This document shows positions 1-64,000 of a stretch of DNA of 64,000 bases, piece after piece. Both the position numbers and the translations under genes were made by a program. A model generated the notes under the pieces. It searched no databases and had not been told where the DNA came from. It was given only the letters and a program-made list of their open reading frames with translations. Each line of letters begins with the position of its first letter. Positions within the stretch are counted from its first letter, which is position 1. The stretch is from Pontibacter chinhatensis (GTDB lineage: Bacteria; Bacteroidota; Bacteroidia; Cytophagales; Hymenobacteraceae), in assembly GCF_900113285.1 (NCBI RefSeq), contig NZ_FOOT01000009.1:1-64000 (forward strand). The letters are read 5' to 3'.

Positions 1-2
1 TG

Positions 3-71
3 CAGCGGATAAAGAAAAACATCGCTAAATTAGACCTCAAGCCTGAAGAACTGGGCTTTGCAACGGCCTGA
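3..71 (+). CDS. 3' end of an unidentified gene
   Basis: An open frame enters from the left edge and ends at TGA 69-71. The 22 visible residues (QRIKKNIAKLDLKPEELGFA, then TA) are charged and helical-looking. Too little is present to name a family. It converges with the minus-strand lipoprotein gene that follows, 14 bases away. That this is the true coding frame is likely because the other two plus-strand frames are stopped within the first 30 bases. Confidence 0.5.
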   Translation, partial: QRIKKNIAKLDLKPEELGFATA

Positions 72-85
72 GAAATAAACGTTAG

Positions 86-418
86 TCAGGATTTAGGCAG
101 TAATCGATGACTCTCATCTACCAATCTTTCAATGGCTGAGTTTGCAGTCAGAAGAGCATCTTCAAACTTCCCCAGTTTAAATTCCATTTGTGACTTCCAG
201 AGGGCAGCTTCCATGTTTGCAGGGTCAATAGTGACAGCCTTACTAAAATGCACTAAAGCTCTTTCTGTTACTGCCTTCTGATTCCCACTTGCTTGCTGAA
301 GTACTTCAATTCCGTTTTTGTAGGCTTCCTGACTTTGTCTTTCTGTAATATCCGACTGACATGAAACGACTAAAAAAGTTAAAACAATTACTAAGCTCAT
401 TTTCATAATGAAGTTCAT
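86..418 (-). CDS. Small TPR-like lipoprotein
   Basis: A 110-residue protein with a short hydrophobic signal segment ending in a lipobox-like VVSC, so it is probably a lipid-anchored envelope protein. The rest contains about two helices with tetratricopeptide-like character: one around ALVHFSKAVTIDPANMEAAL and one around KLGKFEDALLTANSAI. Such short TPR lipoproteins usually act in protein contacts, but no partner is evident here. The gene is AT-richer than its neighbours. Its upstream region carries a 29-base repeat (451-479) found again upstream of another AT-rich orphan gene at 27973-28001. The start could also be the Met at residue 5 or 7. Confidence 0.7.
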   Translation of the reverse strand: MNFIMKMSLVIVLTFLVVSCQSDITERQSQEAYKNGIEVLQQASGNQKAVTERALVHFSKAVTIDPANMEAALWKSQMEFKLGKFEDALLTANSAIERLVDESHRLLPKS

Positions 419-450
419 TCTATTTTTGAAATCTTTGCCAACTGGTGTGT

Positions 451-479
451 AGCAGTAAACCTACGCTTATCTGTACTAT
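451..479. repeat. 29-base intergenic repeat, copy 1
   Basis: This 29-base segment matches 27973-28001 with two differences. Its shared core is GTAAACCTACGCTTATCTG. It is flanked by the imperfect arms GTGTAGC and GCTGCAC, which can pair. It lies just upstream of the minus-strand lipoprotein gene at 86-418. The function is unknown; it could be a hairpin, a recombination site or a promoter-region element. Confidence 0.6.
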
Positions 480-521
480 GTACGAAGCTGCACTTCCTCT
501 CAAGGAAAGCCCATCATACCT

Positions 522-743
522 CTAACCAGCCGTAGCACCCCTCTGAGGCAGCAACTTCCTTAGCAGGAAATATACCGCCGCAGATACTATAGCCCAGGAT
601 GCCACATCAATTAAAAACTTCAGGTTAAGTATACCCTCACTGAAAATATCATAATCAAACCCAATCAGGCTGTGGACAACCTTCACAACAACATAGGTGA
701 TGATAAGCGAAATAAAAGTCGTGCGTTTAGAATGCATGCTCAT
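522..743 (-). CDS. Small membrane protein, two transmembrane segments
   Basis: A 73-residue protein with two hydrophobic stretches, one at about residues 9-27 and one at about 44-62, followed by a basic C-terminus (RKLLPQRG). No family was recognised. It starts two bases after the stop of the 70-residue membrane protein upstream on the same strand, so the two probably form a small operon and may work together. The function is unknown. Confidence 0.6.
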   Translation of the reverse strand: MSMHSKRTTFISLIITYVVVKVVHSLIGFDYDIFSEGILNLKFLIDVASWAIVSAAVYFLLRKLLPQRGATAG

Positions 744-745
744 AC

Positions 746-958
746 TTACTCGGCTATGAAAGACTTGTAGAAATAGGCGCCTGCCACAGTGCCCAGCACC
801 AGCAGAAGGATGATGTTGGCTATGAGCGGAACCTTGGCATATTGCTTCTTTTTGTGATTATACAGCGAGCCCCCCAGGATAATGGCAAGCAATGTGGAGT
901 TGATCATGGTGAGGACGCTGTTAATGGCAAGCCAAATGTCTCTGAAAGTTGAAGCCAT
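746..958 (-). CDS. Small membrane protein, two transmembrane segments
   Basis: A 70-residue protein with an N-terminal hydrophobic stretch (about residues 15-32), a short basic loop (HKKKQ) and a second hydrophobic stretch (about 43-65). By the positive-inside rule the loop is probably cytoplasmic. It is the first gene of a tight two-gene unit with the 73-residue membrane protein at 522-743. No family was recognised. Confidence 0.6.
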   Translation of the reverse strand: MASTFRDIWLAINSVLTMINSTLLAIILGGSLYNHKKKQYAKVPLIANIILLLVLGTVAGAYFYKSFIAE

Positions 959-1140
959 GGATTTTCTTGTTTAGGTGCTCTGGATATTACGCTCTAACAA
1001 TATAAGGAATTCCAGATAAAAGTATGGCACCTATCGAAGAATTTATACTATTGCATTGCCTTGTAGGCAAAACAAAAGCAGCTGCCAAAGTATAAATACC
1101 CCGGCAGCTGCTCTTTAAAGTATAAAATCAGCAAGTATAG

Positions 1141-1704
1141 CTAGCCCTGCGTAAAGCAGCTTTGGTCGGTTAGGAGCATTTGCTCCACCGGGAAGCCCTT
1201 GCGGTCGGCCAGTTGCACGAGGCGTTCCAGCACGTCTTGGTCCAGGGTGGGGGTGCGGGAGAGAATCCAGAGGCTTTCGCGATCGGGCGCGCCCACCAGG
1301 GCGTAGGCATAATCGGGGTCCAGCTCCAGGATCCAGTAATCTCCCCGGAAAGGCCAGAAAAACTCTACCCGCAGCTTGCTGTTGCCGCTGCCTTCCACCG
1401 GGTAGGCCTTGCCCTCAGTTACACTCAGTTTACCGTTTGGCCCGCCCTTGCGACAGGCGTTTTTCACCTCCACGTAGCCGGCGGAGTTTTGGCTGTACTC
1501 GGCATACACGCAGTGGCAGCCTTTTTCGTAGCGCTGCGGCAGGCGGGCTATTTCGTACCAACGCCCTTGGTAGCGGTCCAGGTCTACGTGCGGCACTGTT
1601 TTAAGGGGAGCGTGTTTGCGGTTGCGCGTGCTAAGTATGGCCGTGCCGGCCAGCACAGTGCCCGCTATCAGCAGTAGTCTTGTTTTCTTGTTCATCGTTT
1701 TCAT
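1141..1704 (-). CDS. blc: Lipocalin family protein (Blc-like)
   Basis: A 187-residue bacterial lipocalin. After an N-terminal hydrophobic segment (about residues 9-25) comes the hallmark GRWYEIARLPQRYEKG of the first lipocalin conserved region, and later strands such as DYWILELDPDYAYALVG and LWILSRTP that match the Blc/apolipoprotein D pattern. Lipocalins of this type bind lipids or other small hydrophobic ligands in the envelope. Unlike E. coli Blc, no lipobox cysteine is visible in the signal segment, so it may be anchored by the segment itself or exported. Its ATG overlaps the TGA of the GNAT gene upstream (ATGA), which indicates translational coupling. A second possible start is the Met at residue 4. 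Confidence 0.9.
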   Translation of the reverse strand: MKTMNKKTRLLLIAGTVLAGTAILSTRNRKHAPLKTVPHVDLDRYQGRWYEIARLPQRYEKGCHCVYAEYSQNSAGYVEVKNACRKGGPNGKLSVTEGKAYPVEGSGNSKLRVEFFWPFRGDYWILELDPDYAYALVGAPDRESLWILSRTPTLDQDVLERLVQLADRKGFPVEQMLLTDQSCFTQG

Positions 1705-2132
1705 AGGGGCTTTTCCATTTTGTAGTGCTGTATGGTTCCGAACAGCAGGTGTGTTTTCTCTACTACTTCATACCCGTTGCGGCGGTAAAAGTTCACGGCA
1801 TTTTCGCGGGCCTGCAGCGTCATGCGTTCGGCTCCCAGGGCGCGGGCGCGCGCCTCCATGTACTGCAACAGCTGGTCGCCCAGGCGTTTGCCTTGCTGGT
1901 CACTTCGGATGCCCATAAAGCGCAGTTGCCCCTCCTGCGGCGTGTGCAGGTGCAGGCGGCAAACGCCCACGGCCTCGCCGGCGTCGTTTACCAGCATGGC
2001 ATGGATGGCGGAGGCATCGTCGTCGGCGCGCTCGCTGCCTTCGGGCTGGCCCCAGGGCTGGCGCAGCGTTTGGTAGCGCAGTCGGTAGTATTGCTCAAAC
2101 TGTTCGGGGGTGGTGGGCTCTATGATTTCCAT
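1701..2132 (-). CDS. GNAT family N-acetyltransferase
   Basis: A 143-residue single-domain GNAT enzyme. The acetyl-CoA binding motif A is seen as DQQGKRLGDQLLQYME (consensus Q/R-x-x-G-x-G/A) near residues 77-92. The family C-terminal pattern follows as NAVNFYRRNGYEVVEKTH. These enzymes move an acetyl group from acetyl-CoA to an amine; the substrate cannot be told from sequence. It overlaps the lipocalin gene by four bases, so the two are probably co-transcribed, although no functional link is obvious. Confidence 0.88.
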   Translation of the reverse strand: MEIIEPTTPEQFEQYYRLRYQTLRQPWGQPEGSERADDDASAIHAMLVNDAGEAVGVCRLHLHTPQEGQLRFMGIRSDQQGKRLGDQLLQYMEARARALGAERMTLQARENAVNFYRRNGYEVVEKTHLLFGTIQHYKMEKPL

Positions 2133-2445
2133 GGGTGATGGCTTTATGGGTATGAGGTAGATTTATACTTTGCTTTGCGTGAGGGATGGAGCGGTTGTCT
2201 GAGCTCCTCCGAAAGCTTTCGGAGAGCGAGCCGCGAGAGCCCGACGGCTGTGCCGGCACGCCCAAAGTATGCTTCTGCTCCTCCCGCTTATTTATACTTT
2301 AGCGCGTGCGTACACTATACGTGCCCGCCGGCCGGCAATTTACGCGCAACCGTGCCGCAATTTAGCAATTCAACATTCCGGTAATTAACAATAACTTTGT
2401 CGGCATAATTAAGTAAATCAGTTTCTAAAGTATAAGTATAAAACT
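2133..2445. other. Divergent intergenic region with yajQ promoter box
   Basis: This 313-base gap separates the divergent GNAT and yajQ genes. It holds a TAACTTTG box at 2392-2399 that fits the Bacteroidota -7 consensus TAnnTTTG, 46 bases before the yajQ ATG; the matching -33 element is weak. Several copies of the AAGTATA/TATACTT word are present (near 2166, 2293, 2430 and 2436). No gene is visible. Confidence 0.5.
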
Positions 2446-2943
2446 ATGGCATCTTTCGACATTGTAAGCAAGGTAGACCCCCAAACCATGGACAACGCCG
2501 TGAACGTGGCCCGCAAGGAAATCCTGAACCGCTACGACTTCCGCGACACCAAGGGCAGCCTGGAGTATGACAAGAAAAATAACGTGGTCACCATCACGAT
2601 GGAGAACGACATGCGTGTGCAGCATACCGAGGACGTACTTATCGGGAAAATGGTGAAGCAGGGCCTTGATGCCACCGCGCTCGACTTCTCCAAAGAGGCC
2701 CAGCAATCGGGGGCGATGCTGAAGAAAGAGATCCGCGTTAAGGCTGGTATTGATAAGGATACCTCCAAAAAAATCATGAAGCTCATCAAAGACAGCAAGC
2801 TGAAAGTATCGCCGGCCATTATGGACGAAACCATCCGGGTGACGGGCAAAAAGATAGACGACCTGCAGGGTGTGATTGCCGTGCTGCGCACCAACGCCGA
2901 GGAAATAGGCATGCCGCTGCAGTACGTGAACATGAAGAGTTAA
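2446..2943 (+). CDS. yajQ: YajQ family nucleotide-binding protein
   Basis: A 165-residue, full-length member of the YajQ (UPF0234, DUF520) family. It begins with MASFDIVSKVD and has the family signature NRYDFRDTKG near residue 29, followed by two ferredoxin-like halves and the C-terminal stretch LQGVIAVLRTNAEEIGMPLQYVN. Family members bind nucleotides, and in Xanthomonas a member is a cyclic di-GMP effector; whether this one binds cyclic di-GMP is not known. It stands as a single gene with its own promoter box at 2392-2399. Confidence 0.95.
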   Translation: MASFDIVSKVDPQTMDNAVNVARKEILNRYDFRDTKGSLEYDKKNNVVTITMENDMRVQHTEDVLIGKMVKQGLDATALDFSKEAQQSGAMLKKEIRVKAGIDKDTSKKIMKLIKDSKLKVSPAIMDETIRVTGKKIDDLQGVIAVLRTNAEEIGMPLQYVNMKS

Positions 2944-3125
2944 ATGGTTGAATTGTTGGATGGTTAAATTGTGGGGTTGTTTTGACCGGGGAAGTATAGT
3001 TTACCGTTAAGCTTCTTGCGTTTGGCTATACCTGTTCTTGTGCAATTCGTATGAGCATAGCATTAAATAATTGTGCTGGTAAGGCAAACAACAATTTAAC
3101 CATCCAACAACTTCGCCTGTAACCT

Positions 3126-3911
3126 ATGGAAATCTTCGCCAATCCGGATACCTGGATAAGCCTGCTGACGCTGACCTTTATGGAGGTGGTGCTGGGCATC
3201 GACAATATTGTTTTTATCTCCATCATCGTAAGCCGCCTGCCCAAGGAGCAACAGGCCAAGGGGCGCAACATCGGCCTGATGCTGGCGCTGGTTTTCCGCG
3301 TTATCCTGCTCTTGTTCATCTCCTGGATTGTGAGCGCCTCTGACCCGATTTTCTCCATCAACCTGCCGTTTACAGAAGAGAACTTCCCGGTGTCGTGGCG
3401 TGACATTATACTTTTTGCCGGCGGTCTGTTCCTGCTGGCCAAGTCCGTAACCGAGATCCACAACAAGCTGGAGGGCGAAGAGGAAACGCACGAAGCCGGT
3501 AAGGCATACGCCACGCTGGGGCAGGTGCTCGTCCAGATCATCCTGATAGACATCGTGTTCTCCTTCGACTCCATCCTGACGGCCGTAGGCCTGGCGCAGG
3601 AGGTTATTATCATGATCATCGCCGTGATTCTGGCCATGGTGATTATGCTGATCTTTGCCAAGTACGTGAGTGATTTTGTTAACAAGCACCCCACTGTGAA
3701 GATGCTGGCTCTGGCCTTCCTGCTCCTGATTGGCTTTATGCTGGTGGTGGAGGCGCTGCACCAGCACATCCCGAAAGGCTACATCTACTTTGCCATGTTC
3801 TTCTCGCTGCTGGTGGAGATGCTCAACTTGCGGCTCCGCAAAAAGACGCAGCCGGTGCACCTGCGCCAGAATACCATTGTGGAGGAAGACAAGTACACGG
3901 CTGCAGAGTAG
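3126..3911 (+). CDS. TerC family integral membrane protein
   Basis: A 261-residue membrane protein of the TerC family with about seven hydrophobic segments. Two acidic transmembrane motifs typical of the family are visible: LGIDNIVFISI near residue 23 and IDIVFSFDSIL near residue 143. TerC proteins are linked to metal-ion (notably manganese) export or metalation of exported proteins, and historically to tellurite resistance; the substrate of this copy is not shown. No ter operon partners lie nearby. The hydrophilic tail after about residue 235 is cytoplasmic or periplasmic. The gene ends just before a strong hairpin terminator. Confidence 0.92.
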   Translation: MEIFANPDTWISLLTLTFMEVVLGIDNIVFISIIVSRLPKEQQAKGRNIGLMLALVFRVILLLFISWIVSASDPIFSINLPFTEENFPVSWRDIILFAGGLFLLAKSVTEIHNKLEGEEETHEAGKAYATLGQVLVQIILIDIVFSFDSILTAVGLAQEVIIMIIAVILAMVIMLIFAKYVSDFVNKHPTVKMLALAFLLLIGFMLVVEALHQHIPKGYIYFAMFFSLLVEMLNLRLRKKTQPVHLRQNTIVEEDKYTAAE

Positions 3912-3931
3912 AGACAAGACAGCTTTTTCAG

Positions 3932-3963
3932 AGGCTTCCGGCATGCGCCGGGAGCCTTTTTTA
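3932..3963 (+). terminator. Rho-independent terminator after the TerC gene
   Basis: An 11-bp stem (AGGCTTCCGGC with GCCGGGAGCCT, one G-T pair) closes a four-base loop and is followed by a T run. It begins 20 bases after the TerC stop codon. Confidence 0.85.
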
Positions 3964-4037
3964 TTTGCCGGTGGCGCCCGGGGAAAGTATAAATACGTAT
4001 ATTCGGAGAGCTATATATACTTTTGCCTCACTGCCTT

Positions 4038-6353
4038 ATGCGCCACCGTAATTCTGCTATTGCCGCCTTCGTACTGCTTGCCCTGACGGGGCTGGCCCTG
4101 CTGAGCGTTTTCCTGCTGATGCCGCCCAAGCCGGTACCGGCCACCGCGCCTTCAGAGGTGTTCTCGGCAGAGCGGGCCATGCAGCACGTAAACCGGATAG
4201 CGGCGCAGCCGCATGCCATGGGCACGGCCGCGCACGCCCAAGTAAGGGCTTACCTGTTGCAGCAAATGCAGGAGCTTGGCCTTAACCCGCAGGTGCAGGA
4301 AGCCCTGGCAACAGACGATCAAGGCATCGTTGCCAACGTGGGCTACGTGTATAACCTGCTGGGGCGCGTAAAAGGCACGGGCGGAGGCAGGGAGGCTATA
4401 CTTCTGGTGGCCCATTACGACTCGCAACCAAACACTTTGGGCGCCGGGGATGATGCCGCCGGCGTGGCCGCGATACTCGAAACCGTGCGGGCGCTGCAGC
4501 ACAGCGAACCGCTGCAGCAGGATGTGATCGTGCTGCTGACTGATGGGGAAGAGTATGGCTTGTTTGGCGCGAGGGCTTTTCTGGAGCACCCCTGGGCCCG
4601 GGAGGTGGCGCTGGTGCTGAACGTAGAGGCCCGTGGCAACAAGGGGCCAAGTATGACCTTTGAGCTGAGCCCGCAGAATGGCTGGATTGCCCGGCGGTTC
4701 ATAGAGGCGGCGCCTTATCCTTTTGTGAGCTCCCTGGCTTACGAGATATACAGCCGCATGCCCAACGATACCGACTTTACCATTTTTAAGGATGCGGGCT
4801 ACACCGGGCTTAACTCGGCCTTTATAGGCGGGCTTGCGCATTACCACAAAGCCACCGACTCACCCGAGAACCTCAGCCGGGAAAGCCTGCAACACCACGG
4901 CAGCAACATGCTGGCGCTGGTACGGCACTTCGGGCAGCTTAGCCTCTCCCAGACAAAGGCACCTGATATCGTCTTCTTTAACTTCATCAACGGCTGGGTG
5001 ATACATTACCGGCTGGGGCTGAACGTGTTTTTTGTGGCCCTGGGCGCGCTGCTATTATTAGCAACCGTTAAAGTGGCCCTGCAAAAGAAAATGGCCACCG
5101 GAAAGCAGGTTATAGCTGGTGTAGGAGCTTACCTGTTGCTGCTGGTAGCCGTGGCGGGCTTGTTTATACCTGTAAACGGTCTGGTGCTGTCGCTGCTGCC
5201 ATCGGGTGGCCTTGGCGGAGCTTACGGGGCTGATCAGTTCTTTATAGCTTACCTGCTGCTGGCGGTGGGGTTATTTATACTTTTAAACTGGCTGGTGTTG
5301 CGCTGGCTGCCTCTGTTCCCGCTGCTGCTGGGGGTGTTTATACTTCAGTTTGTGCTGATGGGCGTGCTGGCCTTAATGGTGCCGGCTGCGGCCTACCTGC
5401 TGCTCTTCCCGCTGCTGTTTGGCATGGGCGGAGTGTTGCTGGTGCTGCTGCAGGAGCTGCATCAAAAGCTGGATAAAGGCTGGGGCTACGTGCATATACT
5501 TTTACTCGCTGCGCTTCCTGCTATTTTTATTATTATGCCGATCGCGTATTCGGTTTTCCTGGCGTTTGAGCTGCAGATGCCGATAGCAAGTATGGCTTTG
5601 CTGACGCTATTGCTGGGCCTGCTGCTGCCGCTTTTGGTGCTGCTGGAGCGAAGCTACCGCTGGCGCTTTGTGCCGCTGCTGCCCCTGGTGCTGCTGGCTG
5701 TTGGTGTGCTGCAAGTATGGCGTGCCGTAGCAGGAGAGCAGCCCTCTGCACAAACGCCCCTGCACAGCCAGGTGGCCTATTACCTGAATGCGGATGCCGG
5801 AAAGGCTTACTGGGTATCGGGTACGGAGCAACTGGATGAGTGGAAGCAGCAGTTTTTTACCGCCGCCCAGGCCGGTCCGCTCGAGGAAGTATATCCGCAT
5901 GCCCAGCGGCGACAGCTTAAAAACCAGGCGGAGCCCCTTGCCCTGGTACCGCCTGTCGCTCAAGTGCTTGCTGATTCTGTTGTAGGGGATGAGCGATTGC
6001 TGCGCCTGCGCCTATCTTCGCCGCGCGGGGCGGCGCACCTGGAGGTTATACTTCAGCCGGGCACTACCGATACCTTGCAAAGTATAAAACTCAGCGGCAA
6101 GGAGCTGCACCCGCGCCCCATTCTTGCGCCTTCAGGGAATGTCTACCACATCCGACATTACGGGCTGCCCATTAGGAAAGAAGCTGAACTGGAAGTGCGC
6201 CTGAAAACCGGGGTGCCGCTTCACCTGCTGCTCTATGACCATACGTTGGCGTTGCCGCAGGAGCTGGTAAGGCAGCCCATGCCGCCCCACATCATCCCTT
6301 CCCAGGGGCGCGATAGCAACCTGACCGTGGTGCGGCAACAGTATACTTTCTAA
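4038..6353 (+). CDS. M28 family membrane metallopeptidase
   Basis: A 771-residue protein that combines an M28 aminopeptidase domain with a multi-spanning membrane domain, like the ER peptidases Fxna/ERMP1. After a signal anchor (about residues 7-28), zinc-site motifs appear: AHYDS (about 125-129), GAGDDAAG (about 135-142), DGEEYGLFGA and NDTDFTIF. From about residue 315 there are eight or so hydrophobic segments, and a soluble C-terminal domain of about 200 residues follows. The peptidase probably faces the periplasm; the natural substrate is unknown. I chose ATG 4038 because the upstream TTG (4023) adds only five residues ahead of a good signal anchor. Confidence 0.9.
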   Translation: MRHRNSAIAAFVLLALTGLALLSVFLLMPPKPVPATAPSEVFSAERAMQHVNRIAAQPHAMGTAAHAQVRAYLLQQMQELGLNPQVQEALATDDQGIVANVGYVYNLLGRVKGTGGGREAILLVAHYDSQPNTLGAGDDAAGVAAILETVRALQHSEPLQQDVIVLLTDGEEYGLFGARAFLEHPWAREVALVLNVEARGNKGPSMTFELSPQNGWIARRFIEAAPYPFVSSLAYEIYSRMPNDTDFTIFKDAGYTGLNSAFIGGLAHYHKATDSPENLSRESLQHHGSNMLALVRHFGQLSLSQTKAPDIVFFNFINGWVIHYRLGLNVFFVALGALLLLATVKVALQKKMATGKQVIAGVGAYLLLLVAVAGLFIPVNGLVLSLLPSGGLGGAYGADQFFIAYLLLAVGLFILLNWLVLRWLPLFPLLLGVFILQFVLMGVLALMVPAAAYLLLFPLLFGMGGVLLVLLQELHQKLDKGWGYVHILLLAALPAIFIIMPIAYSVFLAFELQMPIASMALLTLLLGLLLPLLVLLERSYRWRFVPLLPLVLLAVGVLQVWRAVAGEQPSAQTPLHSQVAYYLNADAGKAYWVSGTEQLDEWKQQFFTAAQAGPLEEVYPHAQRRQLKNQAEPLALVPPVAQVLADSVVGDERLLRLRLSSPRGAAHLEVILQPGTTDTLQSIKLSGKELHPRPILAPSGNVYHIRHYGLPIRKEAELEVRLKTGVPLHLLLYDHTLALPQELVRQPMPPHIIPSQGRDSNLTVVRQQYTF

Positions 6354-6363
6354 ACAAGGATTT

Positions 6364-7023
6364 TTAGCTCCAGAACTCAGAGGCTTTGCGGGCCATCCGG
6401 AAAAAGAGCTCACGCTCCAGCCCGGCTACCTGGCGGGCTTCGCAGTCGGAGTAGCCGTTTTCAATGGCATTCAGGTAGTCGTAGTAGAGCTGGGCCAGCT
6501 CCAGCGAGTCGTCCTCGAAGCACTCGGAGAGCTCTTCTGTAGGCTTTTTCTCCGGCTCAAATACTTTGGAAGGGTATAGCTTATCGAGTTGGTAAATGAG
6601 GTACTTCTGGCGCGTCTTATTCTGCTTGCCGCTAAACAGTTCCTCCAGGGGCAGGTCTTCGTTATCCTCCTCCAGCACGCCCAGGTCGTCCTCCACCGCC
6701 AGCGGCTCATACACGATGATATCGTGGCCGGTTAGCTCCAGGTATTCCTCAAACTTCTCCTTTATGGGGATAAGGGTAGGCGAGTCATAAGGCCTGTCCA
6801 GCACCTCGGCCATGTGCAGGGCTATCTCTTTTCCTTTCTCGCCGGCGGCGATAAGGATCTGGTTAAACTGGCAGAAGTCGCAGCCCAGGTACACAAACTT
6901 ATACTCATCGTCCAGCACCGTAAAGCACCAGAGCGTAATAAATTCGGTGTCATCAATCACCACTGTGTCGATGTATAGTTCGTTTATCTGAACATAGCGC
7001 GGTGCGTATTCCTGAGCATCCAT
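6364..7023 (-). CDS. Hypothetical acidic protein
   Basis: A 219-residue, strongly acidic soluble protein with no signal peptide or membrane segment. The N-terminal half looks like alternating strands (for example ELYIDTVVIDDTEFITLWCF and EYKFVYLGCDFCQFNQI), the middle is an acidic linker (EEDNEDLPLEE), and the C-terminal third is helical. No family was recognised. It converges with the M28 peptidase gene, ten bases apart, and has no clear operon partner. Confidence 0.65.
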   Translation of the reverse strand: MDAQEYAPRYVQINELYIDTVVIDDTEFITLWCFTVLDDEYKFVYLGCDFCQFNQILIAAGEKGKEIALHMAEVLDRPYDSPTLIPIKEKFEEYLELTGHDIIVYEPLAVEDDLGVLEEDNEDLPLEELFSGKQNKTRQKYLIYQLDKLYPSKVFEPEKKPTEELSECFEDDSLELAQLYYDYLNAIENGYSDCEARQVAGLERELFFRMARKASEFWS

Positions 7024-7139
7024 GGCGTTAGCGGCTTAATAGTTTAGGCTGTGGCGCAGAACCAGTGTAGGTACTTAAATTCGTATACGCAGTTTTTCCT
7101 CACATGGGAAATAATATATATACAAATTTTTATCTCAGG

Positions 7140-7325
7140 TTAGTCGTCGTGGCGGCGCAGGTAGTAAATAACGCCCCCTACCAGCGTTACCCCAATGCGA
7201 ATGGCCCAGCTGCCTGTTTCGCCAAAGTTTTTTAACCAATTTAATACCAGCAAGTTAGCGCCCAATGCCTCCAGCGTAAGCGACACCAGCCCCGCCAGCA
7301 GCAGGAATAATCCTATAAATTCCAT
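7140..7325 (-). CDS. Small membrane protein
   Basis: A 61-residue protein with an N-terminal hydrophobic segment (about residues 3-29) and a second one (about 40-56), ending in the charged tail YYLRRHDD. No family was recognised. It stands alone, with a 24-base inverted repeat of the AAGTATA word (7364-7387) 39 bases upstream of its start. Confidence 0.55.
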   Translation of the reverse strand: MEFIGLFLLLAGLVSLTLEALGANLLVLNWLKNFGETGSWAIRIGVTLVGGVIYYLRRHDD

Positions 7326-7363
7326 ACTTGCTAATTTTTTAGTGGAAGGTACAATTTATAAAG

Positions 7364-7387
7364 GCAAAGTATAAGTATATACTTTGC
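7364..7387. repeat. Inverted pair of the AAGTATA word
   Basis: A perfect 10-bp inverted repeat (GCAAAGTATA, loop AGTA, TATACTTTGC). It lies between the small membrane protein gene and the M19 dipeptidase gene, both on the minus strand. It could fold as a hairpin or serve as a two-fold symmetric binding site. It is one of four such inverted pairs in the window. Confidence 0.7.
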
Positions 7388-7466
7388 TAAATATAGCAAT
7401 CGGTAAGTATAAATCCAGAAAATTCTGCAGATAATGTCATAGGGCAGTAATGTGCTTAGCGCACCT

Positions 7467-8495
7467 TCAGGTCCAAAGGCGCTCGATAAAGCGCTGTGCA
7501 TTGGCAAAGGCCAGCTTTTGTAGCTGCTCCGGCGGGTATTGCCCCTGCAGCTGCTCCAGCAGGTAAGTATAGCTGGTGCTGGCCAGCGCATGCTCCTTAA
7601 AGTAAAAGGGAAAGCGGCTCAGATCCTGCTCATCGGCAAAGTAAAAGTAATCTGCCCCGAAGCTGAGGACATCTGCCGCCCCGTGGGCAAAGCCGTAGTG
7701 GATGTGCTGCAGCATGGCGGCTGGGTCTTCGGTGTTCACGAACTTGCGCAGAAAGTTCATCCCTATCAGTCCCTGCCGGCGGATAATCTCCTGTGCCAGC
7801 TCTGCGGGCAGGTTGCGCTCGTGTGGCCACACCGGCCTGAAGTTGGAATGACTGGCCATGATGGGAATATCGAGCCGCTCAGTGTCGATGTGGTTGAGTA
7901 TGTCGAAGGCCAGTGCGTCGCTGGTGTGCGACAGATCCACGGCAATGCGGCGGCCGTGCAGGTAATCGAGCAGCATGCGCCCATCGGTGGTAATGCCATG
8001 CGTGGGAGCAGAGGAGTTGCCGCCCCCAAAGCGGTTGGCCGTGTGGTGGGTAAAGCTGATGTAGAGGATGCGCTCGCATACTTCTATCATCTTCTCCAGG
8101 CGCTTAAAGCCTTCCTCCAGCGGTTCGTCCTCCTCGCAGAAGCCGGCGGCGTTCTCAATGGCTGCCACCATCCCTGTTTTCCCCGGTTGCTGCAAAACCT
8201 GCTGCAGTTGGGGCGCATTGGTAACGGCGGTCAGGCAGTTGTCATTGTCGGCCAACTGGCGGAACATCTGGCACTGCAGTTCGGCAAAGCGGGTGCTGCC
8301 GGGAGCCGTGGCCGAGAAAATCGCCATTACCTGCAGCTTTACGTTGCCCTCTACCAGGGCCGGCACGGCGCAGCCTATTTCCTCTATCCGGTCTATGTCC
8401 GCATTGGGCACATCGGTCAGGTATACCAGTAAGTCGCAGTGCAGGTCGATGATGGGCAGTCGGGCAGCGGGTGTAGGGCTCATAGGCTGGGGCAA
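7467..8495 (-). CDS. Membrane dipeptidase (peptidase family M19)
   Basis: A 342-residue enzyme of the renal dipeptidase family (M19), a zinc-dependent TIM-barrel peptidase that cleaves dipeptides. The metal-site motifs are visible: DLHCD (residues 17-21), IENAAGF near residue 117, VDLSHTS and MASHSNFRPV in the middle, and a late GADYFYF with an Asp. No signal peptide is seen, so it is probably cytoplasmic. M19 members may act on D,L-dipeptides from cell-wall turnover. It precedes the DUF4864 gene on the same strand but with a 75-base gap, so co-transcription is uncertain. Confidence 0.9.
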   Translation of the reverse strand: MPQPMSPTPAARLPIIDLHCDLLVYLTDVPNADIDRIEEIGCAVPALVEGNVKLQVMAIFSATAPGSTRFAELQCQMFRQLADNDNCLTAVTNAPQLQQVLQQPGKTGMVAAIENAAGFCEEDEPLEEGFKRLEKMIEVCERILYISFTHHTANRFGGGNSSAPTHGITTDGRMLLDYLHGRRIAVDLSHTSDALAFDILNHIDTERLDIPIMASHSNFRPVWPHERNLPAELAQEIIRRQGLIGMNFLRKFVNTEDPAAMLQHIHYGFAHGAADVLSFGADYFYFADEQDLSRFPFYFKEHALASTSYTYLLEQLQGQYPPEQLQKLAFANAQRFIERLWT

Positions 8496-8570
8496 GGGTT
8501 TAGGGCTCAGGATAAGCTAAGTTAGCTGATTGTATTTGAGCAGGCAACTGCCTGTGCAGGAAATTAGGTG

Positions 8571-9131
8571 CTATAGCTGGCTGGTGAAGTGGCTGGTCTC
8601 CATGCGCGCAATTCCCTCGGTCATCCAGCAGTCTTTGTAAGTGCCCCGGCGCTGCTTGGTAAGTATAAACATAAAGGCTTCCTGGCGGCCTTCGGATGTC
8701 TCTACCACCACCAGCTGATACGCGTTTTTACCGTCCACCACCAATTGTCCTGTTTTGTAACTTTTAAAGTTGAGAATTGGACGAAAAGATGGCTCCCGTA
8801 CCATCAGGCGGAAGTGCTTGAGCGGGCCAAGGTAGGCTCTGTTAGAAGGCGAGGAGAAGTTGAACAGGGTAATCACGCCGCTGTCGGCGGGATCGTTCTG
8901 CTGCAGCGCGCGCAGCTGTATGTCGATGACCTGGTGAGGCGAAAGCGCCTTGTCAGGCTTCAGATAAGTCCATTTAGAAGTATGGGCGATGTCTGTGTTG
9001 GCCGAGGTGTAGGAAGCGTAGTGGTGCTCGCCGGTTGTGGGGGTGGCCGGAAACTGCATACAGAACATACCGAGCAGCAGCACCCCGATGGCCAGCATAA
9101 TCTTGTCGAATATATTGTCTCGCACCCTCAT
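8571..9131 (-). CDS. DUF4864 domain-containing protein
   Basis: A 186-residue protein with an N-terminal hydrophobic signal or anchor segment (about residues 10-28) that contains a cysteine (GMFCMQ), followed by the domain that matches DUF4864: the helix SPHQVIDIQLRALQQND, a small central strand region, and the C-terminal KDCWMTEGIARMET. Its role is not known; the fold probably resembles the NTF2-like or cystatin-like group. It is likely exported. It is the leftmost-transcribed gene of a divergent pair with the PAP2 gene. Confidence 0.75.
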   Translation of the reverse strand: MRVRDNIFDKIMLAIGVLLLGMFCMQFPATPTTGEHHYASYTSANTDIAHTSKWTYLKPDKALSPHQVIDIQLRALQQNDPADSGVITLFNFSSPSNRAYLGPLKHFRLMVREPSFRPILNFKSYKTGQLVVDGKNAYQLVVVETSEGRQEAFMFILTKQRRGTYKDCWMTEGIARMETSHFTSQL

Positions 9132-9268
9132 GTGAATATGTACTTTATTTAGGCTCCGTTTGTTGTGAAACTACCTGCTTTTGGGGCAGACGGACCGCTT
9201 CTGACTGCCAACGATGAAAATGCCACCACAAAAGATAGTTGCTCCGTATATTCCTACAACAGCATATT

Positions 9269-10060
9269 ATGAAAAGACATATCCTGACAGATAAAGTAAG
9301 GGGAGGCCTGGTGTGGCTGGTTCGCCAGCCACCGGTAATGCGCCTGAGGCAACGGTACCCGAAGGCCGCCACGTTTATAACGGATCGTTTTAACACAAAC
9401 TACTTTGTGGGCCTGCCCCTTACCCTTATTGTGCTGGCAGTGCTGCTAAACCTGGTGTTGCTCTCTAACCTTGCCGAAAGTGTGGTGGAGGCCGAGTGGG
9501 TGGTGCAGGTGGATAAAAGGCTAAACGACCTGCTGTATAGTATCCGCTCAGAGTGGGTCAGTCGGGTCTTTTATACTATTACCTGGCTGGGCGACCGTCA
9601 GGCTGTCTTTGTGCTGGGTGGGCTGGCAACCATAGTGCTCCTGCTGCGCCGGCGGTGGGCCGCTATCATTGCCTTTTGGGTAGCCATGGGCGGGGCGGGG
9701 CTGTCGGTCAGGTTCGGGAAAAAGATCATCAGCCGCGACCGCCCCGTGCAGGACATGGCCTACTACATAGTGGATCACTTCTCTTTTCCCAGCGGGCACG
9801 CGACCACTTCCATGGCGCTTGTCGGGATGCTGGTATACTTCCTGTACCGCCACCAGGAGGCACCCCTGTTACGGCGCCTGCTGGTAGTTATGGGTACTAT
9901 ACTTGTCATGATGGTTGGTTTCAGTCGCCTGTACCTGGGCGTGCATTACTTCTCGGATGTGCTGGCAGGCTTCCTGCTGGGGGGCTTGTGGCTGCTGGTG
10001 GGCATCAGCATTGTGGAGGTGATGGAGTACCATAAACAGCGGTCCAATAACTTACATTAA
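9269..10060 (+). CDS. PAP2 family phosphatase
   Basis: A 263-residue membrane enzyme with the three phosphatase motifs of the PAP2 superfamily: KKIISRDRP, SFPSGHATTS and SRLYLGVHYFSDV. Five or six hydrophobic segments place the active site at the membrane surface. Family members dephosphorylate lipid phosphates such as phosphatidate or undecaprenyl diphosphate. I chose ATG 9269 over an upstream TTG (9239) because the extension would be short and not conserved-looking. The zinc phospholipase C-like gene starts 45 bases downstream on the same strand, which suggests a lipid-related neighbourhood. Confidence 0.9.
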   Translation: MKRHILTDKVRGGLVWLVRQPPVMRLRQRYPKAATFITDRFNTNYFVGLPLTLIVLAVLLNLVLLSNLAESVVEAEWVVQVDKRLNDLLYSIRSEWVSRVFYTITWLGDRQAVFVLGGLATIVLLLRRRWAAIIAFWVAMGGAGLSVRFGKKIISRDRPVQDMAYYIVDHFSFPSGHATTSMALVGMLVYFLYRHQEAPLLRRLLVVMGTILVMMVGFSRLYLGVHYFSDVLAGFLLGGLWLLVGISIVEVMEYHKQRSNNLH

Positions 10061-10105
10061 AGTCCGGCTCGTGCTTCCAAAGCATTAACCCTTACTAAAA
10101 CAATA

Positions 10106-11377
10106 ATGAAACTTCACCAATACAGAACCTTTCTAAGTCTCTTCGTGCTGGCACTCACCCTCTTGCCGGCTTTTACCGCGAAGGCCTACGGAGTGCTCAC
10201 ACACCAGGCGGTGATAGATGCTGCCTGGGAAAAGAACCTGAAGCCCCTGCTGCTCCGGCGCTACCCCCATGCGACTGAAGAAGAATTAAAGAAAGCCCAC
10301 GCGCATGCCTACGGCGGCTCTATTGTGCAGGACATGGGCTATTACCCTTTCGGCAACACCTTTTTTACCGACCTTACCCACTATGTGCGTAGCGGCGATT
10401 TTGTGGAGAGCCTGCTGCGCCACGCCGACACCATAGAGGAACTGGGTTTTGCCTTGGGGGCAATGGCGCACTTCAACGCAGATATTTACGGCCATCCCAT
10501 CGGTACAAACAGGGCCGTGCCGCTGGTTTACCCCAAAGTGCGGCAGGAGCATGGCCATACCGTTACCTACGCCGATGATGCCATCTCGCATATAAAAACC
10601 GAGTTTGGCTTTGATGTGCTGCAGGTGGCGCGCGGCAACTACGCTCCGGAGGCTTACCAGGAGTTTATCGGTTTTGAGGTGGCTAAAGAGCTGCTGGAGG
10701 AGGCGTTTCTGGAAACTTACGGCCTGGAGCTAGGGGAGGTGTTTACCAGTTTGCCGCTGGCCATCGGCAGTTACCGCTACACCATTCGCAGCATTTTCCC
10801 GGAGCTGACAAAGGCGGCTTGGCAGGCAAAGAAAAGCGAGATACAGGAGGCGCAGCCGGGCATAAGCCGGCGCAAGTTTATGTACCGCATGAGCCGGGCC
10901 AGTTTTCATGAGCAGTGGGGCCAGGAGTATGAGCGCCCGCACTTTCTGGCCCGTGCAGCGGCCTGGGTGATAAAGGTGCTGCCCAAAGTTGGTCCGCTGC
11001 GCCCGCTGGCTTTTATACCGCCGACTCCGGAGGCCGAAGAACTTTACATGGAAAGCTTTAACGTTACGGTTGATAAGTATGGCGCCATGGTACAACAGCT
11101 CGGGCAGCGCCCTCCGCAGCTGCAGAACCTGCACCTCGATACAGGAAAACCCGTCCGCCCCGGCACTTACCCCCTCACCGACGAAGCCTACGCCGACCTG
11201 CTGAAGAAGCTAGCCAAGACAGAGTTTAAGCAGGCCAACCAAAAGCTGCAACACCACCTGCTTTTATATTTTGAGAAGGCCCAGGCACCTGACGCCAGTG
11301 ATAAGGAAGCGCTGAAGGAGTGGGAGGAAACGCAGGAGTACCTGCTGCAACTGCAGCGGTTGCATGCTGGCGGCTAA
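10106..11377 (+). CDS. Zinc-dependent phospholipase C family protein
   Basis: A 423-residue exported protein with a clear signal peptide (cleavage likely after TAKA, near residue 27). The mature part begins with YGVLTHQAVIDAAW and has histidine- and aspartate-rich motifs (QDMGYYPFGN, DLTHYVRSGDF, AMAHFNADIYGHPIGTNRA) that match the helical zinc-dependent phospholipase C / S1-P1 nuclease-like fold (PF00882). Activity on phospholipids is a family inference only. The C-terminal third is charged and helical and lacks known motifs. Confidence 0.8.
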   Translation: MKLHQYRTFLSLFVLALTLLPAFTAKAYGVLTHQAVIDAAWEKNLKPLLLRRYPHATEEELKKAHAHAYGGSIVQDMGYYPFGNTFFTDLTHYVRSGDFVESLLRHADTIEELGFALGAMAHFNADIYGHPIGTNRAVPLVYPKVRQEHGHTVTYADDAISHIKTEFGFDVLQVARGNYAPEAYQEFIGFEVAKELLEEAFLETYGLELGEVFTSLPLAIGSYRYTIRSIFPELTKAAWQAKKSEIQEAQPGISRRKFMYRMSRASFHEQWGQEYERPHFLARAAAWVIKVLPKVGPLRPLAFIPPTPEAEELYMESFNVTVDKYGAMVQQLGQRPPQLQNLHLDTGKPVRPGTYPLTDEAYADLLKKLAKTEFKQANQKLQHHLLLYFEKAQAPDASDKEALKEWEETQEYLLQLQRLHAGG

Positions 11378-11608
11378 GCAGCTACGCGTTGTATGGATTT
11401 TGCACTTGTTCGTGTACGTGCCCTAACAACAGGTGAGGGCTATTACCTGCTCATAGAACGGGGTTCCAGCGTAAAAATATAGTATCAAACGCAACTAAGC
11501 TTTGATTTTAACGATAGATATAGTTACGGGACACCGTTTGGCTGTAGTAATTGCAGCTATGCAGGTACCGTAAAAATTGGATCATTTTTAACTAGACGTA
11601 TAAGAGAA

Positions 11609-12112
11609 ATGGAAACGAACAAGAATAGTAACCAGACATCGCAAAGACAATCCAACACAGGTAATATGTCTTCAGGCTCCCAGAACAGGAATAACCCAAG
11701 CAGCTCCAACCAGAACCAGAGCAGTTCTTCTGAGTCGCGCAACAGTAGCAGCAGCCAGAACATGCAGGGCCGCAGCAACCAGAACGCCACGACCGGCAAG
11801 GGCGGCTTAAAGGATATACAAAGCAAGCTTTCCGGATTTGGCAGCACTGCAGCCACCAAGTTTAATAACCTGACCACCACGCAGAAAGCCATGGTGGGTG
11901 GCGCTGTGCTGGCATTAGGCGCTGGCTGGATGGCGATGAGCCAGAAGAACAAGAACAAAATCAAGAGCCAGATAAGCTCTGCGGCGGCTTCTGCCAAAGA
12001 TGCCCTGCATAACGTTAATGCCAAGCAGCAGCAGAACACAACAGGCCGTTCCAACATGACTGCCAGCAGCTCCACGAGTTCATCATCGGGCACCAACGCC
12101 CGCGTAAAGTAA
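11609..12112 (+). CDS. Low-complexity Ser/Asn/Gln-rich protein
   Basis: A 167-residue protein. The first 65 residues are almost entirely Ser, Asn and Gln with a few charges, so they are probably disordered. A short middle region (KGGLKDIQSKLSGFGSTAATKF) is followed by one weakly hydrophobic helix (KAMVGGAVLALGAGWMAM), and the tail is again Ser/Thr-rich. The central part resembles the linker-plus-helix seen in small stress-related membrane proteins, but no family was recognised. It is closely followed by a strong terminator, which supports its being a real transcription unit. Confidence 0.65.
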   Translation: METNKNSNQTSQRQSNTGNMSSGSQNRNNPSSSNQNQSSSSESRNSSSSQNMQGRSNQNATTGKGGLKDIQSKLSGFGSTAATKFNNLTTTQKAMVGGAVLALGAGWMAMSQKNKNKIKSQISSAAASAKDALHNVNAKQQQNTTGRSNMTASSSTSSSSGTNARVK

Positions 12113-12132
12113 GCCGAGGTAAGCTAGACAGC

Positions 12133-12165
12133 AAAAAAGCCGGACCACTGAGGTCCGGCTTTTTT
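12133..12165. terminator. Bidirectional terminator
   Basis: A hairpin with the arms AAAAAAGCCGGACC and GGTCCGGCTTTTTT and a five-base loop lies between convergent genes (the Ser-rich protein and msrA-like). The A and T runs at either side allow it to work in both directions. Confidence 0.9.
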
Positions 12166-12185
12166 GTGTGCAATAAGTATAAAAA

Positions 12186-12686
12186 TTAGTTGGTGCGGCA
12201 GCCTGCCTCGCCTCGCTTTAACAGGTACTGCTGGTGGTACTCTTCGGCCCGGTACAAAGTGTCGGCCGGCAAGATAGCGGTCATAATCTGGCGGCCGCTA
12301 AACTCCGGCGACTGCTGCCAGTTCTCTTTGGTGGTTTCGGCCATCAGCCGCTGCTCGTTGTGGTGGAAAAACACTACGGAGCGGTATGGTGAGCCTATGG
12401 CGTTCCCCAAGCTGTCAGTATGCGTTGGGTCATGCGACCGCCAGAACACCTGCAGCAACTGGTCGTAGCTTACCTGCTGTGGGTCAAAAGTTACCTGCAC
12501 CACCTCCGCATGGCCTGTGCGGCCGGAGCATACTTCCTGGTGGGTGGGGTTAGGCGCGTGCCCGCCCATATAGCCGACCTCGGTATGCACCACGCCGGGC
12601 ACCGTCCTGAGGGCCTCTTCCAGCTCCCAGAAGCTGCCCGCCCCAAACGTGGCCTTCTCTAATCGCTTATTTACTGATGGTTTCAT
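12186..12686 (-). CDS. MsrA-family protein with altered active site
   Basis: A 166-residue homologue of peptide-methionine (S)-S-oxide reductase. Clear family motifs are present: ATFGAGSFWELEEAL, GYMGGHAPNPTH, GRTGHAEVVQV, FWRSHDPTHTD and YRSVVFFH. Two key positions differ. The catalytic cysteine of GCFW is serine here (Ser18, codon AGC), and the aspartate of the usual GND-x-G-x-QYRS is alanine (Ala96, in GNAIGSPYRS). Glu61, the family acid, is kept, as are Cys53 and a cysteine three residues from the C-terminus. Known MsrA chemistry needs the cysteine, so normal activity is doubtful. I chose ATG 12686; another ATG at 12719 would add 11 residues. Confidence 0.88.
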   Translation of the reverse strand: MKPSVNKRLEKATFGAGSFWELEEALRTVPGVVHTEVGYMGGHAPNPTHQEVCSGRTGHAEVVQVTFDPQQVSYDQLLQVFWRSHDPTHTDSLGNAIGSPYRSVVFFHHNEQRLMAETTKENWQQSPEFSGRQIMTAILPADTLYRAEEYHQQYLLKRGEAGCRTN

Positions 12687-12775
12687 AGTTATACTGCTGC
12701 TTATCCCGTGGTCAGGCACACCACCTACAGGTGCGGGATACGTAAAACTGCCTTATACATACTTTAAATCGCAAA

Positions 12776-13861
12776 ATGAAGAATAAAGTTTTACTTGACT
12801 TTGACCCCAAACTGAGCCTGAACGCCGAGGGGAAGCATGTCCGCGATGGCCTTTCTGCCGCCCTCTGCACCGGTAACAACCTGTGGGTCAGCTGCGATGA
12901 GAGAACCACTATAGAGCGCCTGACGCGGCAGCCGGACGGCTCCTATGGCCACCATAAATCTTTTAACCTGGAGGATTATATCGAGCTGCCTGACAAAGGC
13001 AACAGCGAAGTAGACATTGAGGGGATAGGGATAGCCGACAATTACCTCTGGATAATGGGCTCCCACAGCCTGAAGCGCAGCAAACCCAAGCGCCATCAGT
13101 CGGTGGCGAAGCAGATGAAGCGGCTGGCCAAGGTAAAGAACGACCCTAACCGCTACCTGCTGGCGCGCATCCCCATACTTCAGGATGAAAAAACCGGCGA
13201 CTATACGTTGCACCGGCAGGCCAAAGACCCCGATCAGACCGGCCATACTTTGGTAGCGGCCCAGCTACACGGCGATACCCACAGCAGCATCCTTACCGAG
13301 TTGCTGGCCGACGACGAGCATGTAGGTCCTTTTATGAGTATCCCCGGCAAGGATAACGGTTTTGACATAGAGGGGCTGGCGATACATGGCAAGCGGATTT
13401 TCATTGGATTGCGTGGCCCCGTGCTGCGCGGTTGGGCTATGGTGCTGGAGGTAGAGGCAGCAGAAGACACACAGGGCAAGCTACACCTGAAAGAGCTGGA
13501 GAACGGCAAGGCCTACAAAAAGCACTTCCTGAACCTGAAGGGCAAGGGCATCCGCGAGCTCCGCTTCTTTGGCAAAGATTTATACTTGCTGGCTGGCCCT
13601 ACCATGGACCTGGACGGTGTGATAGCCATCTACCGCTGGCCCAACGCAGTGGGGGAGCCGGAGCAGATGGTGCACAACAACGAGCTGGAGCGGCTGCAGG
13701 AGGTGCCGCATGGCACCGGCACAGACAGCAGCAAAGACAAAGCTGAGGGGCTGGCCGTGCTGGACGAGCACCATGTGCTGGTCGTATTCGACAGCCCGGT
13801 GGAGGAGCGCAAGCAGGGAGAGCACGCCGTGTGGGCCGATGTGCTGCGTGTGGTGACCTAA
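12776..13861 (+). CDS. DUF3616 domain-containing protein
   Basis: A 361-residue protein that matches the DUF3616 family: LSAALCTGNNLWVSCDERTTIERL near the start, the acidic motif VDIEGIGIADNYLWIMGSHS, a second copy of the pattern at FDIEGLAIHGKRIFIGLRGPVLRGWA, and a third at KAEGLAVLDEHHVLVVFD. The recurring D-I/A-E-G-L-A pattern suggests a beta-propeller-like repeat fold. No signal peptide is visible, so it is probably cytoplasmic. The biochemical role of the family is unknown. The gene is transcribed away from the MsrA-like gene. Confidence 0.82.
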   Translation: MKNKVLLDFDPKLSLNAEGKHVRDGLSAALCTGNNLWVSCDERTTIERLTRQPDGSYGHHKSFNLEDYIELPDKGNSEVDIEGIGIADNYLWIMGSHSLKRSKPKRHQSVAKQMKRLAKVKNDPNRYLLARIPILQDEKTGDYTLHRQAKDPDQTGHTLVAAQLHGDTHSSILTELLADDEHVGPFMSIPGKDNGFDIEGLAIHGKRIFIGLRGPVLRGWAMVLEVEAAEDTQGKLHLKELENGKAYKKHFLNLKGKGIRELRFFGKDLYLLAGPTMDLDGVIAIYRWPNAVGEPEQMVHNNELERLQEVPHGTGTDSSKDKAEGLAVLDEHHVLVVFDSPVEERKQGEHAVWADVLRVVT

Positions 13862-13934
13862 CGTAACCTTATAGCCGCTATATGGCTATACTTGGTAAAC
13901 AGCCCTAAAGCTGATAACCAAAACAGATAAAGCT

Positions 13935-14396
13935 ATGAACAATGTGATAAAAGCTGTGGCAGGCGGGGTGGCCGGAGCCTGTGCCCTCACGCTGCTGCAC
14001 GAGACCCTGCGGCGCTTCGTGCCCGATGCCCCGCGTATGGATGTGCTGGGCATGCGCGCCATCTCTAAACTAATGAACATGGCCGGTGAGGAACCCCCTC
14101 AGGATGAAAAGGAACTCCACAACTGGACGCTGGCCGGAGACATACTTTCCAACTCGGTATACTACAGCCTGGCAGGAACGGGCAAGGACGCCTGGTGGCG
14201 CGGCGCCGTACTTGGTGCGGCAGCCGGGGCCGGGGCAGTGCTGCTGCCGGGCCCAATGGGCTTGGGCGAGGCACCCAGTAACCGCACCACCAAGACCCAG
14301 GCCATGACTATCGGGTACTACCTGCTGGGCGGTATGGTTGCAGCCGCAGTAGGCTACGCCCTTAGCGGCGACGAGGAGGCAGCTGAAGAAGTATAA
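13935..14396 (+). CDS. Hypothetical membrane-associated protein
   Basis: A 153-residue protein with a glycine- and alanine-rich hydrophobic start (VIKAVAGGVAGACALTLLHE), a soluble charged middle (residues 25-65) and two further hydrophobic stretches (WWRGAVLGAAAGAGAVLLPG and MTIGYYLLGGMVAAAVGYAL), ending in an acidic tail. No family was recognised. It follows the DUF3616 gene after 73 bases on the same strand and ends before a bidirectional terminator. Confidence 0.65.
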   Translation: MNNVIKAVAGGVAGACALTLLHETLRRFVPDAPRMDVLGMRAISKLMNMAGEEPPQDEKELHNWTLAGDILSNSVYYSLAGTGKDAWWRGAVLGAAAGAGAVLLPGPMGLGEAPSNRTTKTQAMTIGYYLLGGMVAAAVGYALSGDEEAAEEV

Positions 14397-14418
14397 ATTG
14401 CCATCTTTAGAAGTATAG

Positions 14419-14452
14419 AAAAAGGCAGGCGCTCTTGAGCGCCTGCCTTTTT
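14419..14452. terminator. Bidirectional terminator
   Basis: A perfect 15-bp stem (AAAAAGGCAGGCGCT with AGCGCCTGCCTTTTT) with the loop CTTG lies between two convergent genes. It can end transcription from both sides. Confidence 0.93.
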
Positions 14453-14477
14453 ATTGGTTTATCATGCTCGGTGTAAA

Positions 14478-14798
14478 CTACTGTCCTGTAGTCGTGCCGG
14501 TTGTAGTGCCAGTCGTTGTGCCGGTAGTAGTACCAGAGCCTGTTGTGTTGCCTGTGGTAGTCGTGCCAGCAGTAGTTGTACCGGTTGTGCCAGAAGTGGT
14601 TGTGCCGGTAGTGTCGTCCATCATAGTGGTGTCATCCATCATGGTGTTGTCCTCCATGGTGGCGTCGTTGTTCATGTTATCTGTATCGGTGGCTTCGTTT
14701 TGCGTTTCAACACCAGTGGTATTGTCCGACCCGCAGCCCGTAAGTGCGGTGGCAGCCAGCAAAGAGCCGGCAAGTACAAATGCATATGTTCGTTTCAT
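14478..14798 (-). CDS. Thr-Gly repeat lipoprotein (short paralogue)
   Basis: A 106-residue lipoprotein. The signal peptide ends in the lipobox LTGC (Cys at residue 22). An acidic, Asp- and Met-rich linker follows (two copies of MMDDTT), and the last 40 or so residues are a run of Thr and Gly in GTTT/TGTTTG units. It is a shorter paralogue of the lipoprotein at 16489-16962: both have the same layout, and their leaders share GAATCAATG and AACAAA blocks upstream of the ATG. It is probably a disordered surface or periplasmic protein. The function is unknown. Confidence 0.8.
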   Translation of the reverse strand: MKRTYAFVLAGSLLAATALTGCGSDNTTGVETQNEATDTDNMNNDATMEDNTMMDDTTMMDDTTGTTTSGTTGTTTAGTTTTGNTTGSGTTTGTTTGTTTGTTTGQ

Positions 14799-14883
14799 AG
14801 CTTTCAGGTTTTGTTAAACATTGATTCAAAGTAACTTGTACGTAACGCGCTTAAAAGAGGTAATAAGAAAATTAGTACAATTC

Positions 14884-16422
14884 CTACTCCGGCGCGTTGG
14901 CACAGGTGCACAGCACCTCCCGGGTTGGCACTGCCAACTCATAATCCGGTAGGGATGGTTCCTTCATGTAGATAACCTCCAGTTGGCGGATAGGCTGTGT
15001 AGGGTGTGCTTCGTTCCAGCGGCGCACCAGGTAGTTGCAGTAATAGGGCCGTATGTGGGCATTGTGCACGAACAGGTAATTCTCTGAGTACTTGCGCCAC
15101 CTGTCGTTTTTGAACAGCGAAACCACGGAGGCTGGCTTGCTGTAGTTCACCTCCTTGCCCTCCTGGTTCAGGTCTATGTTGGTGCCGTTGGATGTATAGC
15201 CCTCCAGTACATACCAGCCATCATCCTTAAATACAACCGGCGAGAACATGCCCCAATGCTGGTCCAGGCGGAGCAGGTAACCGAGCCAGCGGCTGCTGTC
15301 CGGTATTTTATGGAGGGGCAGGTTGGTGGTGCTGAAGTTCCACCAGATGCAGTAAAACAGCAGGGCCACCACCACCCCGTTCCGCACAGGCGACAGTGCG
15401 TGCTTCGGGATGCCCGGTTTTTGCCAGTTTACCTGCACGTTTATACTTACCGGACTGCTCAGTTTGTTGAAGATCTGCTTAAACTGCCCGAGCTTCGGCC
15501 TTCGGAACGAGCGCAGCACGCGCCTGTCGAGCCAATCCATAACCGGAGCGGGAAGCAACCCGGTCACGGAGGCAATGTTTATCAGGTAGAAGAGCCCCAC
15601 AAAAAGCGTCAGGCTGATGCCGATGTGGAAACCCACCAGCACCACTACTACCACCATCCTGAAAAAATAAGTATAAAACGGAATGAGCAGCAGGAAGGGC
15701 AGCAGCAACTCGGTGTACCAGGTGATAAGCGTAAGGGTGCGTAGTAGCTCGGGATAAGGGTAAATCAGGCGACCCAACGGCATCAGAATCTGGTCGAGGC
15801 TGAGGGCATAGTAGAGGGCGGTGCCATCAGTGCGCCATTCCGGAGAATCCTTGAGCAGGGCGGTGCAGAAGTATACCAGCCCCACCTGCAGGATGTAGGC
15901 CGCAGTGGCCGCGCTAAAGTATTGGGTCGCTGGCGCTGCAGTTTCCAGCGTACGCTCCCGCACGGCATCAGCTGAGTAAAACCTGCCCCACGGCAGAAAT
16001 ATGCCCCAGAAGAGCAGCATGCGCAGCAGGTCATCGCCGCCTTGCTCTATCAGCGGATTCCGGTTTTGCAGCGAGAGCAGCAGTAGCCAGGTAGCAACGG
16101 TAGCGAGCCTCGTCTTGTAGCCCAGCAGCAGGCAGAAGGCAAAGCAGGCGGCAAGTATAAACAGCAGCAATTGGAACTGCCAAAGCCCGCTGAGGGCGTG
16201 CAGGGAGAAAAACTGCGGCAGCCACAGGTGCTGGTGCAGCACATGGAGCGGCAACACACCCATGTTGGAGTAATGTGCCTCCATGTCGGTGGCCCTGATA
16301 GCCAGGTCGAGCAGTACGATACTAGCTAACCAGATACGCATGAGGGCCAGTGCCCGCAGGTCTACGGTAAAAACTCGTCTCAGGTATCGCTCCAGGTACT
16401 TCATCTGCGCAGGGTATTGCAT
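14884..16422 (-). CDS. HTTM domain-containing membrane protein
   Basis: A 512-residue membrane protein with an HTTM domain (horizontally transferred transmembrane, related to vitamin K-dependent gamma-carboxylase). Typical features are the opening VDLRALALMRIWLASIVLLD, the motif LLLGYKTRLATVATWLLLLS, NPLIEQGGDDLLRMLLFWGIFLPWG, and WYTELLLPFLLLIP, with about eight to ten hydrophobic segments up to residue 380. A soluble C-terminal domain follows (WGMFSPVVFKDDGWYVLEGY). Carboxylase activity should not be assumed for bacterial members. The Met at residue 7 is an alternative start. It lies between the two Thr-Gly repeat lipoprotein genes on the same strand. Confidence 0.85.
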   Translation of the reverse strand: MQYPAQMKYLERYLRRVFTVDLRALALMRIWLASIVLLDLAIRATDMEAHYSNMGVLPLHVLHQHLWLPQFFSLHALSGLWQFQLLLFILAACFAFCLLLGYKTRLATVATWLLLLSLQNRNPLIEQGGDDLLRMLLFWGIFLPWGRFYSADAVRERTLETAAPATQYFSAATAAYILQVGLVYFCTALLKDSPEWRTDGTALYYALSLDQILMPLGRLIYPYPELLRTLTLITWYTELLLPFLLLIPFYTYFFRMVVVVVLVGFHIGISLTLFVGLFYLINIASVTGLLPAPVMDWLDRRVLRSFRRPKLGQFKQIFNKLSSPVSINVQVNWQKPGIPKHALSPVRNGVVVALLFYCIWWNFSTTNLPLHKIPDSSRWLGYLLRLDQHWGMFSPVVFKDDGWYVLEGYTSNGTNIDLNQEGKEVNYSKPASVVSLFKNDRWRKYSENYLFVHNAHIRPYYCNYLVRRWNEAHPTQPIRQLEVIYMKEPSLPDYELAVPTREVLCTCANAPE

Positions 16423-16428
16423 GAAAAG

Positions 16429-16465
16429 CAGAAAGGCAAATACCGGGATGGTGTCTGCCTTTCTG
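16429..16465 (-). terminator. Probable terminator after the long Thr-Gly repeat lipoprotein
   Basis: A perfect 10-bp inverted repeat (CAGAAAGGCA and TGCCTTTCTG) with a 17-base loop lies just downstream of the lipoprotein gene at 16489-16962 and just upstream of the HTTM gene. On the minus strand it is followed by CTTTTC, a weak T tract, so termination may be partial. Confidence 0.55.
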
Positions 16466-16488
16466 TTATAGGGTTAAATAATATGTCA

Positions 16489-16962
16489 TTACATAGTGGT
16501 GGTACCTGTGGTAGTGCCGGTTGTAGTACCAGTGGTTGTACCTGTGGTAGTGCCAGTTGTTGTACCGGTAGTAGTTCCCGTAGTAGTTCCGGTGGTCGTA
16601 CCAGTAGTTGTGCCGGTTGTAGTACCTGTAGTTCCCGTAGTCGTACCTGTGGTGGTGGTACCGGTTGTGGTGCCTGTGGTAGTACCTGTTGTCGTGCCAG
16701 TCGTGGTTCCGGTGGTTGTGCCCGTGGTGGTTCCGGTTGTAGTACCCGTGGTCGTGGTTCCGGTTGTACCGGTTGTAGTACCTGTAGTGGTGCCGGTTGT
16801 GGTTCCTGTAGTGGTACCAGTCGTGGTGCCGTAGTCAGTATCTTCAGTTGTATCCATATCTGTCGCGTCGCTATCGGTCGTGCTATCGGAAGTGGTGCAA
16901 CCAAAGGTAAGAGCAGTAACCGCAAAGGCAGTCGCGCAGAAAGTTATCAAGTTCTTTTTCAT
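16489..16962 (-). CDS. Thr-Gly tandem-repeat lipoprotein (long paralogue)
   Basis: A 157-residue lipoprotein. The signal peptide ends in the lipobox LTFGC (Cys at residue 22), followed by a short acidic linker (SDATDMDTTEDTDYG). The remaining 110 or so residues are almost pure GTTT tetrapeptides with occasional GTT or GTTTT variants. The codons within the repeats vary, so the protein pattern rather than the exact DNA appears to be kept. Such a sequence should be disordered and very hydrophilic, and could be O-glycosylated, since Bacteroidota glycosylate Thr in exported proteins; that is inference. Its leader resembles that of the paralogue at 14478-14798. Confidence 0.78.
   Translation of the reverse strand: MKKNLITFCATAFAVTALTFGCTTSDSTTDSDATDMDTTEDTDYGTTTGTTTGTTTGTTTGTTTGTTGTTTTGTTTGTTTGTTTGTTTGTTTGTTTGTTTGTTTTGTTTGTTGTTTGTTTGTTTGTTTGTTTGTTTGTTTGTTTGTTTGTTTGTTTM
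16499..16835. repeat. 12-base coding tandem repeats (GTTT units)
   Basis: About 28 imperfect 12-base units encode the Gly-Thr-Thr-Thr array of the lipoprotein above. Unit changes of 12 bases keep the frame, so copy number could vary between strains without disrupting the gene. The opposite strand is stop-free and reads as Val-Pro repeats, which is a by-product of the repeat. Confidence 0.85.
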
Positions 16963-17190
16963 AGCATTTAATGTTTGTTATACATGTTTGTTTAGCATTG
17001 ATTCTACGGACTATTTAGAAAAAAGTATAATTTATGAGCCTTATTTTGCCTTCCCATACTTTGGGGGCGCCTTTAAGGCCCGTTTGCCGTCGCTGATGAA
17101 AAGTAGGGTAAGTATAGAATTGTACTGCCGTGGGACCAAACCTTTAGGCATTGGGGTGGTTAAAAGAGGGAAATCGTAAACCTTTATTTA

Positions 17191-17823
17191 ATGAAAAAGC
17201 TGAAAGTATTTTACGTGCAGGATGCCTTGTGCGGCTGGTGTTACGGCATGAGCCCGGTTATCTCGCGCCTGTTCGAGGAGCAGAAGTATGACATGGAGGT
17301 GCTGAGCGGGGGGATGATCCGTGGCAGTAACGTACGGCCCATAAAAGGCATGGCCGAATACATAAAGCAAGTAGCGCCAAGGCTGGAGGAAACAACCGGC
17401 GTGAAACTGACAGAAGTATACCATCGCGAGATTCTGGACAAGGGCACTTACATGAGCAACTCTGAACCTCCTGCTGTAGCCATGGCCATACTGAAAGAGC
17501 AGTTTCCGGAGCAGCAGGCATCTTTGGCGGCGGCCATACAAAAGCTGCACTTTGTGGAAGGCCTGGATTTGAATGAGGTGGAAACCTACCTGCCGGTGGT
17601 GCGGGAGTTCAGAGCCAATGAGGAAGACTTCAAGAGGAAATTTGCAGACGAGAGCTACCTGAAGAAGGCGCAGGAGGAGTTTAAGCTGGTAGAGAACTGG
17701 GGGATAAGCGGGTTTCCGGCTGTGATATGCCAGAACGGAGAGAAGCTGTACCTGGTGGCGCGGGGATACCAGCCCTATGAGCAGCTAAGTGCCACCCTGC
17801 AAAAGCTGGAGCAAGAGGCTTAA
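17191..17823 (+). CDS. DsbA family oxidoreductase
   Basis: A 210-residue thioredoxin-fold protein with an N-terminal CGWCYG active site (Cys14 and Cys17) right after the first strand, an inserted helical domain (about residues 45-160) and a late cis-proline motif GFPAV (about residue 176). This layout fits the FrnE-like branch of the DsbA family. No signal peptide is present, so it is probably cytoplasmic. It may act as a disulfide reductase or isomerase; the substrates are unknown. It converges with the hypothetical gene at 17836. Confidence 0.88.
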   Translation: MKKLKVFYVQDALCGWCYGMSPVISRLFEEQKYDMEVLSGGMIRGSNVRPIKGMAEYIKQVAPRLEETTGVKLTEVYHREILDKGTYMSNSEPPAVAMAILKEQFPEQQASLAAAIQKLHFVEGLDLNEVETYLPVVREFRANEEDFKRKFADESYLKKAQEEFKLVENWGISGFPAVICQNGEKLYLVARGYQPYEQLSATLQKLEQEA

Positions 17824-17835
17824 AAAAACAGCGAA

Positions 17836-18246
17836 CTAGTGCCTTTCTTTTCCGGTAATGAGCCAGTCGTAAGCTGAGGTTAGATCGTCGAATACACGCA
17901 TCTCGAAAGGGAAAACGGTGTTCTTGTTGTTTTCGAGGAAGCGGTGTATCTGCCGCTCCGCTACAGGGTCGAAGGAGTTGATGAAGGCGAAGCGTTTAAG
18001 CGGAAGCCTGAGAAACTTCTCCAGGTACTCGTTCAAGGTCCAGCGGTTGTCCTCTACAGGCATAGGGGGCAGCAGGCGCCGGTCTGCAATGGCGTAAGGT
18101 ATGCGCATTTCCTCTATCAGGTGCAGGAACTGCATGAGTGTATTACGGTATTCCTGGCTGCTGCATGGCCCATACCATTGGCTTACCACAACATTGTGGG
18201 CTGGGTAGTGCTCGAGATGGTGAAACGGGGTAGAGGATAGAACCAT
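17836..18246 (-). CDS. Hypothetical protein, possible STAS/SpoIIAA-like fold
   Basis: A 136-residue soluble protein. The pattern of an early strand pair (HNVVVSQWYGPCSSQEYRNT), a helix, a strand (PYAIADRRLL), then KRFAFINSFDP and a last FPFEMRVFDDLTSAYDWL resembles the SpoIIAA-like or STAS-like domain proteins common in this family of bacteria. That is a fold guess, not a family assignment. No signal peptide or catalytic motif is seen, and no neighbour indicates a role. Confidence 0.6.
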   Translation of the reverse strand: MVLSSTPFHHLEHYPAHNVVVSQWYGPCSSQEYRNTLMQFLHLIEEMRIPYAIADRRLLPPMPVEDNRWTLNEYLEKFLRLPLKRFAFINSFDPVAERQIHRFLENNKNTVFPFEMRVFDDLTSAYDWLITGKERH

Positions 18247-18383
18247 AGGCCACTGTTTAAGAGTGTACGCTTACATCTTCTAATGTTAAAAAATTGTACA
18301 CTTAAATACAAGAGGAACCCGGCAGGAATTAATAAAAAATTATATATAAAAAACCCTATATAAATGTGCCTCTACGGTAAGCC

Positions 18384-18419
18384 TGGCGCCCCGGCTGCAT
18401 AACAAAAGCTGGGGCGCCA
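18384..18419. terminator. Strong hairpin downstream of the acidic small protein gene
   Basis: A 13-bp stem (TGGCGCCCCGGCT with AGCTGGGGCGCCA, one wobble pair) closes a 10-base loop, 17 bases after the stop of the minus-strand gene 18436-18672. There is no T tract on either side, so it is a non-canonical terminator or an mRNA 3'-end stabiliser. Confidence 0.5.
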
Positions 18420-18435
18420 TCTGTTGGCTTTGCCG

Positions 18436-18672
18436 CTACTTAGTGCGTAGGTTGTTGGCGTTGCTGCCATCCAGCTCGCGGGTATCTTCCTCGTCTTTAG
18501 CGGCCACGTTGCCGCCTTCTTCCTTGCCTTCCGGTTCGTTCTCGAAAATATCTACCGATTTAATTTTTACTTCGTCCTTCTTCACGCCCTCCAGCGGCTC
18601 GGGGTTCTCGTCAGGCAGGCGCTTGCTCTCATCGGCGTTCGTAATGATATCGTCTTCTTTTGGTGTGTCCAT
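18436..18672 (-). CDS. Small acidic hypothetical protein
   Basis: A 78-residue, very acidic, probably disordered protein starting MDTPKEDDIITNADES. I chose this ATG because the possible upstream extension (to 18741) reads as an AT-rich hydrophobic stretch unlike the rest and contains AAGTATA-type words typical of the intergenic DNA. No family was recognised. It is divergent from carB. Confidence 0.5.
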   Translation of the reverse strand: MDTPKEDDIITNADESKRLPDENPEPLEGVKKDEVKIKSVDIFENEPEGKEEGGNVAAKDEEDTRELDGSNANNLRTK

Positions 18673-18895
18673 AAGTATAAAAATATAGGTTATACTTATA
18701 GGTACGCAGAAGGCCGTTTTAGTTTGGCTGCTGCGATTCATTTAAGGGAAAAACCCGCAGCAGCGGCTTTTTTAGGGCAAAACAAGGGCTATTTATACTA
18801 AAGCAGCGCCACAAATCAGTGCAACCAAACAGCGCTCCGCGAACCGGCAACATGCTTCTCGTCAGAAATTAAATCGCGCCGAAGTATATTTTTAC

Positions 18896-18927
18896 GTTGC
18901 GAGCCCCAACATTTCGCCGTAACTTTG
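18896..18927 (+). promoter_or_regulatory. Promoter of carB
   Basis: A GTTG at 18896-18899 and TAACTTTG at 18920-18927 lie 20 bases apart, which fits the Bacteroidota -33/-7 pair (TTTG and TAnnTTTG). Transcription would start near 18932, giving a short leader before the carB ATG at 18951. Confidence 0.6.
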
Positions 18928-18950
18928 GGCAATTTATACATACCAACCCA

Positions 18951-21764
18951 ATGCCTAAAGACACTTCGATAAAATCAGTTCTCATTATAGGCTCCGGTCC
19001 CATCGTTATCGGGCAGGCCTGCGAATTCGACTACTCTGGCTCCCAAGCCGCCCGTTCCCTGAGGGAAGAGGGTATAGAGGTAACGCTCATCAACTCCAAC
19101 CCGGCTACCATTATGACCGACCCGGTTACGGCGGACAATGTGTACCTGAAGCCCCTGGAGAAGAAGTATATTGTTGAGATTCTTGAGAAGCATAAGATTG
19201 ACGCCGTTCTGCCTACCATGGGCGGACAAACTGCCCTGAACCTGGCCATCGAGTGTGATAAGGCTGGTATCTGGGAAAAGTATGGCGTACGCATTATCGG
19301 TGTGGACATCAAGGCCATCGAAACGACCGAGGACCGCGAGGCGTTCCGCCTGAAAATGCTGGAGCTCGGCGTAAATGTTTGCAAGGGAGAAACGGCTACC
19401 TCTTTCCTGGAAGGCAAGGAGATAGCCCAGGAAATTGGCTTTCCGCTGGTAATTCGCCCTTCGTTTACCCTTGGTGGTACGGGGGGCGGTTTTGTTAATA
19501 CCCCTGATGAGTTCGATGCGGCCCTTACGCGCGGCCTGCACGCTTCGCCGACGCACGAGGTACTCATCGAGCAAAGCATCCTTGGCTGGAAAGAGTATGA
19601 ACTGGAACTCCTGCGCGATAACCTGGGCAACGTGATCATCATCTGCTCTATCGAGAACTTCGACCCGATGGGCATCCACACCGGCGATTCCATCACTGTG
19701 GCCCCGGCCATGACGCTGCCAGACACGGTGTACCAGCACATGCGCGACCTGGCGATCAAAATGATGAACGGCATCGGGCAGTTTGCCGGTGGCTGTAACG
19801 TGCAGTTCTCGGTTAACCCCGACGACGACACCATCATCGCCATCGAGATCAACCCGCGCGTGTCCCGCTCTTCGGCCCTGGCCTCTAAGGCAACCGGTTA
19901 CCCCATCGCGAAAATCGCGGCCAAACTGGCCATCGGCTATAACCTGGATGAGCTGAAGAACGCCATCACCAAAACCACATCCGCCTACTTCGAGCCTGCC
20001 CTGGACTATGTAATTGTGAAAATTCCGCGCTGGAACTTCGACAAGTTCCCGGGTGTGAACCGCACGCTGGGCCTGCAGATGAAGTCTGTGGGAGAGGTAA
20101 TGGGCATCGGCCGTACCTTCCAGGAGGCGCTGCAGAAGGCCTGCCAGAGCCTGGAGATCAAGCGCAACGGCATCGGGGCGGACGGGAAAGAGAAGACAGA
20201 CTACAACGAGCTGATTGACAGCCTGAAAAACCCAAGCTGGAACCGCCTGTTCAGCGTGAAAGACGCCATGCGCATCGGCATCCCGACCAGCACCATCCAG
20301 AAACTGACCAAGATCGACCCATGGTTCCTGGCGCAGATTGAGGAGCTGGACCAGATGGAGAAGGAGATAGAGAAGTATAGCCTGGCTACCATCCCGGCCG
20401 AGTTGCTGCGCGACGCCAAGATAAAAGGCTACGCCGACCGCCAGATTGCGCACCTGCTGCGCTGCCTGGAGAGCGAGGTGTTTAACAAGCGCCAGGATCT
20501 TGGCATCAGACGCGTGTACAAGATGGTGGATACCTGTGCCGCCGAGTTTGAGGCGAGCACCCCGTACTACTACAGCACCTTTGAGGGCGAGAACGAGAGC
20601 ACAGTATCTGATAAGAAAAAAGTAGTGGTGCTTGGCTCCGGACCAAACCGTATCGGGCAGGGCATAGAGTTCGACTACAGCTGCGTGCACGGTGTGCTGG
20701 CGGCCAAAGAACTGGGCTACGAGACCATCATGATCAACTGTAACCCTGAGACGGTAAGTACAGACTTCGACATCTCGGACAAGTTATACTTTGAGCCGGT
20801 GTTCTGGGAGCACATCTACGAGATTATACTTCATGAGAAGCCGGAGGGCGTGATCGTGCAGTTGGGTGGCCAGACGGCCCTGAAGCTGGCCGAGAAGCTT
20901 GACCGCTACGGCATTAAGGTGATGGGTACGAGCTACCAGGCCCTGGACCTGGCCGAAGACCGTGGTTCCTTCTCCTCGCTGCTGCGTGACCTGAGCATTC
21001 CTTACCCGCCGTTTGCTGTAATCGAGTCAGCAGAAGAGGCGCTGGAAATGTGCAAGGAGCTGAAGTTCCCGCTGCTGGTGCGCCCAAGCTACGTACTGGG
21101 TGGCCAGAACATGAAAATTGTGATTAACGAGAAAGAGCTGGAGGCCCACGTAATCGACCTGCTGAAGGACCACCCGGGCAACAAGGTGCTGCTTGACCAC
21201 TTCCTTGACAACGCCATTGAGGCCGAGGCTGACGCCATTTGCGACGGCGAGGACGTGTACATCTGCGGCATCATGGAGCACATCGAGCCGGCGGGCATCC
21301 ACTCCGGCGACTCTTACGCCGTGCTGCCTCCGTTTGACCTGAGCGAGAACGTGATGCAGCAGATCGAAAGTCACACGAAGAAAATAGCCGTGGCGATGGG
21401 CACGGTGGGTGTTATCAACATTCAGTTTGCCATCAAAAACGAGATTGTGTATGTGATTGAGGCCAACCCGCGTGCGTCCCGTACCTTCCCGTTCATTGCC
21501 AAGGCATACCGTGAGCCGTACATCAACTACGCTACCAAAATCATGCTGGGCCACGCCAAGGTGAAGGACTTTAACTTCAAGCCGTACAAGAACGGTTATG
21601 CCATTAAAGTGCCGGTGTTCTCCTACAACAAGTTCCCGGAAGTGAATAAGGAGCTTGGCCCTGAGATGAAGTCTACCGGCGAGGCCATCTACTTCATCGA
21701 CGACCTGCACGACGATTACTTCACTAAAGTATACTCTGAAAGGAATCTGTACCTGAGTAAGTAA
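18951..21764 (+). CDS. carB: Carbamoyl phosphate synthase large chain, without MGS domain
   Basis: A 937-residue CarB, the synthetase subunit that makes carbamoyl phosphate from bicarbonate, ammonia (from CarA) and two ATP, feeding arginine and pyrimidine synthesis. Two duplicated halves are visible. Each opens with a nucleotide-fold motif (VLIIGSGPIVIGQACEFDYS and VVLGSGPNRIGQGIEFDYS) and each carries an ATP-grasp domain with EINPRVSRSSALASK or EANPRASRTFPFIAK. The protein stops after the second ATP-grasp region; the C-terminal MGS-like regulatory domain of about 135 residues found in E. coli (1073 residues) is absent. This length is, as far as I know, usual in this phylum. I chose ATG 18951 because MPKDTSIKSVLIIG matches CarB starts. 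carA is not next to it. Confidence 0.97.
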   Translation: MPKDTSIKSVLIIGSGPIVIGQACEFDYSGSQAARSLREEGIEVTLINSNPATIMTDPVTADNVYLKPLEKKYIVEILEKHKIDAVLPTMGGQTALNLAIECDKAGIWEKYGVRIIGVDIKAIETTEDREAFRLKMLELGVNVCKGETATSFLEGKEIAQEIGFPLVIRPSFTLGGTGGGFVNTPDEFDAALTRGLHASPTHEVLIEQSILGWKEYELELLRDNLGNVIIICSIENFDPMGIHTGDSITVAPAMTLPDTVYQHMRDLAIKMMNGIGQFAGGCNVQFSVNPDDDTIIAIEINPRVSRSSALASKATGYPIAKIAAKLAIGYNLDELKNAITKTTSAYFEPALDYVIVKIPRWNFDKFPGVNRTLGLQMKSVGEVMGIGRTFQEALQKACQSLEIKRNGIGADGKEKTDYNELIDSLKNPSWNRLFSVKDAMRIGIPTSTIQKLTKIDPWFLAQIEELDQMEKEIEKYSLATIPAELLRDAKIKGYADRQIAHLLRCLESEVFNKRQDLGIRRVYKMVDTCAAEFEASTPYYYSTFEGENESTVSDKKKVVVLGSGPNRIGQGIEFDYSCVHGVLAAKELGYETIMINCNPETVSTDFDISDKLYFEPVFWEHIYEIILHEKPEGVIVQLGGQTALKLAEKLDRYGIKVMGTSYQALDLAEDRGSFSSLLRDLSIPYPPFAVIESAEEALEMCKELKFPLLVRPSYVLGGQNMKIVINEKELEAHVIDLLKDHPGNKVLLDHFLDNAIEAEADAICDGEDVYICGIMEHIEPAGIHSGDSYAVLPPFDLSENVMQQIESHTKKIAVAMGTVGVINIQFAIKNEIVYVIEANPRASRTFPFIAKAYREPYINYATKIMLGHAKVKDFNFKPYKNGYAIKVPVFSYNKFPEVNKELGPEMKSTGEAIYFIDDLHDDYFTKVYSERNLYLSK

Positions 21765-21780
21765 GAAGTATAGAATTATA

Positions 21781-21816
21781 AAAAAGCCCTTCCTTGGAAA
21801 CAGGGGAGGGCTTTTT
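21781..21816 (+). terminator. Terminator after carB
   Basis: AAAAAGCCCTTCC and GGGGAGGGCTTTTT form a hairpin with one mismatch or bulge and a T run, starting 17 bases after the carB stop codon. Confidence 0.85.
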
Positions 21817-21949
21817 GTTTTTGGGCTGGGCTTATAGTTTGCTGGAGAAGTATAAACCGCAGCACTACGCTCACTCTTTCGCCTGAAGACCTCGCGCCGT
21901 CCCAAGGTCTTGCGAGCGTCTGGCTTTGGCTATACCTTATACTCTGTCT

Positions 21950-22140
21950 GAATCAGGATTTGCAGGATTTAGGGATGAGCAGGATTTCTGCAGTACCGGG
22001 TCCAACCACCCCTGGCCCCTCCTTGTCTAAGGCGGGGAGTCTGTAGTTACTAATGCTGAAGTATAAGTTCTATAGTTTCTATCTGCACAAAGTATAAACC
22101 CACCCCAGCCCCTCCGAGGAGGGGAATTATACTTGCCACT
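21950..22140. repeat. Mosaic intergenic repeat modules
   Basis: The segment holds, in order, a module close to AATCAGGATTTGCAGGATT, a module with CCAACCACCCCTGGCCCCTC and GGCGGGGAGTCTGTAG, and a module with CCCAGCCCCTCCGAGGAG followed by GGGAATTATACTTG. The same modules, in either orientation and different combinations, recur at 25700-25800, 28970-29085, 33320-33490 and 34700-34800. They do not look coding. This is a dispersed non-coding repeat family of the genome. Confidence 0.75.
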
Positions 22141-22144
22141 TTCT

Positions 22145-22250
22145 CTGTCATCTCGAGCTGCGCGAGAGATCTAGCGGTAATTCTAATCAGATCTCTCACA
22201 GCTACGCTGGCTCTCTTCGGCTCTCGCCTCAAGAGTGTTCGAGATGACAG
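22145..22250. repeat. Palindromic element with 12-bp terminal inverted repeats, copy 1
   Basis: CTGTCATCTCGA at the left end and TCGAGATGACAG at the right end are perfect inverted repeats. Inside lies a second inverted pair (GAGAGATCT and AGATCTCTC). A shorter relative sits at 33504-33573. The layout is that of a REP-like or small MITE-like element; no transposase is linked to it here. Confidence 0.75.
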
Positions 22251-22790
22251 AAAGCTCAAGCTATCGAACCTGTTCCCAGCCTTTGGGTTGAGCGCCTTGT
22301 GAGATCCGGTGCCCGTCAAGGGCATGCCGAGCGCGAGCGAGGCAAGGAGGGAACACAGCGCGATGCCCGAAGGCGAGGCCTCCCGGCCTGGGAGGGCACC
22401 AAAGCTAGAGATACAACAGTAGCTTATGTAAGCTTGGAGGATGAGCGGCAGCTAGAAAGGATAGCTTGCTTCAAGAGGAAGGAAGCGTGAGCTATGGAGG
22501 TATAGCCAAAGTATAAAGTATGGCTTTTCAAGCCAGTCGAGGCACAGACTCGACCCAATAATAAGATACAAGTCTGAAGACTTGCGCCAGATAAGTATAA
22601 AAGTATAGCCAAAGTATAAAGTATAACTCCTGCTTCGGAACAAACCCGGAGAAGCCGGAATTTTAGTAATTTCCTCCTTATCTTTGCACTAACCGTCAAA
22701 AAGTCAGGCAACAAAAGGCTGGCAAGAGAGTTGTATTAAGGAATAGGTACTGTTTTTGCGGTACGCATCACCAAAAGACAAAGCTTTACG
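22251..22790. other. Gene-free stretch before the DUF4834 gene
   Basis: This stretch holds GC-rich non-coding sequence up to about 22400, a 22-base direct repeat at 22500-22521 and 22603-22624 that contains two AAGTATA-type words, and a TATCTTTG promoter-like box at 22679-22686. The box lies about 105 bases before the next start codon, which leaves room for a leader. I see no gene or structured RNA that I can name. Confidence 0.5.
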
Positions 22791-23072
22791 ATGATCAAAT
22801 TCATATTTACCACGTTACTCATTATTTTCTTCATCCGCCTGGTAGCACCAACCCTGTTCAGGTGGCTGCTGGGGATGTTTATCCGGAAAAAAATGCGCAA
22901 CGGGACCTTTTTCTACACCAACATGCACCAGCAGCAACAGGCCCAACAGCAGCAAAGCCAGAACGGCAATGGGCGCGCAAAAGGTGATATCAAGATCGAC
23001 TACATTCCGGAGCAGCCAAAGGGCAAGACTTTCAACGGCGGCGAGTACGTGGATTATGAAGAAGTAAAATAA
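22791..23072 (+). CDS. DUF4834 family small membrane protein
   Basis: A 93-residue protein with an N-terminal hydrophobic segment (about residues 3-30, IKFIFTTLLIIFFIRLVAP), then a basic patch, a Gln-rich run and the end motif GEYVDYEEVK, which fits the DUF4834 family found in Bacteroidota next to YfhO-type genes. The function is unknown. It is 42 bases upstream of the YfhO gene on the same strand and probably shares its transcript. Confidence 0.75.
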   Translation: MIKFIFTTLLIIFFIRLVAPTLFRWLLGMFIRKKMRNGTFFYTNMHQQQQAQQQQSQNGNGRAKGDIKIDYIPEQPKGKTFNGGEYVDYEEVK

Positions 23073-23079
23073 AACTACT

Positions 23080-23113
23080 ATCTTTCAAGCTCTATTCCGG
23101 GTTTTTGAAAGAT
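23080..23113 (+). promoter_or_regulatory. Hairpin immediately before the YfhO start codon
   Basis: ATCTTTCAA and TTGAAAGAT form a perfect 9-bp inverted repeat with a 16-base loop. The right arm ends one base before the ATG. It could hide or shape the translation start, or bind a regulator. Confidence 0.5.
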
Positions 23114-23114
23114 T

Positions 23115-25571
23115 ATGACAACTTCCTTCAACTTTAAGCGCGATGTGCTGCCACACGCCATCGCGGTACTTATTTTCCTCTTCCTGACGGCGGTATACTT
23201 CTCGCCGGTCCTGTTTCAGGACAAAGGCCTTGCCCAGCACGATATTCTGCAGTTTAAAGGCGGCGCCAAGGAGATTCAGGATTACCGTGAGCGCACCGGC
23301 GAGGAAGCCCTCTGGACCAACTCCATGTTCGGGGGCATGCCGGCGTACCTCATCCAAACCAAGTTTCCCGGCGACTGGTCGGGCTACATCCACAAAGTAC
23401 TGACGTTTGACCTGCCTGCCCTGGCGGGTAACATTTTCATCACGCTGATTTGCGCCTACATCCTGCTGGTAGCCATGGGCATGAGCTCCTGGCTGGCCAT
23501 TATAGGCGCGGTGGCGTTCTCCTTTACTTCTTACAACCTCATTATCCTGGAGGCGGGGCACAACACCAAGTCCCTGACCATTGCCTACATCCCGATGGTG
23601 CTAGCCGGCCTGATTTACGCGCTGCGCCGGAACCTCTGGATTGGGGCGGCCCTGTTTGCGGTGGGTTTAACCATGAACCTGCACTTTAACCACTTGCAGA
23701 TGACCTATTACATGCTGCTGCTGGTGCTGGTGTTTGCCGTAGTGGAAATTATCTATGCCTTTAAGCATGGCACCTTTGCCGAGCTGCTGAAGCGCGGTGT
23801 GGTGCTGCTGGTGGCTGCCATTCTTGCCGTAGGCGTCAATTTTGGCAGACTCTATACGACCGCTGAGTATAGCGAGTACAGCATCCGGGGTAAATCGGAG
23901 CTAACGCAGCCAAACAGCGGCGATGGCGTAGGCACCGGCCTGGACCGTGAGTACGCCTTCAACTGGAGCTACGGCGTGAGCGAAACCATGACCCTGCTGA
24001 TTCCGGACTTCTACGGGGGCAGCAGCAGCGCTCCGCTCGACACGGACTCTGAGACCTATAACGCCTTCCTGAAAATGGGAGCCGCCCCGGCACAGGCCGA
24101 GCAACTGGTACAGCAGGGCCTGCCGATGTACTGGGGGCCGCAACCGATGACGAGCGGCCCGGTTTACGTGGGTGCCGTGGTGATATTCCTGTTTGTGCTG
24201 GGCATGTTTATCGTAGACCGCCGCTGGACAAGCTGGCTGGTAGCCGGAACCATACTTTCCATCGTGCTGGCATGGGGCAAGAACTTTGAGGCCTTCAACT
24301 ACTTCATGTTCGATTACTTCCCGCTCTACAACAAGTTCCGGGCAGTGTCGTCGGCACTCGTAATTGCCCAGATTACCATTCCTTTCCTGGCTATACTTGC
24401 CCTCTGGAAGTTGCTGAACGAGCGCAGCCAGATAAAAGACCTAGACAAGAAACTGTTGATTTCGGGAGGCATAACGGCGGGCATCTGTTTGCTGGTGTGG
24501 CTTTTTGCCGGCACGGCCAGCTTCATGTCCGAAACCGACCAAAGACTGATACAGGCACAGTTCCCGATTGATGCCATCCGCGCCGACCGCGAAAGCATGA
24601 TGCGCTCCGATGCCTTCCGCTCGCTGGTATTTATCGTGCTGGCAGCCGGCCTGCTGTACTTCTATGTGAAGAACAAGGTATCGGCTACGGTAGCCATGGC
24701 CGGCGTGGGCATCCTGGTGCTGGTGGATCTGTGGTCAGTGGATCAGCGCTACCTGAACAACGGCGACTTTGAGCCACAGGTAGAGGCGAACTACTTCCGG
24801 CCAACCCCGGCCGACCAGGCTATCCTGCAGGATACGCAGGATCCTGCCCGAGGCCTGAGCTACCGCGTTATTTACCTGCCGAATCCGTTTAACGATGCCC
24901 GCACCTCCTACTTCCACAAGTCGGTAGGCGGCTACCATGGCGCCAAGCTGCGCCGCTACCAGGACCTGATCGACCGCCACATCTCCCAGAACAACCTGGA
25001 GGTGCTGCGTATGCTGAACACCCGTTATGCGATTACGGGCAACCAGCAGCAGCCGGTACAGCGCATTCCGGATGCCCTGGGCAATGCCTGGTTTGTGGAG
25101 GAAGTGGAGGCCGTAGAGTCGCCGGATGCCGAGCTGGATGGCCTGACGATGTTTGATGCCGGTGCCACTGCTGTGATAGACGTGAAGAAATTCCCGATAG
25201 AGCGCCGCTTCTTCAGTGCCGACAGCGCCAATATCAAGCTAACGGAGTACGAGCCAAACTACCTGAAGTATGAGTATGAGGCGGCCAAAGAAGGATTGGT
25301 GGTGTTCTCAGAAATCTACTACCCGGCAGGCTGGCAGGCGTACCTGGACGGGGAGCCGGTAGACAACATCCGCGCCAACTACGTGCTGCGCGCCATGGAA
25401 GTGCCGGCAGGCAAGCACACCATCGAGTTCAAATTTGCGCCGCAGTCGTATTACACCGGCAACACCGTATCGCTTATCTCCTCTATTATACTTGTGCTGG
25501 TAGTAGCAGGCGCTATCTTCTATGCGGTAAAGACCAAGCCGGTGGAGGAGCCGATTGTGGAGAAAGTATAG
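23115..25571 (+). CDS. YfhO family membrane protein
   Basis: An 818-residue membrane protein of the YfhO family (GT-C-like fold). About twelve hydrophobic segments occupy residues 12-540, with the early loop QHDILQFKGGAKEIQDYRER containing the acidic motif expected for a lipid-linked sugar acceptor site. The soluble C-terminal part (after about 555) includes VFSEIYYPAGWQAYLDG and ends in one last membrane segment. YfhO proteins in Gram-positives are glycosyltransferases that decorate lipoteichoic acid; the substrate in this bacterium is unknown. Confidence 0.88.
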   Translation: MTTSFNFKRDVLPHAIAVLIFLFLTAVYFSPVLFQDKGLAQHDILQFKGGAKEIQDYRERTGEEALWTNSMFGGMPAYLIQTKFPGDWSGYIHKVLTFDLPALAGNIFITLICAYILLVAMGMSSWLAIIGAVAFSFTSYNLIILEAGHNTKSLTIAYIPMVLAGLIYALRRNLWIGAALFAVGLTMNLHFNHLQMTYYMLLLVLVFAVVEIIYAFKHGTFAELLKRGVVLLVAAILAVGVNFGRLYTTAEYSEYSIRGKSELTQPNSGDGVGTGLDREYAFNWSYGVSETMTLLIPDFYGGSSSAPLDTDSETYNAFLKMGAAPAQAEQLVQQGLPMYWGPQPMTSGPVYVGAVVIFLFVLGMFIVDRRWTSWLVAGTILSIVLAWGKNFEAFNYFMFDYFPLYNKFRAVSSALVIAQITIPFLAILALWKLLNERSQIKDLDKKLLISGGITAGICLLVWLFAGTASFMSETDQRLIQAQFPIDAIRADRESMMRSDAFRSLVFIVLAAGLLYFYVKNKVSATVAMAGVGILVLVDLWSVDQRYLNNGDFEPQVEANYFRPTPADQAILQDTQDPARGLSYRVIYLPNPFNDARTSYFHKSVGGYHGAKLRRYQDLIDRHISQNNLEVLRMLNTRYAITGNQQQPVQRIPDALGNAWFVEEVEAVESPDAELDGLTMFDAGATAVIDVKKFPIERRFFSADSANIKLTEYEPNYLKYEYEAAKEGLVVFSEIYYPAGWQAYLDGEPVDNIRANYVLRAMEVPAGKHTIEFKFAPQSYYTGNTVSLISSIILVLVVAGAIFYAVKTKPVEEPIVEKV

Positions 25572-25865
25572 TTGAGTTTGGGAGTTAGAGCGTTTGGGAG
25601 TTGAGGAGTTAAAAAGTTTGGGAATTGAGGGGGCATATTTGTAGGGACAGGTCGCGACCTGTCCGCGCGAGAACTGAGGCTATAAAACTTATACTTTCGC
25701 ACCAGTAATCACAGACTCCCCGCCTTTGATAAGGAGAGGTTAGGGGTGGTTGGACCCGGTAAAGCAATCCTGGACATCCTAACATCCTGTAAATCCTGAT
25801 TCAGACGATTTATAAAGTATAGCCCTGGCTTTTGCCGGGGCTTCTTTTTTGCCAATATTGTAAGT
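25572..25865. repeat. Mosaic intergenic repeats including a 20-bp palindrome
   Basis: This 294-base gap begins with runs of a GTTTGGGAGTT-like word, then a perfect 20-bp palindrome GGACAGGTCGCGACCTGTCC at 25645-25664. A module with AGACTCCCCGCC and GGTTAGGGGTGGTTGG follows, then AATCCTGATTCAGA. The same palindrome and flanks recur at 28907-28926 and 34834-34853. No gene is seen. Confidence 0.75.
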
Positions 25866-26768
25866 ATGGAGGAAGCACCGTTACAGAAACTGGAGGATGA
25901 GCTGCTGCAGGAGCAGGGGGTAGAGCTGTGGGTAAAGCGCGAGGACTTGCTGCACCCGCACATCTCGGGCAATAAGTGGCGCAAACTCAAGTATAACCTG
26001 CAGGAGGCCAAGGAGCAGGGGCATCATACGTTACTTACTTTTGGCGGTGCCTACTCCAACCACATTGCGGCTACAGCAGCAGCTGGGAAAGAGTATGGCT
26101 TCAACACCATCGGCATCATCCGGGGCGAAGAGCACCTGCCGCTCAACCCCACCCTCAGTTTCGCCACCTCTTGCGGCATGGAGCTGCACTACATCAGCCG
26201 CGAAAAGTATAAACTGAAAGCCGAGCCGGATTTTCTGGAGGAACTGAAGCAAACTTACGGCAACGTACACCTGCTGCCCGAAGGCGGTACCAACCTGCTG
26301 GCCGTAAAAGGCTGCACGGAGATTGTGCAGGACATCCCCATAAAGTATGATTCCATCTGCAGCGCCATGGGTACGGGCGGCACACTGGCGGGCATTGTGG
26401 CGGGATTGGCAGGAGAGAAGCAGGTGCTTGGTTTTCCGGCCCTGAAAGGCGGGGAATTTCTAAAGCAGGATGTGGAGGAACTGGTGCAGGAATATAGCGG
26501 CCATACTTATACCAATTGGCAACTTATCACGGATTACCATTTCGGGGGCTATGCCAAGGTAAAGCCGGAACTGCTGGCCTTTATGGAGGAATTCGGTAAA
26601 AAGCACCACATCCCGCTGGAACCAATTTATACCGGCAAAATGATGTACGGCCTGTTTTACCTCATCCGGGAAGGATTTTTTACACGGGGCAGCCGGATTG
26701 TAGCGGTGCATACGGGCGGGCTGCAGGGCAACGCCGGCTTCCGGGAGCGGCTGGGGCTGCAGGTGTAA
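25866..26768 (+). CDS. D-cysteine desulfhydrase / ACC deaminase family protein
   Basis: A 300-residue fold-type II PLP enzyme. The lysine that binds PLP is in SGNKWRKLKYN (about residues 36-46), the family's nucleotide-like loop is TFGGAYSNHIAATAAAG (about 58-74), and the phosphate-binding glycine loop is SAMGTGGTLAG (about 166-176). Family members break D-cysteine to pyruvate, ammonia and sulfide, or deaminate 1-aminocyclopropane-1-carboxylate; sequence alone does not decide between them, and desulfhydrase activity is the commoner case. Confidence 0.85.
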   Translation: MEEAPLQKLEDELLQEQGVELWVKREDLLHPHISGNKWRKLKYNLQEAKEQGHHTLLTFGGAYSNHIAATAAAGKEYGFNTIGIIRGEEHLPLNPTLSFATSCGMELHYISREKYKLKAEPDFLEELKQTYGNVHLLPEGGTNLLAVKGCTEIVQDIPIKYDSICSAMGTGGTLAGIVAGLAGEKQVLGFPALKGGEFLKQDVEELVQEYSGHTYTNWQLITDYHFGGYAKVKPELLAFMEEFGKKHHIPLEPIYTGKMMYGLFYLIREGFFTRGSRIVAVHTGGLQGNAGFRERLGLQV

Positions 26769-26838
26769 GGCACTTTTGTAGCACAATATTTGTAACACCG
26801 TATGTGTACCTATAATCCGTAAACATACAAAGCACCAC

Positions 26839-27474
26839 ATGCCCCTACTTCGTTTTCTGTTCAAATTACTTCCCCTGGTTATACTTGTCTGGCTCGGCAT
26901 CTTTCTGTGGCGCACCGTCGGCGACTACTTTAGCAAGCCGGACGTGAAAGAGGAGCCGAAGGTGGTGGTAAACTTCAGTAACGTGCTTACTTCGGTGGAG
27001 GACCTGGGCCGGATGGAGCTGGTGCGCTATAATTTCAAGGATGTGGTGGAGTATGAAAAGGAGTTCTCGCGGTGGATTCCGAACTCGAAGGTGGCGCTGA
27101 TTGTGTCGGGCGAGGCTGTCGGCTGCCTGGATTTTACGAAAATAACGGAGGCCGACATCGAGTTCGTGGGTGACTCGGTGGTGCAGGTGGCGCTGCCGGA
27201 ACCGGAGATCTGCTATTACAAAATCGACCACAACAAGTCCAAAGTCTTCAGCAAGGAGAACACCTACTTTCAGGATGCCGACCTGGTGCAGGAAAGCTAC
27301 CGCTACGCCGAGGCCAATGTGAAGGAGGCCGCTTTGAGCTCCGGCATACTGCACCAAACCAAGGTAAACGCGGAGAAGATTTTAAAGCCGATGCTGGAAG
27401 AGATAACCGGCCGCCGCGTGGTGCTGGTGCCCCAGCGCAGAATCCAAAACCCGGAGATGGGGCCGAAGCGGTAG
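26839..27474 (+). CDS. DUF4230 domain-containing protein
   Basis: A 211-residue protein with one N-terminal transmembrane segment (about residues 8-26) and a mostly charged extracytoplasmic domain that matches DUF4230: VEDLGRMELVRYNFKDVVEYEK, ALIVSGEAVGCLDFTKI and VVQVALPEPEICYYKIDHNKS. The family's role is not known. It follows the PLP enzyme after 70 bases on the same strand. Confidence 0.85.
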   Translation: MPLLRFLFKLLPLVILVWLGIFLWRTVGDYFSKPDVKEEPKVVVNFSNVLTSVEDLGRMELVRYNFKDVVEYEKEFSRWIPNSKVALIVSGEAVGCLDFTKITEADIEFVGDSVVQVALPEPEICYYKIDHNKSKVFSKENTYFQDADLVQESYRYAEANVKEAALSSGILHQTKVNAEKILKPMLEEITGRRVVLVPQRRIQNPEMGPKR

Positions 27475-27546
27475 GGGATTAGTTTTTAACGGGCTCTGCT
27501 TAACTATGCGGAGTTAAGTTTTAGGTTTTGTTGACTTCAGTTATTC

Positions 27547-27933
27547 TTATTTCTCAAACTTTATTGGAATTTCTTGCCAGCCTTCTGATGGGGCTGCTAT
27601 TATGCTGTCTGGTACAGGTATATCTTGAAGTATTTCACTTATACTTGGTCTTTCCGCACTAAATTTCACAAAGTACCTACCAGGGACTCGGCTTCTATCA
27701 TTGTAGCGGTTTGAGCGAAGGTAACTTTCTCCGTTCACAACATATTCAAAACGAAGCTTTTTGCCCGATGCCACAGTCCAATATGTTTCAGTAGCAACTC
27801 CTATTGTATATCGAGGGTATTCACTCAAAAAGTTTTGCTCCCACTGGATATAAACTACAATTGCTGATAAGCTGCCGAAGAAAAGGATACATGGTATAAG
27901 CTTATGTATTATCCGGTTCTCTTTCTTGCTCAT
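27547..27933 (-). CDS. AT-rich orphan, single-pass membrane protein
   Basis: A 128-residue protein with one N-terminal transmembrane segment (IPCILFFGSLSAIVVYIQW, about residues 13-31) and a soluble domain of mostly strands with the motif SGKKLRFEYVVNGESYLRSNRYND, resembling the small DUF3592-like or immunity-protein-like domains that follow one membrane segment. That is a resemblance only. Its base composition is clearly AT-richer than its neighbours. Upstream lie two repeats (27973-28001 and 28073-28326), so the locus has accessory features. Confidence 0.65.
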   Translation of the reverse strand: MSKKENRIIHKLIPCILFFGSLSAIVVYIQWEQNFLSEYPRYTIGVATETYWTVASGKKLRFEYVVNGESYLRSNRYNDRSRVPGRYFVKFSAERPSISEILQDIPVPDSIIAAPSEGWQEIPIKFEK

Positions 27934-27972
27934 AGAGAAGTTTATACTTTTATATTAAAATCAACTATGTAT

Positions 27973-28001
27973 AGCGGTAAACCTACGCTTATCTGCACTA
28001 T
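27973..28001. repeat. 29-base intergenic repeat, copy 2
   Basis: This segment matches 451-479 at 27 of 29 positions. As with copy 1, it lies just upstream of an AT-rich minus-strand orphan gene, and its flanks (GTATA on one side, TATAC on the other) can pair with each other although their sequence differs from copy 1. Confidence 0.6.
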
Positions 28002-28072
28002 ATCTGGAGTATACTTTATGTACTAAGTACTGAACCAATGTACATAATATACAGAACTCACGCTTCTTCCTC

Positions 28073-28326
28073 CCGCAAGTTTAGCGAAGTATAACTTGTG
28101 GTTGTGCATGGCTGCAAGTTTGCAACTTGCTTTCTGCGGAGCAGAAAAATATACTCTTGTAGAAAGTATCTCTTCTTGAATGTAGCGGGTAATTAGCTGT
28201 AATTAATTACTTTTCGAAAGGCAGGCTGTTACCGAACTTTGCTGCTTTATTATGCCCCTCCGGGGCAGTGGAGTTACAAACTCAACACCATTTTAGCCAC
28301 AAGTTACGCTATCGCTAAACTTGCGG
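28073..28326. repeat. MITE-like element with about 30-bp terminal inverted repeats
   Basis: The left end (28073-28101, starting CCGCAAGTTTAGCGA) and the right end (28297-28326, ending TCGCTAAACTTGCGG) are imperfect inverted repeats over about 30 bases. The 195-base interior holds no gene and contains a smaller inverted pair (GCAAGTT and AACTTGC). This layout fits a non-autonomous mobile element; I could not identify a target duplication by eye. Confidence 0.6.
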
Positions 28327-28340
28327 CAGGTTATACTTTT

Positions 28341-28826
28341 CTATTCTTTCTCCAGCCCCTTTAGTGCATCCTGGATTAGGTCGTTTTCATAGCCTTTGCT
28401 CATGAGGTAGTAGGTGAGTTTCTGGCGGCGGGCGAAGGGGTTTTTCTCTTTTTCGGTGGCGTTCTTCTTCTCCAGCAGGTGTAGCAGGTTCTGCTCGTAT
28501 GCTTCGGGGTCAATCTCCTTCAAGCCTTGCTTGATGCAGTAGTCAGAGATGCCTTTGCTTTTGAGGCCCTGCATAATCTTGCGGCGGCCCCACTTCTTCA
28601 GGCCATACTTGCCGCGCACGTAGCTCTGGGCGTAGCGTTCCTCATCAATGAGTTTTTCCTGGCTCAGGCGCACGATCAGTTCCTCCACATCGTCGGGCTC
28701 GAGGCCGTAGGAATAGAGTTTGTCGCGCACCTCCTGCTGGGTGCGGTCCTGGTAGGCGCAATAGGCGGCAGCTTTTATCAGCGCCTCCTTGGGGGTGTAG
28801 GTTTTCTGCTTCTTGTCGCGTTCCAA
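28341..28826 (-). CDS. recX: RecX family regulatory protein
   Basis: A 161-residue RecX-type protein made of three-helix repeats. Typical motifs are AAAYCAYQDRTQQEVRDKL, VEELIVRLSQEKLIDEERYA and the central YGLKKWGRRKIMQGLKSKGI, followed by a late RQKLTYYLMSKGYENDLIQDAL. RecX proteins inhibit RecA filament growth. recA is not next to it. The start is a TTG, because an in-frame stop lies four codons upstream and no ATG is close. A TATCTTTG box (28846-28853, minus strand) 19 bases upstream is a good -7 element. Confidence 0.88.
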   Translation of the reverse strand: MERDKKQKTYTPKEALIKAAAYCAYQDRTQQEVRDKLYSYGLEPDDVEELIVRLSQEKLIDEERYAQSYVRGKYGLKKWGRRKIMQGLKSKGISDYCIKQGLKEIDPEAYEQNLLHLLEKKNATEKEKNPFARRQKLTYYLMSKGYENDLIQDALKGLEKE

Positions 28827-28860
28827 AAGTATAAATCAGCTTTTACAAAGATAAAACAAG

Positions 28861-29090
28861 TTTAAGAGTTAGAGGGTTTGGGAGTTTAGGAGTTAAATAT
28901 TAGTAGGGACAGGTCGCGACCTGTCCGCGCGATAACAGCAGCGATGAAGCTTATACTTCAGCTAAAGCAATTACCAGACTCCCCGCCTTAGCCTTTATCG
29001 AGGGCCCCCTACCCCCAGGAGGGGTTAGGGGCGGTTGGGCCCAGTACCACAATCCTAAAATCCTGAAAATCCTGATTCAGACCAGCAATT
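28861..29090. repeat. Mosaic intergenic repeats including a 20-bp palindrome
   Basis: From left to right: a GTTTGGGAGTT-like run, the palindrome GGACAGGTCGCGACCTGTCC at 28907-28926, AGACTCCCCGCCTTAGCC, GGGTTAGGGGCGGTTGGGCC and AATCCTGATTCAGACC. The order is the same as at 25572-25865 and the reverse of 34700-34985. Downstream of it, TACCTTTG at 29095-29102 is the likely -7 box of the exporter gene at 29120. Confidence 0.75.
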
Positions 29091-29119
29091 AGCTTACCTT
29101 TGCGGCAGGAAAGTACAAG

Positions 29120-29998
29120 ATGAAGTTATCAAAAGGAGTGGTATACATGCTGCTGTCGACGTTCTTTTTTGCGTTGATGCAGGTGTGCGTGAAGTGGGTG
29201 CCGCATATTCCGGCCGAAGAGATTATCGTTTTCCGATCGCTTATCTCGCTGGCGATAAGCCTGTGGTTTTTGCGCAGGGCGGGCGTGAGCGTGTGGGGCA
29301 ACAACCGCAAATGGCTGCTGGCGCGCGGGGCCTTCGGGGCAGTGGCCCTGATTCTATACTTCAATGTGCTGCAAAATATACCCTTGGCTACGGCAGCCAC
29401 AATACAATACCTTTCGCCTATTTTTACAGCCATCCTGGGCATTTTCATCGTCAAGGAGCGGGTACGGCCGTGGCAGTGGTTTTTCTTCCTGGTGTCGTTT
29501 GTGGGCATCCTGGTAATCGAGGGCGTGGAGACGAATGTGGATAGTTTATACTTGTGGCTGGGCGTGGCGAGCGCCGTGTTTACGGGAGTGGCCTATAGCA
29601 TTGTGCGCAGGCTGAACGTGCAGGAGCACCCGCTGGTCATCATCTTTTATTTTCCGCTGGTGACGCTGCCGGTAGTAGGCGTTTATACGTTGTTTAACTG
29701 GGTGCAGCCCGAGGGCTGGGATTGGCTTGTGCTGCTGCTGGTGGGCCTGTTCACACAGCTGGGGCAGTACTACATGACGCTCTCTTACCAAAGTGAGGAG
29801 ATATCCAAAGTTGCTAACCTCACTTACATCGGCATTATTTACGCGCTGCTGTTCGGCTTCTTTTTCTTCGGGGAGATGCTAAACGTCTGGACCTACGTAG
29901 GGATGGCGCTCGTGCTGCTGGGCGTGATACTGAATGTGCAGTACAAAAACAGGCTTGGCAAAAATGCAACCCTGGCCACCAAATCCGGCTCTAAGTAA
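29120..29998 (+). CDS. DMT family (EamA) exporter
   Basis: A 292-residue membrane protein with ten hydrophobic segments arranged as two EamA repeats, as in the drug/metabolite transporter superfamily (for example VVYMLLSTFFFALMQVCVKW at the start, and LSPIFTAILGIFIVKERVRPWQW at the end of the first repeat). These proteins export metabolites or amino-acid-related compounds across the inner membrane; the substrate is not predictable. It begins 17 bases after a TACCTTTG promoter box. Confidence 0.9.
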   Translation: MKLSKGVVYMLLSTFFFALMQVCVKWVPHIPAEEIIVFRSLISLAISLWFLRRAGVSVWGNNRKWLLARGAFGAVALILYFNVLQNIPLATAATIQYLSPIFTAILGIFIVKERVRPWQWFFFLVSFVGILVIEGVETNVDSLYLWLGVASAVFTGVAYSIVRRLNVQEHPLVIIFYFPLVTLPVVGVYTLFNWVQPEGWDWLVLLLVGLFTQLGQYYMTLSYQSEEISKVANLTYIGIIYALLFGFFFFGEMLNVWTYVGMALVLLGVILNVQYKNRLGKNATLATKSGSK

Positions 29999-30045
29999 GC
30001 AGGAAGCACCCTCAAAGTATAAAACCCAAATTGCATTAACCCACT

Positions 30046-30109
30046 CCTACCCCTCCGAGGAGGGGAATCAGATTACACTTGTAGAAATTCCCCTCTTGGG
30101 AGGGGTAGG
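30046..30109. repeat. Long imperfect palindrome (GC-rich hairpin)
   Basis: Two 23-base arms, CCTACCCCTCCGAGGAGG at the left and CTCTTGGGAGGGGTAGG at the right, pair at 21 of 23 positions around an 18-base loop. It lies downstream of the exporter gene at 29120 and could end transcription, but lacks a T run. It is made from the CCCCTCCGAGGAGGGG module seen in other gaps. Confidence 0.65.
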
Positions 30110-30236
30110 TTTGCTCCTGCATGTTATTTAAAATTGAAACTCGATTTAAAGTATAATAAAGTATAGTTTATACTGACGATTAAGGGTTTCCTGCGTATCT
30201 TTTTAGCTGATATGTTTGCTACTAACCCTTTAGCAC

Positions 30237-32828
30237 ATGCGCCACACCTACCTGCTTTTGCTGCTGCTCTTGTTGCCTGTCCTAAGTATGGCGGGCATCC
30301 TGCGCGGCCGCGTCACAGATGAAAACAACAAGGGGCTGCCCTTTGCCAGCATCTACATCAAAGAAACCGCCAGCGGCACCGCCACCAACGACCAGGGCCT
30401 GTACCAACTGCAGCTCAGCCCCGGCACTTATACCTTCGAGTTTAAGTACGTCGGCTACCGTGCCCATACCCAAACCGTCACCATCGGCGAGGCGGCGCAG
30501 GAGTTGAACGTGCAGCTGCAGCCCGAGGTGCTCAACCTGAAAGAGGTGGTAGTGAAAGCCTCCGACGAGGACCCTGCCAACGCCATCATGCGCAACGCCA
30601 TCCGGCTGCGCAAATACCACCGCGACGAGGTGAACGCCTGGAGCGCCCGCGTGTACATGAAGGGCGTGGCCCGTATGGATAAGGTGCCCTCCAAGGTGCT
30701 GGGCATTAAGATTGTGGATGTAGATACGGGCATTGTATACTTGTCGGAGTCGGTGTCGGAGCTGGCGTTTAAAAAGCCGAACAAGGTTTCGGAGCGGATG
30801 ATATCGAGCAAGGTGAGCGGCCAGAAGCGGGGCTTCAGCTTTAACCAGGCCTCCGAGATGAACATCAGCTTCTACGACCCACTGCTGAAGGTGGAGGGCC
30901 TGAGCGAACGCGGGTTTGTGTCGCCGCTGGCCAACAACGCCTTCATGTTTTACCGCTTCGAGTACCTGGGCACCTTTCAGGAGAACGGCCGCACCATCAA
31001 CAAGATAAAAGTCATTCCCCGCCGCAAACACGACCCCGTTTTCTCGGGCAACATCTACATTGTAGACGGCAGCTGGCGCATTCATAGTACCGATCTCAGG
31101 CTCACCAAAGATGCCGGAATTGAGTTTGTGGACTGGATACGGGTGCGGCAGGTATACGCGCCGGTGGCCGCGGAAGTATGGATGCCGGTGTCGCAGCGCT
31201 TTAGCTTTGAGGGCGCGGGTCTGGGCTTTAAGGGCAGTGGCTACGCGATGGGCGTGTATTCTAACTACAAAGTGCAACCCGCCTATGCCACTCCGCCACG
31301 GGTGGAGGAAGTGGAGCCGGAACCAACCCCGGAAGCAGAAGTAGCCGCAGCCAGGCCAGCCAAAAAACCAACGTATAAAGTAGTGGCACCACAGGAGGCA
31401 ACGCCACCGGCACAGCCCGTAGTAAGCGATGAGCTGTTTAGCAAGGAGGTGCTGCTGGTGGAGAAGGACGCCAACAAGCGCGACTCGGCCTATTGGGCTT
31501 CCATCCGGCCGGTGCCGCTCACGCAGGAGGAGGTGGTGGATTACCATAAAAAAGACAGCCTGGAAGTGGTCAAAAATTCCAAACCTTACCAGGACTCGCT
31601 CGACGCGGTACGCAACAAGCCTTCCTTCGGTAGTTTTCTGATGGGCGGCTATACGTACTCGAAGAGCTACGAGCGCAGGTTTTACCGCTTTGACCCGCTG
31701 CTGAGCCTGACGGGTGGCCCGAGCATCCTGCAATATAACACCGTGGAGGGCGTGGCAGCTGATGTGCGCGTGAATTACCGCAAGACGTTCGAGGACCGGA
31801 CCTACTACCAGGTAGAGCCTACGGTGCGCTATGGGTTTAGCAACCAGAAGTTGAACGCCAAGCTACTGCTGAGCTACCAATACGACCCCGTTAAAAACAG
31901 CACCATCAGCGTGGAAGGCGGCCGCTATGTAGCCCAGATCAACAACCAGAATCCTATCTCGCCCTTCGTCAACACGCTTTATACTTTGTTTGCCGAGCGT
32001 AACTACCTCAAGCTCTACCAGCGCGACTTTGGGCAGGTGAGCTACCGCAGCGAGCTCTGGAACGGCTGGAGGCTGAACACATCCCTGAACTATGCGCACC
32101 GCATGCCGCTCGAGAACACGACCGACTTCAGCTTCAGGGAGCGCGGCACCGACGAGCCAAGCCGCTTTACGTCCAACGTACCGGTAAACGCCGAGCTGGA
32201 GGACGCCTCCTTCACGCCGCACCAGGCGCTGACTTTTACGGCTGCGCTGAGTATAAGGCCGGGCCAGCGCTACATCTCCCGCCCCGATAACAAAATCAAC
32301 CTGCCCTCTAAATACCCGACCCTTACCCTGAGCTACCGCGGAGGCTTTAAGGCTTTGGGAGGCGATGTGAAGTATAACACGGCGGGCTTAAGTATAGCCG
32401 ATGATGTAAGCCTTGGCCTGCTGGGGCGCAGCAAGTATAGCGTGCTGGGGGCCGTGTTCTGGGGCAAGGAGGACATGCGCCTGCTGGACTACAAGCACTT
32501 TAACGGCAACAGAACGCTCATCGCAGGCACTTACGAGGGCTTCCAACTGCTCGACTACTACCGCTACAGCACCAACAACCGCTACCTGGAGGCGCACTAC
32601 GAGCATCACTTCAATGGCTTCCTGTTCAACAAGATACCGCTGTTCCGCAAGCTCAAGTGGCAGGAGGTGGTGAGCTTAAATTACCTGAACACGCAGGAGT
32701 CGCGGCACTACCTGGAGCTGGGGCTGGGCATCGAGCATATTTTTAAGGTATTCCGGGTAGATTTTGTGACCTCTTTCCAGGAAGGCAACAAAGCCAGGAC
32801 AGGAGTAATGGTGGGCTTCGGGTTCTAA
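30237..32828 (+). CDS. DUF5686 protein with carboxypeptidase-like regulatory domain
   Basis: An 863-residue outer-membrane-type protein. After a signal peptide (about residues 1-18) comes a carboxypeptidase D regulatory-like domain (GRVTDENNKGLPFASIYIKE ... FKYVGYRAHTQTV, about 22-105), then the DUF5686 region that begins VKASDEDPANAIMRNAIRLR. The C-terminal half has alternating aromatic strands (YQYDPVKNSTISVEGG, TLSYRGGFKAL) ending in ARTGVMVGFGF, typical of a beta-barrel with a C-terminal aromatic residue. It is likely an outer-membrane protein of unknown function. A proline/alanine-rich insert lies at about residues 355-400. Confidence 0.85.
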   Translation: MRHTYLLLLLLLLPVLSMAGILRGRVTDENNKGLPFASIYIKETASGTATNDQGLYQLQLSPGTYTFEFKYVGYRAHTQTVTIGEAAQELNVQLQPEVLNLKEVVVKASDEDPANAIMRNAIRLRKYHRDEVNAWSARVYMKGVARMDKVPSKVLGIKIVDVDTGIVYLSESVSELAFKKPNKVSERMISSKVSGQKRGFSFNQASEMNISFYDPLLKVEGLSERGFVSPLANNAFMFYRFEYLGTFQENGRTINKIKVIPRRKHDPVFSGNIYIVDGSWRIHSTDLRLTKDAGIEFVDWIRVRQVYAPVAAEVWMPVSQRFSFEGAGLGFKGSGYAMGVYSNYKVQPAYATPPRVEEVEPEPTPEAEVAAARPAKKPTYKVVAPQEATPPAQPVVSDELFSKEVLLVEKDANKRDSAYWASIRPVPLTQEEVVDYHKKDSLEVVKNSKPYQDSLDAVRNKPSFGSFLMGGYTYSKSYERRFYRFDPLLSLTGGPSILQYNTVEGVAADVRVNYRKTFEDRTYYQVEPTVRYGFSNQKLNAKLLLSYQYDPVKNSTISVEGGRYVAQINNQNPISPFVNTLYTLFAERNYLKLYQRDFGQVSYRSELWNGWRLNTSLNYAHRMPLENTTDFSFRERGTDEPSRFTSNVPVNAELEDASFTPHQALTFTAALSIRPGQRYISRPDNKINLPSKYPTLTLSYRGGFKALGGDVKYNTAGLSIADDVSLGLLGRSKYSVLGAVFWGKEDMRLLDYKHFNGNRTLIAGTYEGFQLLDYYRYSTNNRYLEAHYEHHFNGFLFNKIPLFRKLKWQEVVSLNYLNTQESRHYLELGLGIEHIFKVFRVDFVTSFQEGNKARTGVMVGFGF

Positions 32829-32901
32829 GGCAGTTGGTTGTTGGATAACCAAATAAGCGCCAGGGCCGTTAAAAAAGCCAGTGAACTAACGAACAAGAAC
32901 C

Positions 32902-33219
32902 ATGAAGACATCAGATATAGTAAAATCAGGCCTGGCCCTGGCTTTTGCGAGTGTTGTAGGATTTGGCTGTGGAAATAGCGCCACCACCGAACAAGAGGAA
33001 CGTGACATCGGCACCTCGGAGGCGGTTGTAGAGGGGAATGACGCCGCAGCAAACCTAAACAACCCGCGCCCGGCCCCCATCGGCGATACAGCCGTAACCG
33101 GTGAGCAAGCCGACCAGTTCGGCGACTTACCTCCCAACGTAGACACCGCCGCCCGCGAAATGCAACAACTGGATAAGCAGCGACAGCAGCAGCAGCAACG
33201 CGGCACTACCACGAATTAA
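32902..33219 (+). CDS. Small hypothetical lipoprotein
   Basis: A 105-residue protein with a signal segment and lipobox-like VGFGC (Cys at residue 23). The mature part is acidic and polar, with a Gln run at the end (QRQQQQQRGTTTN). It may be another disordered lipoprotein like those at 14478 and 16489, though it has no GTTT repeats. No family was recognised. It follows the DUF5686 gene by 73 bases and ends before a clear terminator. Confidence 0.65.
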   Translation: MKTSDIVKSGLALAFASVVGFGCGNSATTEQEERDIGTSEAVVEGNDAAANLNNPRPAPIGDTAVTGEQADQFGDLPPNVDTAAREMQQLDKQRQQQQQRGTTTN

Positions 33220-33233
33220 GTATAAAAAGTATG

Positions 33234-33272
33234 AAAAGCTCCTCACCGGCGGTAGTTGGTGAGGAGCTTTTG
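33234..33272 (+). terminator. Terminator after the small lipoprotein gene
   Basis: AAAAGCTCCTCACC and GGTGAGGAGCTTTT form a perfect 14-bp stem around a ten-base loop, followed by a T-rich stretch. Confidence 0.9.
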
Positions 33273-33292
33273 TTTTTGGGGAGGGGTAGAGT

Positions 33293-33585
33293 GACACCTA
33301 AGAGTAGGGTAGGGTGTTTAGCAGAATCGGGTCCAACCACCCCTGGCCCCTCCTTGGCCAATGCGGGGAGCCTGTAGTTACTGATGCAGGAGTATAGGTT
33401 TTATAGTTGATGTTCTCGCGCGAACAGTTCGCCTTCTGTCCCTATAGAGTATATACCCACCCCCAGCCCCTCCGAGGAGGGGAATTATACTTGCTTCACT
33501 CTTTGTCATCTCGAGCAGGGCGAGAGAGCTATCGGGAATTCTCTTTAGATCTCTCACTCCGTTCGAGATGACAGCAAGGGCAGCA
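33293..33585. repeat. Mosaic repeats with inverted-repeat element, copy 2
   Basis: The gap holds the CCAACCACCCCTGGCCCCTC and GCGGGGAGCCTGTAG modules, a diverged version of the 20-bp palindrome region (around 33412-33445), the CCCCTCCGAGGAGGGG module, and at 33504-33573 an element with perfect 11-bp ends TGTCATCTCGA and TCGAGATGACA, related to 22145-22250. The module order matches 21950-22250. No gene is seen. Confidence 0.75.
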
Positions 33586-33644
33586 GCTACGAAGTATAGC
33601 AGAAACAGGTAGAAACCTGCACCCCTACAGCTTCACAGACCTCC

Positions 33645-34592
33645 TTACTTCACCACCGCCGTAGTGCCGACTGGTGGTATCACCAGCCCATCACCCCGCT
33701 TCTTGCGGCCCTTCAGGTTAAGGTTGTAAATGATGACGGATATGAAAATTAGGATATAGGCCGCTACTTTGGTGCCTGTGGTGTGTTCGCCAAAGTATAA
33801 AAAGGCCATCAGGAAGTTGATGATCGGGTTGATGTACATCAGGATACCGATGGTGCCCGAAGTGAGCTCTTTAAGAGCAAACAGGTTCAGAAATAGCGGC
33901 AGCACCGTAAACACCGCGCTCAGCAGGCCCACATACACAAAAAAGTGCGCATCCAGCTGGGCGTTGCCGCCGGTAAAGAAAGTATAAAAAGGCCCGATAA
34001 ACGCGAAAGCCAGGAGCAATTGCAGTTTCAGGAGCACAATCTTGTCGTAGGCTTTCATGAGGCGCTGCGTGATCAGGTAAAAGGCGTAGCTCAGGGCAAT
34101 CAGCAAACTGAAGAGCAGGCTCGACAGCTCGCCGCTGCCAATCAAGGCGCAGCTCAGGGCACTCAGCCCGATGGCCAGCCACTGGTTTACGCGCAGCTTC
34201 TCCTTGAGCAATAAAAACCCGAGTACCGCCGTAAGTATAGGGCAGAGCAGGTATGAGAAGGAGCCGGTTTGAATGTCGATGTGGTTGACCACGTAGATAA
34301 ACGACAACCAGTTGGTAGTGAGCAGCACTCCGCCCAGGAAAGTATAAAGTATAAACAGGCGCTTCTCGCGGGCCCTGGAATTCTTCACCTGTGTTAGCGT
34401 TGCCAGCAGTTGCTTACGGCGGAAAAGCAGCGAGACAAGCAGCAGCAAACCTACCGACAGCGCCACGCGAAAGTATAAAATCTGGCCGCTGGGATAGTCA
34501 GCAAGCGCCTTAAGCGGAAAGGGGATAAAGCCCCAGATAAGAAATGCCGCCAGGCCTGCCGCGTAATAAGGTTTTGTATTCGGTGTTTCCAT
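33645..34592 (-). CDS. rarD: RarD-like DMT (EamA) transporter
   Basis: A 315-residue membrane protein with ten hydrophobic segments. The start (YYAAGLAAFLIWGFIPFPLKAL), the motif ILYFRVALSVGLLLLVSL, and TNWLSFIYVVNHIDIQTGSF match the RarD branch of the EamA family, a group of putative exporters that includes the E. coli chloramphenicol-sensitive protein. The substrate is unknown. I chose ATG 34592 (METPNTKPYYAAG) over the upstream 34622 start because the extension is short. A TACCTTTG box lies at 34620-34627 on the minus strand, 27 bases upstream. Confidence 0.88.
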   Translation of the reverse strand: METPNTKPYYAAGLAAFLIWGFIPFPLKALADYPSGQILYFRVALSVGLLLLVSLLFRRKQLLATLTQVKNSRAREKRLFILYTFLGGVLLTTNWLSFIYVVNHIDIQTGSFSYLLCPILTAVLGFLLLKEKLRVNQWLAIGLSALSCALIGSGELSSLLFSLLIALSYAFYLITQRLMKAYDKIVLLKLQLLLAFAFIGPFYTFFTGGNAQLDAHFFVYVGLLSAVFTVLPLFLNLFALKELTSGTIGILMYINPIINFLMAFLYFGEHTTGTKVAAYILIFISVIIYNLNLKGRKKRGDGLVIPPVGTTAVVK

Positions 34593-34619
34593 GAAAAGCC
34601 GGAAATAGGGTAAAGCGAG

Positions 34620-34627
34620 CAAAGGTA
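34620..34627 (-). promoter_or_regulatory. -7 promoter box of the RarD-like gene
   Basis: TACCTTTG on the minus strand matches the Bacteroidota -7 consensus TAnnTTTG and sits 27 bases upstream of the start codon. No clear -33 partner is seen. Confidence 0.5.
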
Positions 34628-34984
34628 GAGAATTGTTGATTGATAATTGTTGATGGTTGGATGGTTAAATTGTTAAGTGGTTGATTGCCTGAGTTAGGGT
34701 TTGTAGGATGGTGGTACTGGGCCCAACCACCCCTAACCCCTCCTGGGGGTAGGGGCCCTCGATAAAGGCTAAGGCGGGGAGTCTGGTAATTGCTTTAGCT
34801 GAAGTATAAGCTTTAGAGCTGCTGTCCTCGCACGGACAGGTCGCGACCTGTCCCTACAAACTCGACTCCTAAACTCGCCTAACTTTTTACCCCCCAAACT
34901 CTCCCAACTTTCTAACCTTCTAACTTTTTAACTTTCTAACTCCTAAAATCTCTAACTCTTAAACTCTCTAACTCCCAAACTCCC
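34628..34984. repeat. Mosaic repeats in inverted order with a 20-bp palindrome
   Basis: A run of TTGATTGATAATTGTTGATG-like text is followed by the repeat modules in the reverse order of 28861-29090: GGCCCAACCACCCCTAACCC, GGCGGGGAGTCTGGTAATTG, then the palindrome GGACAGGTCGCGACCTGTCC at 34834-34853. After it, about 130 bases of CTAACTCC-like runs lead up to the murF-alr promoter. The two copies flank a region of about 5.7 kb. Confidence 0.75.
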
Positions 34985-34992
34985 TAACTTTG
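34985..34992 (+). promoter_or_regulatory. -7 promoter box of murF-alr, next to the start codon
   Basis: TAACTTTG ends five bases before the ATG at 34998. With a start site 4-7 bases downstream, the transcript would have almost no leader. The box is made from the last unit of the CTAACTCC-like repeat run. Confidence 0.55.
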
Positions 34993-34997
34993 CCGCC

Positions 34998-37454
34998 ATG
35001 CTCACGTTTCAGCAACTTCAAAGTACAACCCAGGGCAAGGAAGTACAGTTTGTGCGGCCGCTACCTATTGTGCACCTGCTTACCGACAGCCGCAAGCTCT
35101 CGCAACCGGCGGGCTCTGTGTTTTTCGCCATTCAAGGCAAGTATAATGATGGCCATAGGTACCTGCCGCAGCTGTACACGCAAGGGGTGAGGGCCTTTGT
35201 GCTGGAGCAGGGCGAGCCGGAGGAACTGAAGCGGTTGTATCCGGAGGCCAACATCCTTTTGGTCAAAAATAGCCTGGAGGCGCTGCAAAGGCTGGCGGCC
35301 TGGCACCGGGCGCAGTTCGCCATTCCCGTAATCGGCATCACGGGCAGCAACGGCAAAACGATTGTAAAAGAGTGGATCTCGCAGCTGCTGAGCACCGATG
35401 AGTTGGTGGTGAAGAGCCCGCGCAGCTACAATTCGCAGCTAGGGGTGCCGCTGAGCGTGTGGCAGCTGCAGCCCAACCATACGTTAGGCATTTTTGAGGC
35501 GGGGATTTCGCAACCCGGTGAGATGGAGAAGCTACAGCCCATCATTCGGCCTACCCTTGGCATTTTTACCAACATCGGCACGGCCCACGACGAAGGCTTT
35601 GCCTCTCGCGAGCAGAAGGTGCAGGAGAAGCTAAAGCTGTTTAAGGAGGTGGAATCACTCTTTTACTGCGCCGATTACGAGCTGCTGCACCAGGCAGTGC
35701 TCGCCCAAAGTATAAACTCCTTCACCTGGAGCCGCATACATCCCGAGGCTGATTTATACATCAACGCCACCACCACGGCCGGCCACCGGACCATCGTGGT
35801 CTATACTTTCGGGGGAGAGAAGCAGCGGCTGGCCCTGCCGTTTACCGACGAGGCCTCTGTGGAGAACGCGCTGCATTGCCTGGCTATACTTTTATACCGC
35901 CGCCTGCCGCTCTCCGAAATTCAGGACCGGCTGGACCGCCTGCACCCGGTGGCCATGCGCCTGGAGATGAAGGAGGCCATCAACGGCTGCTACCTCATCG
36001 ACGATACCTACAACAACGACCTGGCCGGCCTCACCATTGCCCTAAACCTGCAGGCCAGTCAGCCGCAGCGGGGGCAGCACACGCTTATACTTTCCGATGT
36101 GCTGGAGTCGGGTTTGCCCGAGCAGGACCTGTACCGGAAGGTGGCAGAGTTGGTGCAGGCGCACCAGGTGCAGCGGCTCATCGGCATCGGGCCCACCATC
36201 AGCAAGTATAGCCACCTGTTTCCCAAAGCTGATTTCTATACTTCCACGACAGATTTTCTGAAGGCGTTTAACCCGGATGCCTTCCGCAACGAGGTAATTC
36301 TGGTGAAGGGGGCGCGCGTGTTTGGGTTCGAAAGGATTGTGCAGGCTTTTCAGCAGAAGGTACACGGCACGGTGCTGGAGGTAAACCTGGATGCCCTGGT
36401 GCATAACCTTAATTACTACCGCGCCAAACTGAACCCGGACACCAGGCTGATGGTGATGGTCAAGGCTTTTGCCTATGGCAGCGGAAGCTTCGAAGTGGCT
36501 AACCTGCTCCAGTTTCACCGGGTGGATTACCTGGCCGTGGCCTATGTGGACGAAGGGGTGGCCCTGCGCGAGAACGGCATCACGCTACCAATTATGGTCA
36601 TGAACCCTTCGCCCGACAGCTTTCCCAAACTACGGCAGTACAGCCTCGAACCGGAAATCTACGCCCTGGAGCAGCTTCAGGCTTTTGTGGCCTCGCTGGA
36701 GCCGGACGTAAAGTATAAAATCCACCTGAAGCTCGATACGGGCATGCACCGCCTGGGATTTGAGGAACAGGATTTTGAGGCTTTGTTCGCCTTGCTGGAG
36801 CGGCACCCGCAGGTGCAGGTGGCCAGCACTTTCTCGCACCTGGCTGGGGCCGACGAGGCCATCCACAACGATTTCTCGCAGCTGCAGATTTCACGCTTCA
36901 GAAGTATGGCTACCACGCTGGAGGAGCGGCTAAAATATAAAATCATCAAACACATCCTCAACTCGGCGGGCATTGTGCGCTTTCCGGAGCACCAGCTGGA
37001 CATGGTGCGCTTGGGTATCGGCCTGTACGGGGTGGAGGCCACAGGCTCGGAGCAGGAGGCGCTGCGGCCGGTGAGTACGCTCAAGACCACGGTCTCCCAG
37101 GTGAAAAGTATAAAACAGGGCGACACGGTGGGCTACAGCCGCAGGGGGATTGCGGATGTGGACAAAACCACCGCTACCATCGCCATCGGCTATGCCGACG
37201 GCTACGACCGCCGCTTTAGCAACGGGGTGGGGGAGGTGCTTATCAACGGCCGGCGCTGCCCCATCATCGGCAACGTGTGCATGGACATGTGCATGGTCGA
37301 CGTGACGGGCGTGCCGGTAAGGCCCGGAGACGCTGTTACCGTGTTCGGGCCGGAGCTGACGCTGGTGGAGCTGGCGCAGCGCATCGGCACCATCCCCTAC
37401 GAATTGCTCACCAACGTGAGCACCCGGGTAAAGCGTATTTTCTATTCGGAATAA
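34998..37454 (+). CDS. murF-alr: Bifunctional MurF ligase / alanine racemase
   Basis: An 818-residue fusion of two cell-wall enzymes. The N-terminal half is MurF, which adds D-Ala-D-Ala to UDP-MurNAc-tripeptide with ATP; its P-loop is GITGSNGKTIVKEW (about residues 113-126), and IDDTYNNDLAGL is the second motif. The C-terminal half, from about residue 455 (LEVNLDALVHNLNYYRAKL), is a PLP alanine racemase that makes D-alanine; the PLP lysine is in VMVKAFAYGSG (about residue 494), and a later NVCMDMCMVDV and RLGIGLYG are family motifs. Such fusions are known in Bacteroidota. The promoter box lies directly upstream, so the mRNA may be nearly leaderless. Confidence 0.96.
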   Translation: MLTFQQLQSTTQGKEVQFVRPLPIVHLLTDSRKLSQPAGSVFFAIQGKYNDGHRYLPQLYTQGVRAFVLEQGEPEELKRLYPEANILLVKNSLEALQRLAAWHRAQFAIPVIGITGSNGKTIVKEWISQLLSTDELVVKSPRSYNSQLGVPLSVWQLQPNHTLGIFEAGISQPGEMEKLQPIIRPTLGIFTNIGTAHDEGFASREQKVQEKLKLFKEVESLFYCADYELLHQAVLAQSINSFTWSRIHPEADLYINATTTAGHRTIVVYTFGGEKQRLALPFTDEASVENALHCLAILLYRRLPLSEIQDRLDRLHPVAMRLEMKEAINGCYLIDDTYNNDLAGLTIALNLQASQPQRGQHTLILSDVLESGLPEQDLYRKVAELVQAHQVQRLIGIGPTISKYSHLFPKADFYTSTTDFLKAFNPDAFRNEVILVKGARVFGFERIVQAFQQKVHGTVLEVNLDALVHNLNYYRAKLNPDTRLMVMVKAFAYGSGSFEVANLLQFHRVDYLAVAYVDEGVALRENGITLPIMVMNPSPDSFPKLRQYSLEPEIYALEQLQAFVASLEPDVKYKIHLKLDTGMHRLGFEEQDFEALFALLERHPQVQVASTFSHLAGADEAIHNDFSQLQISRFRSMATTLEERLKYKIIKHILNSAGIVRFPEHQLDMVRLGIGLYGVEATGSEQEALRPVSTLKTTVSQVKSIKQGDTVGYSRRGIADVDKTTATIAIGYADGYDRRFSNGVGEVLINGRRCPIIGNVCMDMCMVDVTGVPVRPGDAVTVFGPELTLVELAQRIGTIPYELLTNVSTRVKRIFYSE

Positions 37455-37616
37455 GCCAAAGCCTTACTTTACATCTGAACGGTTTCAGGAAATAACTGCC
37501 TCATTTTCAGAATTTAGCTTTCCGGATGGCTCAAATTCCTATTTCTTTTGCTTTAAAGTTGAACACCTCGTAACTTGCAGTTGTTTATAAACAGTCTAAA
37601 TAAAGAGCGAATAGAG

Positions 37617-37868
37617 GTGGAACATAAGGCAGAAAAACAAGCAGTGCGCAGATCGGTGCGCGACATGGAGATAGGCGAGCGTGGCGTGATCTCTAGCCTG
37701 AATGACCCTGAAATGGGCCTGAAACTGCTTGAAATGGGTTGTATACCCGGTGCAGAAATCAAAATGAACAGCCGTGCCCCTCTCGGCGACCCGATCACCA
37801 TCATCGTGAACGACTATACGCTCTCCCTGCGCCTAGATGAAGCAGAGACTATTTTACTCAAGCCGTAG
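37617..37868 (+). CDS. feoA: FeoA domain protein
   Basis: A FeoA protein (about 83 residues), the small SH3-like cytoplasmic partner of the ferrous iron transporter FeoB. The motifs DMEIGERGVISSL, MGLKLLEMGCIPGAEIKM and APLGDPITIIVNDYTLSLRLDEA match the family closely. The start is uncertain: no ATG fits, so I chose GTG 37617; a TTG at 37575 would add 14 residues. It ends eight bases before feoB. Confidence 0.88.
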   Translation: MEHKAEKQAVRRSVRDMEIGERGVISSLNDPEMGLKLLEMGCIPGAEIKMNSRAPLGDPITIIVNDYTLSLRLDEAETILLKP

Positions 37869-37876
37869 ACCTTAAC

Positions 37877-40030
37877 ATGACTGTAGCTACCCAACCTGAG
37901 ATTAAACCGGCAGGGCGGAAGATCGCCAAGCCGGCAGAAGTGAAAATTGCCCTTATTGGTAATCCTAACTCCGGCAAGACATCGTTGTTCAATCAGCTTA
38001 CCGGCCTTAACCAAAAGGTTGGCAACTTTCCGGGGGTTACAGTAGATAAGAAATCGGGCTTTATACAACTTACACCTTCTATCAGAGCCGAGATCATAGA
38101 TCTGCCGGGCTCTTACAGCCTTTACCCCAAGTCGCTGGATGAGCGGGTGATAACCGACCTGTTGCATGATCCAGCCTCCAAGCAATCCCCTGACCTAATT
38201 GTTGTTACCGCAGACGCCTCCAACCTGAAGCGCAACCTGCTGCTGTTCACGCAGCTGGCCGACCTGCAGCTGCCGGCGGTGCTGGCCCTGAACATGGTGG
38301 ATGTGGCCGAGCAAGAGGGGGTAAAGATTGACGTGGATGCGCTGCAGCGCGAACTGGGGGTGCCCGTTATCCCGATGAACGCCCGCAAAGGCGCCGGCGT
38401 GGCGGCCCTTAAAATTGTGATGACGCAGCAGCTGACTGCGCCGCAGAAGGCCTTTTATACTGTTCCTTCTGACCTTCAGCCGCTGCTACAAAGTATAAAA
38501 TCCCGCTTTGGCCTGAGCAACGATTACCTGGCCTTACAGTACGCGCACCTCCACAAGAGCCTTAAATTCCTGAAGGAAGAGGATGTAGCCTGGATGGGCG
38601 AACAGCTGGAGAGCGCAGGATTTAAATCGAACACCCGCCAGGCAGAGGAAACGATTGCCCGCTATACCCGCATCAACGAGCTTTTGCTGGATGTGGTGCG
38701 CGTGGAGAAAGCCGACAAGGACGAGAAGTTCAGCAACCGCCTCGACCAGATCCTGACGCACAAGGTGTACGGTTATCTCATTTTCTTCGGCTTGCTCTTC
38801 CTTATCTTTCAGGCCATCTTTGCCTGGGCTAGCTACCCGATGGATCTCATAGACCTGGGTATTGCTAACTTGAATGCGCTGATCCAGAGCAATTTTGAAG
38901 GACCGCTTATCAACCTGCTAACCGAAGGCGTTATTGCCGGTCTGGGGGGCGTGCTGATATTTATACCGCAGATTGCCATCCTTTTCGCTTTTATCGCTAT
39001 CCTGGAGGAGACTGGCTACATGGCCCGCGTTACCTTTATGATGGACAAGGTGATGCGCAAGTTCGGGCTGAACGGAAAAAGCGTAGTGCCGCTGATTTCG
39101 GGTGTGGCCTGTGCCGTGCCGGCCGTAATGTCGGCGCGCACGATTGAGAACTGGAAGGACCGCATGATCACCATCTTCGTAACGCCCCTGATGAGTTGCT
39201 CGGCTCGCATCCCGGTTTATACTGTGCTGATTGCGCTGGTGGTGCCCGAAGTATACTACTTCGGATTCCTGAACCTGCAGGGCCTGGTGCTCATGGCGCT
39301 TTACCTGATCGGTTTTGTGGCGGCTGTGCTTTCCGCCTGGCTCCTGAAGGTTATCCTCAAGGCCCGCGAGCGCAGCTACTTCATCATGGAGTTCCCAACC
39401 TACAAAATGCCCCGCTGGAAGAACGTGGGCCTAACGATTGTAGAGAAAGTGAAGGCCTTTGTGTTTGAGGCTGGTAAAATCATTGTGGCCATCTCCATTA
39501 TACTTTGGGTGCTGGCCTCCTATGGCCCCGGTGATGGCTTTGAGCGTGCAGAGCAGCAAGCGCTTGTGGAAGCACAGAACGAAGGCTTAACCCAGGAAGA
39601 GACTGAAGTCAGAATAGCCTCTCACCAACTGGAGGTATCCTATGCCGGCAAGTTCGGGCAGGCCATAGAGCCTGTTATCAAGCCGCTAGGTTACGACTGG
39701 AAGATAGGTATTGCCCTGCTTACTTCTTTTGCGGCCCGTGAGGTGTTTGTGGGTACCATGTCCACCATCTATAGCATAGGCGAAGAAGAAAACGTAACCA
39801 CCATCAAAGAGAAGCTTGCAACGGTGAAGGATGATAACGGAGAGCCCTTCTTCTCTCCGGCGCGGAGTTTCTCACTCATGATCTTCTACTTGTTCGCCAT
39901 GCAGTGCGTGAGCACCCTGGCCATCGTGCGCCGCGAAACCAAGAGCTGGGCCTGGCCTGCAGCGCAACTGGTTTATATGAGCGGCCTGGCCTATGTGATG
40001 GCCTTCATCACCTACCAGCTACTGCGTTAG
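37877..40030 (+). CDS. feoB: Ferrous iron transport protein B
   Basis: A 717-residue FeoB, the inner-membrane Fe(II) uptake protein. The G-protein domain comes first: G1 GNPNSGKTSLFNQLTG (about residues 33-48), G2 near VGNFPGVTVDK, G3 DLPGSYS, and G4 ALNMVDVAE. The membrane part has eight or more segments with two repeated Gate motifs, one in ISGVACAVPAVMSARTIEN and one in LLTSFAAREVFVGTMSTIYS. It is in an operon with feoA. A strong terminator follows. No feoC-like gene is seen. Confidence 0.97.
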   Translation: MTVATQPEIKPAGRKIAKPAEVKIALIGNPNSGKTSLFNQLTGLNQKVGNFPGVTVDKKSGFIQLTPSIRAEIIDLPGSYSLYPKSLDERVITDLLHDPASKQSPDLIVVTADASNLKRNLLLFTQLADLQLPAVLALNMVDVAEQEGVKIDVDALQRELGVPVIPMNARKGAGVAALKIVMTQQLTAPQKAFYTVPSDLQPLLQSIKSRFGLSNDYLALQYAHLHKSLKFLKEEDVAWMGEQLESAGFKSNTRQAEETIARYTRINELLLDVVRVEKADKDEKFSNRLDQILTHKVYGYLIFFGLLFLIFQAIFAWASYPMDLIDLGIANLNALIQSNFEGPLINLLTEGVIAGLGGVLIFIPQIAILFAFIAILEETGYMARVTFMMDKVMRKFGLNGKSVVPLISGVACAVPAVMSARTIENWKDRMITIFVTPLMSCSARIPVYTVLIALVVPEVYYFGFLNLQGLVLMALYLIGFVAAVLSAWLLKVILKARERSYFIMEFPTYKMPRWKNVGLTIVEKVKAFVFEAGKIIVAISIILWVLASYGPGDGFERAEQQALVEAQNEGLTQEETEVRIASHQLEVSYAGKFGQAIEPVIKPLGYDWKIGIALLTSFAAREVFVGTMSTIYSIGEEENVTTIKEKLATVKDDNGEPFFSPARSFSLMIFYLFAMQCVSTLAIVRRETKSWAWPAAQLVYMSGLAYVMAFITYQLLR

Positions 40031-40032
40031 CC

Positions 40033-40099
40033 ATACTTTTTTAAAGTATAAAAACGGCGCGGCCCGAAGCATATTACTGCTTCGGGCCGCGCCGTTTTT
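40033..40099. terminator. feoB terminator preceded by an inverted AAGTATA pair
   Basis: A perfect 7-bp inverted pair, ATACTTT and AAAGTAT (40033-40049), overlaps the start of a very strong terminator. That terminator pairs AAAAACGGCGCGGCCCGAAG (40050-40069, plus CA) with TGCTTCGGGCCGCGCCGTTT (40078-40097, plus TT), leaving a six-base loop. Confidence 0.93.
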
Positions 40100-40758
40100 G
40101 TATTTATCTCATACTTGTCTCACGCTTTATTTCTTTATCTGTTCTTGGTAATTTTCAATACCATAACCAAGTAATCATAAAAAACACCTCATATTTCTGA
40201 GTTTACGTATAATATTTATGTGATTGCTGCAAAATAAGGGCGTTTCTGAGAAAAAGGCCCCGCAGCATGAGCAGGCGATGTATCTGTTGACGGCTTCATA
40301 TTAATACACTGATTATCAGATATTTGCTTGCAAAGATGAGCGGTACGTTAGAAGTATAAATTATTCCACCTTACAAGGTAGTTAATCTAGCGATAAAAAT
40401 TGTGTTTTTCTGTGATGGTTTGTTTTGTTGATAATTGTCTGTCGCTATGAAACCAACTCTTACTCCCCGATTTGGCGTGAGTGCTGTACCAGATTCTCCC
40501 TGGTAAGTAAAGCATGAGCCGCAGGAATGCTTAGCTAAATAAGTAATAAATAGTGTGCAAGTAACATAGGGCCTACATGCCTTCAGTATGCTGTGCCCGC
40601 CTGTTCCTGCAGCAGTAGTTCCTCGCGCCCGTTTGCCGTTTGCGCCTCTTGTAAATGCCTCAACGTCACGCTTCACAGTTGCTTCCCTGTCTCGTGTATC
40701 CTTTTGATGGTCACTTTCTGAACATCCGAACTCTCACTTATTCTTAACTACTAGCACA
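40100..40758. other. Gene-free region upstream of susC1
   Basis: A 659-base gap of mixed composition, AT-rich in its first half and more GC-balanced toward susC1. A weak hairpin near 40572-40602 (GGGC ... GCCC) is the only structure I see. No TAnnTTTG box was found close to the susC1 ATG, so a long leader or a different promoter is likely. The short open frame on the minus strand (40371-40676) has no family resemblance and I do not believe it is a gene. Confidence 0.5.
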
Positions 40759-43700
40759 ATGAAGAAAGTCATATTACTCAGTTTCTTGCTTGTGGCAGTC
40801 CTGATAAATCAAGGCCTCGCCCAGGGAAGAACGATCACTGGCAGGGTAACGGACGCTACTACCAGCCAGCCGCTTCCGGGCGTTACCGTTTTGGTAAAGG
40901 GTACCACCGTAGGTACAGCCACTGCGGGAGACGGTACCTTCTCCCTGAACGTACCCGAAGGCAGCAATACCTTAAGCTTCAGCTTTATCGGCTATCAGGC
41001 AGTAGAGCGCACCATCGGCAACGCCTCTACCATTGATGTCGCCTTATCTACAGACACCGAGCAACTGCAGGAAGTGGTGGTAACTGCCTTGGGTATAGAG
41101 CGCTCCCGCAACGAGCTGGCGTATTCTGCCCAGCAGGTGAGCGGGGAGCAGATTACCCGTACAAGACCTGCTGACTTTGTCAACTCCCTCTCCGGTAAAG
41201 TAGCCGGTCTGGATATCAGAAGCAACAACACCATGGGTGGGTCTACTAACGTGGTGATCCGGGGTTATTCCTCTATTACCGGCAACAACCAGGCGCTGTT
41301 TGTGATTGACGGTGTGCCGGTGAGCAACGCCAACAACAACACCAACACCAGAGCCTACCAGCAGAACCCCGACTTCGGTGACCAGCAAGGCGGTCGGGCA
41401 GGCACAGACTGGGGTAACGCTGCAGCAGACCTGAACCCGGATAACATCGAGTCGGTGAACGTACTGAAGGGAGCGGCGGCGACAGCTCTGTACGGTTCGC
41501 GTGCAGCCAACGGCGTAATCATGATCACCACTAAGAAAGGCCGCAAAAACAGCCTGAATATAGTCGTAAACAGCGGTGTTACCTGGAGCGAGATCGATAA
41601 AAGCACCTTTGTCCGATACCAGAAGGAGTACGGCGCAGGCTACTCCCAGGAGTTCCGTGACCCGGCGGATTTAGGCAGCGGAGTAGCGCCGGTTGTAAGG
41701 TTTCAGGATGATGCTTCCTATGGCCCTCGGTTCGACCCGAACTTGCAGGTGTACCAGTGGGATGCCATTGATCCGTTCCACCCGAATTTTGGTAAGACAA
41801 GACCTTGGGTAGCGGCTGAAAATGACCCCAGTACTTTCTACGAAACCGGTGTCAACTCCAACCAAAGCGTAGTGGTAAGTGGTGGTGGAGACAGAACTAC
41901 TTTCAACCTGGGCTATACCCGCAACGATATCAGGGGAAACCTACCAAACAGCACGATAGACAAGGATCTGTTCAACTTCAACGGTTCTTATGACGCTACC
42001 GACAAATTAACGGTTAGTGCCTCTGCCAACTACTCTCGCACCGTGGCTGTGGGAAGGTATGGTACCGGGTACCAGGGGCGTAACCCTAACCAGGCTTTCA
42101 GGCAGTGGTGGCAAACCAACGTGGATATAGAAGAGCAACGAGACGCTTACTTTAGAAACCGCCAGAACATCACCTGGAACTGGAACAGCACCAATACAGG
42201 GCCTATCTTTACCGATAACCCTTACTGGACGAGATACGAAAACTTCTCGAACGACAGCCGGGACAACTTCTACGGTTACGCTACAGCTACCTACAAATTC
42301 ACCGACTGGTTTAACGTAATGGGTCGGGCGGCCTTTAACACAACCACAGACTTTCAGGAAGAGCGTATAGCCGTAGGGAGTGCGGACGTAAGCCAGTATC
42401 AACGGTTTGACCGGGATTTTAACGAGTCAAACTTCGACCTCCTCTTAAACTTCAACAAGAATATTACCGAAGACATCAGCTTCACAGGCTTGTTGGGATC
42501 CAACCTACGCAGAAGCCGCATGAACTCTATCAGAGCTACAACCAATGGTGGTCTTGTGGTTCCTGGTCTGTATGCGCTGTCAAATTCGGCTAATCCTCCC
42601 ACTCCACCGTTTGAAGAGGGCGAGCGCATTGGCGTAGACGGTATCTTTGCCAGCGCCAACTTTGGATTCAGAGAAATGGTGTTCCTGGAGCTTTCAGGCC
42701 GCCGGGATAAGTCAACTACTTTGCCCGAGGATAACAATTCCTATTTCTATCCTGCTGTGGCCGCAAACTTTGTCTTTTCCAACGCGCTGGAAATCCCGTG
42801 GCTATCGCTCGGCAAGGTGCGGGTCAATTATGCTGAGGTAGGTAACGACGCGCCGGCGCTGAGTGTACTGGACGTGTATGATAAGCCAACCGGCTTCGGT
42901 AATATTCCTCTATTCTCGCTTCCAGACATTAAGAACAACGAAAACCTGCAGCCCGAGCGGTCAAAGAGCTTTGAGGCAGGTCTGGAGGCAGAGTTCTTTA
43001 ACAGCCTTTTTGGGTTTGACTTCACCTGGTATACTTCTAAAACCGTGGATCAGATCATCCCTGTGAGTACTACATCAGCATCTGGTTATTCCCAGCGCTT
43101 TGTTAACGCAGGTGAAGTGGAGAACAAGGGATTTGAGGTGGCAGCATTTGTTACACCCGTGCGCACATCAAATCTCACCTGGACAATGAACCTCAACTTC
43201 TCGCGCAACAGGAACGAAGTAGTAAGCTTGTTTGAAGACGTGCAGAACGTGCTGCTGCAAAACTTCCAGGGTGGTGTTTCGCTTAATGCGGCAGTTGGCC
43301 ATCCTTACGGTGTGATTAGAGGCAACGACTTCGTCTACACCAACGGGCAGAGGACCGTTAACTCCGATGGCTACTACCTGGTTACTCCTGGTGCCAATGA
43401 CATCATCGGTGATCCAAACCCCGATTGGCTGGGAGGTGTGAACAACTCGATCACATTCAAGGATATTACGCTTGCTTTCCTGATTGATATACGTGACGGT
43501 GGCGATATTTTCTCCCTGGACCAATGGTACGGAGAAGCAACAGGCCTGTATCCGAACTCCGCCGGATTGAACGATAAAGGAAATCCTTCCCGCCTTCCGG
43601 TAGCTGAGGGCGGTGGTATACTTCTGCCAGGAGTAAATGAAAGCGGTGCCCCGAACGACGTTTATGCGGAGAACCAGGACGGCAATGGCCAGACTCCTTT

Positions 43701-44004
43701 TGGTTATGCCGCTAACAACGGTGTTGGTGCCCCTAAATCCTGGTATGTGTATGATGGTAGCTTTGTGAAATTGAGAGAAGTTGCCCTGTCATACGCCCTG
43801 CCTCAGACGCTGATTGAGAACCTCGGCTTCATCAAAGGGGTAGACCTGCAACTGATCGGCCGCAACCTGTGGATTATCCACAAGAACATGAAGTACTCAG
43901 ATCCGGAGGAGGGCATCAGCTCCGGCAATGCAGGCAGAGGCTATCAGAGCGGTGCCTACCCAGCCCTCAAAACCTACGGATTTAACGTGAGATTAAATTT
44001 TTAA
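40759..44004 (+). CDS. susC: SusC/RagA family TonB-linked outer membrane protein 1
   Basis: A 1081-residue TonB-dependent transporter of the SusC type. A signal peptide (about residues 1-22) is followed by the N-terminal carboxypeptidase-like regulatory domain (ITGRVTDATTSQPLPGVTVL ... FSFIGYQAVERTI, about 24-98), the SusC hallmark EVVVTALGIERS (about 106-117), and a plug domain with NVVIRGYSSITGNNQALFVI and LKGAAATALYGSRAANGVIM. The rest is a 22-strand-type barrel ending in aromatic LKTYGFNVRLNF. It imports a nutrient together with the SusD-like lipoprotein downstream (10 bases apart). The ligand is unknown. No glycoside hydrolase or regulator is next to it. Confidence 0.96.
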   Translation: MKKVILLSFLLVAVLINQGLAQGRTITGRVTDATTSQPLPGVTVLVKGTTVGTATAGDGTFSLNVPEGSNTLSFSFIGYQAVERTIGNASTIDVALSTDTEQLQEVVVTALGIERSRNELAYSAQQVSGEQITRTRPADFVNSLSGKVAGLDIRSNNTMGGSTNVVIRGYSSITGNNQALFVIDGVPVSNANNNTNTRAYQQNPDFGDQQGGRAGTDWGNAAADLNPDNIESVNVLKGAAATALYGSRAANGVIMITTKKGRKNSLNIVVNSGVTWSEIDKSTFVRYQKEYGAGYSQEFRDPADLGSGVAPVVRFQDDASYGPRFDPNLQVYQWDAIDPFHPNFGKTRPWVAAENDPSTFYETGVNSNQSVVVSGGGDRTTFNLGYTRNDIRGNLPNSTIDKDLFNFNGSYDATDKLTVSASANYSRTVAVGRYGTGYQGRNPNQAFRQWWQTNVDIEEQRDAYFRNRQNITWNWNSTNTGPIFTDNPYWTRYENFSNDSRDNFYGYATATYKFTDWFNVMGRAAFNTTTDFQEERIAVGSADVSQYQRFDRDFNESNFDLLLNFNKNITEDISFTGLLGSNLRRSRMNSIRATTNGGLVVPGLYALSNSANPPTPPFEEGERIGVDGIFASANFGFREMVFLELSGRRDKSTTLPEDNNSYFYPAVAANFVFSNALEIPWLSLGKVRVNYAEVGNDAPALSVLDVYDKPTGFGNIPLFSLPDIKNNENLQPERSKSFEAGLEAEFFNSLFGFDFTWYTSKTVDQIIPVSTTSASGYSQRFVNAGEVENKGFEVAAFVTPVRTSNLTWTMNLNFSRNRNEVVSLFEDVQNVLLQNFQGGVSLNAAVGHPYGVIRGNDFVYTNGQRTVNSDGYYLVTPGANDIIGDPNPDWLGGVNNSITFKDITLAFLIDIRDGGDIFSLDQWYGEATGLYPNSAGLNDKGNPSRLPVAEGGGILLPGVNESGAPNDVYAENQDGNGQTPFGYAANNGVGAPKSWYVYDGSFVKLREVALSYALPQTLIENLGFIKGVDLQLIGRNLWIIHKNMKYSDPEEGISSGNAGRGYQSGAYPALKTYGFNVRLNF

Positions 44005-44014
44005 GAGCAAAGAG

Positions 44015-45451
44015 ATGAAAAAGATTCTGATATTCTTGTTCTCGATGGTGCTGGTGGCATCATGCGTGGATGATTTGGATGATTATAATGTGGATCCGAA
44101 GAGAACGACAGAGGCGCCGCCTGCAACACTTTTTACCAATGCGGTGCTGAGCGTATCGGATGTGCTGGCTACGCCAAATGTGAACTTCAATAACTATAGG
44201 TTTTATGTGCAGCACTGGGCTTCGACCCAGTACGTGGATGAGCCCAGGTATAACATGGTGCAGCGGCTTATCCCACAGAACATGTGGCAGGAACTGTACC
44301 GTGATGCCCTGATAGATCTAAAAGAAGCCAAAAGCCTGGTGAATGAAAATGAGTTTTTGGAGGCAGGCGAAAAGAATAATCAGCTGGCGCAAATAGAGAT
44401 GATGGAGGTGTATACCTGGTTCGTGATAGTGACAACCTGGGGTGATGTTCCCTATACAGAGGCGCTTGATCCAACAAACGCTTTGCCCGTTTATGACGAT
44501 GACCAGGCAATTTACAATGACCTCATCAGGCGTCTTAACACTGCGATAGGGCTGATAGATCCTGGTTCTTCAGGCTTCGAGGAAGGCGACCTGTTTTACA
44601 ACGGAGACATGACACAGTGGTTGAAGTTTGGTAATTCCCTGAAGTTGAAGATGGGCATGGTGCTGGCGGATGTAGACCCGGGCCAGGCCAGGACGTTAGT
44701 GGAGGAGGCTGCACCGAACGTGTTTACGAGTAATGCAGATAATGCCGTTATCCAGTACCTGGATGCGCCACCTAACAACAACCCGATCTCCGACAACGTG
44801 AAGGGACCCTTCACATCCAGAGAGGACTATGTCGCCGCCAGCACGCTGGTTGATGTTATGAATGAGCTGAATGACCCGAGAAGGCCGGAGTATTTTACCA
44901 CGGTTAACGGGGAGTTCATTGGCGGGCAGTATGGTTTCCAGAATACCTATACTTCCTTCTCAACGGTGAGTGCCAAAATAGCGGCTCCTAACTTCGAGGC
45001 GCTGATGCTGGACTACTCAGAAGTAGAGTTCCTGCTGGCAGAGGCCGTGGAAAGAGGCTTTAATGTGCCAGGCACAGCCGAAGAGCACTATAATAACGCC
45101 ATCACTGCCTCTATTACCTACTGGGGTAGAACAGCGGAGGAAGCGGAAGCCTACCTGTCTCAGCCTGGGGTAAATTATACTTCAGCTCCTGGCGACTGGC
45201 GGCAGAAGATTGGAACCCAGAAATGGATTGCGCTCTATAACCGTGGTTTTGATGCCTGGCTGGAATGGCGAAGGCTGGACGCCCCGGATTTACAGCCACC
45301 GGCTGTTCCTGGCTCAGTTGAGTTGATAATTCCAAAGCGCCTGATCTACCCTGTCAATGAGCAGACGCTTAATCCTGAGAACCGCGCTGCTGCAGCAGCA
45401 GCTATCGGAGGGGATGAGGCAAGCACCCGGCTTTTCTGGGACGTCCAGTAA
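44015..45451 (+). CDS. susD: SusD/RagB family nutrient-binding lipoprotein 1
   Basis: A 478-residue outer-membrane lipoprotein with lipobox VASC (Cys at residue 17). It belongs to the SusD-like_2 branch (PF12771): after the linker DDYNVDPKRTTEAPPATLFTNAV come TPR-like helical stretches such as QNMWQELYRDALIDLKEAK and QIEMMEVYTWFVIVTTWGDVPYTEALDP, and later TQKWIALYNRGFDAWLEWRR. It caps the SusC channel and binds the ligand. It starts ten bases after susC1 and ends before a terminator. Confidence 0.94.
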   Translation: MKKILIFLFSMVLVASCVDDLDDYNVDPKRTTEAPPATLFTNAVLSVSDVLATPNVNFNNYRFYVQHWASTQYVDEPRYNMVQRLIPQNMWQELYRDALIDLKEAKSLVNENEFLEAGEKNNQLAQIEMMEVYTWFVIVTTWGDVPYTEALDPTNALPVYDDDQAIYNDLIRRLNTAIGLIDPGSSGFEEGDLFYNGDMTQWLKFGNSLKLKMGMVLADVDPGQARTLVEEAAPNVFTSNADNAVIQYLDAPPNNNPISDNVKGPFTSREDYVAASTLVDVMNELNDPRRPEYFTTVNGEFIGGQYGFQNTYTSFSTVSAKIAAPNFEALMLDYSEVEFLLAEAVERGFNVPGTAEEHYNNAITASITYWGRTAEEAEAYLSQPGVNYTSAPGDWRQKIGTQKWIALYNRGFDAWLEWRRLDAPDLQPPAVPGSVELIIPKRLIYPVNEQTLNPENRAAAAAAIGGDEASTRLFWDVQ

Positions 45452-45483
45452 TAGGGCTAAGATTAACAAAAAGGAGTAATAGG

Positions 45484-45526
45484 CTTCTTCATTGGAAAAG
45501 GCTCCCGTATTCGGGAGCCTTTTTTG
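45484..45526 (+). terminator. Terminator after susD1 with a shared upstream box
   Basis: The stem AAAAGGCTCCCG with CGGGAGCCTTTT and loop TATT is followed by T residues. The 16 bases before it, CTTCTTCATTGGAAAA (45484-45499), recur exactly before the terminator of susD2 (51117-51132). Confidence 0.9.
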
Positions 45527-46268
45527 TTATACCTCAAAGAGAAAGTGCCATAAATCTACTCAATCATCCCCACCGGCAAAAAATCCAGGTCTTCAAAACA
45601 CTTACTTAAAAAATTTTAACAAGCAGGTATATAACATTTTGCCAGGCAGTGGCACTGCTAAATTATAGTCTATATTAGATAAATTAATATTTAGGTTATC
45701 CAAAATTTGCTTTCTGCGTAGATTAACCTCTGAGGTGCAATCGGTACAAGCCATGTGCTGCTCTTCAGAAATGAATATTTATAGTGTTATCAAATAATTG
45801 CTAAAACACATGAGCAGTTCTCTCTTGATAATCAGCTAGATGTTTTAGAAATAACAAATTAATAAGTATTAGTGCAGGAGTAGAATATTGAAAAAAGTAA
45901 ATAATAATCTTGTGATTATAGTTGCTTTTTGATAAACTTGTTGAATCATCTCACCTAAACAAAATTTTTATGGCGAACTCTTTACTCATTCTTGCCTCAC
46001 CCTCGGGGTGTCTGAAGCAACCTCCATCTATTCGATTCATAACGTCATAGTTACTGCCTCTGAGGTAAGTGTAGCTGCTGCCCCACATATTCGCGTGTAG
46101 GGTAGCGTGCACCTGTTTCGGAGTTGTTGGCATACGGCTGCTGCAAAGGCTACCATGCTTTTGTAGTTAGCATGGCGTAGCCTTGCCCTTAGGCTACGTT
46201 ACACGGGGCTTTTACTGCCTTGTTTTAGCTTGTAAACTACATTAACTCTCACTTTAAACTAAAACACA
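45527..46268. other. Gene-free, AT-rich region upstream of susC2
   Basis: A 742-base gap with a very AT-rich centre (about 45600-45960) and a more balanced right part that looks like a long 5' leader. It contains the alternative-hairpin segment described separately (46147-46198). The minus-strand open frame at 45951-46133 resembles no family and is probably chance. Confidence 0.5.
46147..46198 (+). promoter_or_regulatory. Three-segment alternative hairpin in the susC2 leader
   Basis: Segment 1 (AGGCTACCATGC, 46147-46158) pairs with segment 2 (GCATGGCGTAGCCT, 46170-46183) with a two-base bulge. The second half of segment 2 (CGTAGCCT) also pairs perfectly with segment 3 (AGGCTACG, 46191-46198). 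The two hairpins exclude each other, as in attenuators or riboswitch-type leaders. It lies 71 bases before the susC2 ATG. Confidence 0.55.
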
Positions 46269-49200
46269 ATGAAGAAAATTCTATTTCTGAGCCTCTTGCT
46301 TGTGACGGCCCTGTTGCACCAGGCCATGGCACAGGTAAGGGCTATTACTGGTAGAGTAACGGATGCTGCTACCAGCCAACCTTTACCAGGCGTTACAGTT
46401 CTGGTTAAAGGAACCACGGTAGGTACTGCTACCTCAGCAGATGGTACTTATTCTATTAATGTGCCAGAAGGAGGTAACACCTTGGTGTTCAGTTTTATTG
46501 GTTACCAAACAGTGGAGCGCCCTATTGGCTCCAGTAATACAGTAGACGTGAACCTGCCTGTAAACACGCAGCAACTTAGCGAGGTGGTGGTAACTGCTCT
46601 TGGTATTGCCAGAGAGGAAAAATCAATCGGTTACTCTTCTCAGACTGTAAGCGGTGAGGAGCTAAGCCAGGTGCGCGAGACAAACGTTGTAAACTCGCTC
46701 TCCGGTAGAATTGCCGGTGTGCAAGTTGGTACTAACTCTGGCGCTATGGGTGGTTCTGCAAGGGTTACCATGCGCGGTGTAAGCTCTATCAGCGGCAACA
46801 ACAACGCCCTGTTCGTAGTGGATGGTGTGCCAATCGAGAACTCCAACACTAACTCCACCAACCAGCAGCGCGGTGGCGGTGGTTACGACTACGGTAGCGC
46901 CATCCAGGATATCAACCCAAATGATATTGCTGAGATAACTGTACTGAAGGGTGCCGCAGCAACATCGCTTTACGGTAGCCGTGGTGCCAACGGTGTTATC
47001 GTAATCACAACTAAGAAAGGAGAGAGAAAAGGTGGTGGTATAGGCGTTACCTATACGCTTGGCCTAACCATGGACAAAGTATACATACTGCCTAAGTATC
47101 AGAACAAGTATGGCGGTGGCTATGCGCTCTCAAAGCTATACTATAATGAAAATCCAGAGGCCTTCCCGGAAGGAAGACAGGGTGCCTATGACGATGGCGA
47201 TGGAAAGGGTAGCTATGACCTGATCCCTGACTACGATGTGGACGAATCCTGGGGACCTAAATTTGAAGGTCAGCTTTACCGTCCTTACTGGAGCTGGGAT
47301 AAGGAGTTAGGTAACCCTAACTTTGGTGAACTGGCAAGATGGGAGGCGCAGCCAAACAACATCCGCGACTTCTTCGAGACAGGTACTACTCTGACTAACT
47401 CTATCGCCGTGGATGGTGCTAACGACAAGGGTTCTTTCCGTTTGTCTTACTCGAACCTGGACCAGAACTTTATCCTGCCTAACTCAGAAATGACCCGTCA
47501 TAACCTGAGCTTCAACGGTGGTTACAAAGTAACCGACAGGCTGAATGTGTCTGCCAGCGCCAACTACGTAACGCACGAGGCGAAAGGTCGTCCGGGTACT
47601 GGTTATGATGGCTCAAACGTACTGCAGCAGTTCACGCAGTGGGGCCAGCGCCAGATAGACAACGATAAGCAGAAAAACTACATGCTGCCAGACGGTACGC
47701 AGTTGTCATGGAACCGTACTTCTTGGGATAACGTGGCTCCTAAGTATTCTAACAACCCTTACTGGGTGCGTTATAAGAACTACCAGAACGACGGTAGAGA
47801 CCGTATCTTCGGTAACGTGAACGCGAACTACAAAATCACGGATTACCTGAGCGCTGACGTAAGAGTATCAACAGATACCTACTCTGAAACACAGGAAGAG
47901 CGTATCGCTCCAGGTTCTCAGGAGATTTCTGACTACACGCTGTACAAGATCGACTTCATGGAGAACAACATCCAGGGTTTATTAAACTTCAACAAAGACC
48001 TGTCTGATGATTTCTCTCTGAATGCATTTGTTGGTGCTAACAGAATGACACGCACCCGCAATATATTCGCAGGTTCTACGGTAGATGGTCTGAGCTCAGA
48101 AGTATACAACCTGGGTGCATCAGTAGGCCGTCCTGCTATTACGGACGAAAAAACAGAGAAGCAGATAAACTCCCTGTTTGCTAGTGCCTCATTCGGTTTC
48201 CGTGAGCAGTTGTTCTTGGATCTGAGCGCCCGTAACGACTGGTCTTCTACACTGCCAGAAGGAGAGAACTCTTACTTTTATCCAGCGGCGTCCCTGTCGT
48301 ATGTATTCACGGACCTGATTGATGCTCCTTGGCTGAACCTGGCTAAAGTGCGTGCAGCCGTAGCACAGGTAGGTAACGACACTGATCCTTACAACACAAT
48401 CCTGACTTACGCGCTGAACACGCCGTTTGGCTCTGAGTCAAGAGTTTCTGTGCCAAACACACTGCCTAACGCAGAGCTGAAGCCAGAGATTTCTACAGAA
48501 TACGAGTTTGGTACTGAGTGGCGTGTATTCGACGACAGATTGGGTATCAATGCGTCATACTACAACAGAAAAACCAAAAACCAGATTATTCCGCTTAGCC
48601 TTTCAGCTGCCACAGGCTTTACCTTCCGCTACATTAACGCGGGTGAGGTGGAAAACAAAGGGGTGGAACTCAACCTGTATGGTACACCAGTAAGAACAAA
48701 TGACTTTAGCTGGGATATCAACCTGAGCTGGGCTAAGAACCAGAACAAGATCATCAAGCTGACCGACGATCAGAAAACAATGGTGATTACGAATGCTCCG
48801 TTTGCAGTACAGCTGCAGGCCCGCGAGGGAGAGTCTTTTGGTTCTATCATCGGATATGACTACCAGTATGATGATCAGGGCAGAAAAATTGTTCTTCCGC
48901 AAGGCTACTATGCTCGCTCTGCTGAGCAGAAGGTAATCGGCTCTGTGCTTCCTGACTTTACTGGTGGTGTAACCAACACGTTCCGCTACAAAGGCCTGAG
49001 CCTGTCAGCGCTGGTTGACTTCCAGAAAGGTGGCGACTTCTTCTCTACTACGCAGATGTTCGGACGTTACTCAGGTATGCTGGAAGAAACTGCAGAAGGT
49101 AGCATACGAGAAGATGGTTTAGTTACTCCTGGTGTGCTTTCAGATGGCACGCCAAATGCACAGGTTATTGACGCCGAAACATACTTCTACGTGAATGGTG

Positions 49201-49478
49201 GCTACAGAATTGGTGCGGCTGACATTATCGATGCAAGCTACATCTACCTGCGCGAGGCGAGCCTTGGTTACAGCTTGCCAAACAGCCTGGTGGAGAGAAC
49301 TCCGTTCAATAGTGTAAGACTGGCGTTTGTTGGCAGAAACCTGTGGCTGATCAAGTCTAACTCTGACCACGTAGACCCATCAAACATTACAAACTCTATC
49401 ACTAACGTTCAAGGCATCGAGGGTGGCGCTTTACCGTCTGTTCGTTCTTACGGATTTACCCTGACGCTGGGACTGTAG
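46269..49478 (+). CDS. susC: SusC/RagA family TonB-linked outer membrane protein 2
   Basis: A 1069-residue SusC homologue, a clear paralogue of the one at 40759. The signal peptide and N-terminal regulatory domain are nearly identical (ITGRVTDAATSQPLPGVTVL ... FSFIGYQTVERPI), and the hallmark EVVVTALGIARE and the plug motif RVTMRGVSSISGNNNALFVV follow. The plug and barrel differ more, so the ligand is probably different. It ends in the aromatic YGFTLTLGL. Transcription and translation are coupled to the susD2 gene 32 bases downstream. The DNA is AT-richer than most of the window. Confidence 0.96.
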   Translation: MKKILFLSLLLVTALLHQAMAQVRAITGRVTDAATSQPLPGVTVLVKGTTVGTATSADGTYSINVPEGGNTLVFSFIGYQTVERPIGSSNTVDVNLPVNTQQLSEVVVTALGIAREEKSIGYSSQTVSGEELSQVRETNVVNSLSGRIAGVQVGTNSGAMGGSARVTMRGVSSISGNNNALFVVDGVPIENSNTNSTNQQRGGGGYDYGSAIQDINPNDIAEITVLKGAAATSLYGSRGANGVIVITTKKGERKGGGIGVTYTLGLTMDKVYILPKYQNKYGGGYALSKLYYNENPEAFPEGRQGAYDDGDGKGSYDLIPDYDVDESWGPKFEGQLYRPYWSWDKELGNPNFGELARWEAQPNNIRDFFETGTTLTNSIAVDGANDKGSFRLSYSNLDQNFILPNSEMTRHNLSFNGGYKVTDRLNVSASANYVTHEAKGRPGTGYDGSNVLQQFTQWGQRQIDNDKQKNYMLPDGTQLSWNRTSWDNVAPKYSNNPYWVRYKNYQNDGRDRIFGNVNANYKITDYLSADVRVSTDTYSETQEERIAPGSQEISDYTLYKIDFMENNIQGLLNFNKDLSDDFSLNAFVGANRMTRTRNIFAGSTVDGLSSEVYNLGASVGRPAITDEKTEKQINSLFASASFGFREQLFLDLSARNDWSSTLPEGENSYFYPAASLSYVFTDLIDAPWLNLAKVRAAVAQVGNDTDPYNTILTYALNTPFGSESRVSVPNTLPNAELKPEISTEYEFGTEWRVFDDRLGINASYYNRKTKNQIIPLSLSAATGFTFRYINAGEVENKGVELNLYGTPVRTNDFSWDINLSWAKNQNKIIKLTDDQKTMVITNAPFAVQLQAREGESFGSIIGYDYQYDDQGRKIVLPQGYYARSAEQKVIGSVLPDFTGGVTNTFRYKGLSLSALVDFQKGGDFFSTTQMFGRYSGMLEETAEGSIREDGLVTPGVLSDGTPNAQVIDAETYFYVNGGYRIGAADIIDASYIYLREASLGYSLPNSLVERTPFNSVRLAFVGRNLWLIKSNSDHVDPSNITNSITNVQGIEGGALPSVRSYGFTLTLGL

Positions 49479-49510
49479 TACTTAGTTAAACGATTTCAAC
49501 CTAGATAAAT

Positions 49511-51067
49511 ATGAAGTTATATAATAAGCTATTGCTTGGGGCCGCGCTCTTCTCTATGGTGTCTTGTACAGAAGACTTCGAGGAGATGAACATCAACCCT
49601 AACCAACCGGCAAACGCAACATCTGCGCAACTGCTGGCAACGGCGCAGTACAACTATGCCACTAACATCGGGGATGCCTGGAACAATGCCCGTATGGGTA
49701 TGTACTATGCCCAGTACTGGTCCTCCACGCAGTACACGGACGAGAGCCGTTACCAGATTCGTGAAGGCGTTAACCAGACCATGTGGAACACTTTCTATGC
49801 AAGTGTATTGCGGGAGTTGACCACTGCTCAGGAAATTGAGGCTGAGAACCAGTTAAATGGCTTCGAAAACCGCATTGCCATTGCCGAGATCATGAAGGCT
49901 ATGACCTTCCAGACTTTGTCTGACATTTATGGAGGCCCGGTACCTTATAGCGAGGCGCTGAGCACAGAGAATGTTACACCAAAGTATGATAACGGTAAGG
50001 ATATTTACATTGGGGTGCTGAACACGCTGGATGAGCAAATCGCTATCCTGGATGAGGCTAGCCCAAGTTTCCAAAGTGGTGATGTCATGTATAGCGGCAA
50101 TGTGGCGCTGTGGAAAAAGTTTGCCAACTCGCTTCGTCTGCGCATAGCCCTGCGCATGTATGACGCTGACCAGGCAACTGCCACAGAGCACATCAACAAG
50201 GCGCTTAACAGCAGTGCAGGCTTTATCTCTTCAAACGCTGAGAGTGCCAAGTTTGCCTGGATTTCAGGAGCGCCTAACAACAATCCGCTGGCCGAGGCTT
50301 ATAAAACCAGGATTGACTTCTCGGTAGCTGAGCCGTTTGTAGATTACCTGCAAAAGTATGACGACCCTCGTATTGCGGTGTTCGCCAGACCATTGGGAAC
50401 AGGCAACCCGCTGGGTTCCAGCTTCTCCCCAATTCTGGATGCAAATGGAAACCCACAGTACGTAGGTGAGCCATACGGTTTAAATGCCGGCAATGGAAAC
50501 TCTAACGGTGATGCTAAAATTGTAAGCTTGCCGGGCGACTATGTAATAGGCGAGACAGCCCCGACTTACATTCTGGCTTATCCTGAGGTTGAGTTCATGC
50601 TGGCAGAGGTTGCTGCCCGTGGTATTGGCGCTACGCCACTAACCGCGAAGCAGCACTATGAGAATGGCATCAAAGCTTCTTTCGAAGAAACTGGCCTGTC
50701 TACTGCAGAGTATGAGGAGTACCTGAAAGAGGTGCCTTACAGCGAGTCTCGTAACTCCAGCACTGCCCCAGATCTGGAAACTGCTCTTGACCTGATCGGA
50801 TCTCAGAAGTGGATCGCCATGTATGGCCAGGGAATCCAGTCCTGGTTTGAGCGCCTGCGCTTGGACTTTGATGACCCATACACAGGAGAGGAAATCTTCG
50901 TAGCCCCTGCTGATGGCTCAGTAGACCCAGACGTGGACATGGTGCCATTCCGTATGAGCTACCCTGTTACGGAGGCCTCTCTGAACGGTACTAGCTATGC
51001 CGATGCAGTTCAGCGTATAGGTGGTAAAAACAGCCTTGGCGTAAAACCTTGGTGGGACGTAAAATAA
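49511..51067 (+). CDS. susD: SusD/RagB family nutrient-binding lipoprotein 2
   Basis: A 518-residue outer-membrane lipoprotein with lipobox MVSC (Cys at residue 19) followed by TEDFEEMNINPNQPANATSA. It has the same layout as susD1: MKAMTFQTLSDIYGGPVPYSEAL, ALWKKFANSLRLRIALRM, and IGSQKWIAMYGQGIQSWFERLR near the end. It is of the SusD-like_2 branch and pairs with susC2. A terminator follows. Confidence 0.94.
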   Translation: MKLYNKLLLGAALFSMVSCTEDFEEMNINPNQPANATSAQLLATAQYNYATNIGDAWNNARMGMYYAQYWSSTQYTDESRYQIREGVNQTMWNTFYASVLRELTTAQEIEAENQLNGFENRIAIAEIMKAMTFQTLSDIYGGPVPYSEALSTENVTPKYDNGKDIYIGVLNTLDEQIAILDEASPSFQSGDVMYSGNVALWKKFANSLRLRIALRMYDADQATATEHINKALNSSAGFISSNAESAKFAWISGAPNNNPLAEAYKTRIDFSVAEPFVDYLQKYDDPRIAVFARPLGTGNPLGSSFSPILDANGNPQYVGEPYGLNAGNGNSNGDAKIVSLPGDYVIGETAPTYILAYPEVEFMLAEVAARGIGATPLTAKQHYENGIKASFEETGLSTAEYEEYLKEVPYSESRNSSTAPDLETALDLIGSQKWIAMYGQGIQSWFERLRLDFDDPYTGEEIFVAPADGSVDPDVDMVPFRMSYPVTEASLNGTSYADAVQRIGGKNSLGVKPWWDVK

Positions 51068-51116
51068 ACAAGTATTTCATAATGAAAGTAAATAACTTAG
51101 AATACTAGGTAGTAGT

Positions 51117-51166
51117 CTTCTTCATTGGAAAAAGGCCCTCGGTTTCCGGGGGCCTTTTCTTTTTTC
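51117..51166 (+). terminator. Terminator after susD2 with a shared upstream box
   Basis: AAAAAGGCCCTCGG and CCGGGGGCCTTTTC pair (one G-T pair) around the loop TTT, followed by T residues. The box CTTCTTCATTGGAAAA (51117-51132) overlaps its 5' side and is identical to that before the susD1 terminator. Confidence 0.88.
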
Positions 51167-51252
51167 GCTGCAATAAACTGCCTGTATCTGGAAATGAAGC
51201 GTCAAGAATAATTATATATCTGCCCAGTATTGTCTTCGAAATTTTATATATT

Positions 51253-51285
51253 TAGGATAGACGATATAAAAATAAGTCTATCCTA
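51253..51285 (+). promoter_or_regulatory. 10-bp inverted repeat overlapping the TonB receptor start
   Basis: TAGGATAGAC and GTCTATCCTA are perfect inverted repeats around a 13-base AT-rich spacer (GATATAAAAATAA). The last base of the right arm is the A of the ATG at 51285. It could be an operator for a dimeric repressor, or a hairpin that hides the start codon in the mRNA. Confidence 0.6.
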
Positions 51286-53642
51286 TGTTAATCAGGATTT
51301 TCAAACTCCTTGTAATAGGGCTGCTGCTGATGCAAGCCGTACAGGCACAACAAGCCGAAGATAAGCAGTACAGGTTATCCGGCGTCGTGACGAATGCGGC
51401 TGGCGAACGACTGGAAGGAGCCTTTATCGTGATTAGGCCCGGTGACAAGGGTGTTCTGACAAACAAGCAGGGGCGCTTTACTACCCGGCTGTCCAATGGC
51501 ACCTATGAGCTTACGTGCCAGTATATCGGGATGGCCCCACTTAAGGAAACCATCGTGCTGGATAATAATAAGGAGGTTGTGCTTAAGCTGGGAGAGCAGA
51601 AAGTTAGCCTGAACCAGGTAGAAATTACCACTAACTCCATCATCGATATCAACTCCGTGCAGATGGGGAGCAGCTTCATGGATCAGGAGCTGCTGACGCG
51701 GATGCCGAAACTGCTCGGTGAGGCCGATGTGATAAGAGCCGTGTCGGCGATGCCGGGCGTAGTAAACGCAGGAGAGGGAACAGCCGGATTTTATGTGCGC
51801 GGCGGAAGCTCTGACCAGAACCTGGTGCTGATGGATGGTGCCCCACTTTTCAACGCCAATCACTTGTTTGGCTTCTATTCGGTTTATAACCCTGACATCT
51901 TAAAAAGCTTTACCCTGCACCGGAGTGGAATATCTGCTGCCTACGGGGGGCGCATTTCTTCTATTCTGGATGTGAGCCTCCGGGATGGCAACACAGAAAA
52001 AATGGAGTATGAGGCAGGTATAACGCCTATCACCGCAAAACTAAGTATAGATGGGCCTCTATCGGATAAAGTAACGGTGCTTGCGGCCTTCCGTGGCGCT
52101 TACCCTAACTACCTGATGAAGCTTTTCCAGAGTGAGAATGTGAAGAACAGCTCAGGCTTTTTCTATGATGGCAACCTGAAGCTGAAGTACCAGCTAAACG
52201 AAAAGAACAGCCTCACCTTCTCCGGCTACCACAGCGCTGATGGCTTTAAGTTTCCCTATGATACTACCTATAGCTGGACCAACACGCTTGGCTCGCTAAA
52301 GTGGACCCATCTGTTTCATAATGATTTTACGGGCTCTGTCACACTGGTGAAGAGCGTTTACCATAACACAGTAGAAGGCATTGCTACAGGCGAAGAGTTT
52401 AAGCTGAACTCAGGTATAGACCTGTCGCAGGTAAAGCTAAACCTGGGCTATTTTGGCCTGCAAAACCATCAGATTGATTTTGGTGGAGAGGCATCAGCGT
52501 ATGCCATACAGCCGGGCGATCTGGTGCCGTACGGTACGTCTAGCCTTAACCGGCGTACTTTGAGAGAAGACAAAGGCTATGAGGCTGCGGCATACATTAA
52601 TGATGAGATAAAAGTCAATGATAAGCTTACCTTCTCGCTAGGGCTGCGCTATTCTCACTTCACGAAAGTAGGGCCTTCTGAAATTTACCGCTACTGGGAA
52701 GGCAGGCCAAAAAACGACAAGTACATTCTGGATACTTTGTTTATAAGTGCAGGCAGTGTGGTGCAGACCTACCAGGGGCTGGAGCCCCGTGCTTCTCTTA
52801 AATACTCACTTACAGAAAATGCTTCCTTGAAAACCGGTATTAGCCGCACCAGGCAGTACATTCAGCTAATCTCTAACACTGCCGCCATCACGCCGGTGGA
52901 TGTTTGGAAGCTATCGAACAGGGACATCAAACCACAGGTGGCTGATCAGGTCTCCTTAGGTTATTTTTACTTGCAGCCGGACAACGTATATGAGTTTAGC
53001 TGGGAGGTATACTATAGGAAGCTGTACAACCAGATAGATTACAAGGATGGTGCTGTGTTGCTGCTGAACCCTAACCTTGATGCGGATTTACTGTTCGGGG
53101 AAGGCCATGCCTACGGATCGGAGTGGCTGGTAAAAAAGAACCAGGGGCGCTTAACCGGCTGGCTAAGCATGACGTATTCCCGAGCCTTAAGAAGAATAAA
53201 AGGGCCAACCAGAGAAGAAACAATCAACGACGGGAAGCTTTACCCCTCTAATTACGACAAGCCTGTCAACCTGAACATCTTTGCCAATTACAAGGCCTGG
53301 CTCAACTGGAACGTGTCCGCGAACTTTACCTACAGTACCGGCAGGCCCATAACCGGGGCAGACTCCTGGTACAGGTACCATGACCAGATATTTGCGAACT
53401 ATGTAGGCCGTAACCAGGCGCGCATGCCGGATTACCATAGGCTGGATCTCTCTTTCAACCGCGAGCCAATCGTCAGGGAAAGGGCAACTTATACCTGGGG
53501 CATCTCTGTCTATAATTTGTATGGCAGAAAGAATGCCTACTCCACCCTGTACCAGCACTACTACGGTGCCCCTGCTGGTGCATATAAACTCTCTGTGATA
53601 GGCATGCCTATCCCTTCTATAAATTTCAATGTTAAATTTTAA
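51285..53642 (+). CDS. TonB-dependent receptor with carboxypeptidase-like domain
   Basis: A 785-residue outer-membrane receptor. A signal peptide (about 1-21) precedes a regulatory-like domain (YRLSGVVTNAAGERLEGAFI ... CQYIGMAPLKETI, about 29-95), then a plug with GFYVRGGSSDQNLVLMDGAP (about 166-185) and a barrel ending in PIPSINFNVKF. It is not a SusC type (the VVVTALG hallmark is absent) and pairs with the DUF4249 lipoprotein six bases downstream, a combination common in Bacteroidota. The ligand is unknown. The ATG is overlapped by a perfect inverted repeat. Confidence 0.93.
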   Translation: MLIRIFKLLVIGLLLMQAVQAQQAEDKQYRLSGVVTNAAGERLEGAFIVIRPGDKGVLTNKQGRFTTRLSNGTYELTCQYIGMAPLKETIVLDNNKEVVLKLGEQKVSLNQVEITTNSIIDINSVQMGSSFMDQELLTRMPKLLGEADVIRAVSAMPGVVNAGEGTAGFYVRGGSSDQNLVLMDGAPLFNANHLFGFYSVYNPDILKSFTLHRSGISAAYGGRISSILDVSLRDGNTEKMEYEAGITPITAKLSIDGPLSDKVTVLAAFRGAYPNYLMKLFQSENVKNSSGFFYDGNLKLKYQLNEKNSLTFSGYHSADGFKFPYDTTYSWTNTLGSLKWTHLFHNDFTGSVTLVKSVYHNTVEGIATGEEFKLNSGIDLSQVKLNLGYFGLQNHQIDFGGEASAYAIQPGDLVPYGTSSLNRRTLREDKGYEAAAYINDEIKVNDKLTFSLGLRYSHFTKVGPSEIYRYWEGRPKNDKYILDTLFISAGSVVQTYQGLEPRASLKYSLTENASLKTGISRTRQYIQLISNTAAITPVDVWKLSNRDIKPQVADQVSLGYFYLQPDNVYEFSWEVYYRKLYNQIDYKDGAVLLLNPNLDADLLFGEGHAYGSEWLVKKNQGRLTGWLSMTYSRALRRIKGPTREETINDGKLYPSNYDKPVNLNIFANYKAWLNWNVSANFTYSTGRPITGADSWYRYHDQIFANYVGRNQARMPDYHRLDLSFNREPIVRERATYTWGISVYNLYGRKNAYSTLYQHYYGAPAGAYKLSVIGMPIPSINFNVKF

Positions 53643-53648
53643 CCTGAT

Positions 53649-54686
53649 ATGCTGAGAGTAACACTCTTGTTTGCGCTTCTGCTCCTGATGTCGGGATGTA
53701 TTGATCCCATCAATATAAAGGATAAAGACCAGCAAAGGCATTTGGTAATTGAGGGTAGCTTTACAAATGACCCGGAGCATAATTATGTGCGGCTGTCATA
53801 CGCTAAACCATATAACAACACTTATATGGAGTACGATACAGCGGCTTTTGTATACGTTAGTAGCATGGATGGAACCACTAGGTATGTATTTGCATACGAT
53901 ACGGCTACCTCGCGCTATTACCCGATTGATGGCTCCGCTGCATACGGGGAACCGGGCAAAGCATATATGCTTCATGTTAGTATCGGCGATTCTGTTTACC
54001 AATCTCCGTGGATAACTATGCCGAGGCCTATTCCTGTGGACAAGTTGCACCTGGAAATGGATGAGCAACTATACGCCTTTAAAGGGGACCGCGAGAAAAC
54101 GCGCTTTCCGGGGTATAAAGTGCTGGTCGATTACCAGGACCCGGCAGGGGAGAAGAACTTCCTGAGGTGGTCGTTTTTGGTAAACTATGAGGTGTTCACA
54201 CAGCCCTGGTACTATATTAATCGATACGGAAAGCCGCAACCCAAGGATTGCTGTGCCAAATGCCTGCTAACAGAAAAGCTGGACAGGTTTAAGGTGGTAG
54301 ACGACCGTTTGACAGATGGCAACAGAGTTATTAACCAGGAGGTGTTGTTTATTCCTTTTTACCGCTACTTCGGCGTGAAGCATAAGCTGAAAATATACCA
54401 ATATACTGTAACGGAGGAGGCTTATGAGTTTTACCGCATTATGGAGCAGCAGAAGGAAGCCACCGGTACTGTGTTCGATCCTCCTCCGGCACGCGTAGTG
54501 GGCAATATGTATAACCCAAATAATGAGCATGAGCAGGTGATTGGCTTCTTTGATGTATCATCGGTTACAGCAAAGGAAATCACCGTGCTTCGCAACGAGA
54601 TAAACCATGGCTTTTTGCCTTACCAGTTCCCCGATGATTGCCTCGAATTGCCAGGATCTACCACAGTGTTTCCGGCAGACTGGTAA
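53649..54686 (+). CDS. DUF4249 domain-containing lipoprotein
   Basis: A 345-residue lipoprotein with lipobox MSGC (Cys at residue 17) followed by IDPINIKDKDQQRHLVIEGS, the start of the DUF4249 domain. Strands such as NYVRLSYAKPYNN and KAYMLHVSIGDSVYQSPWITM and the cysteine pair DCCAKCLL (about residues 200-206) are visible. DUF4249 proteins accompany TonB receptors and probably act at the outer membrane like SusD proteins do for SusC. This is inferred from neighbourhood. Confidence 0.88.
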   Translation: MLRVTLLFALLLLMSGCIDPINIKDKDQQRHLVIEGSFTNDPEHNYVRLSYAKPYNNTYMEYDTAAFVYVSSMDGTTRYVFAYDTATSRYYPIDGSAAYGEPGKAYMLHVSIGDSVYQSPWITMPRPIPVDKLHLEMDEQLYAFKGDREKTRFPGYKVLVDYQDPAGEKNFLRWSFLVNYEVFTQPWYYINRYGKPQPKDCCAKCLLTEKLDRFKVVDDRLTDGNRVINQEVLFIPFYRYFGVKHKLKIYQYTVTEEAYEFYRIMEQQKEATGTVFDPPPARVVGNMYNPNNEHEQVIGFFDVSSVTAKEITVLRNEINHGFLPYQFPDDCLELPGSTTVFPADW

Positions 54687-54689
54687 GCC

Positions 54690-55406
54690 CTATTTGTAAA
54701 TCAAAAACACCGCCGGCTGTTTGTGGATGTCGGGGAGCTTGCCGCGCCACTGGTTTATACTTTTGGTTTGGATGAACTCGTGCTCCGGGGAGGTAATGTT
54801 GGCGGCAATGCAAAGTTTGGTGTCGGGGTGCAGGGTGGCAAGCAGGTCTTCGAGCAGCTTGTTGTTGCGGTAGGGCGTTTCCATGAAAATCTGCGTCTGG
54901 TTGCGCTGCTGCATTTCCTTTTCCAGTTGGCGCAGTGCCTGCAGCCTGTCGCGTTTTTCGATGGGCAGGTACCCGTGGAAGCAGAACTGCTGGCCGTTAA
55001 AGCCGCTGGCCATTAAACTCAGAAGTATAGCCGAAGGACCGGCAAAGGGCACTACTTTTATACTTTTCTGGTGCGCATACTTCACCACTTCGGCGCCGGG
55101 GTCAGCAATGCCGGGGCAGCCTGCTTCTGAAATAATACCGGCATCCATCCCTTGCTCCAGCAGCGGCTTTAAAGAGGACTGTACTTGTGCCGGCGTGGCA
55201 TCCTTGTCCACCTGCACAAACGTTAGCTGCTCAATCACCAGCTCGGGGCAGATGCTTTTCACGAAGCGGCGGGCCGTGCGCAGGTTCTCCACAATAAAGT
55301 AGGTCAGGTGCTGCACCGTGTCCTTTACCTGTGGCGAGATCACCTGGTTCTGCGTATCCTCTGCCAGTATGGTCGGAATTAAGTATAAAGTGCCGGTCTT
55401 TTTCAT
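54690..55406 (-). CDS. RsmI-like SAM-dependent methyltransferase
   Basis: A 238-residue tetrapyrrole methylase-fold enzyme of the RsmI type (16S rRNA 2'-O-methyltransferase I family). It starts MKKTGTLYLIPTILAED and has the motif GIISEAGCPGIADPGAEVVKYA (SAM-binding region, about residues 87-108), AGPSAILLSLMASGFNGQQFCFHGYLP and the later FMETPYRNNKLLEDLL. The typical RsmI is longer at the C-terminus, so this is the short Bacteroidota branch and rRNA target specificity is inferred. I chose ATG 55406 because it follows a TACCTTTG box by four bases; an upstream frame to 55478 reads as repeat sequence. Confidence 0.85.
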   Translation of the reverse strand: MKKTGTLYLIPTILAEDTQNQVISPQVKDTVQHLTYFIVENLRTARRFVKSICPELVIEQLTFVQVDKDATPAQVQSSLKPLLEQGMDAGIISEAGCPGIADPGAEVVKYAHQKSIKVVPFAGPSAILLSLMASGFNGQQFCFHGYLPIEKRDRLQALRQLEKEMQQRNQTQIFMETPYRNNKLLEDLLATLHPDTKLCIAANITSPEHEFIQTKSINQWRGKLPDIHKQPAVFLIYK

Positions 55407-55410
55407 GGTA

Positions 55411-55418
55411 CAAAGGTA
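55411..55418 (-). promoter_or_regulatory. -7 promoter box next to the RsmI-like start codon
   Basis: TACCTTTG on the minus strand ends four bases before the ATG at 55406. Transcription would begin at or next to the start codon, so the mRNA is probably leaderless. Confidence 0.55.
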
Positions 55419-55543
55419 AGTACATTGTTGGATTGGTGGATTGTTAAATTGTTTGAGGCTACAAAGTAGAACTGCCACCGCTTTGGGGCAGTGGCAGCTT
55501 TTGTCAGGTTTATTAGGATTAGAAGATTAACAGGAGGGCTGGC

Positions 55544-55575
55544 AAAGTATAGGTATAACTTAGATGCTATACTTT
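55544..55575. repeat. Inverted pair of the AAGTATA word
   Basis: AAAGTATAG (55544-55552) and CTATACTTT (55567-55575) form a perfect 9-bp inverted pair around a 14-base spacer. Another TATACTT follows at 55585. It is located downstream of the esterase gene (minus strand), where it could act as a weak terminator or a site for a DNA-binding factor. Traces of the AATCC-type repeat module lie at 55600-55625. Confidence 0.6.
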
Positions 55576-55628
55576 AACCTAATCTTATACTTTATCCTAA
55601 ACATCCTTAAATCCTGCGAATCCTAGTC

Positions 55629-56399
55629 CTAGTCAGTGCTCAGAAACCTGGTAACCAGATTGTATACTTCGTCTGGCGCCTCGGCATGCACCCAGTGGCC
55701 CACCCCCGGAATAGTTTCTACTTCAACGAGCGTAAAGAGGTGCTCGATATTGCCATAGATGTCTTCCTGCTTGATGTAGCCCGAGCGACCACCTTTTATG
55801 AACAGGGCGTTCTTTTTAAAAGGCGTATCAGAGGTGATGGCAGCGGCGATGTGGTCGTAGTTGTTACAGAGAGCATCCAGGTTCATGCGCCAGCCAAAGC
55901 TATTGTCCTCTTTGCGGTAGAGGTTTTTCATCAGGAAGAGACGCACGTCCTCCTCTTTTATACTTTGCGCCAGTTGCTTGTCTATCTCGCCCCGGCTGGT
56001 AGCCGTACTCAGGTCCACCGACTGCAGGGCATTAAGAATATCGTCGTGGTGCGGCGGGTAGGCCTTGGGGGCGATGTCCACCACAATTAATTTGGTGATG
56101 CGGGTAGGGTACTTGAGGGCATACTTCATGGCGACTTTGCCGCCCATGGAGTGGCCCATGATGGCCGGAGTGGGGATGCCTAATTCGTCTACCAGGCGCA
56201 GCACATCGTCGGCCATCACGTCGTAGTTGTGCTCCTCGTTGTGGGGCGAGCGGCCGTGGTTGCGCAGGTCTACCAGAAATACGTTGTAGTGTTCCGCCAG
56301 GCGCTTGGCCAGGGTAGCCCAGTTGTCCAATGTGCCAAACAGGCCGTGCAGAATCAGCAGCGGCTGGCCGTGGCCCATTTCCTTATAGTGTAGTTTCAT
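55629..56399 (-). CDS. Alpha/beta fold hydrolase (esterase YbfF type)
   Basis: A 256-residue hydrolase. The oxyanion region HGLFGTLDNWATLAKRL (about 18-34), DLRNHGRSP, and the nucleophile elbow GHSMGG (Ser at about residue 98) are clear; a late GVGHWVHAEAP holds the catalytic histidine. It resembles the YbfF/ABHD11 group of small esterases. The substrate is unknown. It is probably cytoplasmic since no signal peptide is seen. Confidence 0.9.
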   Translation of the reverse strand: MKLHYKEMGHGQPLLILHGLFGTLDNWATLAKRLAEHYNVFLVDLRNHGRSPHNEEHNYDVMADDVLRLVDELGIPTPAIMGHSMGGKVAMKYALKYPTRITKLIVVDIAPKAYPPHHDDILNALQSVDLSTATSRGEIDKQLAQSIKEEDVRLFLMKNLYRKEDNSFGWRMNLDALCNNYDHIAAAITSDTPFKKNALFIKGGRSGYIKQEDIYGNIEHLFTLVEVETIPGVGHWVHAEAPDEVYNLVTRFLSTD

Positions 56400-56448
56400 T
56401 TCGTTGTAGTTAATATAGGTAATGCTTACGAAAGTATAAGTGGTAAGA

Positions 56449-57099
56449 TTAGTCTATAGTTGCTATGGAGCGTCTGGTAATTTGGGTTATAGTTAAAGCT
56501 ATTAGAATAGCTAGAAGTGCTATGGTTGGCAAAAGTTTTTTTATGCCTGTACTATAAGTATGGAGCGTGTTTTGTAATTGCTCAAAAATAGTTAGTTGTT
56601 TAGCAGCAGGCGGCACAACTATAATATCATCACATAAAAGGCATTCAGTGGATATTGGAACTTCCCCCACAACTCGCTTGGGTGGAGAAGGATAAGATAC
56701 CCAAAGGTTATTCCCATATGGTAGAACATTTCTAATGTCTTCTTTTTTGAAGTAATTTATCAGACCTACAAATGAACCATATGAAGCAGAGTCTTGAAGT
56801 ATAAATTGAATGCCGTTAAGTGTATCTTCTGAAGTATATAATTTTTTGATAAACTGCTTAGCATTCTCGAGCGCAACTTTATCTTTAGTTATATCGCCTG
56901 TAAGTATAACTTGTTTATAATTCCGTTCGGGGAAATGCCAGTGACTACTAAAACTTGGGTTCCAGAAATTAATCTCAATAACTCTTAAATCCAGCTTCTG
57001 AATTTCCTTCCTTCCGAAGTAAACCAACAGCAAAGGCAACAGGACCAAACTAATTAGCCCCGGTACATAGTATAACTTCTTATACTTGCCTCTGCTCAT
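56449..57099 (-). CDS. AT-rich orphan membrane protein
   Basis: A 216-residue protein with one N-terminal hydrophobic segment (VPGLISLVLLPLLLVYFG, about 12-29) and one near the C-terminus (LLPTIALLAILIALTITQI, about 189-207), with a soluble middle of mixed strands and helices between. No family was recognised. Its composition is AT-richer than the pdxJ-mnmH-selD genes next to it. The middle has a CLLC pair (about 152-155). Confidence 0.65.
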   Translation of the reverse strand: MSRGKYKKLYYVPGLISLVLLPLLLVYFGRKEIQKLDLRVIEINFWNPSFSSHWHFPERNYKQVILTGDITKDKVALENAKQFIKKLYTSEDTLNGIQFILQDSASYGSFVGLINYFKKEDIRNVLPYGNNLWVSYPSPPKRVVGEVPISTECLLCDDIIVVPPAAKQLTIFEQLQNTLHTYSTGIKKLLPTIALLAILIALTITQITRRSIATID

Positions 57100-57109
57100 A
57101 AGTTTATAC

Positions 57110-58162
57110 TTACACTACTCTTATCAACTTCCCGTCCTTCTCCCGCTCTGTTAGCACGCCCAGCGGCTTCAGTTGCAGGTTATACTTCTCGAAAATTGCC
57201 AGTACCTCCTCGCGGCCTGCCGGGTCAACAGCCACTAATAGGCCACCGCTGGTTTGTGGGTCGCAGAGCAGGTGCTTTTGGTCTGGGGTGAGCTCGGCTA
57301 ACTTATGGCCGTAGCTGTCGAAGTTGCGGTGGGTGCCGCCGGGAATGGCTTTCTGCGCCAGGTACTCCAGCGCCTCCGGTATCACCGGCACTTTATCAAA
57401 GTATACTTCGGCGCTCAGGTTACTGCCCTCGCACATCTCCGAAAGGTGACCCATCAAACCAAATCCGGTGACGTCGGTCATGGCTTTTACCTGTGGCAGT
57501 TGCCCAAGCTCTGCCCCAATCTTGTTGAGCTGCATCATTTGCTGTGGGGCCAGGTGCGCGTGCTCGGGTTTCAGGATGGCTTTTTTCTGGGCCGTAGAAA
57601 GTATACCCACGCCCAGCGGTTTGGTTAAGTATAGCTCGCAGCCGGCAGTGGCCGTGTCGTTGCGCTTCAGGTGTTGGATATCTACCATGCCCGTGACGGC
57701 TAGTCCGAAGATGGGCTCCGGGCTGTCGATGCTGTGGCCACCGGCTAGCGGAATGCCTGTCTCGTGGCAGATGCTGCGGCTGCCTTCTATGACGCGCTTG
57801 GCTACTTCCGGGGCCAGCTTGTCCACGGGCCAACCCAGCACGGCAATGGCCATCATCGGCGTGCCACCCATGGCGTACACATCCGAAATAGCGTTAGCCG
57901 AGGCAATCCTTCCGAAATCATAGGCGTCATCCACAATCGGCATGAAAAAGTCGGTGGTGCTGATAACGGCGCGGCCCTGGCCGATGTCATACACGGCGGC
58001 ATCGTCGCGGGAGCTGTTGCCAACTAATAAGTTTTTCTCCTCCGGGTAGGTGATATCGGTGTGCAGGATGGCGTCGAGCACTTTGGGGGATATTTTGCAG
58101 CCGCAGCCAGCGCCATGGCTGTACTGGGTTAGTCTTATACTTTCGGTGGATGTTTCTTCCAT
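57110..58162 (-). CDS. selD: Selenide, water dikinase
   Basis: A 350-residue SelD that makes selenophosphate from selenide and ATP. It starts [15 protein letters not shown]-like ([20 protein letters not shown]) and has Cys20 and Lys23 in GCGCK, at the positions of E. coli Cys17 and Lys20. Downstream motifs are [36 protein letters not shown] and [18 protein letters not shown]. The active cysteine is coded by a normal Cys codon, not selenocysteine. It begins two bases after mnmH. The neighbour mnmH explains its use: selenophosphate is the donor for tRNA 2-selenouridine. Confidence 0.97.
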
Positions 58163-58164
58163 GG

Positions 58165-59193
58165 TTAAAGCAGGTTATGTTGTTTGGCAAAGGCTACCAC
58201 CTGGGCAGCGTTTTCTTCGGGGGCTATACCGGGCAGCTCCAGCGGCAGCACGTGCTGCTTTTTGGCCAGGTCGAAAGTATAGGCCTTGTCATAATACGTC
58301 AGGGCGATTTCCACCATCTTCTCCATATCGCCATCTGAGATGGCGGCCAGGGCCTCTTTCGTAGCCAGGCCTCCCAAACGCTTTTTGATTTTCAGGATAG
58401 CGGTGGCAAGTATGGCTTCGTCGGTACGGCAATACTCCTGGGCCAGTTTCTGTACCCGAAGCTTGTGGGGCACCTGCAGCATGATGGTGGGCGCGGCTTG
58501 CATCTGGTCGAAGAGCGGTTTGGGCAGCTGTACTTTGCCGATGGTGATGCTTTCATCCTCCAGCCACAGCGGTTGCCGCGCATCCAGCTGCAGCAGCTCC
58601 ATGCCCAGCAGGTTCTCGAAGTGTTCGGTGGAGGGCTGAAGGGGCATGCCTATACTTCCGAAGGCGGAGCCTTTATGGGCAGCGAGCTTTTCCAGGTCTA
58701 TACTTTGCTGGCCGTGCCTGTGCAAGTATGGCAGGATATCGGTTTTGCCGCTGCCCGTGTGGCCGCTAAGTATAACCAGCCGGCGGGGCTTCTCGAACTC
58801 GGCCTGCACCAACCGGCGAAAAGCTTTGTAGCCCCCCTTCAGCAAGTATACCTCAAACCCGGAAAAACCAAGCAGCCAGGCCATAGCGCCGCTGCGCATC
58901 CCGCCACGCCAGCAGTGCACCAGCACCTTTTTGTTTTTCGCCAGCTTCCCGGCCTCCTTCACAAAGCCTGACATGCGCGGACCGAACAAGTCCAAGCCGA
59001 TGAGTACGGCCGGGTCGTGGCCCTGCTGTTTGTAGGCGGTGCCTACCTTGGCGCGCTGCGCATCGTCAAAAATGGGGAAGGAATGTGCCGCAGGAATATG
59101 ACCGGCCGCATACTCTTTGGGGGCGCGCACGTCCAGCACAGGCAGCTGTCTGGCCTTCTGTAGAAACTCTTTTATGCCGATGGGGTAGACCAT
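58165..59193 (-). CDS. mnmH: tRNA 2-selenouridine synthase
   Basis: A 342-residue MnmH (SelU, YbbB). The rhodanese domain comes first ([20 protein letters not shown]), with Cys94 in [13 protein letters not shown], followed by a P-loop domain GHTGSGKT (residues 144-151). The enzyme turns 2-thiouridine at the wobble position of certain tRNAs into 2-selenouridine, using selenophosphate from SelD. Its ATG is immediately next to the stop of pdxJ upstream (no gap), and selD follows after two bases. This is a tight three-gene operon. Confidence 0.95.
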
Positions 59194-59907
59194 CTACTTA
59201 AGCTGGCGGAGGTAGAGCTGTATCGTGTTCTCCAGCCCCAAGTATAACGCGTCGCAAATCAGGGCGTGGCCGATGCTAACTTCCAGCAGGCCCGGCAGCG
59301 TGTCGTGCAGGTACTTGAGGTTGTCCAGGTCCAGGTCGTGGCCGGCGTTCAGACCGATGCCGTACTCCTGCGCTTTCAGGGCGGCCTTCAAGTATGGCGC
59401 GATTGCCTCCTCGCGGTTTTTGTGGTAGTTAACGGCATAGGCCTCGGTATACAGCTCCACGCGGTCTGTCTCCACCAGGGCAGCGCCCTCGATGATACTT
59501 TCCACCGGGTCCACGAAAATAGACGTGCGGATGCCGAGTTCTTTGAGCTCCAGAATCACGTCCGTCAGGAAGTCCTTGTGCTTGAGGGTGTCCCAGCCGG
59601 CGTTGGAGGTGATGGCGTCCGGAGCGTCGGGCACGAGCGTAGCCTGGGCAGGTTTTATCTCCTTTACCAATTTCAAAAACTCCGGCGTGGGATTGCCTTC
59701 GATGTTGAACTCGGTGGTGACCACCTCCTTCAGGTCGTACACGTCGCGGTAGCGGATGTGGCGCTCGTCGGGGCGTGGGTGCACCGTGATGCCCTGGGCG
59801 CCGAAGCGCTCGCAGTCTTTGGCCGCCTGCACTACATTTGGCCTGTCGCCGCCGCGGGCGTTCCGCAGCGTGGCAATTTTGTTTATATTTACACTCAGCT
59901 TTGTCAT
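59194..59907 (-). CDS. pdxJ: Pyridoxine 5'-phosphate synthase
   Basis: A 237-residue PdxJ, the TIM-barrel enzyme that joins 1-deoxyxylulose 5-phosphate with 3-amino-1-hydroxyacetone phosphate to form pyridoxine 5'-phosphate. Family motifs are [48 protein letters not shown] and [13 protein letters not shown]. It is the first gene of an operon with mnmH and selD. The PLP connection to selenium metabolism is not required by known chemistry of MnmH, so the pairing may be only transcriptional. Confidence 0.96.
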
Positions 59908-60069
59908 GGCTCTATTTTTCGGACCGCAGCCCTGTTGTTATCATACGAGTTTAGAATGACTAAATTAGTGGAATTTTATGTAAGATGACAGTAGGCGGAT
60001 ATGGCCTTTGGAGCTGATAGCCACGTAAGCAATAGCATCTCAATCAGATAAAGTATAAAACCAAAAACT

Positions 60070-60531
60070 ATGACGCTAAAACAACGCATCGATGCTGACA
60101 TCAAACAGGCAATGCTAGCCAAAGATAAAGCACGCCTGCAGGCACTCAGAGGGATAAAGTCGCTGATTATGCTGGCCGAAACCGAGAAGGGCGGCACCGA
60201 GGGCATTGATCAGGCCACTGAGTTAAAGCTGCTGACCAAGGCTGCCAAGCAGCGCCGCGAATCGGCAGAACTATACGCCCAGCAGGGCCGCGCCGACCTG
60301 GAGCAGGTAGAAATGGCCGAGCTGGCCGTGATTGAAGAATACCTGCCCAAGCAACTCGACGAGGGCGACCTGCGCATACGCCTGGTAGAGATTATCCAGC
60401 GGGTGGGCGCCACCGGTCCCTCCGACCTGGGCAAGGTAATGGGCGTAGCCTCCAAAGAGCTGGCCGGCCAGGCCGACGGACGCGCCATTTCTCAGGCAGT
60501 AAGCGACCTGCTGAACAATACCGATTTTTAA
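60070..60531 (+). CDS. yqeY: GatB/YqeY domain-containing protein
   Basis: A 153-residue protein made of the YqeY domain: TLKQRIDADIKQAMLAKDKA, LRGIKSLIMLAETEKGG, KAAKQRRESAELYAQQGR, and VIEEYLPKQLDEGDLRIRLVEI. The domain is also found at the C-terminus of GatB, where it contacts tRNA; the role of the free-standing form is not settled. No signal peptide is seen. Confidence 0.93.
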   Translation: MTLKQRIDADIKQAMLAKDKARLQALRGIKSLIMLAETEKGGTEGIDQATELKLLTKAAKQRRESAELYAQQGRADLEQVEMAELAVIEEYLPKQLDEGDLRIRLVEIIQRVGATGPSDLGKVMGVASKELAGQADGRAISQAVSDLLNNTDF

Positions 60532-60543
60532 AGTATAAATTTG

Positions 60544-60620
60544 CAGCTGTTGCCGCCATTCTTCCAAGGCTGCAACAGCTGTAGCTTCCGGGTAAAGTAT
60601 GGGTGGGCTATACTTTGCCC
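60544..60620. repeat. Two hairpins after yqeY, one made of inverted AAGTATA words
   Basis: CAGCTGTTGC (60544-60553) and GCAACAGCTG (60572-60581) form a perfect 10-bp inverted repeat with an 18-base loop. Next, GGGTAAAGTAT (60590-60600) and ATACTTTGCCC (60610-60620) pair over 11 positions with one wobble. Neither has a T run. They may end the yqeY transcript. Confidence 0.55.
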
Positions 60621-60661
60621 AAATGTATGAAGTGCTGCTACTTCCACCCTTTTTATAGATT

Positions 60662-61180
60662 ATGAGTATGTTTGACATTTTTCTGGCTATTCCGATTGCC
60701 TATGGCGCCTTCATGGGTTTCCGGAAGGGCCTGCTGCTGGAGCTGGTGTCGTTGGTGGCGCTGGTGCTGGCTATACTTGGCGGCCTGAAACTGCTGGACA
60801 CGGCCCTGCCCCTGATGGCCGGTTTTATTGGCGACGCGCATGGGCTCTTGCCCTACGTTACCTTCCTGGTTGTTTTTGTGGGCATCATCCTGCTCATTCA
60901 CCTGGGCGGCCTGATGCTCAAGAAAGTAGTGGATTTTACCCCCTTCGGGTTATTTGACAATGTGCTGGGCGCGATACTGGGCGGCCTGAAGTGGTGCCTG
61001 GCCCTGAGCCTACTGCTCTACGTGTCCGACATGGCCGGTATCAGCGTATCTAAAGACACAGCAGCGGCCTCAATGATTTACCCGGTGGTACTCAAAACCA
61101 CTCCTTACGCCCTCGACATCCTAAGCTACGTGCTCCCGTTCATCAAAGCCCTCATCACCTCGGTTAGGCAACACTTTTAG
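60662..61180 (+). CDS. CvpA family membrane protein
   Basis: A 172-residue membrane protein of the CvpA (colicin V production) family with four hydrophobic segments. The conserved start MSMFDIFLAIPIAYGAFMGFRKGLLLELVSL and the middle PFGLFDNVLGAILGGLKWCL match the family. CvpA is linked to envelope stability in other bacteria; the exact role is unknown. A CTAACTCC-like repeat run follows it. Confidence 0.9.
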   Translation: MSMFDIFLAIPIAYGAFMGFRKGLLLELVSLVALVLAILGGLKLLDTALPLMAGFIGDAHGLLPYVTFLVVFVGIILLIHLGGLMLKKVVDFTPFGLFDNVLGAILGGLKWCLALSLLLYVSDMAGISVSKDTAAASMIYPVVLKTTPYALDILSYVLPFIKALITSVRQHF

Positions 61181-61352
61181 GAGTTTAAGAGTTGGGGTGT
61201 TAGAGAGTTTAGGAGTTACAGTTGCTTAATACGATATTCATGCTTTGCAGCAGCTCCCGGAATCCATTTGATGGCAATGAGAACAAAGGTTCATGCTTCA
61301 TCAACTCTTAAACTCTTTAATTCCCAAACTCCCCAACTCCTCAACTCTCCCC

Positions 61353-61925
61353 ATGCTTTTGCTGCTCGATAACTTCGATTCCTTTACGTACAACCTGGTG
61401 GATTATTTTGGCCGGTTGGGGGTGGAGGTGCAGGTGGTGCGCAATGACGTGCCGCTACAGGAGCTGCAGCAGCTGCCGGTGAAGGGTGTGGTGCTCTCGC
61501 CGGGGCCGGGCGTGCCGCAACAGGCCGGAAGTATGATGGAGGTGATACAGTATTACCATAGCCGTGTGCCGATGCTGGGCATTTGCCTGGGGCACCAGGC
61601 GCTGGGAGAGTTCTTCGGGGCTAGGCTGGAGAAGGGGCTGCGGCCCATGCACGGGAAAATCTCAGAAATTACCTGCGAGCCGGATGCTCTTTTTGAGGGA
61701 CTGCCTCGCACAATGCCGGTGGTGCGTTATCACTCGCTGGTGCTGCGGCAGGTGCCTGAAAGTATAAAACCACTGGCCCATACTGCGGAAGGGGAGTTGA
61801 TGGCCTTTCGCCACCGGGAGCTGCCGCTGTACGCCCTGCAGTTCCACCCCGAGGCGGCCCTGACCACGTATGGCCTGCAGATGCTCCAAAACTGGCTCCG
61901 TATCGTAAAGTTGCTTGGCTCCTGA
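61353..61925 (+). CDS. pabA: Anthranilate/aminodeoxychorismate synthase glutamine amidotransferase
   Basis: A 190-residue class I glutamine amidotransferase of the TrpG/PabA type. It has LDNFDSFTYNLVDYF at the start, VVLSPGPGVPQQAG, the nucleophile Cys78 in GICLGHQALGEFFG, and the late FHPEAALTTYG with the catalytic His. It supplies ammonia to a TrpE or PabB partner for tryptophan or folate synthesis. No partner gene or other trp gene lies close, which favours a folate role or a shared subunit. I chose ATG 61353 because the frame upstream is made of the CTAACTCC-type repeat. Confidence 0.9.
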   Translation: MLLLLDNFDSFTYNLVDYFGRLGVEVQVVRNDVPLQELQQLPVKGVVLSPGPGVPQQAGSMMEVIQYYHSRVPMLGICLGHQALGEFFGARLEKGLRPMHGKISEITCEPDALFEGLPRTMPVVRYHSLVLRQVPESIKPLAHTAEGELMAFRHRELPLYALQFHPEAALTTYGLQMLQNWLRIVKLLGS

Positions 61926-62441
61926 ACCAGTTAAAACTGAAGAAACGCTGAGCCTTTCCGCGTTGACTGAGCCCTTTTCCAGTTGCGGAGAAAGCATTTC
62001 ATCTATAGTATTTTATAAATTGCCCTCATTTGGGATGCTGGTACCCCTCCGTTTTCGGCGGCACTATTGCCCCGTGCGGATTTGCTGCGGCAGCGGCTAG
62101 AAACAGGCGATTTTTTATACTTGCACTCCTGTTGATTAACAAGTGTAACGGCAAAGCATTTTCATGCGATTCTGGCGCGGGAGCAGCATCTGACCGAGGA
62201 ACGGGCAAAAAAAGGCGCTTTGCTAATCTGCTCTATATGCTTCAAATTTGGGTTAGTATTGTTAATATTGCGCGAACATCGGGCTCTTAGGGCTCAGCCT
62301 TTGTTTTTACATGGCAAGCAGGCGAATTTACACTTTTGCGGCACCTGCGGGCTAAGGCAGTTGCGGGTTCCGGTAACCGGTTGCTGCTGTAGAAAGTATA
62401 AGCAAAGGCAGCGCACAGGATTTTTATAAGTTTTTCGATTC
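61926..62441. other. Gene-free stretch between pabA and the hydrolase operon
   Basis: This 516-base gap is of average composition, has two AAGTATA/TATACTT words (near 62116 and 62395) and no TAnnTTTG box close to the next start. I found no open frame with family resemblance, no tRNA-like cloverleaf and no strong hairpin. It may contain remnants of a decayed gene. Confidence 0.4.
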
Positions 62442-63215
62442 ATGAATTTACAAGTCAAACAAGAAGGAGATTATCAGTATATTGATGAGGGAGAAGGAGA
62501 AGTGCTGCTGCTGTTGCACGGGCTTTTCGGGGCACTCAGTAACTGGAACGGCGTTGTAAAACATTTCTCGAAGAACTACCGTGTGGTTATCCCGCTCATG
62601 CCGATTTATGAAATGCCACTGCACAAGGCGGGCGTGCCCGGCCTGGTGAACTTTGTGGAAGGTTTCGTGAAGATGAAAAAGCTGCGGGACCTGACGCTGC
62701 TCGGCAACTCGCTTGGCGGGCATGTGGGGCTGGTGTACACGCTTGATAACCCGACGATGGTAAAGCGCCTGGTGCTTACCGGCAGCTCGGGCCTGTTCGA
62801 GGACTCGATGGGAGGCTCGTTCCCCAAGCGCGGCAACTATGCTTATGTGGAGGAGCGCGTGGGCTATACGTTCTACGACCCCAAAACGGCCACCCGGGAG
62901 CTGGTGGATGAGGTGTTCTCCATTACGAACAGCAACGCCAAGTGCCTGCGCATCATTTCCATCGCCAAGTCGGCCCAACGGCATAACATGGCGAAAGATA
63001 TCACAAACATACAGGTGCCCACGTTGTTAATATGGGGACTGAATGATACTATTACGCCGCCTCTGGTGGCCTACGAATTCAATAGGCTGATTAAGAGCTC
63101 CGAGCTATACTTTATTGATAAGTGCGGACACGCGCCAATGATGGAACATCCGGAGAAGTTTAACAGTATCTTAGAGAAATATTTAGAGAGAACCCCCATA
63201 GCCTCACCTGTATGA
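62442..63215 (+). CDS. Alpha/beta fold hydrolase
   Basis: A 257-residue hydrolase: the oxyanion region LLLLHGLFGALSNWNGVVKHF, the nucleophile elbow GNSLGG (Ser at about residue 89), an acid in LIWGLNDTITPP and the late histidine in IDKCGHAPMMEHP. It belongs to the same broad superfamily as the esterase at 55629 but is not close to it. The substrate is unknown. Its stop overlaps the ATG of the CBS gene (ATGA), so the two are translationally coupled. Confidence 0.9.
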   Translation: MNLQVKQEGDYQYIDEGEGEVLLLLHGLFGALSNWNGVVKHFSKNYRVVIPLMPIYEMPLHKAGVPGLVNFVEGFVKMKKLRDLTLLGNSLGGHVGLVYTLDNPTMVKRLVLTGSSGLFEDSMGGSFPKRGNYAYVEERVGYTFYDPKTATRELVDEVFSITNSNAKCLRIISIAKSAQRHNMAKDITNIQVPTLLIWGLNDTITPPLVAYEFNRLIKSSELYFIDKCGHAPMMEHPEKFNSILEKYLERTPIASPV

Positions 63216-63877
63216 TTGCCGAAGAACTCATCAACCAAATGATACCGCCGCTAAAGCTCTACGACACCGTGGAGAAGGCTTTGCGTTGGATGGATGAGTT
63301 CCGCGTAAACGAGTTGCCCGTGGTGAGCAACCGCAAGTATATGGGGCTGGCCACCGAGCTTAGCCTTATTGAACTGCCCGACCGCACGCAGCCGCTCAAA
63401 GACCTAGAGCTGCAATATAAAGATGTGCACGTGCAGGGACCGCAGCACTTTTACGATGTGATGGAGGCCGCCATCAAAAATAAAATACAAGTAGTGGCCG
63501 TGCTGGACGACGAGCAGGACTACATGGGCGTGATCACGATCAACGATACCTTGGCGGCTTTCGGGCAGATGTCGGCGCTGCAAGGCTCGGGAAGTATACT
63601 GGTGCTCTCCATGCCCGAGCGCGATTACTCGCTGGCCCAGATCAGCCGCCTGATAGAGGAGGAGAACGTGAAGATCCTCAGCGCCTACGTGTCGCCGGAC
63701 GAGCTGGACCCTTACAAAATCAAGCTCACGCTCAAGCTCAACACCAACGACCTGAGCCGTATCATTGCCACCCTGGAGCGCTTTGAGTACCGCATTACCG
63801 CCCAATTTAACGACAACACCGAATACGACGTGGGCCGCGACCGGCTCGACATGCTCTTTAAATACCTCGATATTTAA
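63212..63877 (+). CDS. CBS domain protein with ACT-like C-terminus
   Basis: A 221-residue protein with two CBS domains in tandem (about residues 1-125: AEELINQMIPPLKLYDTVEKAL, and YKDVHVQGPQHFYDVMEAAIKN then QDYMGVITINDTLAAFGQM), which bind adenosine nucleotides as energy sensors. The remaining part (SILVLSMPERDYSLAQISRL and KIKLTLKLNTNDLSRIIATL) has the beta-alpha-beta pattern of ACT-like domains. It lies in an operon with the hydrolase (4-base overlap) and with the next gene, whose ATG overlaps its TAA. Confidence 0.88.
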   Translation: MIAEELINQMIPPLKLYDTVEKALRWMDEFRVNELPVVSNRKYMGLATELSLIELPDRTQPLKDLELQYKDVHVQGPQHFYDVMEAAIKNKIQVVAVLDDEQDYMGVITINDTLAAFGQMSALQGSGSILVLSMPERDYSLAQISRLIEEENVKILSAYVSPDELDPYKIKLTLKLNTNDLSRIIATLERFEYRITAQFNDNTEYDVGRDRLDMLFKYLDI

Positions 63878-64000
63878 TGCTGGCGCGGATGCTGCTGCGG
63901 ATCCTCCCTCTTATACTTATACTTTTATCCGGAGCCGCTGCGCTGGCTAACCCTTGCCAGGAACCTGCCGTGGTAATCACCGGTATCAGCCTGTCGGGCA
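63877..64000 (+). CDS. 5' end of an exported protein gene, truncated by the window
   Basis: The ATG overlaps the TAA of the CBS gene (TAATG), so it is the third gene of the operon. The visible 41 residues are a signal peptide (MLARMLLRILPLILILLSGA, cleavage likely after ALA) and the start NPCQEPAVVITGISLSG. The stretch VVITGISLSG resembles the first strand of a POTRA domain, as in BamA/TamA-type outer-membrane assembly proteins; that is only a hint. The tandem ATACTTATACTT within the signal peptide is another pair of the AAGTATA word. Confidence 0.65.
   Translation, partial: MLARMLLRILPLILILLSGAAALANPCQEPAVVITGISLSG

Follow-up and report, generated by a model that had tools for sequence, protein, structure and literature searches.

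The window analysed here, a stretch of 64,000 nt of the Pontibacter chinhatensis genome, carries the heptamer AAGTATA (TATACTT on the other strand) both within and between its genes. The word itself is asymmetric, and overlapping palindromes make up a minority of copies. Ten proteins of the window were profiled with Pfam. The features referred to below are:

1..64000, no strand assigned: whole window, 154 copies of AAGTATA/TATACTT, favoured form AAAGTATAA
7367..7384, no strand assigned: three copies that overlap, of which the last two make up the palindrome AAGTATATACTT
18951..21764, plus strand: carB, with 5 copies; basis of the genus tree
22593..22625, plus strand: cluster of four copies in a single orientation
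34998..40050, no strand assigned: stretch counted by hand in the initial annotation, 13 copies; genes for a Mur ligase/alanine racemase fusion and FeoB
40676..54690, plus strand: stretch poor in the word, with 7 copies over 14 kb versus 147 in the remaining 50 kb
57399..57408, no strand assigned: two overlapping copies forming the palindrome AAGTATACTT

Dinucleotide shuffling of the window predicts 5.66 copies (highest of 100 shuffles, 12), and a third-order Markov model, itself raised by the word, predicts 25.3. Under the same Markov model the 9-mer AAAGTATAA is expected 2.5 times and found 47 times, and the variant AAGTATG is expected 13.6 times and found 44 times. Across the 5.07-Mb genome there are 11,627 copies of AAGTATA (5,623 forward and 6,004 reverse) versus 360 (169 and 191) of the reversed-word control. 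This strong genome-wide excess on both strands is as expected of DUS/USS, and the density of 2.3/kb is higher than that of DUS. Using mechanically called ORFs, 102 of the window copies lie inside ORFs, 50 between them and two on edges, corresponding to 1.84/kb in ORFs and 5.91/kb between. The ORF copies comprise 42 sense and 60 antisense occurrences, with all three frames represented in both, and synonymous-codon shuffling leaves a mean of 8.9 (maximum 16 in 200 shuffles). Codon use and dinucleotide use are ruled out as the cause by these two kinds of shuffle. The initial annotation had inferred the excess from its two hand counts, both of which are exact, and had pointed to copies in all coding frames, a favoured extended form and a frequent AAGTATG variant; each of these observations holds, and the excess is larger than that annotation saw. 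It also survives one explanation named there as fatal to it, codon or dinucleotide use. Even spacing of copies, expected if one word per fragment suffices, was not seen.

Our main finding is that the word comes in clade-specific dialects, with transitional genomes. A dialect was called where a genome of the genus held more than 4,000 copies of a word, and 39 of 50 genomes carry at least one of three: AAGTATA (4,114-11,818 copies, 23 genomes), AACTATA (6,094-13,168 copies, seven genomes) and AGGTATA (5,748-9,303 copies, 12 genomes). Reversed-word controls in the dialect-bearing genomes number 226-838. All dialects have the TATA core in common, followed mostly by a purine, and clade-specific dialects with a shared core are likewise expected of DUS/USS. 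In the carB tree the AGGTATA genomes form one clade of 12 (100/100) and the AACTATA genomes a clade of seven (98/93), whose sister G030 carries AAGTATA (99/99). Three genomes (G033, G027 and G046) carry both AAGTATA and AACTATA. When these were pooled, AAGTATA sites matched G030 at 16/45 alignable sites and AACTATA sites at 0/45, so that AAGTATA is the inherited old word in the mixed genomes and AACTATA the recent one. In-place conversion of old words is not supported as the main route of dialect change: G030 has AAGTATA at 4/84 AACTATA sites of four AACTATA genomes, although 13/150 AAGTATA sites of the mixed genomes read AACTATA in either G038 or G031, more often than they show any other single change. 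Single carB loci from other genera yielded no comparable word that passed the filter, with the exception of L026, and the titles and abstract openings listed from the open-access literature hold no report of a word of this type in Pontibacter.

Copy positions in orthologous genes of relatives, a comparison proposed in the initial annotation, were examined between G000 and G013 in both directions. The word is kept at 244/293 sites (83%) versus 60% of 821 permuted-word control sites. Conservation is graded by match to the optimum, from 155/170 (91%) for AAGTATAA through 52/66 for AAGTATAG and 25/37 for AAGTATAC to 9/13 for AAGTATAT. Same-GC heptamers, a tighter control than permuted words, are on average 72% conserved in this pair, with one at 91%. 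Single changes in copies hit all seven positions and include transitions and transversions. In the pair G038-G031, AACTATA comes no higher than 30th when 87 heptamers are ranked by conservation. Retention beyond controls follows genome density across 19 genomes (Spearman 0.90, with a p-value not to be trusted because the genomes are related). The word is not kept beyond controls in G020, G025 and G045, and retention is not significant in G001 (6,108 copies) and G012 (6,185 copies). Judged from these alignments, conservation of the copies exceeds that of permuted control words and is strongest for the optimum.

Islands and second contigs contain few copies. The word-poor stretch of the window encodes two pairs of SusC/SusD-like proteins and a TonB receptor accompanied by a DUF4249 protein; it aligns to the closest relative at 80% identity up to 46529 and is almost unaligned beyond, so it was probably acquired. 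On the second contigs of G001, G020 and G021, 9/10 stretches hold 0.05-0.55 words/kb and one holds 1.0. On the main chromosome of G021, 7/10 stretches hold 1.85-2.25 words/kb, and the remaining three (0.35-0.8 words/kb) are all below 48% GC.

We tentatively propose that a pilus-free competence machinery reads the word as a mark of self during DNA uptake. The proposal draws on the word's excess, dialects and conservation, on the transitional genomes and on the low counts in islands and second contigs, together with comEC in 50/50 genomes and an open ComEA-like HHH_3 frame of 304-346 aa in 49/50. A surface or periplasmic DNA-binding protein would prefer fragments with the word of its clade, and DNA would then enter via ComEC, aided by the ComEA-like multi-HHH protein, and recombine. 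As imported fragments would carry the word above chance, word-bearing alleles would spread and be restored, and copies would build up in the core chromosome. Drift of the reader's specificity at the three positions preceding the TATA core would let a new dialect grow while the old one decays. The broader picture, proposed slightly more tentatively still, is a self/non-self code for uptake that evolved independently and has three or more dialects, a pilus-free reader whose specificity switched within the genus, and genomes caught mid-switch. Of the four options listed in the initial annotation (uptake, methylation, nucleoid protein, mutation bias), the uptake parallel gains from the clade dialects, and simple mutation bias loses by the conservation.

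Against the uptake reading, no DNA receptor was found. The type IV pilus machinery expected of DUS/USS was not found either, judged on PF00437 ATPase matches alone: no full-length PilB/PilT/GspE-type ATPase matched in the 50 genomes, every genome giving a short, weak match that exceeded the cut-off in three (best 25.9 bits, covering about 60 of 370 positions). This tells against an ATPase of the type IV pilus or type II secretion kind, and the known ComP route seems closed. In favour of the uptake reading, stops and frame changes break both comEC and the HHH gene in the single-contig genome G022, and AAGTATAR is kept there at no higher rate than controls (33/81 versus 257/636, odds ratio 1.02); at the same sites its sister G039 keeps 53/81 versus 335/636 (odds ratio 1.69, p 0.019). 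The difference between the two reaches only z 0.9-1.7 in four versions of the test, the 7-mer test in G022 is not clearly neutral (odds ratios 1.23-1.78), and lineage-specific words are about equal (24/79 in G022, 26/104 in G039). The one genome with both genes broken therefore shows little or no extra conservation of the word, and agrees in part with a coupling of competence-gene loss to word loss. Other genomes do not: comEC and the HHH frame are open in G020, G025 and G045, as in G001 and G012, yet the word is not, or not significantly, kept, and in G018 and G009 the comEC frame is broken and words are dense.

A HIP1-like alternative, which we consider unlikely, is that the word is modified by a DNA methyltransferase passed on vertically, methylation-linked repair or selection builds up and maintains the copies, and dialects track changes of the target domain. 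Uptake in Campylobacter needs a methylated word, and a mixed form, uptake requiring the methylated word, is possible. The density of 2.3/kb and the uneven spacing fit methylation, and alternate HIPs of cyanobacteria accompany matching methyltransferases (PMC4390886, available part), although AAGTATA is not the palindrome expected of a HIP1-like word. Non-palindromic sites are read by MmeI-type (Type IIL) enzymes, MmeI itself recognizing TCCRAC (PMC4833311, available part). Three PF07669 frames that were fetched (about 1162-1181 aa) are MmeI-type methyltransferases; the enzymes are 78-81% identical among G000, G006 and G049, and the 4-kb stretches containing them hold 18, 10 and 10 words. These genomes share the word, yet the MmeI-type target domain is only 48-64% identical versus 84-96% for the other domains, which argues against these enzymes as the common reader. 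PF07669 is moreover patchy: frames of 1160-1215 aa, similar in length to the three confirmed enzymes and with matches of 23-41 bits, occur in at least 14/50 genomes, with a 614-aa frame in G017, and none is listed in G013, which is nearly a twin of this genome, and two are in word-poor G024, although matches lie near the reporting limit and some may be missed. PF01555 is present in 31/50 genomes and absent from G000, and PF02384 gives a single 289-aa match in word-rich G006. The search for competence and methyltransferase genes suggested in the initial annotation yielded comEC and no fitting methyltransferase among PF01555, PF02384, PF07669 and one MmeI-type enzyme seen in three genomes.

It is improbable, too, that the word is bound by an abundant protein of the chromosome, such as a nucleoid, repair or recombination factor, whose specificity drifts between clades and whose sites are kept by selection on chromosome function. 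Such a site would be consistent with conservation graded by the +1 base, with both orientations and the higher density between ORFs (5.5/kb versus 1.8/kb inside them), and with scarcity in newly acquired DNA. There is no candidate protein, however, and chromosomal-protein sites would not usually switch sequence within one genus. Of neighbouring copies separated by 200 bp or more, 301 pairs share a strand and 282 do not; this lack of polarity speaks against a Chi- or KOPS-like role, and replication polarity is ruled out. Mutation bias or biased gene conversion alone would suit the higher density between genes but is very improbable, simple mutation bias being disfavoured because copies are altered less often than control words, where the opposite would be expected (83% kept versus 60%, and 91% for the best 8-mer), because changes fall on all seven positions as transitions and transversions, and because the AAG and AAC dialects differ by a transversion.

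To our knowledge, iterated words with dialects have been described only in Neisseriaceae, Pasteurellaceae and, where methyltransferases accompany them, cyanobacteria. With its three clear dialects, transitional genomes and one dead-competence lineage, Pontibacter adds a group in which the origin, spread and switching of such words can be tested comparatively. Should the uptake reading prove true, Bacteroidota would possess a sequence-specific DNA receptor unrelated to ComP.

The DUS dialects of Neisseriaceae, as described in the available part of PMC3630211, are alike in their thousands of short, non-palindromic copies, clade variants sharing a core and phylogeny-consistent distribution. They differ in that Pontibacter belongs to the Bacteroidota, its word is shorter and AT-rich, terminator-like close inverted pairs are not the rule, no full-length PilB/PilT-type ATPase matches, and uptake is putative. 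HIP1 and the alternate HIPs of cyanobacteria are likewise highly iterated genome-wide and lost or replaced in some lineages, but are GC-rich palindromes with cognate methyltransferases (PMC4390886, available part), whereas the Pontibacter word is an AT-rich non-palindrome with no match among the methyltransferases tested. For Riemerella, the available part of PMC7965970 lists A-rich 10-mers and establishes no functional DUS-like word, unlike the candidate word here. The DUF5689 domain of the Riemerella surface protein was considered and rejected, being patchy in Pontibacter (22/50 genomes) and not found in this genome. Transformation in R. anatipestifer, also of the Bacteroidota, uses a machinery called unique by its authors, with four essential proteins unlike well-known machineries (PMC8459023, available part); among the proteins it requires are ComEC and one with an HHH domain, both of which have counterparts in Pontibacter.

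The heptamer AAGTATA/TATACTT occurs 154 times in the window, compared with 5.66 in dinucleotide shuffles, and 11,627 times in the whole assembly (5,072,663 bases; ~1 per 436 bases), which contains 360 copies of the reversed-word control. This confirms the heavy over-representation described in the initial annotation, and our recount of its two hand-counted local stretches gives exactly the same figures. As was also claimed, the word lies both within genes and between them: called ORFs of the window contain 102 copies versus 8.9 after synonymous-codon shuffling among the window's genes, and density outside ORFs is threefold that inside. Because the excess persists over both shuffles, base, dinucleotide and codon use are ruled out as its source, the last two having been raised earlier as a potential full explanation. 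The word occurs preferentially as AAAGTATAA; heptamer copies in the window are followed by A (58%), G (23%), C (13%) or T (6%). Longer repeated words in the window (1-64000), such as AGGTCGCGAC (6 copies) and CAGACTCCCC (4), are unrelated to the heptamer.

Among named carB sequences, the nearest belongs to Pontibacter mucosus DSM 100162 (99% protein identity). Among 119 genomes searched, P. chinhatensis included, high word counts were found only within the genus, to which the search tool assigns 50 genomes; in the remaining 69, all from other genera, AAGTATA reaches at most ~2.5 times its own reversed-word control. A stretch of Rufibacter immobilis (L026) is locally enriched in CCTAAACG (18 copies vs 0.8 expected) and in overlapping words. 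Analysis of the carB region (at most 20 kb per genome) in the 50 genus genomes (G numbers), followed by whole-genome counts, revealed AAGTATA in 23 genomes (4,114-11,818 copies each), AACTATA in seven (6,094-13,168) and AGGTATA in 12 (5,748-9,303). G027, G033 and G046 belong to both the AACTATA and AAGTATA sets, and 39 of the 50 genomes carry one of the three words at >4,000 copies. Another AAGTATA genome, G043, additionally has 3,531 AACTATA copies. The 11 genomes without any word above 4,000 copies are G002, G007, G024, G025, G026, G028, G034, G037, G041, G042 and G045. G037 and G042, sister genomes on the carB tree (support 96/90), have weaker, looser words that retain the TATA core: GGTATA in G037 (3.5 to 4.5 times expectation depending on the first base) and TATATA in G042 (3.8 to 6.2 times), with 79 kb sampled from each. 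AGGTATA has 3,132 copies genome-wide in G037.

Enriched 8-mers such as GGTACTAC (22 copies in 40 kb of G007), ACTGGTAC and ACAACTGG differ among several genomes. Stretches (L numbers) carrying them are:
G007: L116, L151
G045: L111, L147, L148
G034: L125, L145, L146
G022: L104
One fixed longer repeat built from these 8-mers was not seen; the joined 14-mer has seven copies in G045 and at most one in each of the other six genomes counted. We take their terminal GTAG to be reminiscent of REP elements.

On the carB tree (27 of 50 inner branches well supported, deep order weakly resolved), the AGGTATA genomes form one clade and the AACTATA genomes another, adjoining the AAGTATA-bearing G030. In G033, G027 and G046 pooled, 16/45 alignable AAGTATA sites are common to G030 versus 0/45 AACTATA sites, which makes AAGTATA the old, inherited word of these genomes and AACTATA the new one. 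The dialect finding stands independently of mechanism. At seven AACTATA loci (L090, L091, L093, L102, L103, L172, L173; 497 copies), 50 neighboring pairs overlap to form the palindrome AACTATAGTT, a number well above that for any other short spacing.

In an alignment of P. chinhatensis with P. mucosus (53 kb, 91% identity, counted in both directions), the heptamer is unchanged at 244/293 sites (83%), compared with 60% of 821 sites for sampled permuted control words. Among the 577 heptamers represented by 30 or more sites, it ranks 19th; heptamers of equal GC average 72%, with a top value of 91%. AGGTATA ranks 4th of 55 in the pair G048-G040 and 6th of 40 in G009-G017. AACTATA ranks only 30th of 87 in G038-G031, and this pair therefore gives no clear support for conservation. 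The degree of conservation rises with match to the optimal form (copies kept when followed by A, 155/170; G, 52/66; C, 25/37; T, 9/13). The P. chinhatensis dialect does not conserve AACTATA (12/24 sites kept) or AGGTATA (6/21). In an alignment of 19 genomes, the degree to which shared AAGTATAR sites (heptamer plus purine) are retained relative to controls tracks genome-wide density (Spearman 0.90, descriptive only, since the genomes are related). In this alignment, retention is not above controls in G020, G022, G025, G045, G037 and G042, and not significant in G001, G012 and G036.

HIP1 and its alternates are described as occurring in company with cognate methyltransferases (PMC4390886). Methylation-linked accumulation of the Pontibacter word is nonetheless rather doubtful: of the three methyltransferase families searched for across the genus, PF01555 is missing from the P. 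chinhatensis genome, PF02384 gave a single 289-aa match in word-rich G006, and PF07669 is patchy. An MmeI-type enzyme is common to P. chinhatensis, G006 and G049 (78-81% identity over the parts fetched). It also has relatives on plasmids in numerous bacteria, with 78 records found at E <=1e-30 and none of them reaching 60% identity. Its target domain is just 48-64% identical among these three genomes, which all carry the same word, making it a poor candidate for a common reader. In this Type IIL methyltransferase (L246, L247, L248), the target domain diverges fast and the rest of the protein is 84-96% conserved; the enzyme sequence is itself word-rich.

One stretch of the window is poor in the word:
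40676-54690: 7 copies in 14 kb versus 147 in the other 50 kb
It contains two SusC/SusD-like pairs, as well as a TonB receptor accompanied by a DUF4249 protein, and shares 80% identity with P. mucosus as far as 46529, being nearly unaligned after. On second contigs of G001, G020 and G021, presumably plasmids, nine of 10 stretches have 0.05-0.55 copies/kb and one has 1.0/kb. On the G021 main chromosome, seven of 10 stretches have 1.85-2.25/kb, and the three at 0.35-0.8 have G+C <48% and are probably islands. Given this scarcity, recently acquired DNA seems to lack the word, which fits every model where copies need time in the chromosome. That the word is the site of another chromosomal binding protein is unlikely, and its origin from mutation bias is highly improbable.

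We tentatively favor the possibility that AAGTATA is a DNA-uptake word. In Riemerella anatipestifer, ComEC and an HHH protein are reported among the proteins essential for transformation, by machinery its authors term unique (PMC8459023). In Pontibacter, comEC and HHH_3 matches are present in 50/50 genomes, and an open HHH_3 frame of 304-346 aa is listed in 49; the G039 frame contains three HHH motifs and is matched by the ComEA repeat model. Ten of the 50 genomes have DUF5689 frames of 1099-1299 aa, and one of 1299 aa lies ~10 kb from comEC in G045 (C59:209902-221263).

In the single-contig genome G022, comEC (two stops and one frame change) and the ComEA-like HHH gene (three stops across three frames) are both broken (L180/L206/L207, L224); 47/54 ORFs compared are intact, and the five others flagged are putative genes only. 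In the G022 lineage, AAGTATAR survives no more often than controls (33/81 vs 257/636), and in sister G039 it survives more often than they do (53/81 vs 335/636), a difference of z 1.5 (0.9-1.7 across four test versions). In a 20-kb alignment, the 8-mer in G022 is again no better than controls (6/53 vs 76/613), and the 7-mer is less clearly neutral (odds ratio 1.78). Evidence against a simple coupling of competence genes to the word comes from G020, G025 and G045, where the word is not kept although both frames are open, from G009 and G018, with a broken comEC frame yet dense words, and from lineage-specific words among those alignable, about equal in G022 (24/79) and G039 (26/104). The break in G018 (L173), a word-dense AACTATA genome, is near residue 540 and may be a sequencing error.

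Known DUS systems have pilus machinery, whereas a profile search of the 50 Pontibacter genomes for T2SSE pilus/type II secretion ATPases gave short matches only (three above cut-off, at most 25.9 bits and ~60 residues long). For this reason, and as uptake itself is only a prediction here, we do not file the word as a member of the DUS class; by analogy, its system would work most like a DUS dialect system.
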